Source of the DNA: Malachius bipustulatus
Taxonomy: Eukaryota > Arthropoda > Insecta > Coleoptera > Melyridae
Assembly: GCA_910589415.1 (NCBI GenBank)
Contig: OU342637.1
Coordinates: 39,648,162-39,712,161, forward strand
Direction: 5' to 3'
Length of the DNA: 64,000 nt
The first letter of the stretch is position 1; every line of letters starts with the position of its first letter. Below, one piece after another: positions 1 through 64,000 of the stretch. A program made the position numbers and the translations under genes. The notes under the pieces were generated by a model, which was not told the DNA's origin, did no database searches, and was given only the letters and a program-made list of their open reading frames with translations.

Positions 1-65
1 TAGTTAGACAATCAAACTCTAAATAATATTTTTCAAAATAATAAAACAACAAAATAGTTGGATTA
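1..65. repeat. Left piece of cluster duplication (paralogous to 15925-15975)
   Basis: The stretch from about position 27, ending AACAACAAAATAGTTG, matches 15925-15975 almost base for base. In the other copy it continues directly into the sequence leading to the stem-loop at 16030. Here it is interrupted by the three palindromes at 66-2804, and the match resumes at about 2818. So 1-65 and 2805-2882 are one ancestral block, the 3' flank of a small stem-loop gene. Confidence 0.8.
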
Positions 66-829
66 TACAGGGTGTATCTAAATAACACCGAAAAAATTTA
101 GGGGAGGATTCTTTGATAAAAATAAACAAAAAATTTCCTATTAACGTGTGTCTGGATATGCACCCTTTTTGAGATACAGGGTGTCAAAAAAAGATTGTTT
201 TTCGAGTTTTTTGAAGATGTCTCGGGAACCTTATAAGACACAGAATTCAGCTTTTGTACAGATCTTATCATTGATATTAGCAACTATTTTAATGCTAACT
301 ACCTTTTTTAAGTATGCCAGTGCCGGAGATTTTTAGGGTTGGGGGGATTTTTTTGCCCCTAATATCTACGACACTGGGCAAATTGATATTTTAAAAGCAC
401 ACTTTTAACCGTCAATGTTTTCTACACAAAAAGATACTCTTGGATATTACTGCTAACATGAGCCATTTTCGAGAAAAACGGGCATTTACGATGAAAAACT
501 CGCTTTGAATGTTTCAAGACAAGTGTCGAAAAATTAACGGCAAAAAACTTCGCTCATTTCTAAGATCTCCGCTATAATGACACATGAAAAAACTCAGTAT
601 TAAAAAAGTAGCTATAAATATCAATGATATGACATTTACAAAAGGTGAGTTTCATATCTCAAACGGCTCCCCAAATATCTTCAAAAAACTGGTAAAATAA
701 TCTTTTTTGACACCCTGTATCTCAAAAAGGGTGCATTTCTAGACACACGTTTATACGAAATTTTTTGTTTATTTTTGACCAAAGAATCAGCTCTTAAATT
801 TTTTCGGTGTTATTTAGATACACCCTGTA
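66..829. mobile_element. Palindromic (foldback) MITE, ACAGGGTGTATCTAAATAAC family
   Basis: The left end reads TACAGGGTGTATCTAAATAA and the right end is its reverse complement, flanked by TA. The arms run inward for about 200 bases or more with scattered mismatches. A second internal copy of the ACAGGGTGT motif lies near 177 and its complement near 711. It has no credible ORF. A closely related copy in the same orientation runs off the end of the window from 63322. TA targets and this end sequence suggest a Tc1/mariner-type non-autonomous element (inference). Confidence 0.85.
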
Positions 830-1600
830 TACAGGGTGATTCAAAATTGAGTGCAACTATTTTGAGGACTTATTTACCAGCCAAAAATAAGAAGTTTTTT
901 TCATATAATCGTATGTCCTAACTTGCTTCGTTTTCTAGATACAGGGTGTAAAATTTTGAAAGAAAAATCGATTTTTTATTAATTACTCAAAAACCTATCA
1001 GCCGATTTAAATAAAATTTGGTAGGGTTATTTGTCGTTATAAGGAACTTCCTTTGATGGGAATAACATGAATTTATTAATTCCAGTGGCGTCTCAGGGGG
1101 CTACCTGAATTAAATTAAATGAATCTCAATAATCGATGTGAATTCATTACTTGTGTTTTAATAAGGCCTGGCACAGATTTTGATTTTTTTCTTGGAAACA
1201 AAGCTAGATACGAGTAAAGCTCAGGAGGCAAAAAGTGACATTATTGACCGCTTAATCTAAAAAAAGATATAAATTGTCGTAAGAGCAGTGGCGTACCATA
1301 ATTTTACCTATAAGTTTCAAGTAGGTAGCCCCTGAGACGCTACTGGAATTAATAAATTTATTTTATTCCCATCAAAGGAAGTTCCTCACAACGACAAATA
1401 AGCCTACCAAATTTTATTTAAATCGGCTGAAAGGTTTTTGAGTAATTAATAAAAAAATCGATTTTTCTTTCAAAATTTTACACCCTGTATCTAGAAAACG
1501 AAGCAAGTTAGGACATACGATTATATGAAAATTTTTTCTTATTTTTGGCTGGTAAATAAGCCCTTAAAATATTTGCACTCAATTTTGAATCACCCTGTAT
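830..1600. mobile_element. Palindromic MITE, ACAGGGTGATTCAAAATTG family
   Basis: The ends are ACAGGGTGATTCAAAATTGA and its reverse complement. The arms are about 300 bases, with internal ACAGGGTGT near 943 and its complement near 1480. The element directly abuts the previous one, with CCTGTATACAGG across the junction, so the two share a TA. No coding capacity is seen. Confidence 0.85.
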
Positions 1601-2804
1601 ACAGGGTGTCCCATAATATGTGGACAATCTCCCGGATTTGGGTAAATTTCATAAAAATAAATGAAAAAATAGCTATAAAATTAATTCCTCAGAGACACCC
1701 CTACAAAGATATTAGCTGTTGAAGTTGAGGGTTGAAAATCAATTTATTGCAATAACTTTTTTATTTCTTGACCGATTTTGATAATTTTTGGTTTTATTTT
1801 GTACTATTTGGGACTGTTTAGAATAGTGTTTCATAATCTTTGGTAGCACATACATAGACCTCGAGATGGCACAACCCCCTCATTCACTTGAAAGAAAACA
1901 ATAAAAATAATAATTTTACAGTTTTTTAAGGTTAATTTTCTTTTTATTTGACATTTTTTACATAAAAAATGTATCCTTATATATTTCGATAGAGCGAACC
2001 GTTATTGAGATAAACGTCCTTCTAATAGGTGATGCGTCGTAGGAACTTTCTAAATTTCAGATAAATTTTAACAAGATGGCTGACCTTTGACAGTAAATTG
2101 AGCAGGAAACAAAACAATAACTTAATTAAATACACGTCAAATATTGTCAAAGATTTTATTTCATGCAGATTCAATTCTAACTGATTTTAAAATGAGTTAC
2201 AGAGCTGAATAAGCAGAAAATCAGTTAGAATTGAATCTGCATGAAATGAAATCTTTTGACACTGACGTGTATTTAATTAAGTTATTGTTTTGTTTCCTGC
2301 TCAATTTACTGTCATAGGTCAGCCATCTTGTTAAAATTTACTTGAAATTTAGAAAGTTCCTGCGACGCATCACCTATTAGAAGGACGTTTATCTAGATAA
2401 CGGTTCGCTCTATCGAAATAAATAAAGATACATTTTTTATGTAAAAAATGTCAAATAAAAAGAAAATTGACCTTAAAAAACTGTAAAATTATTATTTTTA
2501 TTGTTTTATTTCAAGTGAATGAGGGGGTTATGGCATCCCGAGGTCTATGTATGTGCTACCAAAGATTAAGAAACACTATTCTAAACAGTTCAAAATAATA
2601 CAAAATAACACCAAAAATTATCAAAATCGGTCAAGAAATAAAAAAGTTATTTAAAAAAAATTGATTTTCAACCCTCAACTTCAACAGCTAATATCTTTGT
2701 AGGGGTGTCTCTGAGGAATTAATTTTATAGCTATTTTTTCATTTATTTTTACGAAATTTACCCAAATCCGGGAGATTGCCCACATATTATGGGACACCCT
2801 GTAT
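1600..2804. mobile_element. Large palindromic MITE, ACAGGGTGTCCCATAATATG family
   Basis: A 1.2-kb hairpin with arms of about 570 bases. The left arm begins ACAGGGTGTCCCATAATATG and the right arm ends with its complement. Only a short loop (about 2190-2220) is unpaired. Arm sequences such as AATCAGTTAGAATTGAATCT are matched almost perfectly across the axis. It abuts the preceding element across another CCTGTATACAGG junction. Confidence 0.85.
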
Positions 2805-2866
2805 AGCAGGTACATACGTAGACAAATCAAGCATTTCAAGAACCAATGTGCTTATTAAAATTTTGT

Positions 2867-2882
2867 GGCCCTGAAAAGGGCC
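2867..2882 (-). terminator. Histone-type 3' stem-loop of the interrupted 59-codon gene
   Basis: Minus-strand GGCCCTTTTCAGGGCC matches the metazoan replication-dependent histone mRNA stem-loop: six-base stem, UUUC loop. It is preceded by CCAAATAACAAAC and followed by ACAAAATT, the A-rich flanks expected of a stem-loop-binding-protein site. It lies 24 nt after the TGA at 2907-2909. Confidence 0.85.
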
Positions 2883-2906
2883 GTTTGTTATTTGGGAGAA
2901 AATCTC

Positions 2907-2956
2907 TCAAGACCACTCAAGACGCACGATAGCTTGCGTCATGAAGTAGAGCCGCG
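2907..2956 (-). pseudogene. Small stem-loop gene, 3' third (broken by LTR element)
   Basis: This is the 3' coding piece of a minus-strand gene whose 5' two-thirds lie at 13926-14039 and 11044-11065. It encodes the C-terminal residues ending ..RLEWS and a TGA stop, followed by the histone-type stem-loop at 2867. The piece is bounded by CGCG (2953-2956), which is repeated at 11044-11047 on the other side of the LTR element. If one copy of each target duplication is removed, the reading frame stays open across both insertions. That supports this being one former gene of about 59 codons. Function is unknown. Confidence 0.7.
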
Positions 2957-3277
2957 AGATAAATTCGGGTAATCGAATTTGTTTATAAAAAAAACTTTAT
3001 TAGTTTTTTATTACAATTAAAAATTAAAATTACATAATAAGTTTACGATGCTAGTAAAACTTATGAGCTAACTCAAACTGTTAAGGCTGGACAGCAAAGC
3101 TAAACTGAATTATTCTATCTTACCTAGGTCTAACAATAAGAAAATGCCTAATTAACACTATTATAAATATAGTTCATCCTGATGTCATACTTTAGAGAAC
3201 ACATCCTGGGAAATGCAACGTTGCTGGAAAGCACTGCAGTTGTCACCTTATCCGGTTGTTATGGTAGATATATAACT
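2957..3277 (-). repeat. 3' LTR of the errantivirus-like element
   Basis: 321 bp, identical by eye to 10723-11043. On the minus strand it starts AGTTATATATCTACC and ends CCCGAATTTATCT. It is preceded on the minus strand by the purine-rich CCGGAGG tract at about 3278-3284 and bordered by the CGCG duplication at 2953-2956. Confidence 0.93.
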
Positions 3278-3307
3278 CCTCCGGCGTCAGAGTAAAATTT
3301 AGGGTTC

Positions 3308-4939
3308 CTAAATTTTCATGTTGATGTCCTCAAGGCGGAATGCTTCCGGCTCAGCTTCCTCAGGAACTGGTTTGTCTTCCAGATTTCGGCGTCTAATCTT
3401 CCATAATGAAACACAAATTAGGATGGTTATTATTACATACAAGACGATGGTCCAAACACTCGTCGATGTATGTATTCTGGGAGGCTCAATTTCACTTATT
3501 AATTTCCTCTGGTGTTGAAGTTGTATTTTGGTCGATTGGAGTTCATCCAAACTGATTGATTCCAATTCGATCGGTGTCATGTGTGATTGTTTCATGGAAG
3601 TTATCTTTGGTAAATTGATGGTTGGCAATGATAGTTGATACGTCGTGTGGATCTCGCTGTGATATGATGTCAATGTTTTCTTATTTATTTTCAGTTGACA
3701 ACCTTCAGGAATGTCGACTAAGTAGCTTCCTTCTAGGGATGTAGTTTCTCGGTTTTTATTACATTCGTATTGAACTATTGATTGGGAAGGTGAGATAATT
3801 ATCCACTTGGTTGCGGTCAACTTTTGGAGTTTAACATTATTAATTGATACAGGGTGTTGTTCACAATTTTCGTAGTTGGAGGTGAAGTGGACCAGCTGAA
3901 TTTCACAGGGGCTGCTTGGATTGACTTGGTTCATTGTTTGGCTGTTACAAAGGTATTCACCGGGTCGAGCTTCTTGACAAGGTGAATCGTGTAGGTTGTA
4001 ATTTTCATCATTAAGGGCGAGGTATTTACTTCGAGGAATTATTATTGAATAACTGGCATTGGGAAGATGGTTGATAGGAAATGCATATAGGTGGTAGTAG
4101 TTGTAGGACTGTGACTCGACTAGTGGTATTTCAAGAACGAATACTAACTTTTCGTTTTTGTAATAGCTTTTTATAGTGATTATTTCTTCATAAAAGGCTA
4201 TATTTTCTGCATTGACTTGATAAGGTAGGTCGATGTCGAACTCATTGATTTTACCAAGCTCAATTAGCAAGTCTTCAGTTTCTAGTATAGAAGGGTGCAT
4301 TGTTCTTAATCTAGCGAATGTTATTGCATTTACCAATGTTTCTAAAATGTTTTTGATATTCGTTACTTCAGTTATCAATTGTATCAGAATCATTTGTATG
4401 TTCAAAGTATTTTCCAATCGAGTTTGCCTCAATTCGTCTTCCGTTAGTGCTAAGCTTATTATTTCTAAGCGTTTGTCAATTTTATTTTGATTACTTACCA
4501 AGGTATGTACAGTTTGATTAAATTTATCAATAGCTTCCTCGGTTAGCGATATTTGATTGTCAATAATAGTTTTTAATTTATCTTGATTAGACGATAGTTG
4601 GCTAATCGCTGCATCATATCGCTCAGCATCTTCAGCATCTAAATTGCCGGTAATCGCTTTAAAAACTGATCCTAATCCGTTAACTAAACCTCGCTTTTTA
4701 CGAAAGGTTATGGTTGCAGGTGGAATTATTTGCTTGATGGTTTTTTCTGTATCTCCTATTTGATGGGAAAGGATATTTTGGTAGTTATGCAATTCATCAC
4801 TTATTAGGTCTTTAAAATTTTGATTCTCAGATAACTCTGTTATTTGTTGAAATTGATTGTTTATCGACATGTATCCGTTTAGCAAGGGTGTTAAAGTTAT
4901 TACTCTAATGAGGCTCCATTTGTCTACAGCATTTTGCAT
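3308..4939 (-). CDS. env: Env-like glycoprotein ORF of the LTR element
   Basis: A 543-residue ORF in the third position of the element, as expected for the envelope of insect errantiviruses, which is related to baculovirus F proteins. A furin-type basic site RKKR lies at residues 80-83 and is followed by a glycine-rich hydrophobic stretch that would be the fusion peptide. A heptad-rich region follows at about 100-200, and cysteine-containing ectodomain at about 310-410. One transmembrane segment at about residues 500-520 leads to a short basic tail. The N-terminus is only weakly signal-like; in this family the env message is normally spliced, so the true start may lie in another exon. The ORF looks intact. 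Whether it gives infectivity cannot be judged from sequence. Confidence 0.85.
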   Translation of the reverse strand: MQNAVDKWSLIRVITLTPLLNGYMSINNQFQQITELSENQNFKDLISDELHNYQNILSHQIGDTEKTIKQIIPPATITFRKKRGLVNGLGSVFKAITGNLDAEDAERYDAAISQLSSNQDKLKTIIDNQISLTEEAIDKFNQTVHTLVSNQNKIDKRLEIISLALTEDELRQTRLENTLNIQMILIQLITEVTNIKNILETLVNAITFARLRTMHPSILETEDLLIELGKINEFDIDLPYQVNAENIAFYEEIITIKSYYKNEKLVFVLEIPLVESQSYNYYHLYAFPINHLPNASYSIIIPRSKYLALNDENYNLHDSPCQEARPGEYLCNSQTMNQVNPSSPCEIQLVHFTSNYENCEQHPVSINNVKLQKLTATKWIIISPSQSIVQYECNKNRETTSLEGSYLVDIPEGCQLKINKKTLTSYHSEIHTTYQLSLPTINLPKITSMKQSHMTPIELESISLDELQSTKIQLQHQRKLISEIEPPRIHTSTSVWTIVLYVIITILICVSLWKIRRRNLEDKPVPEEAEPEAFRLEDINMKI

Positions 4940-4992
4940 ATTGCCAATCTTGAGTGGTAATAGACCGGGATTGTTATTGATTTTTTCGAATT

Positions 4993-7900
4993 CTATCTTT
5001 TGTCCTTGGACGTAGATACAGAGGGTTTGCCTGTAACAGGAGGCCGTTTTAGATTACGTAAATGTCGTTTGGATATTTGCTTATTTTTTCTAAGCAGAGC
5101 TACTTTTTTATCATTTACTTTAACTAATTCGAAAGGTCCTTCAAATTTAGGATTATTTTTATTTCGTTTATCGACTTTAGCATAAACTTGACTTTGATTT
5201 TGAAATAGATCAGAATCATCTTTGGTGTTGGTAATTGTTTTTAATTTATTTTTCTCAATATTTTCCTTAACCTTATCATACATTAATTTCAATTTATTTT
5301 TGTGTGAAACCAAATATTCTCGTAGAAGATTTTGATTATCAACTGTATCATAGATATCTCTGGTGGAAGTGTGACCAGTTATTATCTCTAGAGGTGTGAA
5401 ATTTGTTGATGAATGAATGGTATGATTGTAGGCCATAAGGGCATAGTTCATAAGATGTGAGATTGGTTCTTTCTTATAGGTTTGACGTAAAATTCGAATA
5501 TGTTCGATTAGAGTGGAATGTAATCGCTCGATAGGTCCATTAGAATTTGGATTTTTGGGCGTGGTGAAGTGAATTTTGATTTTATGCAATTCCATTAACT
5601 GCTTGATAGTTTCAGTACGAAACTCAGTTCCTGAATCTGTTGTTATTTGTTCTGGAGTTCCATAGTAAGTGAAATACTGAATAAAAGCATTTGCAGTTTC
5701 TGTAGGGTTTTTACTGGTTATCGGAATTGCTTGACCTAATTTTGAAAACACATCAACGATTGTCAAAAATGTTTGATTTTCGATTACGAAAGTGTCTGAG
5801 TGTAAGATTTGAAATGGCTTACTTGGTGTCTCAGTTAACATTAGGGGAATGTTGGGTGGATTACGATCGTATTTTGCACGTCTGCATATTTCGCAGTTGT
5901 TAATGAAGTCGGACACCTTCTCACGCATATTTACAAAATAATATTTATTCGATATTTGCTTTAACGTCTCTACTATACCTCTGTGATTGGTTTTGCCTTC
6001 GTGATAATTAGTTATCACTTCATTAATGTCTTCCTCGTCTGCTAAAGGAATTCGGTGTTTTGGACAGCTAATAATAATGGGTGCGTTGTTATTAAATATT
6101 TCGACATATACAGCACAGAAATCTTGATAAAGTTTTTCTGTTTCGAAATTAAAATAATATCGTTTGTTCGAGGTGGTGTATTCCTTTAAGAAATTTATTA
6201 TATGCTGTCTATTATTTTCTCGAGGAATCTGAACTAAATATTTATTTTGATTATAGATTTTTATGTGTTTGACAGGACGGGGATTGTGATGCACAGCTGA
6301 TATATAATATTGGTTTGGTTGTTTTTCAATTGCATCTTCCGATATTTGAATGCCTGTTTTTGGTTCTACATTGATTTGCGAGTGGTCGCTGTCTTGTAAA
6401 TCATCGTGCTGTTGCACAGGTTCTATCGATGGAGGTGTTTTCGATTTATTGATAATTTCGCTCAAAGGAATATCATCTGATTCCGATGTACTGGGAATTT
6501 CTACTGGAATAAAAGAGAAGTCTGGGGGAGTAGCTGGTGGTTGTATATTACTTTCTCGGACTTTCAAGATTTCTTCTAAAGGGGGTGTATTTAATTCTCG
6601 CTCTAAGTCTTCGAGTGGTCTTTCATTTTTGTCTACGTTGTTAATTATTGACGAATTTTCGTCTTCAAATGCGTTTACTTGAATGCGAGATAATGCATCT
6701 GCATTACAGTTTAAAGATCCCTTTTTATAGATTATCTCGTAATCGTACTCTTCTAATTTTAATCTCCAGCGAGTTAATTTTGAGTTCGCCGGGTCCTTCG
6801 ATTTCATCAGCCAGACTAAAGGGCGATGGTCTGTGTAAATGTAAAATTTACGACCATACAAATAAGGGCGAAAGTACTTGGTAGCCCAAACTATGGCTAA
6901 TAGTTCTTTTTGATAAGCCGGATATCTTTGTTCCGTTTCGTTGAGCGTCCTAGATGCATAACTGATAGGTTTATCACTACCTACCGGCCCTTGTGAGAGC
7001 ACAGCCCCTAACGCAATATCAGATGCGTCCGTGGTCAAAAGGAACGGTTTAGTAAAATCTGGGTATTGCAAAATAGGATCATTCATTAAGATGTTTTTAC
7101 AAGTTTCGAAAGCTTCAAGGAATGGTAAGTCGTGGGTAATGGTGGCGTTTTTCTTGAGACAACGAGTTAAGGGTTTTGTTAATTTACCGAAATCTTTAAT
7201 AAATTTTCGATAATATCCCACTAGACCAAGGAAACCTTTAATTTCCTTTCTAGTTTTTGGAAGTGGATAGTTTTTTACTGCCTTAACCTTTTCAGGGTTA
7301 GGTTTTACTCCGTCAGCTGTTATGACGTGCCCTAAGTAAGTTACTTCACGTCTCAAAAATTCGCTTTTGTCAAGTTGAATTTTGAGATTAGCTTGTCTCA
7401 GTCTCTGGAATACTTCTTCAAGTCGTTCAAGATGTTCTTGAAGTGACGTACTAAAGATGATGATGTCATCTAAGTAAGTGAAGCATTTTTCATTTTGAAT
7501 GCCTCTCAAGATGTTGTCCATAACCCTCTGAAAGGTTGCAGGAGCATTCTTGAGGCCAAAAGGCATTCGCCTGTACTCATAATGACCGCCTTCAGTACTG
7601 AATGCTGTCTTTTCAATATCCTCTTCGGACATCTCAATTTGATGATATCCGGAGGCTAAGTCGAGTGTGGTGTAATATTGACTACGGCCTAATTTATCTA
7701 GAATATCGGATATGTTGGGGAGAGGATATTTGTCTCCAATAGTTTGCTCATTAAGTCGTCGATAATCAATGACCATACGATATTTTCGTTTGCCACTGGC
7801 ATCGACCTTTTTGGGAACGACCAAAACTGGACAGCTCCAAGGACTGCAGCTTGGTTGAATTATTTTCTGTTTCAACAAGTCGTCAACTTGTTTTTTGACT

Positions 7901-8844
7901 TCTTGTTGTTGGGCTTGGGGTAAACGATACGATTTTAAATAGACTGGGTTCGGATTAGAAAGTCTGATAGAATGTTTAACTTGATTGGAAAAAGTTAATG
8001 GAACACCTTCGCAGTAAAAAATGTCTTTATATTCACGACACAGCTGCTGAATGCATTGCTTTTCTTCGGCGTTCATGTGATCGAGTCTTAGATTATTTAA
8101 ATTTTGAAATTTCAAACTTTCAATTTCGATGTCATCATTATCGTTATCTACCAAGTCGGTTTGATTTTCAAAATAATTTAATTCGTGAGTAGTGATAGGC
8201 TCTACTTGAATGGGGGAATTAAATGTTACATTTTCTGGATTTTCATTGCTGTTTAAGATCGTTGCATAAGCGAAATTGTCTTTTGAAATTTTTACTAATG
8301 ATCCTGGGATTTCAACTCCCGGTTTGACAATTATTTTTGGAATAATTCCGGTTTCGGTGGTACATGAAACAGGTATTTTAATTATTTTTTCAGTTCTCGC
8401 TTCTACATCGATTTGATATAAGGGTATTTTCTGGTTAGGTTTATTACCTAGAGGTTTAGAAATATGTTCATTGGGTAAATGTAATGGAATATTTGCTGTT
8501 CTGGTAATAAGACGTTTGTTCTTAAAATCTATCGTAGCTCCTAATTGTTTCAAAAGATCAGTTCCAATTAATCCATGATATTGATCGTTAATATCAAATA
8601 CGTAAAATTTGAATTTGACATTACCTGTGTTAAAAATAGCTGGTAACGGAATTTTTGCTACTTCATTGTGAATACTCGTCTGATGTACAGACTTGATCTG
8701 AAATGGTTCGTTTTCAATAAATTTAGAATAATATTTATGAGCTAAATATTCACATAATAAAGATTTCATGCTACCAGTATCGATCATGAATCGCAAATTT
8801 AAAGTAGGAATGACAATATAGGGGAGTTTTGGATGATTTTCCAA
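4993..8844 (-). CDS. pol: Gypsy Pol polyprotein (protease, RT, RNase H, integrase)
   Basis: About 1283 residues without a stop. The aspartic protease motif DTG is at about residues 22-24. The reverse transcriptase follows, with its YLDD box near residue 455, then RNase H with the TDAS motif and the terminal NADALSRI block. The integrase has an H-H-C-C zinc-binding region (CEIC..AKYD) and DDE residues in the HSDTF, TDSGTEF and IERLHS blocks. The first codon of the open frame is TTG, not ATG. The frame is offset from gag, so Pol is probably made by ribosomal frameshifting from gag near 8856. All catalytic blocks look intact. Confidence 0.92.
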   Translation of the reverse strand: MENHPKLPYIVIPTLNLRFMIDTGSMKSLLCEYLAHKYYSKFIENEPFQIKSVHQTSIHNEVAKIPLPAIFNTGNVKFKFYVFDINDQYHGLIGTDLLKQLGATIDFKNKRLITRTANIPLHLPNEHISKPLGNKPNQKIPLYQIDVEARTEKIIKIPVSCTTETGIIPKIIVKPGVEIPGSLVKISKDNFAYATILNSNENPENVTFNSPIQVEPITTHELNYFENQTDLVDNDNDDIEIESLKFQNLNNLRLDHMNAEEKQCIQQLCREYKDIFYCEGVPLTFSNQVKHSIRLSNPNPVYLKSYRLPQAQQQEVKKQVDDLLKQKIIQPSCSPWSCPVLVVPKKVDASGKRKYRMVIDYRRLNEQTIGDKYPLPNISDILDKLGRSQYYTTLDLASGYHQIEMSEEDIEKTAFSTEGGHYEYRRMPFGLKNAPATFQRVMDNILRGIQNEKCFTYLDDIIIFSTSLQEHLERLEEVFQRLRQANLKIQLDKSEFLRREVTYLGHVITADGVKPNPEKVKAVKNYPLPKTRKEIKGFLGLVGYYRKFIKDFGKLTKPLTRCLKKNATITHDLPFLEAFETCKNILMNDPILQYPDFTKPFLLTTDASDIALGAVLSQGPVGSDKPISYASRTLNETEQRYPAYQKELLAIVWATKYFRPYLYGRKFYIYTDHRPLVWLMKSKDPANSKLTRWRLKLEEYDYEIIYKKGSLNCNADALSRIQVNAFEDENSSIINNVDKNERPLEDLERELNTPPLEEILKVRESNIQPPATPPDFSFIPVEIPSTSESDDIPLSEIINKSKTPPSIEPVQQHDDLQDSDHSQINVEPKTGIQISEDAIEKQPNQYYISAVHHNPRPVKHIKIYNQNKYLVQIPRENNRQHIINFLKEYTTSNKRYYFNFETEKLYQDFCAVYVEIFNNNAPIIISCPKHRIPLADEEDINEVITNYHEGKTNHRGIVETLKQISNKYYFVNMREKVSDFINNCEICRRAKYDRNPPNIPLMLTETPSKPFQILHSDTFVIENQTFLTIVDVFSKLGQAIPITSKNPTETANAFIQYFTYYGTPEQITTDSGTEFRTETIKQLMELHKIKIHFTTPKNPNSNGPIERLHSTLIEHIRILRQTYKKEPISHLMNYALMAYNHTIHSSTNFTPLEIITGHTSTRDIYDTVDNQNLLREYLVSHKNKLKLMYDKVKENIEKNKLKTITNTKDDSDLFQNQSQVYAKVDKRNKNNPKFEGPFELVKVNDKKVALLRKNKQISKRHLRNLKRPPVTGKPSVSTSKDKR

Positions 8845-8855
8845 ATTTACCTGAA

Positions 8856-10361
8856 CTATGTCTTTTCGTTCAGATTCAAAACCTGGATAAAATTTTGTTC
8901 TATCTCTTCCTCAAGTGGAGGAGAAGGTTCCACATAATTTTGGCTAGTATTCTCGTAATAGGTATTATATTCATCAAAATTTTGCTTGAATTCCTCAAAG
9001 TTTTGCATATCAATCAAGTTTTGATAGGCTTCTGAATTATTTAATTGCTCATGATTTGATGACTCGTCCAAAAAGTTATTATTAACTAACTCATGGGGGA
9101 GGACTTCTTGATGGTATAGTTGTGTTTGGGAATTATTTGGAGCATTTGGGTTTACTCTTACATTTCTTGTGAAATTTCTCGTGGAAGTTTCCATTGGGGT
9201 GAAATTCCTAGTAGAAGTTTCCATTGGGGTTGGTTTAAATGTGGGTTTGTAATTTGGATTTGGCTTAAATGCATTTTGGTTAGAATACCTGAAATTATTT
9301 TGAGAAAATTGTGGGCGAGGAACAAACTGAGGTTTGTTAAATGATTGATTCGAGAAATTTTGATTTGGTCTTTGACCTTGAAATTGCTGAACATTATGAC
9401 CAGCAAATTGCTGCCAATTTGGTTGCCTTTGTGAAAACAGAGGATTATTTACAAAATTATTTGCATTAGCATTATTAAAGTGTCTGTTAGTAACAAATTT
9501 TTGAAATTTATTCCCTTGATTATTAGAAAAATTACTTACTCTATTATGCACATTTTGCATTTGTTTCATTTGTTTTTCACCATACTGAAAATTTTCTTCT
9601 TCCATCACAAGTGCCATTGCTTGCTCTAGATGGGCTGGTTTTTGTATTCTGACTGCTAAACCTAATTGACCGTACAGACCATGCAAATATGTCTGTAGCG
9701 CCATTTTATCATAAATTTGATTTTTAACTAAACGAGTAGCTTCGTCATTGACAGTTAATCTAAGTTTTGTTTGAAGTACGCTTCGAATATCTTGAATACG
9801 CATTCCAAATTGATAGGGGGTTTCTTTAGGATCGGGTTTTAATAACATAAGGTCTCTAGCTAAACAATCTTCGTCTCTTTGATCTGAAAAATATTGCTCT
9901 AGGAGAGCTTTGATACGAGGCCAATTAATAGCATCCTCTCTACTTCCTATTAAAGTTTTTGCTCTACCTTCTAATTTATTAATAATTATCCTAAGAATCC
10001 ACTGATTTTTGGGATTTTGAATGTTAACTTTGTCTACAAATGTGTCTATTAAATTTTCACATGCTGAAATAAAAAGTGCAAGGGTAGATTGATCCCCATC
10101 GTACATTGGTATTGCATTAACATGATAAGTTTGTAGAGAAAGTTCTGCCATTATTGAATTATCAATTGGATTGTTTGAATTTGAAACAGAATTATTACTT
10201 TCTACTACTTGATTAGTATTTTCTAATACTTGACTATTATTACCAATTTGAGCTTGTAAACTCAACTGAGCTGCTAATTGCAACTTAGCAGGCGACAAAT
10301 AAAATTTCTTAGGCTTAGTTTGTATTACGTTTTGAGCTTCCTGCTCGTCAGAGTCGGACAT
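8856..10361 (-). CDS. gag: Gypsy Gag protein
   Basis: 501 residues starting at an ATG a few hundred bases after the 5' LTR. The N-terminal 70 residues are polar and asparagine/serine-rich. A capsid-like helical region lies at about 75-275, containing YQFGMRIQDIRS and a GLYGQLGLAVRI segment. The C-terminal half is rich in N, Q and F. No CCHC zinc knuckle is present, which is usual for errantivirus Gag. A short repeat (PMETSTRNFT, twice) lies near 9171-9240. The homologous Gag of the second element is at 26541-28025. Confidence 0.9.
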   Translation of the reverse strand: MSDSDEQEAQNVIQTKPKKFYLSPAKLQLAAQLSLQAQIGNNSQVLENTNQVVESNNSVSNSNNPIDNSIMAELSLQTYHVNAIPMYDGDQSTLALFISACENLIDTFVDKVNIQNPKNQWILRIIINKLEGRAKTLIGSREDAINWPRIKALLEQYFSDQRDEDCLARDLMLLKPDPKETPYQFGMRIQDIRSVLQTKLRLTVNDEATRLVKNQIYDKMALQTYLHGLYGQLGLAVRIQKPAHLEQAMALVMEEENFQYGEKQMKQMQNVHNRVSNFSNNQGNKFQKFVTNRHFNNANANNFVNNPLFSQRQPNWQQFAGHNVQQFQGQRPNQNFSNQSFNKPQFVPRPQFSQNNFRYSNQNAFKPNPNYKPTFKPTPMETSTRNFTPMETSTRNFTRNVRVNPNAPNNSQTQLYHQEVLPHELVNNNFLDESSNHEQLNNSEAYQNLIDMQNFEEFKQNFDEYNTYYENTSQNYVEPSPPLEEEIEQNFIQVLNLNEKT

Positions 10362-10703
10362 TTATTTACAGGATAAAATAAAAGACAGGAATGATGAAAA
10401 TTACTTACAGTAGTATCATCGCTGTGAAGATCATCTTCTTCTTCTTCTTGGTCTCAGCAGGTAGATGCTCTCGGCAGGTAGCACTGAACTTTATTTAATC
10501 ACTTGCAGTTATTTTAATTATTTATTTATTAACACACTGGTCTTAGTTTTATTTTTAAATTACAATTATTAAAATGATTATTTAATCACGACGTTAGGTT
10601 GAACGATTTTTGTTTCTTCCTTTGATTCTTGATGGCGGTGACTTTTAACGATTTAAATCGATGCGTATTAATCACGATTTTTGTTGAAAAACACACAAAA
10701 TCA

Positions 10704-10722
10704 CCATCCTACCGACTGCGCC
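10704..10722 (-). other. Primer-binding site of the LTR element
   Basis: Immediately after the 5' LTR on the minus strand the sequence reads GGCGCAGTCGGTAGGATGG. This is the TGGCGCAGTCGG-type primer site typical of the 17.6/297/gypsy group. The second element has the near-identical TGGCGCAGTCAGTAGG at 26236. Confidence 0.75.
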
Positions 10723-11043
10723 AGATAAATTCGGGTAATCGAATTTGTTTATAAAAAAAACTTTATTAGTTTTTTATTACAATTAAAAATTAAAATTACA
10801 TAATAAGTTTACGATGCTAGTAAAACTTATGAGCTAACTCAAACTGTTAAGGCTGGACAGCAAAGCTAAACTGAATTATTCTATCTTACCTAGGTCTAAC
10901 AATAAGAAAATGCCTAATTAACACTATTATAAATATAGTTCATCCTGATGTCATACTTTAGAGAACACATCCTGGGAAATGCAACGTTGCTGGAAAGCAC
11001 TGCAGTTGTCACCTTATCCGGTTGTTATGGTAGATATATAACT
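10723..11043 (-). repeat. 5' LTR of the errantivirus-like element
   Basis: 321 bp, identical by eye to the LTR at 2957-3277. It is bordered on the outside by CGCG (11044-11047), the other half of the 4-bp target duplication. Confidence 0.93.
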
Positions 11044-11065
11044 CGCGCCACCACATCTATTTTCA
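11044..11065 (-). pseudogene. Small stem-loop gene, middle 22-nt piece
   Basis: A 22-nt sliver between the LTR element and the terminal-inverted-repeat element at 11066. It carries the CGCG duplication of the LTR element at one end and CA, repeated at 13926-13927, at the other. Read on the minus strand it adds K-I-D-V-V-A to the interrupted ORF in frame with the pieces on both sides. Confidence 0.65.
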
Positions 11066-11516
11066 CACTGAGAAAACAGTTTATTAGGTATAAAGCAGGA
11101 GATTGTTTAAAATTTTACAGCATCAATGTTAATAAATTTTGTAAATCAAAGCTCAGTTCGTTTGTTTGAAGGACAGGTTTTTAAATCATAACGGCAAATC
11201 CCGATTCGGAACGTTGAAGTTCAACGGGGGATTCGTTAGGCAACATTAGTTAACTGTTAACAACGATTTCTTAATGGTAACATTTTTAATTTTTGCGAAT
11301 TTAATAATAGTTTTATACTTTAATTATGAAAGAGGTTGTTTTATATATAAAAAATATCGTCAGTTAAAACTGATATAAACGTGGTCTTTTAAAATATGAA
11401 AATCAAATCGGTAACTGTTAACCAAGTTCTATTACATTACAATCATTCGTTAACAACAATAATGTCGAGTTGTTCCAGAAGCAGTTTGTTTATATTTAGT
11501 TTGCTACCTAATACTA

Positions 11517-12732
11517 TACAGGGTGTCCCGTAAGTAATGGTCCGTGGTGAAATGGGAGATTCTTGGTTTAAAAATATTACGATCTGACACTACTTGCTCT
11601 AACAAAATCTTGATAATAAAAAAGATACAGGGTGGCAAAGTTGAGATTTAAAAATTTTATTTTCAAAATATCTCGAAAAATTGTACAGGTACGAACGTGA
11701 AAACTTGGGGATAGATGTTTTACGGTATGAGAAATCATAATTTGATATCCATGTCGATGTATTTTATAGAGGGCGCCACTTAGGTCATGTTGACGACGTA
11801 AATGAACACATAACTTTTTTATCCTTCAGGATATCGCGCATTTTATTGTGAAATATTAAAACTACATCATTGATGAGAAAAAAAGGTATACCGGTTGTCA
11901 GTCTCAAAAGTTAGTGGTTTTCGAGATAATTGACAGTTAATGATTTTCTCTACTGATACTGTTCAGAATTTTTTGCTTACTGCTAGTAGTTGGAAAATTA
12001 AAAAATGCCGAGACATTATAATTTTTCAAATTCAGATAAGAGAGATATGATTTCTCTTTATTGCAAACAAAACTTTAATGGGCAAGCTGCGAAACGAGAA
12101 TACCTGCCACGATATCCAAACAGACTGCAACCTGGTAATCGACTATTTCAGAATCTGTATAGGAATTTAGGTGAATATGGTTCATTTGTTTTTTTTTTTA
12201 ATATGTCAAAGTGAAAAATGTTTAATTGCCAAAATGCTGGTTATTATCACAACCTACTGCATTAAGATTTCGGATAATAAAAAAAAATAGAAATAATGCA
12301 GGAGATTATTAAAACGTGATTGTCTCGAAAACCACTAACTTTTGAGACTGACAACCAGTATACCTTTTTTTCTCATCAATGATGTAGTTTTAATATTTCA
12401 CAATAAAATGCGCGATATCCTGAAGGATAAAAAAGTTATGTGTTCATTTACGTCGTCAACATGACCTAAGTGGCGCCCTCTATAAAATACATCGACATGG
12501 ATATCAAATTATGATTTCTCATACCGTAAAACATCTATCCCCAAGTTTTCACGTTCGTACCTGTACAATTTTTCGAGATATTTTGAAAATAAAATTTTTA
12601 AATCTCAACTTTGCCACCCTGTATCTTTTTTATTATCAAGATTTTGTTAGAGCAAGTAGTGTCAGATCGTAATATTTTTAAACCAAGAATCTCCCATTTC
12701 ACCACGGACCATTACTTACGGGACACCCTGTA
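11517..12732. mobile_element. Palindromic MITE, ACAGGGTGTCCCGTAAGTAA family, with a captured DUF4817 fragment
   Basis: The ends are ACAGGGTGTCCCGTAAGTAA and its complement, flanked by TA. The arms of about 430 bases pair almost perfectly (11517-11945 with about 12310-12732). The unpaired loop of about 360 bases carries the DUF4817-like coding fragment at 12005-12214. Internal ACAGGGTGG motifs near 11630 and 12618 add a second set of ends. Confidence 0.88.
12005..12214 (+). pseudogene. DUF4817-like N-terminal helix-turn-helix fragment
   Basis: Starts at an ATG and encodes 69 residues. The first 50 resemble the DUF4817 domain found at the N-terminus of many insect mariner-like transposase genes: SDKRDMISLYCKQNF, then AAKREYLPRYP, then a FQNLYRNLGEYGSF block. 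The ORF then runs into low-complexity T-rich sequence and stops, with no DDE domain. It lies exactly in the loop of a palindromic MITE. A related fragment sits in another hairpin loop at 50067-50180. Confidence 0.6.
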
Positions 12733-13925
12733 TACGATTCAAGGGATTAAAACAGTTCCATCTCTTCATCAGTCTTCAACCATATCCGGACGTGTTGAGA
12801 AGTGATGACGCTTTTCGTTTTGTTTGTGCAGGAAAATGAGTGATGTTTAGTGACTTGGAAGTTTTTTTTAAGAACGCCAAACTGCTACATTTATATCCTG
12901 TATTTGCAGGTAAGGGTGTCTTTCGTTTATGCATATAGGTACTTATGTTTTGTATTTACGATAACGGTAAAGTAATTTTTATTCTGTTCTTTGCGAAAAT
13001 GTGCTATGATCCTTTGCTGCTTACATTTATAACATATTATGATTACTAAAGATTATAATGTTTCAGAATACCGACACTATACCTACCTACAAAATTTATT
13101 GGCATCGCTCATCCCTTACAAGCGAAAATTTACACAAAAAAATTCAAGGGAAAGGAATGGAAACCTACCCTAAGAGAAATAAGAAATGGATTGTTAGTGG
13201 TGGAGGCTTTTTAAGCGACTTATAAGGAAGTGTTTTTTTTTTCTATCTGTAAGTCCGATATTTTTATATATTATAGTACAGAAACAAAGAAGACTGTTTA
13301 TTTATTTATTTATTTATATGTTATCCAAATGATAATATTTATTTCGATTTTTATATTCGAGTTATGTATGATGTTAATGTTACCTATGATGGTTAATACC
13401 AAATATCAATAAAATTATCTTGACGAAAAATGTCTTTGTATCTTTTCCTATTTTATTTTCAGTGATTTTCATTATATTGAAAGGAAGAAATCAACTCTTT
13501 AAAATTTAACAAATATTCTTTAATTGTCCAGTGATATGGCAACATATATATTTTCTATTTAACAAGATTTAACATCCACCTTAGTTAATATTAAGTAATC
13601 AGTTAACTATTAACTGATGACAGTATAAGGTCTAAAATTCCAATCATCCAGAACAACATATTCGCTAATATTAAAGGTATTAAGATTTTTGTTAACGATT
13701 GGCCATCTATAAATCAAAACAGCGTAGTTTTTTAGTAAGAAACTTTTTAAATATGAACAAATATATTGTCTTAATATGAAGTTAACGACATGTTACATTT
13801 ATGCAGGCTACCCCCAACGAATTACTGCTTGTATTGAAATATACGTTCCTTCCGCCGTATCCGAAAGAATACTTTATTTGAACTAAACGAGCCTGCGTTA
13901 ATGTCAATAAACTGTTTTCTCAGTG

Positions 13926-14039
13926 CATGCAAGCTTTTGAAAGCTTTCTGGCATAAGCTCGCATGACTCGCCTTCTTGCCAGTTTTTGACGTTTTTTCAA
14001 ACTTTTCCTTCTGGTTCTTGTCATCAATACGCTCTTCAT
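13926..14039 (-). pseudogene. Small stem-loop gene, 5' two-thirds encoding a highly basic peptide
   Basis: The ATG at 14039 opens 38 codons rich in arginine and lysine (RTRRKSLKKRQKLARRR at about residues 8-24), protamine-like or nuclear-signal-like in composition. A TATA box lies 54 nt upstream. The 38th codon abuts the inverted-repeat element at 11066-13925. Transcription reading into that element meets TGA two codons on. Without the insertion the frame continues through 11044-11065 and 2907-2956 to a stop and a histone-type stem-loop. The original product would be about 59 residues with a basic N-terminal half and an amphipathic C-terminus. Whether the truncated form is made is unknown. 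Confidence 0.7.
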
Positions 14040-14092
14040 CTTCTGTCGGAGTCTTAGGACAATCTGAAGTTTTCTTACTGGTCCCTACTATA

Positions 14093-14100
14093 TATTTATA
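14093..14100 (-). promoter_or_regulatory. TATA box of the interrupted basic-peptide gene
   Basis: Minus-strand GGTATAAATATATAG, 54 nt upstream of the ATG at 14039, the same spacing as in the other cluster genes. Confidence 0.7.
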
Positions 14101-14766
14101 CCTGCAAAGAGTTACTGTTGTTGGGTCATTAAGACATTCCTCCCCCTCTGCTTTTACCTACGGCAGTTCTTGTATATTCTACACTGCCTGAAAATTCTAT
14201 TAAAAAATAAGTGTCTTTTTATAATACCTACATTTAAGTTGAAAAAAGATGATTTTTTTATAAAAAAAAGTATTTTACAAAAAAATTATTAAATATTTTT
14301 CTGTAATTTTTTTCTCACTTTAGAAAATTAATTTATTATATGTTTAACTAGTCTTCAACAAGGTTTAACTGGTAAATTCAAATTGTAAATATTTAAAAAA
14401 ATTAAATTAATTTTGAAATAAATGTACGTTCAGTAAACTCTAATTAAATTACTTTCAAAGTTTTATATTTTGAGTTCTATTTTTTTATATTATTTTAATT
14501 TGTAGACACGGCTGATTTCTTTAAAATTTAAATTAGATAAAAATGAGTTACCAGCTAATAATATCCCAAAACATTATAACAATTGATTTTCTACATATTA
14601 CTCATCAAGTATGGATGTTTTGAAATATTATTTAATTATTGTTAATTTTATTGAATTTACGTACGTATGTATAGATACTACGTACCTATGTATGAATTTA
14701 TTACATCTTACATGTAGACAATTACTAATTTTTATAATTATTATTATAGAAAAAATCTGAACAGTT

Positions 14767-14892
14767 TTAAACGACGTTAAATCTTTCATATTTTTTAGAT
14801 TTTTTATGCTTTTCGGAAGTTTTTCTGCTGTTGATTTCGATTTCTTGATGAATTTTTTCAGCTTCTGATTGAAAAGCTTTATTTCGAAACAT
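14767..14892 (-). CDS. 41-residue charged helical peptide, small cluster gene
   Basis: The ATG at 14892 opens 41 codons ending in TAA at 14767-14769. The product is highly charged and helix-prone (AEKIHQEIEI in the middle, then a lysine-rich tail). A minus-strand TATA box (TTATATAATC) lies about 50 nt upstream. It faces away from 15296-15514, with a roughly 400-bp spacer that carries a TATA box for each gene, a histone-like divergent layout. Unlike six of its relatives it has no recognisable GGCCC stem-loop downstream, so the 3' end may be decayed. Similarity to known proteins is not recognised. Given its length, coding status rests on the promoter context. Confidence 0.45.
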   Translation of the reverse strand: MFRNKAFQSEAEKIHQEIEINSRKTSEKHKKSKKYERFNVV

Positions 14893-14902
14893 AATAAGAC
14901 CA

Positions 14903-15222
14903 ATTTTTAAGAAGAAAACGATTCTACTTTTGCGCGTGATTATATAAGCCTTGCAAAAAGAAAGGCTTTTTGGTCTTTGACGGCTATACTAAAAATTATT
15001 ATTATTATTAGTACCAATTTTGATCGAATTCCGTATTATAAGAAAAATCAAATCGTGTGGAAATTATGTTTCCCTATAGATAGGTACTTAACTTGCACTC
15101 TAAATTCTCTGTATATATGTTTTCCTTCTAAATTTAACAAAATCTGCTAATTTTAAAATAAAAAAAAATGAAAAAAACTTTCCTCTCGGCAATAGAATTT
15201 CATTTTCAGTTCGCACGCTGCG
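14903..15222. promoter_or_regulatory. Divergent promoter spacer, duplicated at 25485-25832
   Basis: Lies between the 41-residue gene (-) and the 72-residue gene (+). It holds the minus TATA box at 14940-14946. Most of it, from AGAAGAAAACGATTCTAC to TTCAGTTCGCACGCTGCG, is present again at 25485-25832 with small indels and about 85-90% identity by eye. The match stops just short of both coding regions. Confidence 0.7.
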
Positions 15223-15229
15223 CGCCACA

Positions 15230-15245
15230 AAAATATATATATACA
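15230..15245 (+). promoter_or_regulatory. TATA box of the 72-residue gene
   Basis: AAAATATATATATACAG about 55 nt upstream of the ATG at 15296. It is followed about 25-35 nt later by TCACC/TCACT initiator-like sequences. Confidence 0.75.
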
Positions 15246-15295
15246 GCCGGCCAAATCGGTTTGCTCACCACTCACTCACCAGTTCTCGACAGAAG

Positions 15296-15514
15296 ATGAA
15301 CACTGAAGATCTCGCGGAACTTAATACCCTCCGGAAGAACGTGCGAGCTATAACTCTTCTCGTTCAACTTCAAAGGTTACTCATGGAGAAAGCAGACCTT
15401 CTTCAGATAGCAAGAGGAGGACTACCTCAATATATGAAAGTTATTGAGCGGATAAATTTAATCAACAAACAAATGGACCAGTATGAAGCGGAATTGGACT
15501 CGCTTCAAAGTTAG
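15296..15514 (+). CDS. 72-residue coiled-coil protein with histone-type mRNA end
   Basis: Intronless ORF with ATG 55 nt after a strong TATA box and a stem-loop 32 nt after the stop. The predicted product is acidic to neutral, leucine-rich and almost wholly helical: two helices (about residues 4-36 and 45-70) separated by a short GGLPQY turn, so probably a helical hairpin or dimerising coiled coil. The pattern resembles the 79-residue product at 24703-24942 (LRK/LRN near residue 12-16, LLMEK/MLEK near 30-36), which suggests distant paralogy. It is convergent with 16068-16358. The histone-type ending suggests expression linked to S phase or to oogenesis/embryo (inference). No known family is recognised. 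Confidence 0.75.
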   Translation: MNTEDLAELNTLRKNVRAITLLVQLQRLLMEKADLLQIARGGLPQYMKVIERINLINKQMDQYEAELDSLQS

Positions 15515-15546
15515 TCAGAGCCCATCTTGACATAAAATAAATATCC

Positions 15547-15562
15547 GGCTCTTTTCAGGGCC
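15547..15562 (+). terminator. Histone-type 3' stem-loop of the 72-residue gene
   Basis: GGCTCTTTTCAGGGCC: six-base stem with one G-U pair, UUUC loop. A-rich sequence precedes it and ATTAATAC follows. It is 32 nt after the stop at 15514. A TTTTGGTTCTCC motif lies about 16 nt downstream. Confidence 0.85.
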
Positions 15563-16029
15563 ATTAATACTTAAAGACTTTTGGTTCTCCTAGCGCATTA
15601 CTTTTTTTTATTTAAATGATCATTATCTAGATTTTATTATATAAGTAGTTCAGAAGCAAAGGGGCCTTTGAGAAATCGTTAAGAGGACTTTTTAACAGCG
15701 AATTTTGTTCTATATACTTTTACCATACTACCTACATGGTAATTATTTTTTACTTTCCATGATACGAAATATAATATAAATTTATGCAATTGATAGTGAT
15801 TGAATCGGTTTTGTCCTACGGTTAATTATCTATTTAAATAAAAATAAAAAGATGCCATTTAGGTATCAATAAGCTAAAAATAGTTTAAGAAAAATAACTA
15901 TTTGAGTAAAGTTTAAATTTATTAAACAATCTAAATCTTAATATTTTTCAAAATAATAAAACAACAAAATAGTTGTATGTATAGACAAATCAAGCGTTTC
16001 AAGAACCAATCTGCTTATTAAAGTTTTTT

Positions 16030-16045
16030 GGCCCTGAAAAGGGCC
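16030..16045 (-). terminator. Histone-type 3' stem-loop of the 96-residue gene
   Basis: Minus-strand GGCCCTTTTCAGGGCC, preceded by CTCCAAAAATAAAACA and followed by AAAAAACTTTAATAAGC, 22 nt after the TAA at 16068. The downstream flank closely matches that of the stem-loop at 2867, including a shared TTGGTTCTTGAAA motif. Confidence 0.88.
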
Positions 16046-16067
16046 TGTTTTATTTTTGGAGAACATT

Positions 16068-16358
16068 TTATGCCGCTAGCAAATTCTCCAGATGATTGCT
16101 GGCTCGTCGTAGCCTTCTTCTAGAGATACGAATCAGGCGCTCGATTTTATGTATGTCTTCACTAAGCTTTGAGATATGTGCTCTCATCTCCATTTCTTCA
16201 GTATGTTCTCCATCAAGAATCTCTAGTAGCACTGAATAGTAAAGTTCGTATGTTAGAGAGTAGAGTCTCAAAAAATTATCGGTTTCTTGTGATAGTCGAC
16301 AAATTCTTAGGCGGTATTTCCTTATTCTTCTAACTAGACTCGGGCCTTCGCGCTCCAT
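16068..16358 (-). CDS. 96-residue helical protein with histone-type mRNA end
   Basis: Intronless ORF. The ATG has a strong CACCATGG context, 59 nt after a TATA box. The first helix is basic (VRRIRKYRLRI) and enters a tyrosine- and leucine-rich stretch. A short acidic loop (EHTEEMEM) then leads to a second long helix with basic repeats (RRRLRRASNH). The overall plan is the two-helix hairpin seen in its neighbours. The stem-loop lies 22 nt after the stop, and there is no polyadenylation signal at the expected distance. The gene is convergent with 15296-15514, and its 3' flank is paralogous to that of the broken gene at 2907. No database family is recognised. Confidence 0.75.
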   Translation of the reverse strand: MEREGPSLVRRIRKYRLRICRLSQETDNFLRLYSLTYELYYSVLLEILDGEHTEEMEMRAHISKLSEDIHKIERLIRISRRRLRRASNHLENLLAA

Positions 16359-16416
16359 GGTGTTCTCGACGTGAAGTTTTTACAACAACTGTAGATTTTG
16401 AGCTGATTCGTGGACC

Positions 16417-16422
16417 TTTATA
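16417..16422 (-). promoter_or_regulatory. TATA box of the 96-residue gene
   Basis: Minus-strand GCAGGTATAAAGG, about 59 nt before the ATG at 16358. An initiator-like ATCAGCTC follows about 25 nt downstream of it. Confidence 0.75.
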
Positions 16423-16689
16423 CCTGCCCTTTTCTCGCGGAGCTTATTATGGATCCCCCGTCTTTAATCCTTATCGGAAAACACTACCAGATTTCAGGTA
16501 TAGTCAAATACTTACTCGTGTTTTATAAATGAAACAAAATAATTTCTTTATTTAATGATAAAAGACATTTATTTTGATACTATCCATTTAAAAAGTTGGT
16601 TATTAAAAATATTCTCAAAATAATGTTAAAATTACGAATCAGGACTAAAACTGCTTATACAGAGTGCACCATCTCTTTTTTAAATTAGA

Positions 16690-17160
16690 GAAAAGATTGT
16701 GGTCATCTCGAATCCGTCAAGACATACAAGATATTTGTGACCGTTCCTGAAATATCCTGAAAAACTGAAAATTAGAGATTTCTTATTTTTGCCATATCTT
16801 TCTTATTATTGGAAATTAATAAATAATTTCCTATAGGCTTACATAAATCGTCAAGAGCTACCCATCTGTCATTACAAAAATTTTCAAGGCCGACTAGATC
16901 CAAGAGTTTTCATAGTCAACTTTCGTTTTTTTTTATGTCGTTCGATATGAAAAAAATAATGGAAACCCAAAATTAATAAACTTAAATTAATAAACATTTT
17001 TATTGTTCTTTTTTCAAAGAAAACCCTAAAAAAAATCGTCGAAATACGACATCTAGATAATTACGTCTAGGTATTAAATGAGATTTCTCAGAGACTGATT
17101 TCTAATTACGAAGCCCTCAGCGCGTGAGACCAAGTTGCACTTATTGTCTGTTCTTTTATA
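16690..17160. repeat. Repeat shared with 22340-22670, ending in an orphan TATA promoter
   Basis: The stretch from AATCCGTCAAGACATACAAG to CAGCGCGTGAGACCAAG is present again at 22340-22670. The first part is also an arm sequence of the palindrome at about 48340. At 17154-17160 the minus strand reads CTATAAAAGAACAGACAATA, a good TATA box like that at 22662-22668, but no credible ORF follows. This looks like a cluster promoter whose gene body was replaced by transposon sequence before the block was duplicated. Confidence 0.55.
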
Positions 17161-17262
17161 GCTCATTTGATTACTTATAACATTACTTATATATACAGCG
17201 TGTCCCAAAACTCAACGTCATCCCTTGAAGGGCTGGTAGGCCAAGTCATGACCGACCAGAAT

Positions 17263-19443
17263 GGGCGATACCGAATTGGGCGAAGAATTTTGTTATTCAC
17301 TAATCCCAGGGGTCAATTGGGCGAGAAACGAGAAACTAGGGGATTATAAGAGATAAGTGGACAGACAAGAAATACATGTGCGGCCTTGCCCATATACAGG
17401 GTGAATTATAAAAAACGCCCCAAGCGATAACTCCCTTAATTTTGAAGATATGACAAAACTTTTTTATACAAAGTGGCGCCGTTTATTATCATCTATATTT
17501 TGAGATAAACGCTCGATCAACACAACTTCCTGTTTAACCGGAAGTAACATCAACTTCGGGTTTTTAAATAGAACACCCTGTAAAACTTTATATTTTTTAA
17601 ATGTCTGAAGAAATCTAATACAGGTGGTTTTCATCATTGGAATTTAGATTGAGCGGTTTATGAGTTATAAACAAGTGAAAATCGAAAATTTTCAACTTCA
17701 AAGCAGCGTAGAACTAGAACGGCTCAAGATTTCTAAAAACGGTTTACATGTTCTTATCTTAACTTTTGACATAGTATCCTACTATGTGGTTTAAATTTTA
17801 ATACAGGGTGATGAAAAATCTGATAATTTTCATCACCCTGTATTAAAATTTAAACCACATAGTAGGATACTATGTGAAAAGTTAAGATAGGGACATGTAA
17901 ACCGTTTTTAGATATCTTGAGCCGTTCTAGTTCTACGCTGCTTTGAAGTTGAAAATTTTCGATTTTCACTTGTTTATAACTCATAAACCGCTCAATTTAA
18001 ATTCCAATGGTGAAAACCACCTGTATTAGATTTCTTCAGACATTTAAAAAATATAAAGTTTTACAGGGTGTTCTATTTAAAAACCCGAAGTTGATGTTAC
18101 TTCCGGTTAAACAGGAAGTTGTGTTGATCGAGCGTTTATCTCAAAATATAGATGATAATAAACGGCGCCACTTTGTATAAAAAAGTTTTGTCATATCTTC
18201 AAAATTAACGGAGTTATCGCTTGGGGCGTTTTTTATAATTCACCCTGTATATAGCAGTGTTGCCAGATTTATTTTCAATAACTGCTACTTGTTCGACACT
18301 AAAGGGTGGCCCATGAACAATAGTTTTTTATCATTTACTATATTCAAGGGATTGTTGAATAGTATTAACGAATTATGATTTATTGTTTAGTAACAAAATC
18401 ATGACCTTTCGTGTTTTCCATATTTTCTACTGAAAACTCACCATGTTTTTAAATCTAAGCAATTCCAATGCCAAATATCTCAGGAATTTACTACTTCTAA
18501 TCAATAAAATTTAAAAATTAAACTTCTCTAATAATCCACATTTATTTTCAAAACTAAAGCGCATATAGGTAGAGGTATATTAATCATTCTCTCCCATACA
18601 AAAAATGTGTTAATTCTATTATCGCATACCTATAGGATAAGGAACTTTCATATGTTGAAATGATTAATTTTAAATATTGAATCCCCTAATTATTTGACAG
18701 AGAAATATTAAATGAATAATTTTTCAAGAATTAAAACAAAAGTCTTTTCTGCTATATTAATTATTAAGTATGCAATCGAATCGTTCAATTGATCGTTTTC
18801 GTGAAAATTAGGAAACATTTTTGACTAAAATAATATTAGGGAGTTCCGAGGGGAGTTCTAACACAACTTTCTATTATTTCTTCTATTCTTCCGGTGGAGT
18901 ACCTATAGGTAACTCCAGTATAGGTAATTCTCACAGCCCTTTCAAATGTGTAAACAAAAAATAAGAAATTTGAAACAAACCGAATGACTTCTGCAAACAA
19001 ATACTTTTCTAAAGTATAATTATTGCAACATGAAATTGAAAACATCGTGAAAATTTATCATGATTTTCTCAAAGGCAATAACTTAGTCAATGGAAAATTA
19101 TGATAAATCAATTCATAGTAATTGATTGCTTTTTATGGATTATTTGAGTAGGTATAGCAGCGACGTTTACTTTTCTATTAATGTTTCATGTTTTTGCTGT
19201 ATAGGTGTAGTATAAAATAATTGTAAATGCACTAAGGGCTTGATGTATTTGATAGAACTTAAAAAAAATAATACATCAAGTATTAATTTTTTTTTTCCAT
19301 TTTATTTAACGTAGCTATACAAGAGCATGCAAATAACTCAACGGTATTTAAAAATTCCTTCGCCCAAGTGAGCTCTAGGATTATAAGCACCCCCGTCGTG
19401 TCGAAGGGTCACTCAGGTAATTTCGCCTAATTGAGAAACGCCG
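17263..19443. mobile_element. TIR element of the GGGCGATACC family with 9-bp target duplication (copy 1)
   Basis: It starts GGGCGATACCGAATTGGGCG and ends in the complement of CGGCGTTTCTCAATT.GGCG, an imperfect inverted repeat of about 22 bp. It is flanked by GACCAGAAT on both sides (17254-17262 and 19444-19452). Subterminal AATTGGGCGA motifs recur in both orientations. No transposase ORF is present. The 9-bp duplication suggests a Mutator-like element; an 8-bp hAT-type duplication is the alternative. Copies 2 and 3 are at 54736-56764 and 52126-52892 (reversed). Confidence 0.7.
17394..18249. mobile_element. Near-perfect 850-bp palindrome nested in the GGGCGATACC element
   Basis: The ends are ACAGGGTGAATTATAAAAAA and its complement, flanked by TATA. 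The arms of about 410 bases pair with very few mismatches. The axis near 17824-17830 lies between ACAGGGTGATGAAAA and its complement. It inserted at a TATATA site that is empty in the copy at 52126-52892. Confidence 0.88.
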
Positions 19444-19883
19444 GACCAGAATATCATAAGATGATCTCAGTAAAAAATTGTTTATTTTCGAGATAATGGG
19501 ACTTTTATGAATTTTGTGAAAATCGATACCTTAGATCTGTTTTTCGAGGGTCACAGTTGCAAAATTTCATATTCTTACATTCTTAATTTTGTTACGCAAT
19601 GCTGAATAGCCCCATTAAAGTGCCGAAGAAATTATCTAGTGCCCTACCTTTTAGGAAAATTATTAATTTTTTTGCCCGATAGAAAATTTTTGTTTTTTAA
19701 TGTCACAACTTTGCCACTTCATACATGAAAAAAAATTACCCCGTGAACCTGGCAAGTTATTCCTAAAAATTACCCATTTGATCTAGTTTCTGCAATGGTG
19801 TAATATTTTGTATGCTTTACTTTAGAAAAAAAAGATATTGCTGTTTGACTGCAAAAGGAGCGCATTGTGAAATCATATCAATA

Positions 19884-20719
19884 AATAATCTGAGATGCGT
19901 ACACAATAAAAGTACATGGTGTTTTGTAATTGAATGTCAATATTTGAGGGGGTGATTTTTGGGTCCATTTTAAGAAGAAAACTTCATAAGAACGTATGTC
20001 CTAAAAGTCTTAACTTTTGATATACAGGGTGGTAAAATTTTATTAAAATAAATAATTTTTTCTTAATTTCTATAATACCGCTCTGGATATTTTAATGAAA
20101 TTTCATATACAGGTATTACGCATCAATGGGCATTTTTTCATGTACCACGTTTCCTTTTTTTTCCACTAGTAACGATGGTGCACGATCATACAGAATTTTA
20201 CCTGCATATTTTAGCAGACATTGATGATACGCCACTGATTTCTGTTCAAATAGAAATCATTTTTGGAATCCCCATTCATTTCCAAGCAAGTTTGAACCTT
20301 TGTTTTCTTCAGCCCGATGCACTGTTTCCGTCTAAAAAATAAAATCTGTTTCTCTACATGGTCACAAGGTTGTCGTTAAAATGACAATAAAAAAATATAA
20401 AAATACGCAGGTAAAATTTTGCACGATCGTCACTAATGGAAATAAAACAAAATGTGGTACATGAAAAAATGCCCATTGATGCGAAATACCTGTATACGAA
20501 ATTTCATTAAAATATCCAGAGCGGTATTACAGAAATTACGAAAAAATTATTTATTTTAATAAAATTTTACCACCCTGTATATCAAAAGTTAAGACTTTTA
20601 GGACATACGTTCTTATGAAGTTTTCTTCTTAAAATGGACCCAAAAATCACCCCCTCAAATATTGACATTCAATTACAAAACACCCTTTACTTTTATTGTG
20701 TACGCCTCTCAGATTATTT
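19884..20719. mobile_element. Palindromic element, GTGTTTTGTAATTGAATG family
   Basis: The arms run from AATAATCTGAGATGCGTACA on the left to its complement on the right. They include GTGTTTTGTAATTGAATGTC (about 19920) and an internal ACAGGGTGG set of ends (about 20023 and 20575). The axis lies around 20300. A related copy is at 57373-57982. Confidence 0.8.
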
Positions 20720-20779
20720 ATTTTGTTTATTTATTTATACCCTTCCAATGCCAAAAATATCACATACATACATACCTTC

Positions 20780-21730
20780 AAGCTCTGTTTGAGAGAGTTG
20801 CTTTTCAAATTAAAAAACCAGAAAAACAATTTTTAATTGTCAGAAAAAATTGTCAAGAAGTTAAAGTAAAAATCAAACTTTTATTTGTCTTCAATGATTA
20901 TTCATCTAGGTTTTTCAAAATCTTTTAAATTAGCAGGAATCGTATTTTCAAGGGTTTTAAATATTTTTGTGTTTTTGTCTATTTAAACTACAATATTAGT
21001 GATATAGATGATAGTGATAAAAAGATACCAATGAAACAATTTAGTATTCTAGAATTTTAATTATTTCACGTGAATAAAAAGTTATAATGATTTAAGCGCA
21101 TTTTATAATAAATATAAGTACCACTACTAACACGGTTTCGCCAAATTTTTTTTTACAAATTTTGCTTATATTTGTGAATTATTGGATAGAAGTTAAACAA
21201 AAAGCTGAAAACTTGTCTTTCAACTTAAAGTCCCAGATACCAAAATTGTCAGTACCTATAGTTTCCAATAATAAATCATTAATGATAATTGTGACGTAAA
21301 AGTAATATATTTTAGGAACCTTCTAATGAAAATAGCATACAAAGATCCAACTTTAAACTATCAATTTTTAGGTTCGATAATTATTATTGGGGCTCTAATC
21401 AATTTTTTTATTGCATAAGCTATAGCAAGTATGTATAATGTATAATATACCAATAATAAAACGGCTATGATGGATAGGCATTATGCAAACAACATTGGTA
21501 TCAATTGAAAAAATAAAATTATATCTAAAAAATCTGTAGATGAACAGATCTTTTCATTGTTCTTTTTTTTTAATTGTTAGCAAGACCTAATTATATCTGT
21601 TATTATTTTGTTGGCCCTAAAAAAGGCCGGTTTTTGTATAAAACTTTTAATTTAAGACGTGTCCTCTTTTGTCTTCGTGTCATTTTTCAGTTTCGCCTTA
21701 ACTTTATTCAACTCGGACAGCTCTTGTTGA
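20780..21730. repeat. Segmental duplication, copy 1 (with 23127-24244)
   Basis: From CAAGCTCTGTTTGAGAGAGT through the stem-loop to the 3' half of the small gene, this block matches 23127-24244 at about 90% by eye with small indels. It comprises the long 3' flank of a small stem-loop gene and its C-terminal coding half. The short open stretch near its start (ending ..RFFKIF) is conserved in both copies. That is expected of a recent duplication and is not evidence of coding. Confidence 0.8.
21613..21628 (-). terminator. Variant histone-type stem-loop (frameshifted paralog)
   Basis: Minus-strand GGCCTTTTTTAGGGCC, with a weaker stem (one G-U pair) and a T-run loop, preceded by ATACAAAAACC. It lies 23 nt after the TAA at 21652. 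Confidence 0.7.
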
Positions 21731-21917
21731 AATCGCTCTTTTCCCTCATTCTCTCGCCTGCGGTAGCTCAAGCCGCATCGACTAACATTCTCTCCGTCCA
21801 GCGGTGGCTTAAGCCGTTCGGACTTCAATTCGCGTTTCTCAGCCGACTCGAGGCTTCTCATTTCTTACCTTCTTTTCCCCGGCGTCTCTCGCCTTTACTA
21901 TCGTCAACTTTCATCAT
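21652..21917 (-). pseudogene. Paralog of the 84-residue gene, apparently frameshifted
   Basis: The last 30 codons (GKERFQQELSEL to KEDTS) are almost the same as those of 24149-24403. The upper ORF starts at ATG 21917 or 21914 (MKVDD.., basic) and stops at TGA. The lower ORF starts at an ATG overlapping that stop (21861) and runs to the TAA at 21652. A single 1-nt indel would account for the split, and the N-terminal half is strongly diverged and more GC-rich. A weak TATA-like ATTATA lies at 21995-22000, about 80 nt upstream. The stem-loop is 23 nt after the stop. The 69-codon lower ORF could still be translated, so broken status is likely but not certain. Confidence 0.6.
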
Positions 21918-22079
21918 CTTAGCCAACTCCCAGGCCCTCTCTCATTCTCTTACTCCTTTACCTACATTCCGTCTCAACCTCTCCTCGCCTACACTATAAT
22001 TTCCTCCCCACAAAACTCTCTCGCTCCTAACCCGAACATTACTCCCATCTCAGATATTCCTTTCCTTTCCCAAACAAAA

Positions 22080-22360
22080 ATACAAACGAACAGCTCAGCG
22101 TCCTCGAACGCTGGCCCCACACACTCGGGTCAGTTCGAGGGCAACGTCGCCGACAGCGTGCCGCCGTAGCGTGTACGCTCCGTGACCACGCCCACTGCCC
22201 CGTCGGCCAATCACGGGCCTCCCTGACTGCCGCTTGTTCGTCCGAGCGATCACCAGGACCATCAACCAGCCGAGTATCAACGGTTGCCTGGGGATTCCAT
22301 ACGTCGCACTGCCGAGCATCGACGCTTGGCCATATCGAATCCGTCTCGAAGACATACAAG
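22080..22360. promoter_or_regulatory. GC-rich island with CCAAT motifs upstream of the frameshifted small gene
   Basis: About 280 bp of clearly GC-rich DNA in an AT-rich window, with GGCCAATCACGGGCC (about 22205), CCACGCCCACTG (about 22186) and several CGNCG-rich words. It lies upstream of the minus-strand gene at 21652-21917. CCAAT boxes and GC-rich blocks suit a strong histone-like promoter. Long minus-strand open frames here are probably a by-product of the GC content. Confidence 0.4.
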
Positions 22361-22670
22361 ATAGATGTGACCGTTCCTGAAATATCCTGAAAAAACTGAA
22401 AAATCAAGATTTCTTATTTTTGCCAACTTTCGTTTTTCTTATTGCCGCCGTATTATTTTTTTTATGTCGTTCGATATGAAAAAAATTCATAAACTTGAAA
22501 AAAATTCTTAAATTTTTATTCCAAAAGAAAAACCTAAAAAAATTCGTCGAAATACGACATCTAGATAATTACATCTAGGTACTAAATGAGATTTCTCAGA
22601 GACCGATTTCTGAATACGAAGCCCTCAGCACGTGAGACCAAGTTACACTTATTGTGTGTTCTTTTATACC
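22340..22670. repeat. Second copy of the 16690-17160 repeat with an orphan TATA box
   Basis: Matches 16690-17160 with a deletion in the middle. The minus-strand GGTATAAAAGAACACACAAT at 22655-22670 corresponds to the TATA region at 17154. Again no ORF follows it before transposon-like sequence. Confidence 0.55.
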
Positions 22671-22777
22671 TTATTTGATTACCTACTTATTTATAACTAC
22701 AGACAGTAACTCGGTGAGTAGTATTGAGACGTAATTTCAATGCATCTACGTTAACCAATTTTGTCGAAAATATTTTT

Positions 22778-22793
22778 GGCCCTGAAAAGGGCC
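22778..22793 (-). terminator. Histone-type 3' stem-loop of the 38-residue gene
   Basis: Minus-strand GGCCCTTTTCAGGGCC preceded by CTTGAAAAATACC and followed by AAAAATATTTTCG, 31 nt after the TAA at 22825. Confidence 0.87.
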
Positions 22794-22824
22794 GGTATTT
22801 TTCAAGTTTTATGATGAGAAGAAA

Positions 22825-22941
22825 TTAGTATTCAACGGTTACACGACGAAGAAGCTCTGTCCCCTTTTCGTCAGTTTCCTCAATCATGGACTCCAGCTCT
22901 CGTATTGCTCGGATTACTTTTTGAACCTTAAGCTCTTCCAT
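22825..22941 (-). CDS. 38-residue helical peptide with histone-type mRNA end
   Basis: The ATG at 22941 opens 38 codons and a TAA. The product is a single amphipathic helix (VQKVIRAIRELESMIEE) followed by a charged turn and a short LLRRVTVEY tail. A TATA box lies about 80 nt upstream, and a perfect stem-loop 31 nt after the stop frames it as a complete transcription unit despite the tiny ORF. It may be the shortest intact member of the cluster family or a gene trimmed at its 5' end. No homolog is recognised. Confidence 0.65.
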   Translation of the reverse strand: MEELKVQKVIRAIRELESMIEETDEKGTELLRRVTVEY

Positions 22942-23020
22942 ATTATAACCTCTTCGAACGTGAATGACCACTTTGGCTGCTAGAGGTTGAAAAAGTGGCG
23001 ATTATTTCCTGTTTCCATTC

Positions 23021-23027
23021 TTTTATA
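23021..23027 (-). promoter_or_regulatory. TATA box of the 38-residue gene
   Basis: Minus-strand ATAAGTATAAAAGAATGG, 80 nt upstream of the ATG at 22941. The 84-residue gene has the very similar GGCTATAAAAGAATC at the same spacing. Confidence 0.75.
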
Positions 23028-23126
23028 CTTATGCCATATCGCCTGATGGTCCTCCCCTATTTTTAGAATGTTTTAACTCCTCTTGCAGCGCTTTGAGTAA
23101 TGGAATAAAAATTAAGAAATCATCCA

Positions 23127-24244
23127 AGCTCTGTTTGAGAGAGTTGCTTTTCAAATTAAAAAACCAGAAAAACATTTTTTAATTGTCAGAAAAAGTTGTC
23201 AAGAAGTTAAAGTAAAAATCAAACTTTTATTTGTCTTCAATGATTACACATCTAGGTTTTTCAAAATCTTTTAAATTAGAAGGAATCGTATTTTCAAGGG
23301 TTACATTCTATCAAGGGTATATACATTTTTTCTGATTTTGTATATTTACACCACAATATTAGTGGTAGATGACCGTAAATTATTGATTCTGTATGTAAAA
23401 AGATACCATTGAAATATACAGTATATAATTAATAAGTATAAATATAATAAGTATAAATAATAATAAGTTTAGAATGTATAGTAATATATAGTATATATTA
23501 TATAACTATAAATATATAGTATATATTATGGTTCTATTATTTCATGTGAATAAAAAGTTATAATGATTTAAGCGCATGTTCTAATAAATGTAAGTACTTA
23601 CCACTACTGACACGTTTTCGTCAAAAAAACTTTCACAAATTTTGTTTTTATTTGTGAATTATTGGATAAGGGTTAAATAAAAAACATGGCCAAAAAATTG
23701 GTTTTCAACTTAAAGTCCCAGACACCAAAGTTGTCTGTAGTTTCATGGAATAAATCGTTAATGATAATAATTGTGACTTAAAAGTAATATATTTTGGGAA
23801 CTTTCTTGAAAGTAGCATACAAAGATCCAACTATCAATAATTTAAACTCGATTTAAACTATCAATTTTAAGGTTCGATAATTATTGGGGCTCTCATCAAT
23901 TTTTTTTATTGAATAAGTTGTAACAAGTATGCATAATGTATAATATACCAATAATAAAACGGCTATGATGGATGGTATATTATACAAACAAAATTGGTAT
24001 CAATTGAAAAAATAAAATAATATCTAAAAAATCTGTAGACGAACAGAACTTTTCATTGTTCTCTTTTTTTAATTGTTAGCAAGAGCTAATTGTCTGTTAT
24101 AATTTTGTTGGCCCTAAAAAGGGCCGGTTTTTGTATAAAACTTCTAATTTAAGAAGTGTCCTCTTTTGTCGTCGTGTCATTTTTCAGTCTCGCCTTAACT
24201 TTTTTCAACTCGGACAGCTCTTGTTGAAGTCGCTCTTTTCCCTT
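23127..24244. repeat. Segmental duplication, copy 2 (with 20780-21730)
   Basis: Starts CAAGCTCTGTTTGAGAGAGT and matches copy 1 through to the C-terminal half of the gene at 24149. It differs by substitutions and by an AT-rich insertion around 23400-23530. Confidence 0.8.
24110..24125 (-). terminator. Histone-type stem-loop of the 84-residue gene
   Basis: Minus-strand GGCCCTTTTTAGGGCC: perfect six-base stem, loop UUUU instead of UUUC. It is preceded by ATACAAAAACC and followed by AACAAAATT, 23 nt after the TAA at 24149. Confidence 0.8.
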
Positions 24245-24403
24245 CTTGTGCATTGTCTCGACCATGAAAAGTTTCCAGAGATTAACATCTTTGCCGGAGT
24301 TCATCAACGTCGCTTTCTTTTTCAAAGTTGATTCTAAGTTGCGAATACTGGAATTCACGGCGCTGAACGTGGCGAGAGCTTCTCTCTTCTCTCCGATCTT
24401 CAT
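24149..24403 (-). CDS. 84-residue coiled-coil protein with histone-type mRNA end
   Basis: I start it at the ATG at 24403. The frame is open a few codons further upstream, but only from a TTG. Intronless. The product has a helical N-terminal half (SIRNLESTLKKKATL) and a classic coiled-coil C-terminal half (RLQQELSELKKVKARLKND) with a polar TTTKEDTS tail. A TATA box lies 83 nt upstream and a stem-loop 23 nt downstream. It is divergent from 24703-24942 with a 300-bp spacer. A frameshifted paralog is at 21652-21917, and the last 30 residues are the best-conserved part. No known family is recognised. Confidence 0.75.
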   Translation of the reverse strand: MKIGEKREALATFSAVNSSIRNLESTLKKKATLMNSGKDVNLWKLFMVETMHKKGKERLQQELSELKKVKARLKNDTTTKEDTS

Positions 24404-24485
24404 TGTTTTTATATTCAAAGAAGTACTGCGGTGGTTAACAGATCAGGTATTTTGGAGAAGTGATTCGATTTCCCAGTTATGATTC

Positions 24486-24492
24486 TTTTATA
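24486..24492 (-). promoter_or_regulatory. TATA box of the 84-residue gene
   Basis: Minus-strand GGCTATAAAAGAATCATAAC, 83 nt upstream of the ATG at 24403. Confidence 0.75.
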
Positions 24493-24539
24493 GCCTACCC
24501 AACTTAGAGCTCGTTTTCGTAGGCCCTTCTGGAACTGTG

Positions 24540-24627
24540 CGTGCAGTTCCTCCTCCAGCCGCGCTCTCATTGGTACATGCCTTGCGTGCTCAGCTGACAA
24601 ATCAGCCCCTCTAGTTTCGCATATAAG
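24540..24627 (+). promoter_or_regulatory. Shared promoter spacer with TATA box of the 79-residue gene
   Basis: TTCGCATATAAGCG at 24617-24630 is a TATA box about 77 nt upstream of the ATG at 24703. CTCATTGGTAC (inverted CCAAT) and GACAAATCAGCCCC lie just upstream in a locally GC-rich stretch. The TATA box of the divergent 84-residue gene is only about 130 bp away. Confidence 0.7.
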
Positions 24628-24702
24628 CGAAGAGTTGACCGCTTGCTGCACAGACAATTAACAACAGCCAAGAGCCATTAACATTAACTGATACCGCAAA
24701 CC

Positions 24703-24942
24703 ATGGACAATGAAAAGCGGAAGAAGATACGCGAAGTGTTAAATCTACGCAACAAGCTTCAAGCAGTTATCGAGAAGAAAAAATATATGTTGGAGAAAAT
24801 AAAGCAACATAAAGCAATAGATCTGAGAAAACCGCTGATGCTCGATCGACTCTACAAAATTTATCGGCCAAAACTCGATCAGCTTGTCTCAGAACTTGGC
24901 CTTGATAAGAACAAAACAACGAAAACGGAGAACAAAGACTAA
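24703..24942 (+). CDS. 79-residue basic coiled-coil protein of the cluster
   Basis: ATG in good context (ACCATGGAC), intronless, ending in TAA at 24942. It is lysine-rich with two helices, about residues 2-36 (LRNKLQAVIEKKKYMLEKI) and 42-68 (LDRLYKIYRPKLDQLVSELG), and a charged tail. This is the same two-helix plan as 15296-15514. TATA box 77 nt upstream; divergent from 24149-24403. No GGCCC stem-loop is found in the following 100 nt, so the 3' end differs from that of most members. Function is unknown; a small DNA- or RNA-associated or cytoskeletal helical hairpin is only a guess. Confidence 0.65.
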   Translation: MDNEKRKKIREVLNLRNKLQAVIEKKKYMLEKIKQHKAIDLRKPLMLDRLYKIYRPKLDQLVSELGLDKNKTTKTENKD

Positions 24943-25480
24943 GCCAGTCTTTCATTAAAAAAACCCTAAAATTCTGTTGGCAATTTAATTCTCGTAATGC
25001 ATAGTCATAAAAACTTTGTTAATATTTTGTAATTAATAAGGTGTTGGTAGCTATCTAAGAAAATTTTTTTCTTTTTCTTTGGTTTTATTGTTGAAATTAG
25101 TAAAATAAAATTAATTGTGGTTTCAAAATTATTATCACCCTACGCATCTGTGATAAGTTCAAACGCCAAAAGCATTCATTATCGATCGATGAAATTATTT
25201 AAGTTAAAGAGAATAAGGTTTCAGGGTGGTTTTTAGTGCATTTTTTAATTAAAAAAAATACACTATTGAGGACATCACTTTACGAAAATCACCCAAACTA
25301 ATCAAAAATGTCTACCGATCCTGACCCCCAGATCACGAAAAAATGGTTTTTCAAAATTCACCTGCCCATTATACTATTCATAATATGGGCGCAGGAATTC
25401 AGGATTTGATAGTTGGTTCAAAATATGAAAAAAAGTTCCTTTCCTATTAGCATGGGCCCTGCAAAAGAACCGTTTTCGAG
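24943..25480. other. No gene seen
   Basis: AT-rich DNA with scraps of transposon ends (TCAGGGTGG near 25220; a TATTGAGGACATCACTTTACG stretch partly shared with 54570). No ORF, stem-loop or RNA gene is recognised. Confidence 0.6.
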
Positions 25481-25484
25481 ATAC

Positions 25485-25832
25485 AGACCAATTTTTTAGA
25501 AGAAAACGATTCTACTTTTGGGCGTGATTATATAAGCCTTGCAAAAATAAAGGCGCATATTTTGTCTTTGACGGCTATAATAAAAATAATAATCGATCAA
25601 AATAATCTATTTTGATCGAATTCCGTATTATAAGGAAAATCGAATCGTGTGGAAATTATTTTATTTAAATAAGAATTTTATTTACGAATTTTTTTTCTGT
25701 ATTTTTCTGTATATGTTTTTTCTGTATATGTTTTCCTTCTAAATTTAACAAAATCTGCTAATTTTATAATAAAAAATAAATAAAAAACTTTTTTCTCGGC
25801 AATAGAATTTTATTTTCAGTTCGCACGCTGCG
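25485..25832. repeat. Orphan copy of the divergent promoter at 14903-15222
   Basis: Begins at GACCAATTTTTTAGAAGAAA and ends at TTCGCACGCTGCG, keeping the TGATTATATAAGCC TATA region. Neither coding region is present, because the second LTR element starts at 25835 where the plus-strand gene would follow. Confidence 0.75.
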
Positions 25833-25834
25833 TG

Positions 25835-26235
25835 AGTTACGTATAGGCTAAGTTATGTATTATTTTTAATTATAGATATATACTTTTTACACTATATGTA
25901 CTCTAGGGTAACTTTTAGCAAACTTGCATTTATTATTATAATTTCATACTTAGGGAGTATTGCATCATCCTTTAGCCTTGTATCTTTCTAGAAACTGCTT
26001 GCTAGCAACTCCAGCAAACAAACAGTTATCTCAGGTTACTTTGAGTAACGACCTCTTGGCTTGAAATGAACAAGACAACAGGCAGTTATGAATTTGCTGG
26101 CAAGTCTTTAACATTGGCTTCTGCATTCGTAATTCAACGTAGTTTATAAGTTAGGTATTTGTCTTTTTTAATAAAGTATTTTAAAACTTTAAAATTGTTT
26201 TTAAAAAATACTTTGGAAAAGGGCACATACGTAAT
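25835..26235 (+). repeat. 5' LTR of the second gypsy element
   Basis: Starts AGTTACGTATAGGC and ends ..CATACGTAATT, just before a TGGCGCAGTCAG primer site at 26236. CGTG (25831-25834) precedes it and would be the target duplication. No matching 3' LTR is found, because the element is truncated. The right border is set by the primer site. Confidence 0.7.
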
Positions 26236-26540
26236 TGGCGCAGTCAGTAGGATTTTCGAAGGTCCTAGTTCGAAAAAGTGTTCACAAAAATCGGTAACTT
26301 TTCGGGCAAAGACTTTTTGTTTCAACAATTCATCGAGAATCGAATTCAACTACACTCCAAGAGGACTACATCGCCTTAAGGAGCCATCAAGACTCCAAGG
26401 GACTACATCGCCCAGCCGAGTCATCACTTTTCCAAAGGACCCACATCGCCAGCGGAGTCGAAATTAAGAAAATGTTTTACATGTAAGTCTCATTCGTTCC
26501 TTATTCTTATTCCATTTTTCCAATTGTGTCATAATTATTT

Positions 26541-28025
26541 ATGTCGGAAGTAAATGATATATTGAATAAAATTCAGGAATTATCTATTATAGAAGAACAA
26601 TCTAGTTCAGAAACAGATTCTGAAGATATTGAAAGTAGATTTTTAAAACTTATAAATAATAATTCAAGCTCACCCTTAGCAACTGTTAGCACTAGTAGTA
26701 GTAGTAATAATTCAAAAAATTATATTAGAGAGTCTAAATTGAGTAAAAATATAATTATTGATTCAGCTAGTAATTCGATTACCAATAACATTAAAAGCGA
26801 GCCGACTTTACCAAAAATGAATCTAGAGAAATTTTTTATTGATGCTATTCCTAAATACAATGGCGATCAAGCTACTTTAGGTATTTTTATATCAGCTTGC
26901 GAGAAATTTTTCGAAACTTTTAATGATCCAACTAAACCCTTAGTTAACGAATGGCTATTAAGAATAGTTGTTAATAAACTGGAAGGTCGAGCTTTAACTT
27001 TAATTGGTAGCAGAGAAGAAGCCACCACTTGGGGTACTATTAAACAATTACTTATTAGTTATTTCGGTGATCAACGAAATACTAAATGCTTGGTTAGAGA
27101 TTTGCTTAATTTAAGAATTGAAAGAAATGAAACACCATACCAGTTTGGTATGAAATGCCAAGACGTACGTAGTCTGATTTTAACAAAGTTAAACCTCGAG
27201 GAAGCCGATAAAAATATACGTAAAATTAAAGCAAACTTATATGATGAAATGGCTCTTGATACTTTTTTAAACGGTTTACCAGAGAAACTTTCTGATAAAA
27301 TTAGAATACGTTCTCCTAAAGATTTAGAAACCGCTATGAATTTAATTGTTGAGGAAGAAAACATAACTTATTACAGGAACAGGTTATATAATCCAAATTT
27401 AAATAAAAATTATAAACCAGTAATGAAATTGCAACCTGCCAAGCCATTACCGTTTCCTCAAAATAATTTTCGAAATAATTTTTATGTACCTCCACCCGGT
27501 AATAATTATTATTCCAACCCACAATCACCAAGACAAACATTTTATTCCCAAAATCAACCGCAAACATCTTTTAATGCACGCCCATCAATTCCGAATAGGA
27601 ATACCCAAAATTTCTACCCAAAATTTCAAACACAAAATAAACCTTCGTTTGCACCATCTCAGCAATTTGCGAAAAATGCAAACTCCACACAATACGAGCC
27701 CACACCAATGGACATTTCGTCCGGTAATACTAGACAAACCTATCAGACACAGAGAACGCAACGACCGTTCCAAAATAATTTCATGTCCCAAGAACTTTAT
27801 CATCAAGAAATAAATAATGATCAAGAACCACATTTTTCTTCATCCCATCCTTATCCAGCTGAAACCTCAGACGAAATAATCTATCAGGAGGAATGTAAAC
27901 AACCCGAAAATCACAATGAATTTTATGAGCAGTACGATGAGCATGAAGTTTTAAATCATGAAAATAGTCATGACGAAAATTATCAAAATTTTCACATAAG
28001 CCAAGCCAACAACGATCAGACATAA
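26541..28025 (+). CDS. gag: Gag of the second gypsy element
   Basis: 494 residues, intact. An acidic, serine-rich N-terminus is followed by a capsid-like region at about residues 90-280 (IDAIPKYNGDQATL, then YQFGMKCQDVRSL). The C-terminal third is rich in P, N and Q and lacks a zinc knuckle. It aligns by eye along its length with the Gag at 8856-10361, including the TPMDISSGN block matching PMETSTRN. The element's pol is frameshifted, so it is probably not autonomous. Confidence 0.88.
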   Translation: MSEVNDILNKIQELSIIEEQSSSETDSEDIESRFLKLINNNSSSPLATVSTSSSSNNSKNYIRESKLSKNIIIDSASNSITNNIKSEPTLPKMNLEKFFIDAIPKYNGDQATLGIFISACEKFFETFNDPTKPLVNEWLLRIVVNKLEGRALTLIGSREEATTWGTIKQLLISYFGDQRNTKCLVRDLLNLRIERNETPYQFGMKCQDVRSLILTKLNLEEADKNIRKIKANLYDEMALDTFLNGLPEKLSDKIRIRSPKDLETAMNLIVEEENITYYRNRLYNPNLNKNYKPVMKLQPAKPLPFPQNNFRNNFYVPPPGNNYYSNPQSPRQTFYSQNQPQTSFNARPSIPNRNTQNFYPKFQTQNKPSFAPSQQFAKNANSTQYEPTPMDISSGNTRQTYQTQRTQRPFQNNFMSQELYHQEINNDQEPHFSSSHPYPAETSDEIIYQEECKQPENHNEFYEQYDEHEVLNHENSHDENYQNFHISQANNDQT

Positions 28026-28033
28026 TAAATGTA

Positions 28034-31000
28034 AATAATATCGATAATGTTCATATTCTACCGCACATTAAAATTCCGCACGCGAACCTAAAATTTTTGA
28101 TAGATACAGGTAGCAGTAAGACACTAATCAGTAAACAAACTGTCGAGGAATTTTATAAAGATTTTGTAGAAGTTGAACCGTTTAAAATTAAAACCGCTCA
28201 CAACACCACCAGTCATAAATATGTCGCAAACATCCCATTGCCGAAAACTTTTGGTATTAAAATGAAACATAAATTTTGTATATTTGATTTTAATGAAAAA
28301 TACAATGGACTAATAGGCATGGATCTTTTAAGAAAATTGAGTGCCAACATCAACTTAAAAAATCAAATTTTAGAAACTAGATTTGCCAAAATTCCAATTT
28401 ATTTTCAAACTCATGATAATGACATCCATTCATTCACTGTAGGTGCTAGAACTCAAAAAGTGATCAAAATACCAGTCGATAAAATCTCTGGCCCGGCAAT
28501 AATTAATTACCAATCATTTCAAAGAGGATTAGAAATTCCCACTGCACTTGTGCAGATAAAAAATAATTATGCAATTACATCCATAATAAATTCCAATGAT
28601 CACCCTGTAGAGTTAAAATTAACTCAACCCATTGTAACCGAAGAATTAAATAATTACGATCATAGTGAGGTAAATGAACTACCAGTCGAGTACGATTATG
28701 AATGCGACCGTCTCTTGCAAGAAAATATGCGAAACCTGAGACTTAATCATTTAAATAAGGAAGAATATACCGAGATACGTAAACTGTGTCTAGAATTCAG
28801 AGATATATTTCACTGTGAGAAAATTCCTTTATCATTTACTAATGAAATAAAACATCAAGTTAAACTGACAGACGATACTCCAATTTATAAAAAAGCTTAT
28901 AGATTACCAGAAGTATTGCAAAGAGAAGCTGACAGACAAGTACAAGAATTATTAGACCAAGACATAATTCAACCTTCTCATTCCCCATGGTCCAGTCCCA
29001 TAATAATTGTACCTAAAAAGGCAGACGCATCAGGACGCAAAAAATATCGTCTCTGCGTAGATTATAGATTGCTCAATGAAAAGACAATCGATGATAAGTA
29101 TCCGCTACCTAACATTTCGGATATTTTAGACAAACTTGGTCGATGTCAATACTTTTCGACATTAGATCTTGCCTCTGGTTTTCACCAGATCGAAATGGAA
29201 AAAAGTGACATAAGCAAAACAGCTTTCAGCACTCCCCGCGGTCACTACGAATACAAACGCATGCCCTTCGGAATGAAAAATTCACCTAGCACATTCCAAC
29301 GTGTCAATATAATGTACTTAGAGGCATTAATAATGAAAAATGTGTTGTATACCTAGACGACATCATAGTTTTCTCCACTTCCTTACAGGAACATCTAGAA
29401 AAATTAAGAAGTGTGTTCGAACGCTTAAGAAAAGCTAGACTTAAGGTTCAGTTAGACAAATGTGAGTTTCTTAAAAAAGAAGTACAATTTCTTGGCCACA
29501 TTGTTACGCCAGAAGGTGTGAAACCTAATCCGGATAAAATCTCAGCCGTAGTAAATTTCCCTATTCCTAAAACACAAAAGGAAATCAAAAGTTTTTTAGG
29601 TCTAGTAGGCTACTACCGTAAATTCATTAAAGATTTTGCAAAATTAACCAAGCCAATGACAATTTGTTTAAAAAAGGATAGAAAGGTAGAACACACCCGA
29701 GAATTCGTAGAAGCTTTTGAAACATGTAAACAATTACTCACTAACCACCCAATCCTGCAATATCCCGACTTTACAAAACCTTTTATCCTTACGACGGATG
29801 CATCAAATGTAAGTTTAGGGGCGGTTTTGAGTCAGGGTAGTATAGGGAATGACAGACCCGTGTGTTATGCATCTAGAACACTAAATGAAACAGAACAAAA
29901 ATATGACGCTTTTGAAAAAGAACTCCTAGCAATTGTTTGGAGTACGAAATATTTTCGCCCTTATTTATATGGACGACCCTTTCTGGTCTATACTGATCAC
30001 AGACCCTTAGTTTGGTTCTTCAAACTAAAAAATCCCAATAGCAAATTACAACGCTGGAAAATTAGGTTACACGAATATGATTTTCAAATAATTTACAAAA
30101 AGGGTAAATTAAATACTAATGCAGACGCTCTAAGCAGAATTCACATCAATGCTCTCGAAAACGAGTCCATCATGGGTAACTTTGATGAAACAGAAAATGC
30201 ATTAGAAGAATTAAATGACGATGTTGACGACAACACCGTGCACTCCAATCAAAATCCTGAACCTAAAAATTCTATTAAAATTTTAGATGAAGCTATCGAT
30301 TCTAAGCCAAATAAATTTTTCATTACTGAAGTTTTTACAAACCCACATCCTGTAAAAATGATAAAGAAAAATAATCAGTCAAAATATAACGTTCAAATTA
30401 CCAAAGACAATAATGAAAAAGAAATAATCCAATTCTTGAAACATTACACCTCAAGTAAGAAACGGTACTATTTTCACTTTTCCACCGAAAGTCTTTATAA
30501 AAAATTCTGTAACGTATACACAAAATTATTTAATAATGATGGACCTGAAATAATAAGATGCACCATCAAATTAACGACCATAGACGATCCCGAAGAACAG
30601 ACTTTGACAATAAAACAACAACATGAAGGAAAAACTAATCATAGAGGGATTTTAGAAACTCTTAAACAACTTCAAAGAAAATACTACTTCCCAGACATGA
30701 AAGACAAAGTTACACAGTACATTAATAATTGCGACCTCTGCAAAAAAGCAAAGTACGATAGGAACCCACCTAAAGTTCCACTTGTTATAACCAGTACACC
30801 GGAGAAACCTTTTCAAAAACTCCATATGGATACTTTTGTAGTAGAAAGTCAAAATTTTCTAATAATCATAGACGCCTTTACTAAACTAGGCCAGGCCATA
30901 CCTATCGCCTCAAAGAACAGCATTAGCATAGCCAATGCTCTCATACAGTACTTTTCTTTTTATTCAGTCCCAGAAATGATAACTTTTGATAACGGTGTCG

Positions 31001-31320
31001 AATTTTGTAACGAGACAGTTCAAAATACATTAGAGTTACATAAAATTAAAGTACATTATTTCGTAACCGAAAACCATCCAGAATCCAACGGACTTATTGA
31101 GAGATTACATTCAACCTTGTTAGAACAAATTAGGCTGATGAGAATAAATTCAAAGACAGATCCAATTACCACCTTGATGCTTTACGCAATCATTGCCTAC
31201 AATAACACGATCCATTCGACGACGAGTTTCACCCCGTATGAACTTACGTTAGGTCACTCAAGTGCAATCTATGAACATGCAAAACAGGAAAACCCCGATG
31301 TGAACCTATTGAGAGAAGAC
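28034..31320 (+). pseudogene. pol: Pol of the second gypsy element, frameshifted in RT and 3'-truncated
   Basis: The protease DTG lies near 28103. The RT runs up to MPFGMKNSPSTFQR (about 29300); there a 1-nt deletion shifts the frame, so the YLDD box (about 29350) is in another frame. From about 29360 to 31320 the rest is open: RT thumb, RNase H (TDASN), the NADALSRI linker, the integrase zinc region (CDLC..AKYD) and the DDE blocks (MDTF, FDNGVEF, IERLHS). The open frame runs past the element's break into unrelated YqaJ-like sequence. It cannot make an intact Pol. Confidence 0.88.
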
Positions 31321-33025
31321 CTGAGATTGGGCTTACATCATGTTTTCGATGATCATGCAGCTTGTCGAGAGGGTACCTGTAATGAACGTAGTAACACAAG
31401 TAGAAGTCAAGTCCTCTCTTTGAAGTCTACTTACATTTACAATCACTTACAAGGTAAGGACATTGTTACTATCAGCCAAAAATATATTATTTAGTTATTG
31501 ATTCTTATGTATTTTAGGAGCTTTGAATTTACTACTGCGAAAAGCTACTTTGCTGATTGCAAATGAAAACAATAACGCGGCAGAACGATTGATGAATATC
31601 GTCTCCAGATTCAACATGGGCAAAAGGTTAAATCTTATTCAAAGAGGATCGTATGAGAGGCGAGTTTATTTCGCAGGACTTCGTTTTAATAGAGCATTTG
31701 ATTGGTATCATAGCCCTTGGAAACAATACACAGGAAATAGTCCAGGGCATTACTTCTCGTGTTACATTGACAAAAAAAAATGCACAACAATTATCCAAAA
31801 CAAAGAAACGTTTATTCTCTAGCGACGAAACTGAAAATCCTCCAAAAAAAAAAGAAGACAGCCGCTGCTGAAATAAATAGAGACTATGGCAACTTGGTAG
31901 AAACACCAGAAACTGTCGAAGACTTGGATTTTATATTGAGGGAATCTAAACTAGTTATCGAAAGATTGCAGGTGAGCTACTGTTGTGTCAAAAATAATAA
32001 TATTTGAATGCTAAAACAACTGTCAATTTCAGATGTCCAGAAATGAGATACAAAAAATTCAAGAGCAATCTATCGGTCAATTCGGCAATAAAATATTTGA
32101 GGAGGAAAGAAAACTTCGTTTGACGGCTTCCCTTTTTGGGAAAGTCATTAATAGGCGACCACACACACCTTGCCATTCATTTGTGAAGGCTTGTTTGCAA
32201 CCGTCAGTTTTTTCAACCAATGCTACAGAATACGGTATGGCAAAAGAGAGCGTAGCTATCTTAAAATTAGAACAGTCTTTAAACTTGACTGTTGAGCGGT
32301 CTGGTTTCTGGATTGATGAGCAATATGGTTACTTGGGTGCATCACCAGACGGTAACTTATCAATATTTTTTATTAAAAGTCCATTGGTGCATTATTATTA
32401 TTTTTTTTTTCTTTACTTATATACTTGTGTATTGTTATGCAGGTCTTGTTGGACAAGATGCAATCGTCGAAGTGAAGTGCATTTATGCCCCAGATAAAGA
32501 GGCTGACACTATTGAGGAGTTGCTGCCTTTGCTGAAAAACTCTTTCTTGGTGAAGGACGAGAAAGGTTTATCCCTAAAACGAAGGCACAATTATTATTAT
32601 CAGGTGGGCGTTTTACTTTTTTTTTGTTACTTCAACTCATAAAATACAATCTACTTCCCTAGCAAATTAAAAAATGACTATAATAAATCATAAAATCATT
32701 TTACCTACCTACATTTTTTTTATAAAATATATAATACTTAGAATATCCTTATTTTTTCTAGATTCAAGGACAATTGAACATTACTAAACGCAATAAATGT
32801 TACTTTGTGGTTTATGTAAATGATAGAATCCCAATTTTTGTTGAGGTTATCAGAAGAGATGAAAATTTATGGAATTCCAAAATGGTGCCATCTTAATGTC
32901 AGTTTTTTGTGGAATGCGTAGCCCCAGAAATTATTCGAGGCAATTTGAATAAAAACAAGAAATGTGTGAATCCTCCATATATCGAGTCTAAAATAGCAGA
33001 ATATGAAGAGAAAACGAAGCACTAA
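31321..33025 (+). pseudogene. YqaJ-type (lambda-exonuclease-like) recombinase gene, multi-exon, decayed
   Basis: Exons inferred from splice sites are about 31321-31453, 31518-31971, 32033-32351, 32443-32603 and 32762-33025. The exon 3-4 junction restores SPDG-LVGQD followed by IVEVKC, the D...E-x-K metal-binding motif of the PD-(D/E)XK YqaJ family. LFGKVINRRP, TEYGMAKESVAI and QGQLNIT..CYFVVY blocks also fit the family. Exon 2 is broken by shifts in A-runs (near 31775 and 31845). An in-frame TAA follows MVPS at about 32895, before a conserved-looking tail. Such genes are amplified in arthropod genomes, probably with mobile elements. The 5' end is missing where it joins the gypsy element. Confidence 0.75.
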
Positions 33026-33184
33026 TTAATCACTTTCTTTACATCGTTTACAGCCAATATTATAAACGCTGGTTAAGCATAAAATGTGTAAAAATTTTCT
33101 GTATGTTTATCTGCTGCGTCGTTTTGTATCCTGTAAGTGGGGAGTTTTTCCCTGTTGGATATTATGTATAAATAATAATGTAGC

Positions 33185-33730
33185 CTTGAAGACACGTTCT
33201 TCAAGGCAGAACTTCGGAAGGAAGATGAAAAACTGAGAGAAATCCATTGGAACAACCTCCCAGGATTGAGACAATCCAAGGAGCTCCTCGGAAACTTTAA
33301 CCAAGAAAGGTCAAGGGAACTCCTCACCCTCAACAAAGGAAGTCTCAGAATGCTAACAGGATTCCTAACAGGTCATTGCAAGCTCAATGAACACCTGAGG
33401 AAACTTGGTATAGAAAAAGATGGCGTTTGCAGACTCTGCAGGGAAGAAAACGAGACGCCTCGTCACCTATTGATGAACTGCAAAGCACTAGAACGTGAAA
33501 GAAACGATGTTCTGGGCCAACACCAGCTCAACGGGGGGGGGGGGGGATTTGCCCGGCCTTGATCCCCTTCAAATCCTGAAATTCCTAAGGGAAGCGGAGT
33601 TGGAGAGGCTGCTTCAATGAAGGGAATATACTCCAAAGAAGCAGAGAAGAGGGGGCACAATAGATCTGTAATAGGTCGCAGCGCATCTGACTCTCAATAT
33701 CAATATATAAATAAATAAATAAATAAAATG
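33185..33730 (+). mobile_element. 3' end of a non-LTR retrotransposon (LINE)
   Basis: An open stretch (about 33220-33540) encodes the end of an RNase H-like domain followed by a zinc-finger-like CRLCREENETPRHLLMNC block, typical of the C-terminus of Jockey/R1-type retrotransposon ORF2. A run of 13 G near 33531-33543 interrupts the frame. The element ends in an AATAAATAAATAAATAAA tail near 33710-33727. It is 5'-truncated, as LINEs usually are. Confidence 0.7.
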
Positions 33731-34540
33731 TAAAATTCATACAAAATATATAAATGTATAACTTGTGTTCGATTGATTAGTCTTTTTGTAATCCTATGAA
33801 TTTTTCCTTACTTCAGTTGAAGTAATATTATAAAATTGTAAATAATGAACCAATTTTAGCCGATAAAGTATATTATTTTGATTGGTTTTTGTGATTTAGG
33901 TTCTGGCTTGAGAGTTTTGAATTTATAATTTTTTGAATACGCCATTTTTAGATTTTGACAAAAACTACATGTCATACCTGTTTTACATTTTAATCTTAAT
34001 TTTATTTTCTACTTTTATATTTAATTCAATAAATTGTGACCAATTAAGGGACTAATCAGTCCCAAAACATTAAAATTTCAATTACCAAATTCAAAACTCT
34101 CAAGACAGAACCTAAATCACAAAAACTAATCAAAATAATATATAAAAATAATAATTATCTCATTAATCCTAATGTGTACGTAATGTCACCAAATAATGTT
34201 TCCTTGTACATTCTGACAATTTATGAAATTTTTTAATTTTTCGAAATTTGTGCCCAAATTTTTAGTCGTGCAGTCCTTCCTGTTCAATTTTTTGATGTCT
34301 ATTATTTAATTTTTCAGTTTTTCCAGGATATTCAGTGAAATTATTCTAAACTGTTTTATTTTTTTGAGAAGCATAAAATTGTGCATTTTTCTCTAATTCG
34401 GCCTACCCTCTATCTCTTACCGTTTACGAGATCCCAAAAATTGATAATACAAAATTTTACCACCCTGTATATTTTTTTGCAATATTTTATTTTGGACCAG
34501 TTATTTTGGGACACTACTACTACGAAATGCACAGTAGTAA
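33731..34540. other. No gene seen; one decayed palindrome
   Basis: AT-rich. GGTTTTTGTGATTTAGGTTCT (about 33883) and its complement (about 34102-34125) are a degenerate inverted repeat about 250 bp across. ACCACCCTGTATAT at about 34459 is an isolated MITE end. Confidence 0.5.
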
Positions 34541-34545
34541 CCTGT

Positions 34546-34616
34546 GTTGCATACCTAGGGAACCTGTATTACCGACACTGACGTTAGTGTCGGTAAAACA
34601 GGTTCCCTATGCATAC
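34546..34616. repeat. Compact hairpin of about 70 nt
   Basis: CTAGGGAACCTGTATTACCG, then ACACTGACGTTAGTGT, then the complement CGGTAAAACAGGTTCCCTAT. The stem is about 30 bp with few mismatches and the loop is tiny. Confidence 0.7.
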
Positions 34617-35037
34617 CCGCTACACAGCGCCATCTATTTCTTAGTCGTTGAACTTTTGTCTCCATTTAAAATGCTTAAAATGGCCGCCGTGAATTTTTCT
34701 GTATATTTTACGGATTTTTTCTTAGCCTATTAGTGCCACAATTCTCAAATTGCGGAATTACATTTCTGCTATAGTAACCAACAGAATGACATAATTTTGT
34801 AAACATCTGATAACATTTTTTTTCAACTTTGGTACATGTTCCCATTCATGTATTTTGTAAAATATTCAATATTAAAAGTTCAAAATTCCTCATTCTCTTC
34901 ATTGATTGTCGTTTATTAATGTTACATAACGTAAAATTAAAAATAGCAAGTCAATCTCACAAAAATCCGTCACAAAGTAAGGCACGTTTTTCGCTCGTGG
35001 CGCCATCTGTTGTCACAGCTCTCCCAGGTGCCCCTCT

Positions 35038-35395
35038 TAAAAAGCCAAAGTATACTCAAACGATCATAACAACACCATAGGTAGGTAGGTCTTAATGAGT
35101 ATAAAGACAATTGATAGCCTGTCGAATTGGAGTCGGGTTTTAACCCATCGTCCTGACAGTTGTCAGGTTGGGTTCTGGAGCGCCCGAGAACCCAAATAAA
35201 GAGTTTAGACTCAGACAGCAACACACATCCAACCAGAGTTCCAAAAGCACGGACGGGCGTTTCGGCGCTCAAGACTTGACAACTGTCAGGACGATGGGTT
35301 AAAAACCGACTCCAATTCGACAGGATTGTCTTTATACTCATTAAGACCTACCTACCTATGGTGTTGTTACGATCGTTTGAGTATACTTTGGCTTT
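35038..35395. repeat. Inverted repeat resembling Penelope-type terminal repeats
   Basis: The outer arms pair from AAAAAGCCAAAGTATACTC (about 35040) to its complement (about 35393), and include ATAGGTAGGTAGGTCTTAAT and GACGATGGGTTAAA. The centre carries the reverse complement of the segment that follows the hammerhead at 35584-35652, including a partial core (minus-strand GAAACGCCCGTC). A third, direct copy of the arm lies at about 35700-35812. Confidence 0.6.
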
Positions 35396-35583
35396 TTAAT
35401 ATGCATATTTGATGTCAGTCTCGTAGCCCCTGGAGTGTCTGCAACCCATAATACGCTTTGAAGTTTCGCTGGGAGCCTTTGTTTTCTCTTGATAGATGTC
35501 GCTCTTTCTCGAGGTCACTGGTAACCGGTTGAATTCCAATCCATAAGGGGGTTTCGATTCATACAGCGATTCATATCCTTCCG

Positions 35584-35652
35584 GATTCCAATATAGTACA
35601 CTGACGAGGTCTAATCAGACCGAAACGGTCGTCCGTGCTTTTGGAACTCTGG
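35584..35652 (+). ncRNA. Hammerhead ribozyme motif, type I
   Basis: CTGACGA (35601-35607), stem II GGTCT-AATC-AGACC (35608-35621), GAAA (35622-35625), a minimal stem III C-G around GT, and a GTC cleavage triplet (35631-35633). Stem I pairs GTAC-A upstream with CGTGC downstream (first pair mismatched). Further out, TTCCAA (about 35585-35591) pairs with TTGGAA (about 35640-35645) beyond an internal loop. Very short stem III is typical of the hammerheads carried by Penelope-like elements and retrozymes. Confidence 0.75.
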
Positions 35653-35689
35653 TTGGATGTGTGTTGCTGTCTGAGTCGAAACTCTTTAT

Positions 35690-35815
35690 TTGGGTTCTCG
35701 GGCGCTCCAGACTTGACAACTGTCAGGACGATGGGTTAAAACCCGACTCCAATTCGACAGGCTATTAATTGTCTTTATACTCATTGAGACCTACCTACCT
35801 ATGGTGTTGTTATAA
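35690..35815 (+). repeat. Direct copy of the terminal-repeat arm
   Basis: Matches the reverse complement of 35038-35180 (CTTGACAACTGTCAGGACGA, then CTACCTACCTATGGTGTTGTT). It directly follows the hammerhead-bearing segment and ends where a gypsy fragment begins. Confidence 0.65.
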
Positions 35816-35819
35816 AAAA

Positions 35820-36060
35820 AATTGGGCTGATAGCCTATCTAGGCTGCCGTGTGAGAATAATAAACTTGACATTAAGGAAGATATTCAGATCAATTATTGT
35901 AATTTTCTAGAAGGAAATAAAGAGATTCCAAATAATTTTGAAAATATTCGTAATGAAACAAAAAAAGACGTTATTATTTCCAAAGTTATGGAATACGTAA
36001 TAAAAGGTTGGCCGGAAAATAATAAAATTTTAAATGAACATGTAAATAAATATTACTCTG
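35820..36060 (+). pseudogene. Gypsy pol fragment (RNase H to integrase linker)
   Basis: About 80 codons. It starts with NWADSLSRLPCE, the conserved end of gypsy RNase H, and continues through the linker ending ..VIKGWPENN. It is a different lineage from the two larger gypsy elements in the window. Isolated fragment with no start. Confidence 0.65.
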
Positions 36061-36331
36061 AGAGGCCGCGGGCGCACATTGCAACGCAGGCGACACAACG
36101 CAGGGCAGCACGTGTTTTTGTAAACAAATATTTCAAGTGTGTGTACGCAAATTGAGACGCAAGGCAGGAAAGGGCAAAACTATTCGATAAATAACCTGCT
36201 TCATTCAGTGTCCCAGACACAGTTTCCTGCTTCCCTGTGCGAGACGTGTGCAAGTGTGTGCTCTGACTGTCAAATAATTAATTGTAATTTTAAAATTATT
36301 TTGAGTACTTTTAATACTTTTCTAGATAAAG

Positions 36332-36467
36332 ATGTTTGAAGAACTTATCGAAGCTGTTCGAAAACACGAAGTTCTGTATGACACCAGTCATACTAATTAT
36401 ATGAAAACTAAGTTGAAAGATGAGTTGTGGAAGGAGATTGCAAAAGGGATCCATTTTATGAAAGACG
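36332..36467 (+). CDS. First exon of a MADF-domain protein
   Basis: The ATG at 36332 opens MFEELIEAVRKHEVLYD, then a KLKDELWKEIAKGI block, the N-terminal half of a MADF (Myb/SANT-like) DNA-binding domain. A consensus donor follows (GACG|GTAAGC at 36468). The upstream 270 bp are GC-richer, like a 5' UTR or promoter. Downstream exons are not found nearby, because a LINE fragment follows at 36600. MADF genes often accompany Harbinger transposases. A decayed Harbinger gene is 6 kb away, and a possible C-terminal part is at 42240-42580. Confidence 0.6.
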
Positions 36468-36599
36468 GTAAGCACTTTTTATTTATTACATTTACTTGTC
36501 CACTGTGTTATAACATACAATTATAATATTTACTTAATATTTTTAATATTTTCCTCTTGGAACGCTGTCCTTTTGTCAAGACACACTTCCTCCAGATCA

Positions 36600-37130
36600 T
36601 CCTGTATATACAGGTGCGGTTTTCTTGGATATTAGTGTTGCATATGATAATGTGATTATTCCCATGCTCTATTCCCACATGGCCTCATACAAGATACCAC
36701 AAAATTTAACATCGCTAATTATACAATTTGTGAAAGAGCGCACACTTTATGTTAAAGATAAAAACAACCGCATTCATGGCCTAACCAACACATTTACAGA
36801 ACTTTCGCAGGGTTCACCGCTAAGCCCTATATCTTCAATCTCTATACATCTCTGCTTGAGACAGCTTACCGACAAATGTAAAGCTCTTACAATATGAAGA
36901 TGATTTTGCTCTGCTGACCAGCGGAATGGATGTACCAGAAGTCATCGAAACACTTAATAGAGCATTGCAATCCTTGGCAGAATGGACAACCGCAATCTAT
37001 CCCTATCTACAACAAAATCTACAGCTGTAATTTTTAGACGAGGAGCTCCCTCAACAACTTATAATCCAGTTATCTACAAGGATAACATCATCCCATGAAA
37101 GAATGAAGTAAGGGATTTTGAAGAATTCAA
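36600..37130 (+). pseudogene. LINE reverse transcriptase fragment
   Basis: It encodes FLDISVAYDNVII, then VKERTLYV, then ELSQGSPLSPI, the RT palm motifs of Jockey/R1-type LINEs. After a frame change near 36890 it continues LQYEDDFALLTSG (the YADD box, changed to YEDD) and ESLAEW-like sequence. It has multiple stops and is non-functional. Confidence 0.75.
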
Positions 37131-37159
37131 ATTGGCTTAGTCACAGTGCCTAGAGACTG

Positions 37160-38257
37160 AAGTGCTTTTTCTGTTCATTTTTAAATTTTTTATTTAGTTG
37201 TTCAGTTTCATTAGTTCTTTTATAAATAGAAAAATTAAATCAAGTGAATTCATCAATTTACTTGATTTTTACTATCTTACAATATACATTATCGAGTATA
37301 TCTGAATATCTCAGGGATCTTGTATTATGTTGTCTATAATGGCATTAGTACAATACATTTTTGTAAATATTACCTTATTTGTAAAATATTAACATACATA
37401 AAACTGACTGCACATTAAAGACTTGGTTCTTTGAGTGATAAAGTGTGTCAGATGTCATAAAGTGTGTCATTACTTTTTACTAGTAGCTGACTCTCCGGGC
37501 CGAGTTAAAAATTATGCAACGTGCTTAGTTCAGTGTTACAATAATATAAGAATTTTCCCTTTGTTTATTATTGGAATAATAAATGTTGTTGATAAAAAGT
37601 AACCTTTTCGTTTTTTTGTGTGTTCAGTGATGATATGCTGTGGTAAATTTTTTTTTTAAATATTTGCCTTTTAATGTTACTGAGCTCTAGGAAGGACTTA
37701 TAAACTTCTTGTCACACTGTAATGTCTAAGAACAAAAGACTGTTTATGAATGAATTAACTGTGTAGATTGCACAAAATATTCTATAAATAAGAAAAAATA
37801 TTAGGACTAGTTTGATACATTTATGAAAGGCCTTGTGGCGCGATTAAAAAAACATAATTTATTTAAGTTTATTTAAGAAGAGAATTATTCTTTGAAATTG
37901 TGATTTTTATATCAAAACATATTTTTATATGTTAGATAATCGCGACTTATTATTTTCGTCAATTTACGAATACTTTAATTTAATCTTATTTATGTAAGAA
38001 TAGTACGTATTAATTCATTATTTTCTTTAGGATTGCGATAATTATACACCAAAATGCATGTTTAAATCAATATAGAATTTGACACATTTTAATTTAAATT
38101 TAATTAATTTTACTGTTCACCTTTGTTGATTGCAAATAATTAGTAGCCAATCAAGTCCTTTCATTCTCATTCTGATATGGTTTAACAATGACATTATCCC
38201 GTGAATAAAGATTTTATTTCATACTGTGTCGTATCTCATATACTTACATTCTTAATT
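37160..38257. other. No gene seen
   Basis: AT-rich, without long ORFs, inverted repeats or RNA genes that I can recognise. Confidence 0.5.
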
Positions 38258-38683
38258 TGAGTCCGGTAAATTGAACATTACAGTACTCAGTCCGGTAAAT
38301 TTTGGAAATGGACTGATATATAGACCAATCACATTGGATATCAAAATGAAATAATTTCTTTGATTATCTCAGATGCCATGCATCCACATCAAAGCAGTTG
38401 CCATGGATACGACTAGTGTCAAATGCACTACAACGCTAGAGTCCGTATTAAACTAAACTGCTACAGAGAGTGCAAATTTGTTGTTGATATAAAATTTTTT
38501 GAATGTAAACAATAACACAGTATGAAATAAAATGTTGTACGACATACGTCGGGTTAGCGATGTTACAGTATGAGTGTCATGTTTATGGACGAGGCGACGC
38601 CAGGAGCTGAGTCCAGAATTTGGCGACGAATTGGTTTACCATCTGGTTTAAAAAAACATCTGGTTTACCGGACTTATGACGTA
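38258..38683. mobile_element. MITE-like element with AGTCCGGTAAA termini
   Basis: AGTCCGGTAAATTGAAC at 38258 and the complementary GGTTTACCGGACTT at about 38663-38676 form short inverted ends. A second AGTCCGGTAAATTTTGG copy lies at about 38289. No ORF. Confidence 0.5.
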
Positions 38684-39431
38684 AATAACTATTACAATAA
38701 TGTGACTATCCTAGAACAATCGTAGAGAAACTAAGTATATTTGGAGTTGTGATGTCATCAAAATATTATATTTTTAGATATTCGAGCACTTGTTTTGTGA
38801 CACGTATTTATGTTTGACAGCTTTAACCTAATTTAGGAATATGGAAATCAGGTGTAGGTGCTTTGAAATGCAGTAGCTGTTCGTTCGATTCGATTAATAG
38901 ATACCGTCTATATGTATATATTTTTTTAACATCCGTAGAAATCAGTTTTTTTTTTTAATTACTTGACTTTCTTTATGTCGAACATATCATGGAATTTTGA
39001 TTGATAATAATAATTATAAACAGCATCAGAGCTAATTTAATATGCATTATAAACCGTATTACTCTGTTACCATATGCTGCCCTACCAAACTCTTGCATAT
39101 CTCATTTTTCTTTGCACAACTTCAAATAGAAAAAGAGAGATCCACTACTGATATTCCACCATTCATGTTTAAAGGATGTTCCATCCAACATGGCAATACA
39201 CACTATCCGCCTCCTGTTATGATTGTCTTAGGTTTAAGTTTACTGCAGTTTTATTCTGTTGTGTGTTTTGTCATATACCCTTAATAAAAAGTACTTACTA
39301 CCGCTAAAATATGTTGTTTTCAAATTTATCCAAAACTTGAATTCAATGAAAATATTGGAGCTCTCTCTATCAGTTGAGGAATTTCCATTATGAAAATTCT
39401 GTTGTTATCTTGATCAATAAATATATATTAT

Positions 39432-40840
39432 GTGGCTAACCAAAACAAAACAGGCCTAAAATTTCATTTTAGAACTAAAAATCTCTCAAAAATCAATTTC
39501 ACATCGGAAGAACTAAATTTACTAGACAAAGGTCTCAAACATTCTGTTTTCAATTACAAGGACAAGGACGTACAATACCTCTCATTACACACAGAACCTA
39601 TTATCGAGAAAAGTGACACAGACAGAAACACAAAGCAAACAATCAGAAACAGATTAGTAATGCACTCTTCAATTAATTACATACACCTACACAACAAAAT
39701 CAAAAAAGACAGACTCAACAACAAAGAATACCAAAATCTTATTAAAGTAAAAAAGAAAACAGATCAAAACCAAGTAATCATAACCAAAGCCGACAAAGGT
39801 AATTATTGTACCGTAATCATGGACAGACCCACCTATGTTTCCAAGGTTATTGATTTTATTAATGAAGGCAATTTTTCATAGTTAGATCACAACCAATAAA
39901 TATTACAATAATCTGAAAAAACTAACCAAGACCCTCGAACAAACCCTACATAAATACGGAGCGAAACATATTATACCCACTAACTTCCACGCTCCTAGAT
40001 TATATGCATTACCTAAAAATCACAAACCTAACACATCAATCAGACCAGTTGTATCACAAATAGGCACACCAGGTTCCAACCTTCACATTTTTCTCAAAAA
40101 TATTATTAAAAATTTAACCAACTTCACCCCAAAATTTTCAGTCAAAAATTACAACGAATTTAGCAATAGAGTCTCCAATCTTAAACTTACAAGCGGTCAG
40201 ATTATGGTTTCCTACGACGTCACTAATTTGTTCACCTCTGTACCAAGTGACTACACAGTTGACATAATTTACAATCATCTAAAAGATCACATTTCAACAG
40301 AGGACACAACACCACAACAGACATAATTTTATTACTAAGATATTCTTAAAAACAAAATTTCTTTCCATTCAACAATCGTTTCTGGACACAGAATGATGGC
40401 CTAGCCATGGGTAGCAGTTTGTCGCCACTTCTAGCCGAGTTCGAGTTTTTCATGGACAACCTCGAAACCAAATTTAGTGAATCACCTTCTTTCAGTAAAG
40501 TCAGCCACTGGTCTAGATACGTCGATGATTGTTTCGCAATAATAGAGGGGAATGCAGACACGGTCCTTGAAGTACTAGACTACTTAAATTCACTCCGTAA
40601 CAACATTAAATTCACTATAAATAAATAAATAAATACTATAGAAATAGAGAACAACAAATCCATTAATTTTCTTGACCTGACCCTCTCTCACAACAATGAC
40701 AACATCGAATTTAGTATTTACAGAAAACCCACCCAAACAGACCACACTATTCATTATAATTCTAATCACCCCTTCCAATACAAACTCTCCTCATTTAGAA
40801 GTTACATTCATAGACTTAACAACGTTCCCACGGTGTTAAA
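39432..40840 (+). pseudogene. Penelope-like element reverse transcriptase, decayed
   Basis: Consecutive pieces in shifted frames. The N-terminal part (39432-39881) ends KKTDQNQVIITKADKGN. Next come LYALPKNHKP and IRPVVS (about 39990-40070), VSYDVTNLFTSVP (about 40205), DGLAMGSSLSPLLAEF (about 40395), RYVDDCFAI (about 40514) and INFLDLTLSH..YRKPTQTD (about 40660-40745). These motifs and their order match Penelope-like RTs. Stops near 39880, 40325 and 40625 make it inactive. The GIY-YIG endonuclease is absent; the sequence changes at about 40840 to an opposite-strand LINE. Confidence 0.8.
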
Positions 40841-41760
40841 CTCCCCGATGAGGCCCACGGGAGTATATTGCTTTCGAACTCCACTCTGTGTTGGTATCGT
40901 TTGTGTTTTGTGCCTCCGAAGAGTAGGTTTGTGTTTTGTGCCTCCGAAAAGTATGGCTTGTGTTTTGTCTGGGTTCACTTAGATTATCCATCTAGGGGCC
41001 CATTGTGATATGTATTCGAGGTGTTTTTTGATGTGCTTTGTGATGTTTTCTGTGTTTTGTCGTGTGCACGCAATGGCTGTGTCATCGTCGTAGATGTAGA
41101 GTTGTGTGTTTTGGTGTTTTGGGATGTCTGAAGTGTAGATGTTGAAGAGTTGAGGGGATAGGGGGAACCTTGTGGGACTCCTGCTTCCGCGGTTATTTTG
41201 GTTGAGAGTTGTTTCTGGATTCGGATTTGGAAAGTTCTGTTGTTTCGGAAGAGTTTGTGAGTTTGATGATGTGAGTGGGCAGGTCGAGTTCTTTCATTTT
41301 GAACAGCACCCCCTCATGCCAGACTTTGTCGAATGTCTTCGAAATGCCGGCGCCCGTGTAGCTGTGTTTTTTGTGTCCTGTTGTGATTTGTGATGTCAGC
41401 CTTGCGGCTTGGTGTGTGGTGGAGTATCCCTCCCGGAAACCGAATTGTTTCGGGGTGAGTGTTTTTCTCGTCGAGTGTGTCTTTGAGTCGTGTGAGGATG
41501 ATGGTTTTCAGTTTCTTGCCGATGCTGGAGAGTATGCTGATCGGTTTGTGTCTGTATGTGTGTCTTTTTTTTTTGTTTTTTCCTGGCTTGTGTATGAGTA
41601 TGATGGTTGCATTTTTCCACAAGTTGTTGTGTGTAGGAGCCCGAGAGTAGTTTCAAGAGAGGACGTTGTCAATTTTGTCTTTTTCCGGGTCTTTTTTGTT
41701 TTTGAGGTGTGTGATGATGATTTTGACTTCGTCGGGTTGGTGATGGTCATGTGATCTTTT
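40840..41760 (-). pseudogene. LINE reverse transcriptase fragment, minus strand
   Basis: On the minus strand the pieces read WKNATIILIHKPGK and YRHKPISILSSIGKKLKTIILTRL (about 41540-41620), then KADITNHN, then a FNIYTSDIPKHQNTQLYIYDDD-type block with the catalytic YDDD at about 41085, then HLEYISQWAPRWII. These are Jockey/I-type RT motifs. Several frames are used and stops intervene. The plus-strand open frames here (GT-rich) are its antisense. Confidence 0.75.
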
Positions 41761-42239
41761 GTGGGTGTGTGAATGATTTTTAATAACTAAAATACTAAAT
41801 TAAAGTTTTCCAATCTTTCACAGTTTTTTTCAAATTAAAGTCACTATAAAATTTCACTATAAAAGTTTTTTTAGGCAAAAGTTGCCATTATAAAAAAAAC
41901 GGGTACAGGAGGCAGCAAAGAATGTGTAAAAACAGAAATAGATACAATAAGGCTTTTTTGCAAGTCACTATGTTTCCGACAAATCATTTGCTTATAAGTA
42001 TGCTTTGATTTCTTTCTGACCGGCATACTTCCCTAGTGGTGGTGATGTGACAGACTGATGAGATGGAAATAACCAATAAAACATCGATGTCTCTGCCTTC
42101 GCCATACCGTTAGGGCAAATGTGTCGTTCAGAAAGCATTATTTGTCCTTTCATAGAAATATACATTGGTTCTAAGTATTTTAGGAAAAGATTCACCGATA
42201 GTAGAAGGTCTAGGTGTTGCAGATAGTTTAGAGAAAGTG

Positions 42240-42580
42240 ATGACTGGGAAATGCCCGAAGATGCTACTACCATAAGTGAAGAATCCAACAGCAGCAACAT
42301 CAACAAAAATACCGAATCTCTAGAAAAAGTCAGTTCAACAGAATATAAATGAATTAAAAAAGGAAAAACTTCGTTTGGAAATCCAACAATTACAAATGGC
42401 CAATTATAAATTAAAACTAGAAATTTTGATAAAATAAAATGAACTTGGGATCACAGTGTCAACATTCACTGCTGACTTAAAAATTACCCAAGAATGCATA
42501 AAAAATGTCACAATTTATGCTGAAAATAATCCTTTAGTAGTAGGTGACATTGATTTTTCTAATAATCACGCAGTTTGTTA
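42240..42580 (+). pseudogene. Possible C-terminal part of a MADF-type accessory gene
   Basis: WEMPEDATTISEES.. followed after one stop by NELKKEKLRLEIQQLQMANYKLKLEILIK and a tail ending NNHAVC. An acidic serine-rich linker and leucine-rich terminal helix are typical of the partner protein of Harbinger transposons. It lies tail to tail with the transposase remnant at 42890-43875. Confidence 0.4.
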
Positions 42581-42889
42581 ATGTGTTTGTAGAATAATTC
42601 GTTCCTTCCTAAGTGAACTGGTGCTTATACTACCGCTTTTTTGTATTTGATCAAATTGTTATTATTAAATAATGTGCAATTTTATTAAATTTTGTTGAAA
42701 ATTACACCGTTATGATTGAGTTTATTTACTTGCTTATACTTTAATTACTTAATAAATAATGGACGACTAAATTGACTAAAGTTATTAAAAAATTTTCAAA
42801 ACAAACTTGTACTTTCATATTTTGCTCTATGGGTGATTAAAATTATTATAAAAAACTGTAGCCTTTGATTCGCATCATTCTCATAGCCA

Positions 42890-43875
42890 TCAACTTCTTC
42901 TTTCTTCATGATCACCTTCGTTGACACCATCGTCATGATCATTGTCATCCGTAGTCACGTTGCCATTTCTGTGGTTGCATTACATAATGTTACGCAGCAA
43001 TGTACAATATGGCAAGAAAAACCTGGGTTTGCACGTAAGTAATTTAGGCATGGGAATTTTTCCCCAAGGATACCAATGGCACTTTCAACAATTCGTCTGG
43101 TTCGTTTGTGAGCACGAGCAAGCCAAATTTGAGCAGGTACTTCAGGATTTCGTACTATTGGAGGAATAAGCCAGGTTTTCAATGGGTATATGGAATCTCC
43201 TAATAAAACACCATTAGCAATAGGTCACCAACCTTGATTCATTCTTCTACATAACGTGCTGTTTCTCAACACTCTCGCATCATTAACACTTCCAGGCCAG
43301 TTCGCAGAGCAACGATAGAAGTAACAATCAAGATCACTTAGGTACTAACATGACATTTGAAGAATGGTTCCCATGTCGATCAACATTTATGTGGTTTCAT
43401 GAGCAGAGGGAGCATCCAACGTAATTAAAGTGCCATCCACGGTTCCACCAACTAGTGGAATTCCGGCCATTTCATAAAAATTTTGTACAACATCATCCAC
43501 ATTTTCCGTGCATTTAACGTATTGACGAAAAATGGTATTATTGATAGCATACACACCGCTTTTAATTGTACAACAAACAGAAGCTTTTGATAATCCATGC
43601 ATATCCCCGATTGCATGGTATGGATCACCCGTTCCCAACCAATGTAAAGCTACTTCTAGCTGTTGTCTTGGTGCAAGTGATTTATTTCTTCAAGTTGGGT
43701 GTTCTAATTATTGTGGTTGAATATTTTCGAGTATTATGTTGAAGACTTGCGAACGTACCCTAAACCGCTCATTGTAGTCGTATGTTAATTCCATCCTATG
43801 GTAACTTATTCTTTCCTGAAATGTCCTGTGCCTTCTGTATTCAACCACTTCGTTTTCTGATTTACTTAAAGACAT
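42890..43875 (-). pseudogene. PIF/Harbinger transposase, decayed
   Basis: ATG at 43875 (MSLSKSENEVVEYRRHR..), then a stop and shift near 43705. Then LHWLGTGDPYHAIGDMHGLSKASVC (about 43570-43650) and GGTVDGTLITLDAP with the catalytic D (about 43395-43450). Finally RAHKRTRRIVESAIGIL with the E, and FPCLNYLRANPGF (about 43000-43120). Order and motifs fit Harbinger DDE transposases. Several frameshifts are present, so it is inactive. Confidence 0.8.
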
Positions 43876-43879
43876 AGTA

Positions 43880-45120
43880 GTGATAATAATTATTGATCAA
43901 CAGCCAGTATAAGATCTGACCGTTCTGAATTTAATTCGTATTCGTATTATGACAAGAGGTTAGGTTTTAGAAGATAAACATAATCAAATCTGCATTTATT
44001 ACTGTCTACCGTATATATTTTATTGTTTGTAATCATTATTCATTCTCGGCACACGGCGAGTGATAGGTAATAATAATAAGTGAACATTGAATCGTCTGTC
44101 TGAAAAATGGACTGCGACACATATATAATAAAACCAGTGAGCGTTTTCCAGTTATAAGCTAATCAAATCAATCTTAACACTCAACAACGGCCAACACGGA
44201 AGGCTGAAGACTTCATAATAATTATTATAATAATTCGTAAGGTCAGGCGAAAGGGACGGCCAAGACTCTGCCTAATGCGTCCGCAGAACCAGTCCAGTGT
44301 CCCAGACCATAGCAATGCCCCAGTACTCCAGTGTCCGTCGGCCGTAGCTTTCCATTTCAGAGCAGCGCTATTCGTGGTCAAAAGTGATTAAAATGAAGTA
44401 CCTACATACCTATATTATGTAAACCGGACTTGATTGAGAGCAGTCAGTACCTAGTACCTAAGTATTTATTTACAAAAGTTAATTTTTATTCCACATTATG
44501 GGACATCGAAGAATACTTATGTACCTACAACGTTCGGTTCGAGTAATAGTTTTTTGGTTCATATGGAAAGAAGCACCTGCGTCGCGTGGAGAAATCTCTG
44601 ATAAATAAAATAAATAAAAATAATATTAATAAAAAAAAAAAAAAAAAAAGTAGGTACAAATAATTCTATAAACTAAAATCTAGTGTATGTCTAACCAACG
44701 TTGCATTTACTGGTAAAACACTTGTAGTTTTCGATGAAGTATAATATGTTTCATCCCATGTGAATAAATTAAATTTGTGGGTTCAAACTTAACATTTTGA
44801 AAAGCACAGACTTGTGAAAAAAAACTATAGATACATCCATTTTTAAGATTCAGGGGGTCAAAGTTAAATTAAAAAAAAAAACTCCTAACTCCGTTGTCTT
44901 TTTTGAGATGTTCAGCCAACATTTTGCACATACTTCTTTCTTGCTTAGGCACTTTTCGCAATATTTTATGGAGGAAAGGGGGGTTATAGTTATAGAACAC
45001 AATGAACCACCATATTTAATTCTATAAAAATTACAAAAGACGTTATACTGCCTATGACTAGTTTTTCAATGTGTAATGAAAATCTGTATTATATGTAGCT
45101 AAGTTTACATCACGGTTTTA
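43880..45120. other. No gene seen
   Basis: Includes a somewhat GC-richer patch at 44170-44390 and an A-run (44630-44648). No coding motif, RNA gene or clear inverted repeat is recognised. Confidence 0.5.
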
Positions 45121-45125
45121 TATGA

Positions 45126-45722
45126 ATCAACCTTCGTTACAGTGAAAAAATTGATCGCTTTCTAGAAGCGCGGTTAGAACTCATAGACAGCTATTTAGTG
45201 AACAACATGCCATATAGCACACTGATTAAATGCTATGAAAGCAGTCCTGCATTTTTGTCGAAAAAATCTTTGCCCAAAGTATCGAAGTGGCCACTCGTTT
45301 TGTCCACTTTCGAGCTTCCTGTCGCTCTGCTTGAGGATTTCCAGCACGTTTTGCCATGGGACGTCATAGTGCGCCATCAGAACCTTTCAAAGGAAACTGT
45401 AGAAATGTATAAGCACCACATCGAATGGGATGATTCGAGTGTCTACGTGAACACACCGATTGATATTTTGAAGAATTTTGTCGACCAAACCTACTTCAGA
45501 TGGGACCATTTCTGTAAGTACGTAGAACTTCCAACAGATTATATTTAAGAAAATACTGAAAAAATTGACTGGAGGGGGATTTCCTATTATCAGGTATTGA
45601 GCGAGGAGTTTTTGACTGAAAATGTTGATAAGCTTCATTGGATGGCAGTCAGCATCAGACAGCGGTTATCAGAAAAATTTATTGCTGATCATGCCGATCA
45701 CCTACATTTAGAGAAATTATTT
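45126..45722 (+). pseudogene. W..IS..Q.LS repeat protein, N-terminal part (split by LINE)
   Basis: Open from 45126 to a TAA at 45548, then open again in the same frame to about 45722. The protein is built of imperfect repeats of about 22-24 residues, each a tryptophan then I/V-S, then Q.LS, then an acidic helix ending D.. before the next W: LPWDVIVRHQNLSKE.., FRWDHFCKYVELP.., DWRGISYYQVLSEEFL.., HWMAVSIRQRLSEKFI... The same repeat continues beyond the LINE at 46600-47006. Repeats of this style are known to me from large DNA viruses of eukaryotes, so an old viral insertion is possible. The host alternative is an unnamed repeat family. Confidence 0.6.
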
Positions 45723-46597
45723 TATTTTTATTTTATTTTTTTATTTTAGTTTACACTGTATAACGGGACAAGCCCAAATAAAATACAGGAAAAATAACAG
45801 CATGAAATATAAAATATAACATAGTTAATACCAAACGGAATGCATAGTGAGCATCAATGGACAACGGAACGCTTTAGATGACCAAGGCTGCAGCCCAGTA
45901 TATCAAGCGCATCTGAGGCTTCGTTACAAAGTTTACACATGGTGTAAAGTGGAGAAAAAGCCAGTATATTAGTATGCGGTGTAGGCAATTAAAACATTTG
46001 ATTAAGTCGCGAGGCCGGCCGAGGAACAACGAAGTTAAGCCGTTCAAGAAATGCCGGACAGTCTACGATATTGTTCAATAGTTTATGCATAAATACAAGT
46101 AAAAAGTAATGCCTTCTGTCTAAAAGGGAAGATAGGGAAAATGCCCCCAGTAATATATGCTGCGGAAAGCAGATTGGAGGGTAGGTACCGTGAACTTTAA
46201 AATGTAAGAATTTTAAAAAACGCCATTGGACGTTTTCCAATCTTTCAGCATGAGACTGATACCCGGGACACCAAATCACTGACGCATATTCCAACCTTGA
46301 TCTTACGTATGCGCAGTAGATGACTTTAATCGCTTCTGCATCGTGAAAATCCCTACACATACGCGTGATCATCCCGTACGTCTTTAATGCCTCTTTCACC
46401 ACGGTCTCGACGTGTGCCGAAAATGTTAGTCTCTTATCAAAAATTACACCAAGGTCACGAATTGTATCAGATCGCTGTATAGTAGTGCCATGAAGGTTAT
46501 AATTATTAAACAAAAACGGAGCACGAGAGTTACTGTACGACATGACACTGCATTTATTTACGTAGATTATGTAGATACCACCCGATAAGTACAAATT
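45723..46597 (-). mobile_element. 5'-truncated LINE with RT C-terminal ORF, inserted in the repeat-protein gene
   Basis: The minus-strand ORF at 45989-46594 (201 residues) starts within the RT: KCSVMSYS, TIRDLGVIFDKRLTFSAH, YGMITRMCRDF, then ASVIWCPGYQSHAERLENVQ. This is the thumb/C-terminal part of a Jockey-type LINE. The 3' side (45723-45757) is an A-rich tail on the minus strand. The repeat-protein frame breaks at its left edge and resumes at its right edge. Confidence 0.75.
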
Positions 46598-46599
46598 TG

Positions 46600-47006
46600 C
46601 TGAGGAAATTCCCGGACAAAATTAATTGGAGGAAGATAATTTCCATCCAGTTTATCAACGAAGATATGGAGGAGTTTAAGGACCAGATTGCCTGGAATTT
46701 GCTCATGAGTAATCAAAAATTAAGTGAATCTCAAATTTTAAAATATGAAAATAAAGTGAATTACAGGATAGGAACAGGATAGCTCGTTGTATCCATCAAC
46801 TTCATCAAATGAAACTCACACCGCCTAGTTTGGGATATCATCAGTTGTCAGTGTCTGCCGTGTGAGTTCATTGAAGATCACATCGACAGTATCAACTGGC
46901 GCATCCTTAGAAAAAATTACAATCTTCCTCTTGAGTTCATACAGAAGTATTTAAAAAAATTGGATATGTTTTCACTTCTGGAAAACCGGCCATTTCCAGT
47001 TGTATA
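46600..47006 (+). pseudogene. W..IS..Q.LS repeat protein, C-terminal part
   Basis: It resumes with LRKFPDKINWRKIISIQFINED, then IAWNLLMSNQKLSESQ. After two stops near 46781-46815 it continues with LVWDIISSCQCLPCEFI and INWRILRKNYNLPLEFIQ, and ends ..RPFPVV with TAA at 47006. The period and residues match 45126-45722, so both were one gene before the LINE inserted. Confidence 0.6.
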
Positions 47007-47079
47007 AATCGGTAACAATTATAAAAAAAGTTAATGCGCTGAATTTAGGTTCCATGATATTGTACAAATATGTTATAAT

Positions 47080-47210
47080 TTCTCCGACCCCATCTAACAG
47101 GCTAGTAATTGCACTTTATGTGCTTTATACTCAGAGACCTGCATTTCACTCTTTTATGCATTAATCGTTGAGTAGGTATACTTGCCTTTCCTCTTCTTCA
47201 TGATTGTCAG
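47080..47210 (+). repeat. Direct repeat, copy 1 (with 47528-47650)
   Basis: AATTTCTCCGACCCCATCTA to ATCGTTGAGTA..ACTTGCC recurs about 450 bp downstream with a 2-nt indel. The two copies bracket the hammerhead at 47383-47442. Confidence 0.75.
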
Positions 47211-47382
47211 TCTACTGACTTTGGTAGTGTCTGAAACTGCAATCAACTTAGAGTGAAATAACGGTTAGTTCTTTAGACTGACCGCTAGATGTCGCTCTAT
47301 TTTACACCACACGGAGATCCGTGTTAATTCTTGGCTTAAGACAAGCCAACTTCCATTCATCCAGCAGCATCCTCCGGATACT

Positions 47383-47442
47383 CCAGATGCAGCACACTGA
47401 TGAGTTCCAGTAGAACGAAACACGTGTCTGTGCTTGTTCTGG
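47383..47442 (+). ncRNA. Hammerhead ribozyme motif, type I
   Basis: CTGATGA (47397-47403), stem II GTTC-CAGTA-GAAC (47404-47416), GAAA (47417-47420), minimal stem III ACAC/GTGT, and GTC with cleavage after 47428. Stem I pairs AGCACA (47391-47396) with TGTGCT (47429-47434). Beyond an internal loop, CCAGA (47383-47387) pairs with TCTGG (47438-47442). All core nucleotides match the consensus. Confidence 0.82.
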
Positions 47443-47527
47443 TACTCTGGAAGGCTCTGCTGTTGGATGCGGAAGCAAACTCTCTAGTTGGAGTTTCGGG
47501 CACTGCCATCATGACAAGGCGATGGAG

Positions 47528-47650
47528 GAATTCTCCGACCCCATCTAACAGGCTAGTAATTGCACTTTATGTGCTTTATACTCAGAGAGACCTGCATTTC
47601 ACTCTTTTATGCATTAATCGTTGAGTATACTTGCCTTTCCTCTTCTAATA
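47528..47650 (+). repeat. Direct repeat, copy 2 (with 47080-47210)
   Basis: Starts AATTCTCCGACCCCATCTA and follows copy 1 to ACTTGCCTTTCCTCTTCT. Together with the intervening hammerhead segment it gives a unit of about 450 bp, as expected for tandem terminal repeats of a Penelope-like element or a retrozyme. Confidence 0.75.
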
Positions 47651-47909
47651 GATCTTCTAGTTTAACGGTTTTAAATTCTGAAGACTACGGTTCGGTTTCT
47701 GCTCTAACAAGAGGTATAAAAAGGGCCAAATTTTTAATGGTACATATTATTTCTTATTTAGAGAGGAACTTGGGAGGAAAATTACATATTCCAAACATTT
47801 TTTATTTTTTTAAGACTTTTAATAATTTTGAAGTCTAGTTTTTCCCTTATTATCAAGATCCAAATTTTAAAGAGCGTCTGTCGAATGTCTTCCCAAAATA
47901 AAAACAAAT

Positions 47910-50763
47910 AAAAAAAATTGTAACGCCGTTTTATTGTCTATGAAATCGTCTAAAAGGTTTTCCTTTACGATTTTTCTCTAATTCCAATAATAAGACTGCT
48001 ATCTCAGTGTAAAGAAATCCGCGGAATTTACTTTATGTTAAATATCTAGGAAGCCATGGAGATTTTCAAAAAAACAAAAGCTGTTTCGAATTAAGCTCAT
48101 AAAACTGCACTTCTTTCCCCATTTAACCGTTCCTCTAACTGCAGTAGTTTACGAGATCCCTGTACTAAACATTGAAAAAAACTCACCCTGTATAGGTGCC
48201 ATAGTGAAACTGTAGGAGCCGCGGATGTATACAGGGTTATGCAAATTTCATGGTACCAGTATTGGGATATCCTAAATCATAAGAGATACAGGGTTGCTTA
48301 AATTAGAGAAAAGTTGCGCAATTATGTGGCCATCTCGAATCCGTCAAAACATGCAAGATATCTGTGACCGTTCCTGAAATATCCTGAAAAAACTGAAAAA
48401 TCGAGAAATTTATTTTTGCCATATCTTTCTTGCCATTGGAAATTAATAAATAATTTTTCGTAGGCTTACATAAGCCGTTATGAGCTATTCATCTGACGTT
48501 TCAAAAATTTTCAAAGCCGACTAGATCCCAGACTTTTCATAGTCAACTTTCGTTTTTCTTATGGCCGCCATATTATTTTTTTATGTCGTTCGATAAGAAA
48601 AAAATAATGGAAACCAAAAACTAATAAACTTCAAAAAATAAATTTCAAAAATTTTTGTTCTTCTTTTTTTTCTAAAAAAAGACAACTTTTTAGATTGAAT
48701 ATCATAGAGAAATTAACAAACTATAAGGCAAGCAGTATGACTTCATATTGACCTATTTCAGTTAGAAACTTTCTGTTTTTCTTTGAAAAAAGAAGAATAA
48801 AAATTTTGCAATTTTTTTTCTAAAATTTATTAATTTTTGGTTTACATTATTTTTTTCTTATCGAACGACATAAAAAAATAATATGGCGGCCATAAGAAAA
48901 ACGAAAGTTGGCTATGAAAAGTCTGGGATCTAGTCGGCTTTGAAAATTTTTGAAACGTCAGATGAATAGCTCATAACGGCTTATGTAAGCCTACGAAAAA
49001 TTATTTATTAATTTCCAATGGCAAGAAAGATATGGCAAAAATAAGATTTCTCGATTTTTCAGTTTTTCAGGATATTTCAGGAACGGTCACAGATATCTTG
49101 CATGTTTTGACGGATTCGAGATGGCCACAAAATTGCGCAACTTTTCTCTAATTTAAGCAACCCTGTATCTCTTATGGTTTAGGATATCCCAATACTGGTA
49201 CCATGAAATTTGCATAACCCTGTATACATCCGCGGCTCCTACAGTTTCACTATGGCACCTATACAGGTGAGTTTTTTTTCAATGTTTAGTACAGGGATCT
49301 CGTAAACTACTGCAGTTAGAGGAACGGTTAAATGGGAAAAGAAGTGCAGTTTTATGAGCTTAATTCGAAACAGCTTTTGTTTTTTTGAAAATCTCCATGG
49401 CTTCCTAGATATTTAACATAAAGTAAATTCCGCGGATTTCTTTACACTGAGATAGCAGTCTTATTATTGGAATTAGAGAAAAATCGTAAAGGAAAACCTT
49501 TTAGACGATTTCATAGACAATAAAACGGCGTTACAATTTTTTTTATTTGTTGTGTCATTTTCGAGCTATGACGTAAACTTGTGTTTTTTTAAATGTAACT
49601 CATAGTTGGCTATGACATCATTCGATTTGTCTTTTTTTTTTAAATACAACGATATAAAACTCGATATCGTTTTTTCGGGAAATAAAAAAGTTAGGACGGT
49701 TTTTAATTTTATTTCCTCAAATACGTGGTATAGGCGCTGAATTTAATAGTTAATTTTGAATTGAAAATCTTATATGAATTAATAGTTCAACGGGATAGCT
49801 AGTTTTCGAGAACTTTAAAAAAAAATATTAATTTTAATTCTAATCTTTTAAAATTCTTGTAACAATACCTACCTACGCTGTAGAACTTTAGACTAAATAT
49901 TCATATCAAAATGTGACGGTTGCTTAGCAACAGTAACAGAAACAGTGGAACTATAAAATTTGACAGTTAGTTACTTAGAGGCTTATAATTTACATTGAAC
50001 TTTAAGTTTGAAGTCAGGTTTTGCAGAAGTTCTTAAATCGTATAACCTGCAAGGTGAATTACTAGTATGGAGTTTTCCAACCAAGAGAAGCGTGATATGA
50101 TAGAATGTAATATTTAGTGTCAAAAGAATGCTGTCAGGGCTGCGGAACAATATTTTAGAAGATATTTTAATCGTCGTTAACCTTTTATTTTCAAATGTTT
50201 CATAATATTTTCTAGAGTTACTAGATGGCTATTAGAAAATTTGTAGTTAATTAAGTATAATAATTGTTTGCATAGAGGATTACAAATTATTCTGCAAAAT
50301 TATCTATGTATAATTTCAAATTCAACTGAGGTCTATCAGTTATGCTTACATGGCTGCCTAGTTAAGTCGAGGAAATAAAATTAAAAACCGAAAAAATGAT
50401 ATCGAGTTTTATATCGTTGTATTCAGAAAAAAAAAATACATATCGAATGATGTCATAGCCAACTATGACTTACATTTAAAAAAACACAAGTTTACGTCAT
50501 AGCTCGAAAATGACACAACAAATAAAAAAAATTGTGACGCCGTTTTATTGTCTATGAAATCGTCTAAAAGATTTTCCTTTACAATTTTTCTCTAATCTCA
50601 ATAATAAGACTGCTATCTCGGTGTAAAGAAATCCGCGGAATTTACTTTATGTTAAATATCTAGGAAGCCATGGAGATTTTCAAAAAAACAAAAGCTGTTT
50701 CGAATTAAGCTCATTATACTGCACTTCTTTCCCCATTTAACCGTTCCTCTAACTGCAATAGTA
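47910..50763. mobile_element. Nested, multi-armed palindrome (three copies of one arm)
   Basis: Arm A (GTAACGCCGTTTTATTGTCT to CCGTTCCTCTAACTGCAGTA) occurs at about 47922-48150, inverted at about 49300-49530, and again direct at about 50532-50760. Between the first two lies a palindrome of about 1.1 kb (48190-49260) with its own ACAGGGTTATGCAAATTTCA ends. Between the second and third lies another (about 49541-50525) whose loop carries a DUF4817-like fragment. The single strand can therefore fold in alternative cruciform-like ways. Confidence 0.85.
50067..50180 (+). pseudogene. DUF4817-like fragment in a hairpin loop
   Basis: The ATG at 50067 reads MEFSNQEKRDMIECNI, then TAG, then CQKNAVRAAEQYFRRYFNRR and TAA. 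It matches the start of the DUF4817-like fragment at 12005 in pattern (SxxEKRDMI; AAxxYxxRYxNR). It lies at the apex of an unrelated palindrome. Confidence 0.5.
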
Positions 50764-52125
50764 TAGGCGTGGAGAACATACCTATAGTAACACCAGGAAG
50801 GTATTCATTTGCTTTGCAAATGAAAGGGAAGGCCATAAAACGGCTTTAAAAACCGATTTTGAGAGTGCGAAGAGAATACGGTCCTGACGAGAGGCGCCGG
50901 TCGAGGATTAAACACCTCGACTTTAGGAAATAACCACTTCACAACAATAGCCAAGCGCTTCGAAGCGTGCAGAGACGTATTTAGCGCTATATCCGCTTTC
51001 ACATATCGTGTCCAGTCCATAGGGACTGATGTTGCGATTTTTGGAATATAAATGCAAAATTCAAAATAAAAACCGTGCTACTGTTCATTTCGAAGATTTT
51101 CCTTGCCCTGAAAGTGAAGAAAAAAATAGAAATTCGACCGTAGTGTCAAAGAGACCTTAGCTGTGACCTTAATATTAGTTTGCAATGGCTGTTTTTAGCT
51201 TCTTACCCACCCAGCACCCCTATTTCGCTCCTCGGTCCCGAAAAAATTGATGAAACGTAGGAGCCGCGGATGTATATAATTACCAATACTTCTAATAAGT
51301 CTTAGGTATAATTCTTTCTAGTGAGCTTTCTAAATACTATAAGGAAAGAGAGTAGCAGGGCCGAGTGCATTATAACTCTCTCTGAAATTCAGGAAAATTT
51401 CTGGCTCGAGTGCATTATAACTCTCTCTTAATTTCAGGAAAACTTCTGGCTCGAGAGAATTATAACTCTCTCTGAATTTCAGGAAAAATCTATACAGGAG
51501 GCAAGAATATTAAAAAAAAATTGCTTTAAAACTCATTTTTTGGTCCAAATTGATGGTCGTTTATCACTCTTTTTTGGGAAAATAAAGCGCTGCACTGTCA
51601 ACACATCTTAAATAAGTTACTAGGATATTTTCCTTGAACACGTTTTACGAGTTTTATTTTTTAAATGTGTAAGTTAACTTTTAGAATGATTTTTTTTTCG
51701 ATTAAAATCAATTAAACAACTGAAAACATTTAACGTAACCACACTATTATAATAATAGTTGCGGCATTTTCAAGTTCTCGTCCAAATAAAAAGCAGTTTT
51801 GGAAACACCTTGAAATATTGAAGGTAACTTTATATCTCTGTTGGATCCAAAATGGAAGCGTTATAAAAAATTGACCTTGACAATTTTCAAAAAATTTTCA
51901 AAGCCTACTAGATCCCAGAGTTTTCATAGTCAACTTTTGTTCTTCTTATGACCGTGATATTTTTTTATCACTCAGTGTACAAACAATTTGAAAAAAAAAA
52001 TTAATAACTCTCTTATATTTGGAAAAAAAATCTTCTTTTTATGCAAAAAATTCTGTGAAATAAATCTTGTTCACGGAAAAAAATAATATTTTTTTTTATT
52101 TTTATTATCCAAATGTAAGAAATTT
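50764..52125. other. No gene seen; scraps of palindrome arms
   Basis: A short open minus-strand frame at 50805-51020 has no recognised similarity. AGGAGCCGCGGATGTATA at about 51260 and CATAGTCAACTTTTGTT at about 51928 are pieces of the palindrome at 48190-49260. The tandem repeat at 51359-51490 is listed separately. Confidence 0.5.
51359..51490 (+). repeat. Tandem repeat, three units of about 44-45 bp
   Basis: Three imperfect copies of GGCTCGAGTGCATTATAACT followed by CTCTCTGAATTTCAGGAAAA and a short TTTCT linker. Confidence 0.8.
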
Positions 52126-52892
52126 CGGCGTTTCTCAATTGGGCGAAATTACCTGAGTGACCCTTCGTCACGACGGAGGTCCTTATAATCCTACAGCTCA
52201 ATTGGGCGAGGGGATTTCTAAATACCGTTGAGTTATTTGCATGCTCTTGTATGGCTACGTTGCCAGATTTTACAGAAATTCCGATTTTCTACATTAAATA
52301 AAAATTTAAAAAAATTAATAAATAATATTAATACTTGATGCATTATTTTTTTAAGTTCTATCAAATACATCATCAATCCCTTAGTGCATTTACAGTTATG
52401 ATTTTATACTATACCTACAGCAGAAACATGAAATCAATAGAAAAGTAATATACTATAATGGATATGGCGATACACATTATCATTATTAATTATAGTGTTA
52501 TTTATAATTTTTTTCCGCACTAAAACTCACCGGTAAGCCAGGTGAGGTCAGGGTAGGTTTTTTTAAAATTTTTTTTTCACCTGACCAAAGACCTGACTTA
52601 CCGATGACGCTAAAGTGCAACATAGCCATAGGTAGGTATAGGTATAGGTACGTACTACAGCCTACTCGACTTCAATTATTAATAATAAATTGATTAGGTA
52701 GGTATACCTATCCGATCTACTAAAAGCACCACTAAATAAATTTGGCAACACTGCTATATATATGGGCAAGGTTGCACATGTATTTCTTGTCTGTCCAGTT
52801 ATCTCTTATAATCCCCTAGTTTCTCGTTTGTCGCCCAATTGACCCCTGGTATTAGTGAATAACAAAATTCTTCGCCCAATTCGGTATCGCCC
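52126..52892. mobile_element. GGGCGATACC-family TIR element (copy 3, reversed, without nested palindrome)
   Basis: It starts CGGCGTTTCTCAATTGGGCG and ends CGCCCAATTCGGTATCGCCC, flanked by AGAAATTT on both sides (8 bp). It keeps the uninterrupted GCTATATATATGGGC site that carries a palindrome in the other two copies. Confidence 0.72.
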
Positions 52893-53920
52893 AGAAATTT
52901 ATGGTTTCCTTAATTTTTTTCACAACGAGTGATAAAAAAATATGCCGGCCATAAGAGAAAGAAAAATTTTGATTTTTCAGTCTTTTCAGCATATTTCAGC
53001 AACAACTTATGTTTTCCCAAATTTTGTTTCAGATTCGTACTCAGTACCTATCAAATTGTGCACATTTTTGTAATACCAGGGTGTTTCATTCGTATACGGA
53101 CATAGATGTTTTACGGATATCGCCAATTTCTTTTGAAGAACATAACTAACGAACCACTTGGTATATTTTTTTGATTTTGGTTAAAAAGTAAAAGGATTCA
53201 CAAAAACTCCAGATAATTTAAATATACTACACCGGGAATAGAGAAGAGCTTGGATATTACCTAAATACATGTTCTAAGAAATAGTACAGCTTGGGAATTC
53301 AGCTACTTAACAAAGGATGTTAACATAAAGGGTCTCTTCTTTTATGACCTGTCAGTATTGATAATGACTCTTTAAGTGGGTAGGTAATTACTTTTAGATT
53401 TAAATTCATCGTGAGTGCGCCATTGTGACACCCACACTGCGACCGTAGGTCTATTGTGGCTCTAGTCGTGCTTCATTAAGGGTAGGTACTTAGAAATTTT
53501 ACGAGAAATAAATCGATCTCTAATTTTAGAAAAGAACGTATTTAGAATTTGTAGTGTTGAAATATATTTTCCATAAGTACTTACCTATGTTACAAGAGCT
53601 GAGTATTAAGTAAAATATTTAAAAATACACTTTCTTCATGACATTTTCTTTCTCATTATACACAGTTTTGAAATGATGATAAGAAAACTGGGCTGCGATT
53701 TTACTGTGGACATTTTTTTTTTCAGAAACTCAATAATGGCTGATTTACAAACTCTTGAAAAGTGATCTTTTTTCAATATTTTTTTTTTTTAATTTTAATG
53801 ATTGTAATATTAACTATAAAAATGTTCACATATTAACAGATTATACATAATGATGTCAATTAATTTACATAATATTATATCAGTATAAAAGCATAACAAC
53901 TATAAATAACAATAATAATA
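52893..53920. other. No gene seen
   Basis: One half-MITE (CCAGGGTGTTTCATTCGTATAC near 53079). A TAGGTAGGTA-rich, AT-rich sequence otherwise. No ORF or RNA gene recognised. Confidence 0.5.
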
Positions 53921-53927
53921 ATAACAA

Positions 53928-54398
53928 TTAATACGAAAATATTGGTATTCCAGCTCCATCAGAAAAATCCCTAACTGAGCGCCATCGTTTACGACTTCTT
54001 CTAATGCACATACTGCTCGCTCTAATTGTAGCACATCCTATTTTTACTCTCAGCCAATTCATAATAATGCTATAAGGAATATGCCATTTTTCAACAAGTT
54101 GTTCTGCAATTCTTCTGAATAAAGTCTGAAATTCATTTCCAAGAAAACCATCAACCGAAGTAACTAGTGGGGTAAATGAAGCATGTCGTCTTTGGCTTGC
54201 CAATGTATATTTTTTCTTTTTTTCGGATTCGGCTCGATTTATAATGCACTCGGGAGAGAGAGAACTGTAAGATGGGGCATCAGTGTCTACAACACGAATA
54301 TCAAACAACGTCTCAACTTGCGGCTCCCAGACTCCTCGGCATCCCAAATCAGCTTTTAGTGCAGGTTCATCATTTTTTTTTCCATTATCTTCAATCAT
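53928..54398 (-). pseudogene. Retroelement-associated nuclease-like C-terminal domain
   Basis: A 156-codon open frame. Blocks DLGCRGVWEPQVETLFDIRVVDTDAPSY and RRHASFTPLVTSVDGFLGNE, then LVEKWHIPYSIIMNWLRVKIGCA and MCIRRSRKRWRS, resemble a domain found downstream of reverse transcriptases in many invertebrate retroelements. The D..D-x-D spacing suggests a restriction-like nuclease (inference). No start or RT is nearby, so it is an isolated remnant. Confidence 0.5.
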
Positions 54399-54735
54399 AG
54401 GTTTTTTTTTTAATATTTTTTTGTTACTGACTTGAATCTTCTTGAATTTGGCACGCTTGTAGCTTATGTGATTTTATATTTCTAAGTATTATTTCCACGT
54501 GAATCCGTTAACGTTAGTTAATCACTCATAATTAATTTATCAGTGTATTTTTAATAAAAAATCCTCTATTGAGGACACCACCACTTTGCGAATATCATCT
54601 CAAATAAGTTTTCTAACTTCTTTTTGCGTTACCTACTGTCCTTTCAATGTTCTAAAAAAAAAAAAACAAAAAAAAAAAAACGATGTACTCGTCATACCAT
54701 TTATTTCAGGTCGCAGATTTAAATCTAGGAACCTA

Positions 54736-56764
54736 GGGCGATACCGAACTGGGCGAAGGATTTTGTTATTCACTAATCCCAGGGGTCAATTGGGCGAGAA
54801 ACTAGGGGATTATAAGAGATAAGTGGACAGACAAGAAATACATGTGCGGCCTTGCTCATATATACAGGGTGATCCCGAAATGGCGGACACGGATACCACC
54901 ACAGCATCCATTGTGGATTAAAGATTCTAAGTTCACTTATACTTTTTTCTCCAGTATGGCCCCCTTAAGAATATATGACCACTTTTGTGGACAAAAAAGT
55001 CACAACACTGCACTACCCTTCTTCAGGCAGAAAAATAATGTCTAGGTCTACAATACCCAGAATAGAATGTTACCATGGAAACATATAAAATGGAAACACA
55101 ACAAAGCTTAAAACAATAATCGTTGCGCGGATACAATATTCGATGATATTATTCAAAATTTATTTTAGTTGCATTGTCGAGCTCGAATTCGAACAACGAT
55201 GCCACATTGAAAAATTTTGTTGAACACAGGGAATAGGTAAACTTTTAATGCCTGTAATTCCGTTCCCGATAATAAAAATAATAAAAAGCAAACACTATCG
55301 TTATAGTTATGTAAAACCATGTGCTTTGCCAGTGTAGGTTGTTTAAAGTTGACTGCCATTTTGATTTAAATTTTCGAAAAAGGACACCCTATATTCGGTA
55401 ACGAAGTCGAGGAACACATTTTTGTTTTAAATTTACAGTCTTTCTGAACATCCTCTACAACACCCTGTATACCGTGTCCGCCATTTCGGGATCACCCTGT
55501 ATAGCAGTGTTGCCAGATTTATTTACAATAACTGCTACTTGTTCGGCACTAAAGGGTGGTCAGGTCAGGTCAAAATATAAACCATCTCTCACATTTAGTT
55601 AAAATACCAAATACCAAAAAGGGTGGTCAATGAAAAAAGTTTTTTATCATTTACTATATTCAAGGGATTTTTGAATAGTATTAACGAATTATGATTTATT
55701 GTTTAGTAACAAAATCATGACCTTTCGTGTTTTCCATATTTTCTACTGAAAACTCACCATGTTTTTAAATCTAAGCAATTCCAATGCCAAATATCTCTGG
55801 AATTTACTACTTCTAATCAATAAAATTCAAAAAGTAAACTTCTCTTTAATAATACACATTTATTTTCAAAACTTAAGCGCATATACAGGTGATCCCGAAA
55901 TGGCGGACACGGAATACAGGGTGTCGGCCCCATTTTACAGAGGTTTATATACAGAGAAATATAAATGAATAATTTTTCAAGAATTAAAACAAAAGTCTTT
56001 TCTGCTATATTAATTATTAAGTATGCAATCGAATCGTTCAATCGATCGTTTTCGTGAAAATTAGGAAACATTTTTGACTAAACTAATATTAGGGAGTTCT
56101 AACACAACTTTCTATTATTTCTATCCTTCCGGTGGAGTACCTATAGGTAATAGGTATTTCATTGCAATGGTATTTTCTCACAGCACTTTCAAATGTGTAA
56201 ACAAAAAATAAGAAATTTGAAACAAACTGAATGACTTCTGCAAACAAATACTTTTCTAAAGTATAATTATTATTATATTGCAACATGAAATTGAAAACAT
56301 CGTGAATTTATCATTCTCAACAAATTTATCATGATTTTCTCAAAGGCAAGAACTTAGTCAATTGAAAATTATGATAAATTTATGATATCAATTCATAGTT
56401 ATTGATTGCTTTTTATGGTTTATTTGAGTAGGTATAGCAGCGACGTTTACTTTTCTATTAATGTTTCATGTTTCTGCTGTATAGGTATAGTATAAAATAA
56501 TTGTAAATGCACTTATTTGTAGTATTTGATAGAACTTAAAAAAATAATGCATCAAGTATTAATACTATTTATTAATTTTTTTTCAATTTTATTTATTGTA
56601 GAAAATCGGAATTTCTGTAAAATCTGGCAAGATAGCCATACAAGAGCATGCAAATAACTCAACGGTATTTAGAAATTCCCTCGCCCAATTGAGCTGTAGG
56701 ATTATAAGGACCCCTGTCGTGTCGAAGGGTCACTCAGGTAATTTCGCCCAAGTGAGAAACGCCG
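54736..56764. mobile_element. GGGCGATACC-family TIR element (copy 2)
   Basis: Starts GGGCGATACCGAACTGGGCG and ends with the complement of CGGCGTTTCTCACTTGGGCG. AGGAACCTA (9 bp) flanks both sides (54727-54735 and 56765-56773). It shares GCAGTGTTGCCAGATTTATT and most of the internal sequence with copy 1. It carries a different nested palindrome (54863-55502) plus fragments of it near 55886. Confidence 0.75.
54863..55502. mobile_element. Palindrome-ended MITE, ACAGGGTGATCCCGAAATGG family
   Basis: ACAGGGTGATCCCGAAATGG at the left and its complement at the right, flanked by TATA. Pairing is limited to the ends (about 35 bp) plus scattered internal matches. It occupies the TATATA site used by the palindrome at 17394 in copy 1. 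Confidence 0.75.
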
Positions 56765-56773
56765 AGGAACCTA

Positions 56774-57372
56774 ATATTTAAGCAAAATCGGTCGAATCGT
56801 CTCAAAATAGCGGCCATTTAGAAGTTTCAACTCTTGCTATACAAACTTTAAAAATTACATGAAATTAACAGGATGAAATAACGTTTTCCGAAACTTACGT
56901 TAGTGTTAGTTAGTGTTAGTGTAAATTTAAATTTTTCTTTAATAAATAATTAAATAAATAATTCTGTTAAGCCGATGGCGTTGATACAACTATCACCACA
57001 CAACGTCTCCCTTAATAACAAAGTTTACCAGTTTTGGCGTTTTTCGTGTACATCTTCAGTTTCCAAGTTATCAGGACTGTTTCGTGTTCGTTGAGCCACC
57101 CTCTGTCAAAGCGAAACCACAAAAGTGATATATCGTTGTAAAGATAATTCAAGTAGCTTTCAAACGAGGTATCAATCGATATCTGTTCCCTATGATGATA
57201 AGCGAATGAGTAGTTACCCCTGCCATGAGGATGAACTTTGGTAGTTAAATTTTTCACCAAAATATGTCCCCCTCGATAACAAAATTAATCTCTTTCGGCG
57301 TTTTTTGCGTTTTTGCGCACATCTTCAGTTTCCAAGCTATTAGGCCTGTTACGTTTTCGTCGGGCCACCTTA
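56774..57372. other. No gene seen
   Basis: Contains GTTAGTGTTAGTTAGTGTTAG (about 56900) and two similar stretches about ATCTTCAGTTTCCAAG (57050 and 57325), probably from a decayed repeat. No ORF of interest. Confidence 0.5.
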
Positions 57373-57982
57373 TACAGGGTGTTTTGTAATTGAATGCCAA
57401 TATTTAAGGGGGTGATTTTTGGGTCATTTTTTCATGTACCACATTTCATTTTATCTCCACTAGTGACATCTTGCAGAATATTACCTATGCATATTTTTAT
57501 ATTTTTTTTCTCACTTAACGACAGAATGTTACCATGTAGAGAAACAGAATTTATTTTTTTAGGTGAAAACCGTGCATCGGACTGAAAAAAATAGGTAATC
57601 AAATTTGCTTGGAAATGAATGGGGATTCCAAAAATGATTTCTATTTGAACAGAAATCAGTGGAGTACCATCAATGTCTGCTAAAATATGCCGGTAAAATT
57701 CTGCACGATCGTGCACCATCGTCACTAATGGAAATAAAATGAAACGTGGTACATGAAAAAATGCCCCTTGATTCGAAATACCTGTATACGAAATTTCATT
57801 AAAATATCCAGATCGGTATTACAGATATTACGAAAAAATGATTTATTTTAATTAAACTTTACCACCCTGTATCTCAAAAGTTAAGACTCTTAGGACATAC
57901 GTTCTTATAAAGTTTTCTTCTTAAAATGAACCCAAAAATCACCCCCTTAAATATTGACATTCAATTACATAACACCCTGTAT
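57373..57982. mobile_element. Palindromic MITE, ACAGGGTGTTTTGTAATTG family
   Basis: ACAGGGTGTTTTGTAATTGA at the left, its near-complement at the right, TA-flanked. Same family as 19884-20719 but with a shortened left arm. Confidence 0.8.
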
Positions 57983-58235
57983 ACTATTAAAAGTATAAGT
58001 AGGTGGTATAAATTGAGAACGGTAAAAAATTGACACCATATGGGAGAAACATACCCACCCACTCCTTTCTGTCGAAAAATATCTGCTTGCTTGGAAACTT
58101 TTTGTGTCCCTGTGAAAAAATGACTGCAGGCTTTTATTATTTGTGAAAGTCATGCAAGTGAAAGTTTCCGAAGACTTAACAACATCTCGACTTGATTTTG
58201 GTTATAGAATTTGGTTATTCGGTTTTTGGAATACA

Positions 58236-58649
58236 TACAGGGTATCTCAAAACTCAACGTCATCCCTTGATGGGCTATTAGGCCAACTCATGACTGACCA
58301 GAATTATGATAAGATGATCTCAGTAAAAAATTGTTTATTTTCGAGATAATGGGACTTTTATAAATTTTGTAAAAATCGATACCTTAGATCTGTTTTTCGG
58401 GTGTCACAGTTACAAAATTTCATATTCTTACATTCTTAGAGTGCCGAAGAAATATTCTAGTGCAGTACCTTTTAGGAAATTTTTTTTTCTCCATTGAAAA
58501 TTTTTGTTTTTTCATAAAAAAATCATAAAAGTCCTATTATCTCGAAAATAAACAATTTTTACTGAGATCATCTTATGATATTCTGGTCAGTCATGACTTG
58601 GCCTACCAGCCCTTCAAGGGATGACGTTGAGTTTTGGGACACCTGTATA
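58236..58649. mobile_element. Palindromic MITE, CTCAAAACTCAACGTCATCC family
   Basis: The left end TACAGGGTATCTCAAAACTC pairs with the right end GAGTTTTGGGACACCTGTA. The arms of about 130 bases include GATCATCTTATGAT..TCTGG. Same family as the element split at 17194-19880. Confidence 0.8.
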
Positions 58650-58929
58650 AGTAATGAAAATATCACGTTCTCAGGTACATACATGCATCTCAATACATTT
58701 TTTCAATGGAAGCTTTCATGATTTGGTTAATTTCTTAATTGCTAATAAATGTTTAATGAAAAAGCGATTTGAATATGTTTTGAGTAAAGAAGTTGTTAAA
58801 TGTAATGTTTCTCTCACCCGTAATTAACTTTCAGCAATACTTACTTCTTGTAATGTATAATGAGGCTATAATAATGATCCTTGATGGGGCCGTAATGAGG
58901 CTATAATGAGACTTGACGGAGGGGGAAAA

Positions 58930-59185
58930 GCGTATAAATAGGGGATGCATTATCCTCCATATATTTATAAAGCAGTTTTAGTCTTTTGAACTTGAAGCAC
59001 TTCTTATTCTGCGGCGTTCAAAATTTTTTCAAATTTCATAAATTCATATTGTGTATTGTGACTATTGTGTGATATTGTGGTGGAGTGCAGTAGTGGCAGA
59101 AACTCATCACGGTAGCGACATCCGATATCAAATTTAAGTTTCTTTTCTATAAAAGTACCTAAACTTGGGTCATTATTCCTATTTG
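58930..59185 (+). promoter_or_regulatory. Possible promoter and non-coding first exon
   Basis: GCGTATAAATAGGGGATGC at 58931-58949 is a strong TATA box, with ATTTATAAAG repeated 40 nt on. About 200 bp later a consensus donor occurs (ATTTG|GTAAGTACC at about 59184). There is no ORF between. It could be the 5' exon of a gene lying outside the window or lost. No acceptor is identified. Confidence 0.35.
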
Positions 59186-59334
59186 GTAAGTACCTACACT
59201 TTTAAAACTTTTTTAAATAATTATTTCTTATTTTTAAATTTAGTATTTATTTCTTTCTTTTACTGATAGATCTCTAACAGTAAATATCTAGCCATTGCAA
59301 GTGCCTGAAATCTACAGTGTAGCTGTTACCTAAG

Positions 59335-60002
59335 TATGGAACCAAGGCTCTGTTGCCAGAACGGTTTATTAAAATATCGCTCTGAAAATTTCAGGCGATA
59401 AATCTGATAATATTACACATATTGTGACAAAAAAAAAATTGTTGAATAATTTTACGATACGGTCGCCTTCTTGATTTTTTTGTAATGGGAAGATAGGTCA
59501 TGTGATACATAATTTGAAAGGTCTCTTCAATGTGTATACAAAGATGGTATTGTTTTCGAATTGATTGCAAACATGGTAATAAATAAAAAAAAATAGGTAC
59601 ATTGGAAAATATTTTTATTAGGATATTGCCAAGCTGTTCAACGCAAGCATTTTGAACATCTCCTACATTATAGATACATTATTGTATACATTTTTTGTTC
59701 TTCACAACATCAAAAATTAAAAGGTATTAGGTACCTACTCATTAAGTTTCCTAAATTAGATGATTTTAATTTTATTTTTAATTGTAATTTTTAAAACCAA
59801 TTCGAAAACAAAATCATTTTTTGTGTTGATAATGAATAGGCCTTTCAAATGATGTACCACATGACCTATCTTCTTAATAAAAAAAATCAAGATTGCGGCC
59901 GTATCATAAACTATTCGGCGAAAAAATTCTTTCTTGTGTCTAAAAATGTCTAATATTGTGATATGTTGAACCGTTCTCGCAACATAGCCTTGGTTCCATA
60001 CA
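59335..60002. mobile_element. Degraded palindromic element
   Basis: TATGGAACCAAGGCTCTGTTG at the left and its near-complement CGCAACATAGCCTTGGTTCCATA at the right. Internal matches include GATAGGTCATGTGATACAT and ACGGTCGCCTTCTTGATTTT. The arms of about 200 bases have many mismatches. Confidence 0.65.
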
Positions 60003-60562
60003 GATAGGTACCCCCTGTACAATTATTTCTATCTAAAAAGCAGGTATACCTATACATATTTAAAAAACAAAATTTAAATCTATTTCTTTACCAAAAACCG
60101 AAATCCCAAATAATAAATTTAAAATTATTGATTTAAATTTGTATTGGGTATTGCAAATCATAAAAATCATTAATTTCAATTATCATTTGCATTAAACTGG
60201 AAAAGTGTAACTTTCGTGGCTACAAAGGCAATATTCTATTATAATTTTTATTAAATTATTATTATATCTTTCATTCTCACAAACCGTTTTAAAATTTGGT
60301 GGTATTGACCATTAGACGGGATTTTATCCTAATCTGTCATGGCTATATTTCATAATGTTGTTGTATGATTCTATTCGTTTGGATCATAGAGATAGAATAG
60401 AGAGGAGACGACATGACGTGACACAAATGGGATCAGGTCCGCCATATTGATACCACTTTTATGTCAAACTTATGTTATGACATAAGTGAACGCTTTTTAT
60501 TGAATTTCATTTGATTTAAGGACTGTCTTTAAGATCTTTGGTGTTAAATTGAAAAGCCAAAG

Positions 60563-60642
60563 ATGGTTTCTTGTGCAGTTCGTACCTGCTGTAGTAGAGA
60601 CTGCACTGATAAAAAAAAAACGTCCGGAATAACATTCCATAG
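60563..60642 (+). CDS. THAP-domain first exon
   Basis: ATG MVSCAVRTCCSRDCTDKKK.. to GITFHR, the start of a THAP zinc-binding DNA-recognition domain (first Cys pair, then the FHR.P turn), ending at a consensus donor AG|GTAAGT at 60643. The remaining THAP Cys and His would lie in a second exon that appears deleted. Flanking inverted ends show it belongs to the P-like element. Confidence 0.7.
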
Positions 60643-60703
60643 GTAAGTATCAACAATATACAGGACCGTACCTACTTGCATAGTACACTAAAAATCTAAA
60701 ATT

Positions 60704-60835
60704 GAAAATGACCATGATTATTTGCCGGATATTTTATATTCTTTTATTGACTTGAAAAACACAAAAGGTCTGCAATATCCATCTGAAGACGTGTTAAAAA
60801 TATGTATGAAATATGAGAAACATTTTTATTTATGA
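60704..60835 (+). pseudogene. C-terminal fragment of THAP-type transposase
   Basis: The open frame reads YLPDILYSFIDLKNTKGLQY, then PSEDVLKICMKYEKHFYL and TGA. The GL.YPSEDV.KI....E..F block is the conserved end region of P/THAP-type transposases. Everything between the THAP exon and this fragment is missing. Confidence 0.6.
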
Positions 60836-60978
60836 AAATTTTGCAAATAAAAATTAAGTCTGACCCTGTCGAGTCGCCATATTGTTACTCCTATAAGCTC
60901 CACCCACTGATGCCGTTTTTTAATGTACTATTAGGTGATCATAGCGGCTCCTCTCTATTCTATCTCTATGGTTTGGAT

Positions 60979-61340
60979 TCAAGAACTTCCTGACTGTGTG
61001 ACATGTTTTTATGATCACTCATTTTTGCATTTATATGATCATTTGTTCGGGTAGCTGCAGGGTCCTTGCTTATGTTGTTTATGGTGGTTTTTGATATATT
61101 TTATTATCCCTGTGTTACTGAGATGATGACTGGTATTATGGTGACTTTCTCTTTTGCTTAAATAAAATTAAATGAAATTTTCACAGTAAAACCACTAGGC
61201 CAATATGACCTGACTATGTAAAATTTATCCCTGTAGTGGCCCTTTAAATAGTTCTAACTCTGTATAATTTTACAGCCTTATGTGATGTGATCTATTGTTT
61301 CTGTGAGCATATGGCATTTTCTGGCATAAGTCGCGTTACT
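60979..61340. other. No gene seen
   Basis: AT-rich sequence without ORFs, repeats or RNA genes that I can recognise. Confidence 0.45.
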
Positions 61341-61344
61341 TCTA

Positions 61345-62000
61345 CAGGGTGTCTTTTCAAAATTCGAACAATCCAGTCCATGAGGCACGGTTTTTGGTCG
61401 CAGTTTTCAATCTAGGGGGGTTTAAATTTTTGTGGGAGTAAGATATCCACAAGGAGTGGTCTGATACTGCATTTGAGCAAAATCGGTCGAGTCAATCCGA
61501 ATTTTAATTTAAGGGAAAAAGGGCTATTTTTTGAACCCCTGTATAAGCAACTCAGAAAAAAAAACATTCTCGGAAACGGTAAAAGCAGGGTGGGTTAAAT
61601 TAGAGAAAAGTTGCACAATTTAATGCTTATTAAGAATCTGAAAGAAAATTTATGGAAACTTCAGGCGTTGCTGAAATAACCTGAAAAATACTTAAAAATG
61701 GAGATTTCTTATTTCAATCATATCTTTTTTATTAAAGAAAATAAATTAAAACATTTTGTAGGCTTGATTCTTTTAATAGCGAATGACACGAAAAAACAAT
61801 ATGGCGGCCATAAGAAAAAAGTTGACAATGAAAACTCTGCGATCTAGTAGTCCTTGAAAATTTTGGAAATGACAGATGATAGCTTTTGATGACTTATGTA
61901 AACCTACAAAAATATTTTGATTTCTTTTCGACAATAAAAAAGATATGATTGAAATAAGAAATCTCCATTATCCGTCAAAAAATTCGCACCATATAGAAAA
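61345..62000. mobile_element. Decayed palindromic MITEs
   Basis: CTACAGGGTGTCTTTTCAAA at 61343 is one end. AGAAATCTCCAT with AATCATATCTTTTT (about 61700) and the complements near 61935-61970 form an inner hairpin related to the 48190-49260 family (GATTTCTTATTT, ATGGCGGCCATAAG). No coding content. Confidence 0.55.
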
Positions 62001-63320
62001 AGTTTTGGTTTGTCATTTTTACTTTTTTTTTGTTACGAGTTAGTTATTTTATCAATAGATATTTGATTTTTCGTTTATTTTTTATTTAAGTTTTTTTTTT
62101 AATTTAAAATAAACATAAGTATTTGGAGCATACTAAGCATTTGAGGAAAATTTGAGAATATTCGTTAGGTACCTATTCAGTAAATGCAATGTCGGTGATG
62201 ATAGACACCAGTTTAGTTTGTTTTATACAGGTGGCCAAAAAATGGTAGCTCTTGAAATTTCAACTTCTCAACTTCTTCATTTATTGGCCTTGGAAATAAT
62301 CATAGTCGGCGGTGACAGTAAAGTTTTTTATTTAATTCATTATTTACTTATTTTGGAAAATGTGTATTCATTCGACCTTTTCTAAGGTTTGTATCTTTAA
62401 AAGGGGGCCATTTTGCACAAAAAATTTCGAATAAATGGGCATTTTTTAACCCAGAAGTCCGTGGTAGAACGTTGTTATTAAAACTATTATTTAAATTAAA
62501 TAATAAATTTTCACAAATACGTTTTCAGTAGTGTAGGTGTATTATAAAAAATTAATTACGGGAAAACAATGCAATATACGAAACTTTTATAAAAGGTCAA
62601 AAAGTGTAAAATTACTTTAGCCTTTTGATAAAAAATACTTAATCAATCAGTGGCGTGTGGATGAAACAGTTCTGGAATAAAAAGTGAGATATGACATCGC
62701 AAACAGGAACATCCTGTATGTCAACTTTTGTAAGATTATGTCAGTTTATTAGTTTTTTTATATTTTTATATTTTACAATAGTAGTAAATGCTGAAATTTT
62801 AAAAATTAAGCTTCTCAGTTAATCCATTTTTGACCTATTCTGGAAAACGCATCTTGAGAAGGGTGCTTCTTTGGTAGATAATTTCGTCTTAATCGTCATA
62901 TTTTTTACTCGGGAATCTATGGTAGAGCGTTGGTGGTACCTTTTAGCGACAACCTGTATAAAATTATGTAATGGGTGTCCCAGCTCATTCGAAGCGGTCT
63001 CTTTAGGCCAAACGATGGACTTTTTCAAAATAATATTTGCAATTTCAAGTAGGTACAGGATCACAATGGCCATAATTTATCATTATTTTGGACTATACAC
63101 TGGGTCCTATATGAGAGTGGTATATCAAAATTATGTTTTTTTTTTAATGGAATGCTCCTATGTTATTGCATTTTTAGATTGAGATGAAAAAATAGGATTG
63201 GTTTTTACAGTTGGTGTCTAAAATGAGAAGTTTGTGAGTTATAAACAAATGAAAATCGGAATTTTTGAAGTTCAAGGCACTGTATAACGAAAACGGCTCA
63301 AGATAGAGAAAAACGCTTTA
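62001..63320. other. No gene seen; isolated MITE scraps
   Basis: AT-rich. ACATCCTGTATGTC (62710), CAACCTGTATAAAATT (62950) and GGTGTCCCAGCTCATTCGAA (62974) are single transposon ends of other families. Open frames here are short and without recognisable motifs. Confidence 0.5.
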
Positions 63321-63321
63321 T

Positions 63322-64000
63322 ACAGGGTGTATCTAAATAACACCGAAAAAATTTCCTATTAACGTATGTCTGGATATGCACCCTTTTTGAGATACAGGGT
63401 GTCAAAAACATATTGTTTTTCGAGTTTTTTGAAGATGTCTCGGGAACCGTATAAGACACAGAATTCAGCTTTTGTACAGATCTTATCATTGATATTAGCA
63501 ATAATTATTTTAATGCTAACTACCTTTTTTAAGTATGCCAGTGCCGGAGATTTTTAGGGTTGGGATTTTTTGCCCTTAATATCTACGACACTGGGCAAAT
63601 TGATATTTTAAAAGCACACTTTTAACCGTCAATGTTTTTTACACAAAAAGATACTCTTGGTTATAACTGCTAACGTGAGCCATTTTCGAGAAAAACGGGC
63701 ATTTACGATGAAAAACTCGCTTTGAATGTTTCAAGACAAGTGTCGAAAAATAAAGGTCAAAAAAACTTCGCTCATTTCTGAGATCTCCGCTATAATAACA
63801 CATGAAAAAAACTCAGTATTAAAAAAGTAGCTATAAATATCAATGATATGACATTTACAAAAGGTGAGTTTCATATCTCAAACGGTTCCCCAAATATCTT
63901 CACAAAACTGGTAAAATAATCTTTTTTTGACACCCTGTATCTCAAAAAGGGTGCATTTCTAGACACACGTTTATACGAAATTTTTTGTTTATTTTTGACC
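63322..64000. mobile_element. Palindromic MITE, same family as 66-829, cut by the window end
   Basis: ACAGGGTGTATCTAAATAAC at 63322, then the arm and loop of 66-829 at about 95% identity in the same orientation. A roughly 35-bp deletion lies near the left arm. The last bases correspond to about 780 of the first copy, so about 50 bp of the right end lie outside the window. Confidence 0.9.

Follow-up and report, generated by a model that had tools for sequence, protein, structure and literature searches.

To our knowledge, almost no genes other than histone genes carry the histone 3' stem-loop. Selfish or arms-race amplification has a parallel in Drosophila, in Stellate and its suppressor; Stellate genes are polyadenylated and casein-kinase-like and are not known to carry the histone stem-loop. 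In C. elegans, his-39 and his-69 are histone variants that retain the stem-loop, according to part of PMC12803260. A literature search that included parts of PMC7026596 and PMC12803260 found no non-histone gene family with this stem-loop.

We analysed a 64,000-nucleotide stretch of Malachius bipustulatus DNA (the window; C14:39.648-39.712 Mb, in a genome of 544 Mb), for which a cluster of non-histone micro-genes with histone-type 3' ends had been predicted. All six predicted stem-loops (2867, 15547, 16030, 21613, 22778 and 24110) were found; 15547 is the only one read on the plus strand, the other five being on the minus strand. Rfam Histone3 scored 6/6 in a 26-kb search (E 9.9e-8 to 0.024), with 2867 alone reaching the gathering score. 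The looser loop pattern of the original prediction, allowing two mismatches, gave 47 matches against a chance mean of 40 (sd 7), a number not above chance. An ATG-initiated ORF, 38-96 codons long and ending 22-32 nt before the loop, had been proposed in every case; it was present at five of the six but not at 2867, near which there was no ORF of at least 25 aa; as background, ORFs of at least 38 codons ended 15-40 nt upstream at 626/18,130 positions. Proposed TATA boxes were matched by TATA-like sites 58-89 nt upstream of the ATG in four of the five window ORFs, with none found for the ORF before 21613. Nor did every loop follow an intact gene: B, A and D2 are intact, whereas C is split, one D2 copy is truncated and E is deleted in part.

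These features belong to a single, partly decayed copy of a repeated multigene unit, in which the genes are arranged as C- B+ A- E- D2- D1+. The loop at 2867 is the 3' end of a 59-aa C gene on the minus strand, which two insertions split. Compared with an intact C copy (C14:39622827-39623003), the 3' part (2865-2956, comprising the last codons at 2956-2910, stop, 3' UTR and stem-loop) is 98.9% identical over 92 bp, a 22-bp middle piece (11044-11065) is 100% identical, and the 5' part (13926-14099, comprising 60 nt upstream and the first 38 codons at 14039-13926) is 100% identical over 174 bp. The C stem-loop, GGCCCTTTTCAGGGCC at 2882-2867, scored 37.5 bits with Rfam Histone3. One insertion is a minus-strand gypsy-type element (2957-11043) with gag, pol and env-like frames and LTRs that are 99.7% identical over 326 bp, flanked by CGCG at 2953-2956 and 11044-11047; the second (11066-13925) contains a 416-bp inverted repeat (99.5%). 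The surroundings are rich in transposons, and at another place in the genome a histone-type loop comes after a transposase-like frame as well.

The remaining five loops were recovered by both pattern and Rfam Histone3. The intact B gene (15296-15514, plus strand, 72 aa) has TATA-like sites 58-62 nt before its ATG and a stop 32 nt before its loop, GGCTCTTTTCAGGGCC (15547-15562, plus). The intact A gene (16068-16358, minus, 96 aa), predicted to form a two-helix hairpin, ends in GGCCCTTTTCAGGGCC (16030-16045, minus). The ORF at 21652-21861 (minus), with loop GGCCTTTTTTAGGGCC at 21613-21628 (minus), matches D2 in its last 31 codons only; it is a shortened copy of the 3' portion of the ORF before 24110, differs from it by five nonsynonymous and one synonymous changes, and is a probable pseudogene. 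E (22825-22941, minus; loop GGCCCTTTTCAGGGCC at 22778-22793, minus) carries a 93-nt in-frame deletion that leaves 38 aa, against 69 in a full-length copy, with a TATA 86 nt before its ATG. D2 (24149-24403, minus, 84 aa) is intact and ends in GGCCCTTTTTAGGGCC (24110-24125, minus). Head to head with it lies D1 (24703-24942, plus, 79 aa), which has no stem-loop: there is a 16-nt gap at the place where the loop lies in its paralogue at C14:27643073. D1 has a relative outside this genome (P0001, 73% identical).

The same gene order recurs, with more copies of the unit near 39.57-39.64 and 27.57-27.64 Mb on C14, and both clusters contain additional full-length B copies. All six families of the unit are small and intronless, the frame being open from the ATG to the stop that precedes the loop. 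More distant relatives of the unit families (A', B' and D') also exist, and tandem arrays are formed by two of them: A' with 39 matches in units of about 1276 bp, eight of the 39 carrying an in-frame stop, and B' with units of about 980 bp spread over 266 kb. The A family has 54 genome matches. Several micro-gene copies are broken, both in the window and at other loci. The stem-loop micro-genes of the window are real and part of a larger genome-wide set than the window alone reveals, and the core of the original prediction is supported at many further loci of this genome.

Across 24 genomic stretches we counted 70 stem-loops, 48 of which end a full-length micro-gene. In these 48 genes the loop and its flank are kept and the 3' UTRs are short. 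Most families show a constant or almost constant stop-to-loop distance, and 46 of the 48 genes have a TATA-like site no more than 100 nt from the ATG. This retention bears on the possibility that the loops are genuine remnants of histone-type 3' ends, on genes that are now mostly silent or use ordinary poly(A) signals. The loopless D1 of the window and the broken copies would suit such decay, but we regard it as quite unlikely given the loop, flank and spacing preserved in all 48 full-length genes and a downstream element, TTRGTTCTYG, that lies 18-24 nt after the loop and is common to eight families (0/500 shuffles). The three histone genes of this genome that were compared match the element poorly (5-7 of 10 positions). 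Loops of nine micro-gene families and these three histone genes were paired in 72/72 cells; two pairs had changed on both sides, a number reached in 76/500 shuffles. An SLBP domain is encoded on C13. No U7 snRNA was found at E ≤ 1, in a search that scored 65/167,196 candidates and was positive in 6/14 prokaryote controls.

The products had been described as having no histone fold, and our searches agree: 11 proteins gave no Pfam match above cut-off, PDB sequences gave none below E 0.04, and A and D1 are predicted helical hairpins. Foldseek against PDB and viral models likewise returned nothing at E ≤ 0.001. Histone or linker-histone genes that have diverged strongly while keeping their histone promoters and ends would account for a unit that, like the histone quintet, combines several genes in both orientations with TATA-like sites and loops; yet the predicted two-helix hairpins, the empty searches and the true histone genes present on C2 make this a very improbable explanation. 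A single superfamily uniting all families was also rejected, since among the window ORFs only D1, D2 and the D2 copy exceeded shuffles (hhalign probability 11% for D1 v D2, 0.3% for D1 v B). With relatives added, A-A' and D1-D2-D' kinship was clear; E-D' and D1-B' similarity (z 3.3-5.0) may be due to coiled-coil composition, whereas for B-B' the similarity was weak (z 2.1). The suggested origin in a virus or symbiont found no support, relatives being absent from the collections tried: viral contigs held none of D1, A, A' or B', and prokaryote genomes none of A', the family searched there. The exact 16-base loop occurred in 65 viral-contig stretches, but so short a match says nothing about kinship when 2.9 million contigs are searched.

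Substitution patterns differed between families. C (pN/pS 0.04) and A' (0.15) are clearly under purifying selection, and B gave 0.51. Purifying selection is not clearly indicated for A (1.15), B' (1.08), or the E and D' pairs, in which the only differences were nonsynonymous (2 and 3, respectively). Near-neutral differences in A and B', tandem amplification, in-frame stops in some A' units, the transposon-rich surroundings and the transposase-like frame with its loop are what might be expected if the arrayed micro-genes were a selfish or arms-race system, distorting germ-line transmission or countering distortion, whose histone ending would allow them to be expressed in dividing germ cells. 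We consider this unlikely, as C and A' are strongly conserved and the system consists of six co-arranged families, not of a single amplified gene.

The micro-genes probably form a multigene system that has the organisation of replication-dependent histone genes but encodes other proteins, a histone-style supply of abundant small helical proteins coupled to replication or to the egg. We favour this reading because of the significant Rfam scores, the full-length genes ended by 48/70 loops, their near-fixed gaps and TATA-like sites, the recurrent gene order, the A' and B' arrays, the shared downstream element, the invariant loop pairing, the SLBP domain, the purifying selection on C and A', and the D1 relative. 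Counted against it were the missing U7 snRNA match, the poor element match in histone genes, the pN/pS values of A, B and B', the nonsynonymous-only E and D' pairs, the A' stops, the covariation shuffles and the loopless window D1. By extension from the histone pathway, SLBP would bind the micro-gene loop and the U7 snRNP would cut the transcript a few nucleotides downstream of it; the mRNAs would lack poly(A) and would peak in S phase or, alternatively, be stockpiled by nurse cells and oocytes to supply the early embryo. Expressed by this route from many gene copies, small helical-hairpin and basic proteins would be delivered in short, histone-like bursts. These may have a role in chromatin, egg or embryo, as had been speculated; more specifically, and tentatively, they could be structural partners of the division apparatus, or of chromosomes during replication or in the early embryo. 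Whether they represent a second class of metazoan mRNAs ending in the histone stem-loop is, in our judgement, evenly balanced: such a class would comprise at least six co-arranged micro-gene families, tied through SLBP to DNA replication or the egg, and serve a structural component needed in bulk for chromosomes or cell division in a lineage of insects. Since tiny non-histone gene families, some of them arrayed, apparently end in the histone stem-loop, the rule that reserves it for histones may need revision. If so, one may ask which other products have to be synthesised in step with DNA, and orphan proteins would gain a testable time and place of action.

Like metazoan replication-dependent histone genes, the micro-genes are intronless, with a TATA-like site, a short 3' UTR and, shortly after the stop codon, a GGNNCU-loop-AGNNCC stem-loop whose flanks match those of H4, H2B and H2A in this genome; they also share the grouping of several genes per unit and tandem arrays. 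Unlike histone genes, they encode products without a histone fold or known family, and their downstream element could not be clearly recognised in the three histone genes used for comparison. They resemble his-39 and his-69 in placing the stem-loop on genes outside the standard replication-dependent set, although those genes still encode histones and the micro-genes do not. With Stellate-type germ-line arrays they share short intronless genes in homogeneous tandem arrays, but in contrast to Stellate they comprise six unrelated families that carry the histone stem-loop.

All six histone-type stem-loops of the original prediction were located at 2867, 15547, 16030, 21613, 22778 and 24110 of the window, as it had placed them. 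Each scored against the Rfam Histone3 model (E 9.9 × 10−8 to 0.024 in a 26-kb search), with one of the six reaching the gathering score, and no additional match was found in 24900–64000 at E ≤ 10. An ORF of 38–96 codons had been proposed before every loop; this held for five, while the loop at 2867 follows the 3' piece of a split gene. The stop codons of those five ORFs lay 32, 22, 23, 31 and 23 nt upstream of the loop, compared with a background of 626 of 18,130 positions having an ORF of at least 38 codons ending 15–40 nt upstream. Four of the five ORFs had the proposed TATA-like site and one did not (background, 289 of 2,129 ATGs with such a site 40–120 nt upstream). The six loops are not independent, as those at 21613 and 24110 are copies of each other and those at 2867 and 16030 have a common 3' flank.

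The window lies at C14:39648162–39712161 of a genome that comprises 544,256,285 bases in 52 contigs and whose H4, H2A and H2B genes, like the gypsy element with an env-like frame, have an insect-like appearance. A genome-wide Histone3 search, in which 75 of 115,895 candidates were scored, gave 72 matches (one of 14 prokaryote controls also gave a match), and the same small proteins recurred among matches outside contig C2 and in the neighbourhoods read. Modelling the stem-loop genome-wide, as originally suggested, found non-histone micro-genes with loops repeatedly outside the window. The pattern GGYYCTTYTHAGRRCC had 228 forward and 429 reverse matches, a count that takes in true histones and dispersed copies, versus 41 and 44 when its letters were put in reverse order. 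In 24 stretches of the genome (the window and 23 others), 70 loops passed filters chosen once the families were known: 48 accompanied a full-length family member, 10 a partial one and three a histone gene, and nine had no ORF. Two of these nine were at stretch ends, with the gene position beyond the sequence read, six were at decayed copies identified by tblastn or blastn, and the ninth (C2:56277314) had no family member. The gap from stop codon to loop was 22 nt in 7/7 genes of family A, 28 nt in 6/6 of its diverged relative A', 32 nt in 8/9 and 33 nt in 1/9 of B, 30 nt in 21/23 and 42 nt in 2/23 of B', 24, 33 and 34 nt in C, 22 nt in 2/2 of D1, 23 nt in 3/3 of D2, 27 and 29 nt in D', and 31 nt in 3/3 of E. 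Of the 48 full-length members, 46 had a TATA-like site at most 100 nt from the ATG; the array copies among the 48 are not independent.

Two of the diverged families are arrayed. A' (94–95 aa, 39–43% identity to A) had 39 matches at C14:23.274–23.325 Mb, mostly spaced by ~1276 bp; a single in-frame stop interrupts eight of these. One more A' copy lies on contig C6. A and A' together had 54 matches; A itself had nine copies in clusters on C14, the contig carrying the window (one with a stop), three more distant copies on C6 (two with stops) and two fragments. The A/A' matches include C6 copies at 4.88, 4.91 and 7.51 Mb. B' (76 aa) occurred on contig C7 in units of ~980 bp, read at 6.0697, 6.200–6.201, 6.304–6.323 and 6.335–6.336 Mb; if continuous over 266 kb, the array would hold ~270 units. 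D' (77 aa) had two copies, one adjoining each A' locus, and a search with it also matched two D1 copies. This architecture of genes, loops and arrays is directly observed.

We compared these loops with those of true histone genes. H4, H2A and H2B with their own loops, 64, 51 and 113 nt past the stop codon, respectively, were present at C2:61.53 Mb, and many GGTTC- and GGTCC-type loops were among the matches listed at C2:61.17–61.51 Mb. The H2A loop (C2:61533173) was GGCCCTTCTCAGGGCC, with the same stem as the micro-genes, and that of H4 and H2B was GGTTCTTTTCAGAACC. In an alignment of nine micro-gene families with these histone genes, all 72 cells paired; two pairs were changed on both sides, a number reached by 76 of 500 shuffles, and the covariation score was reached by none of 500. 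In seven families (A, A', B, D1, D2, D' and E) the element TTRGTTCTYG or a near match began 18–20 nt past the loop; in B' the distance was 24 nt. The score of this element was reached by 0/500 dinucleotide shuffles (1/200 in an earlier four-family test), with C excluded because the flanks of C and A are almost duplicates; the three histone genes matched 5–7 of its 10 letters. The SLBP RNA-binding domain was found in two adjoining stretches on contig C13 (E 1.8 × 10−11 and 2.2 × 10−8), and no U7 snRNA was found in the genome at E ≤ 1 (65 of 167,196 candidates scored; six of 14 prokaryote controls gave matches). By analogy with the histone pathway, the loop would be bound by SLBP and the messages cleaved through U7 and left without poly(A), with the products perhaps supplied in S phase or maternally.

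Selection among copies differed by family. From pooled, non-independent pairs, pN/pS was 0.04 in C (three copies; 16 synonymous and two nonsynonymous differences), 0.15 in A' (four distinct sequences), 0.51 in B (seven copies), 1.08 in B' (seven distinct of 20) and 1.15 in A (five copies), and both differences between the two E copies and all three between the two D' copies were nonsynonymous. A' on C14 versus C6 gave dS 0.090 and dN 0.009, D1 of the window versus the copy at 27.64 Mb dS 0.22 and dN 0.15, D1 versus D' dS 1.32 and dN 0.65, and A versus A' dN 0.50 with saturated synonymous sites. On these values, the case for a functional protein is good in C and A', is backed in A and D by similarity over long distances, and is weak in B, B' and E. 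Eleven micro-gene proteins had no Pfam match above cut-off, and A, B and D had no match below E 0.04 among PDB sequences. Structure prediction covered A, a two-helix hairpin predicted without an alignment (pLDDT best 93, worst 64 of five models), and D1, a hairpin predicted with one relative (best 86, worst 71); Foldseek with the predicted A gave only generic helical hairpins. The C protein is short, with many Arg and Lys residues. Outside the genome, D1 had one relative (P0001, 73% identity, on a 1119-bp contig), and a search with A gave none. Our literature search, which did not extend to most subscription journals or to eukaryote databases by name, found no such non-histone stem-loop family, and an earlier description may exist.

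A histone-type 3' end may also be carried by a transposon family, as many dispersed loops of the GGTCCTTTTCAGGACC type are among the matches listed on contigs C1 and C2; one copy was inspected. In the stretch C1:12926700–12927500, a GGTCCTTTTCAGGACC loop at C1:12927236, followed by ACAAC, comes directly after a frame with a resemblance to part of a mariner/Tc1-type transposase. Within the window, a gypsy-type element on the minus strand (2957–11043; gag 8856–10361, pol 4993–8787 and env-like 3308–4939 frames) has CGCG at both flanks; its LTRs share 99.7% identity, which indicates a recent insertion. A second gypsy-like element lies on the plus strand (26541–31494; frames 26541–28025, 28262–29356 and 29656–31494). 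Type I hammerhead-like matches at 47391–47434 and 35595–35639 (E 0.0002 and 0.079) were below the gathering score, as was a mir-2319 model match on both strands of a near-perfect inverted repeat (17785–17859) that is probably the end of a small transposon.

Near C14:27.57–27.64 and 39.57–39.67 Mb the genes repeatedly stand in the order C− B+ A− E− D2− D1+, with other sequence interspersed and some members absent or broken. In the window, C is in three pieces (14099–13926, 11065–11044 and 2956–2865) with 100%, 100% and 98.9% identity to the intact copy at C14:39622827–39623003, so the insertions splitting it look recent; a further ~2.7-kb insertion lies near 64–2812, in its 3' flank. B (15296–15514) and A (16358–16068) are followed by a truncated D2 copy (21861–21652), E with an in-frame deletion of 93 nt (22941–22825), D2 (24403–24149) and D1 (24703–24942), which has a gap at the site where its paralogue carries the loop. 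The start codons of D1 and D2, a head-to-head pair, are separated by 299 bp (24404–24702), a stretch that holds a TATA-like site for each gene and, near D1, an ATTGG box, presumably a CCAAT box. This head-to-head arrangement is reminiscent of divergent histone gene pairs.
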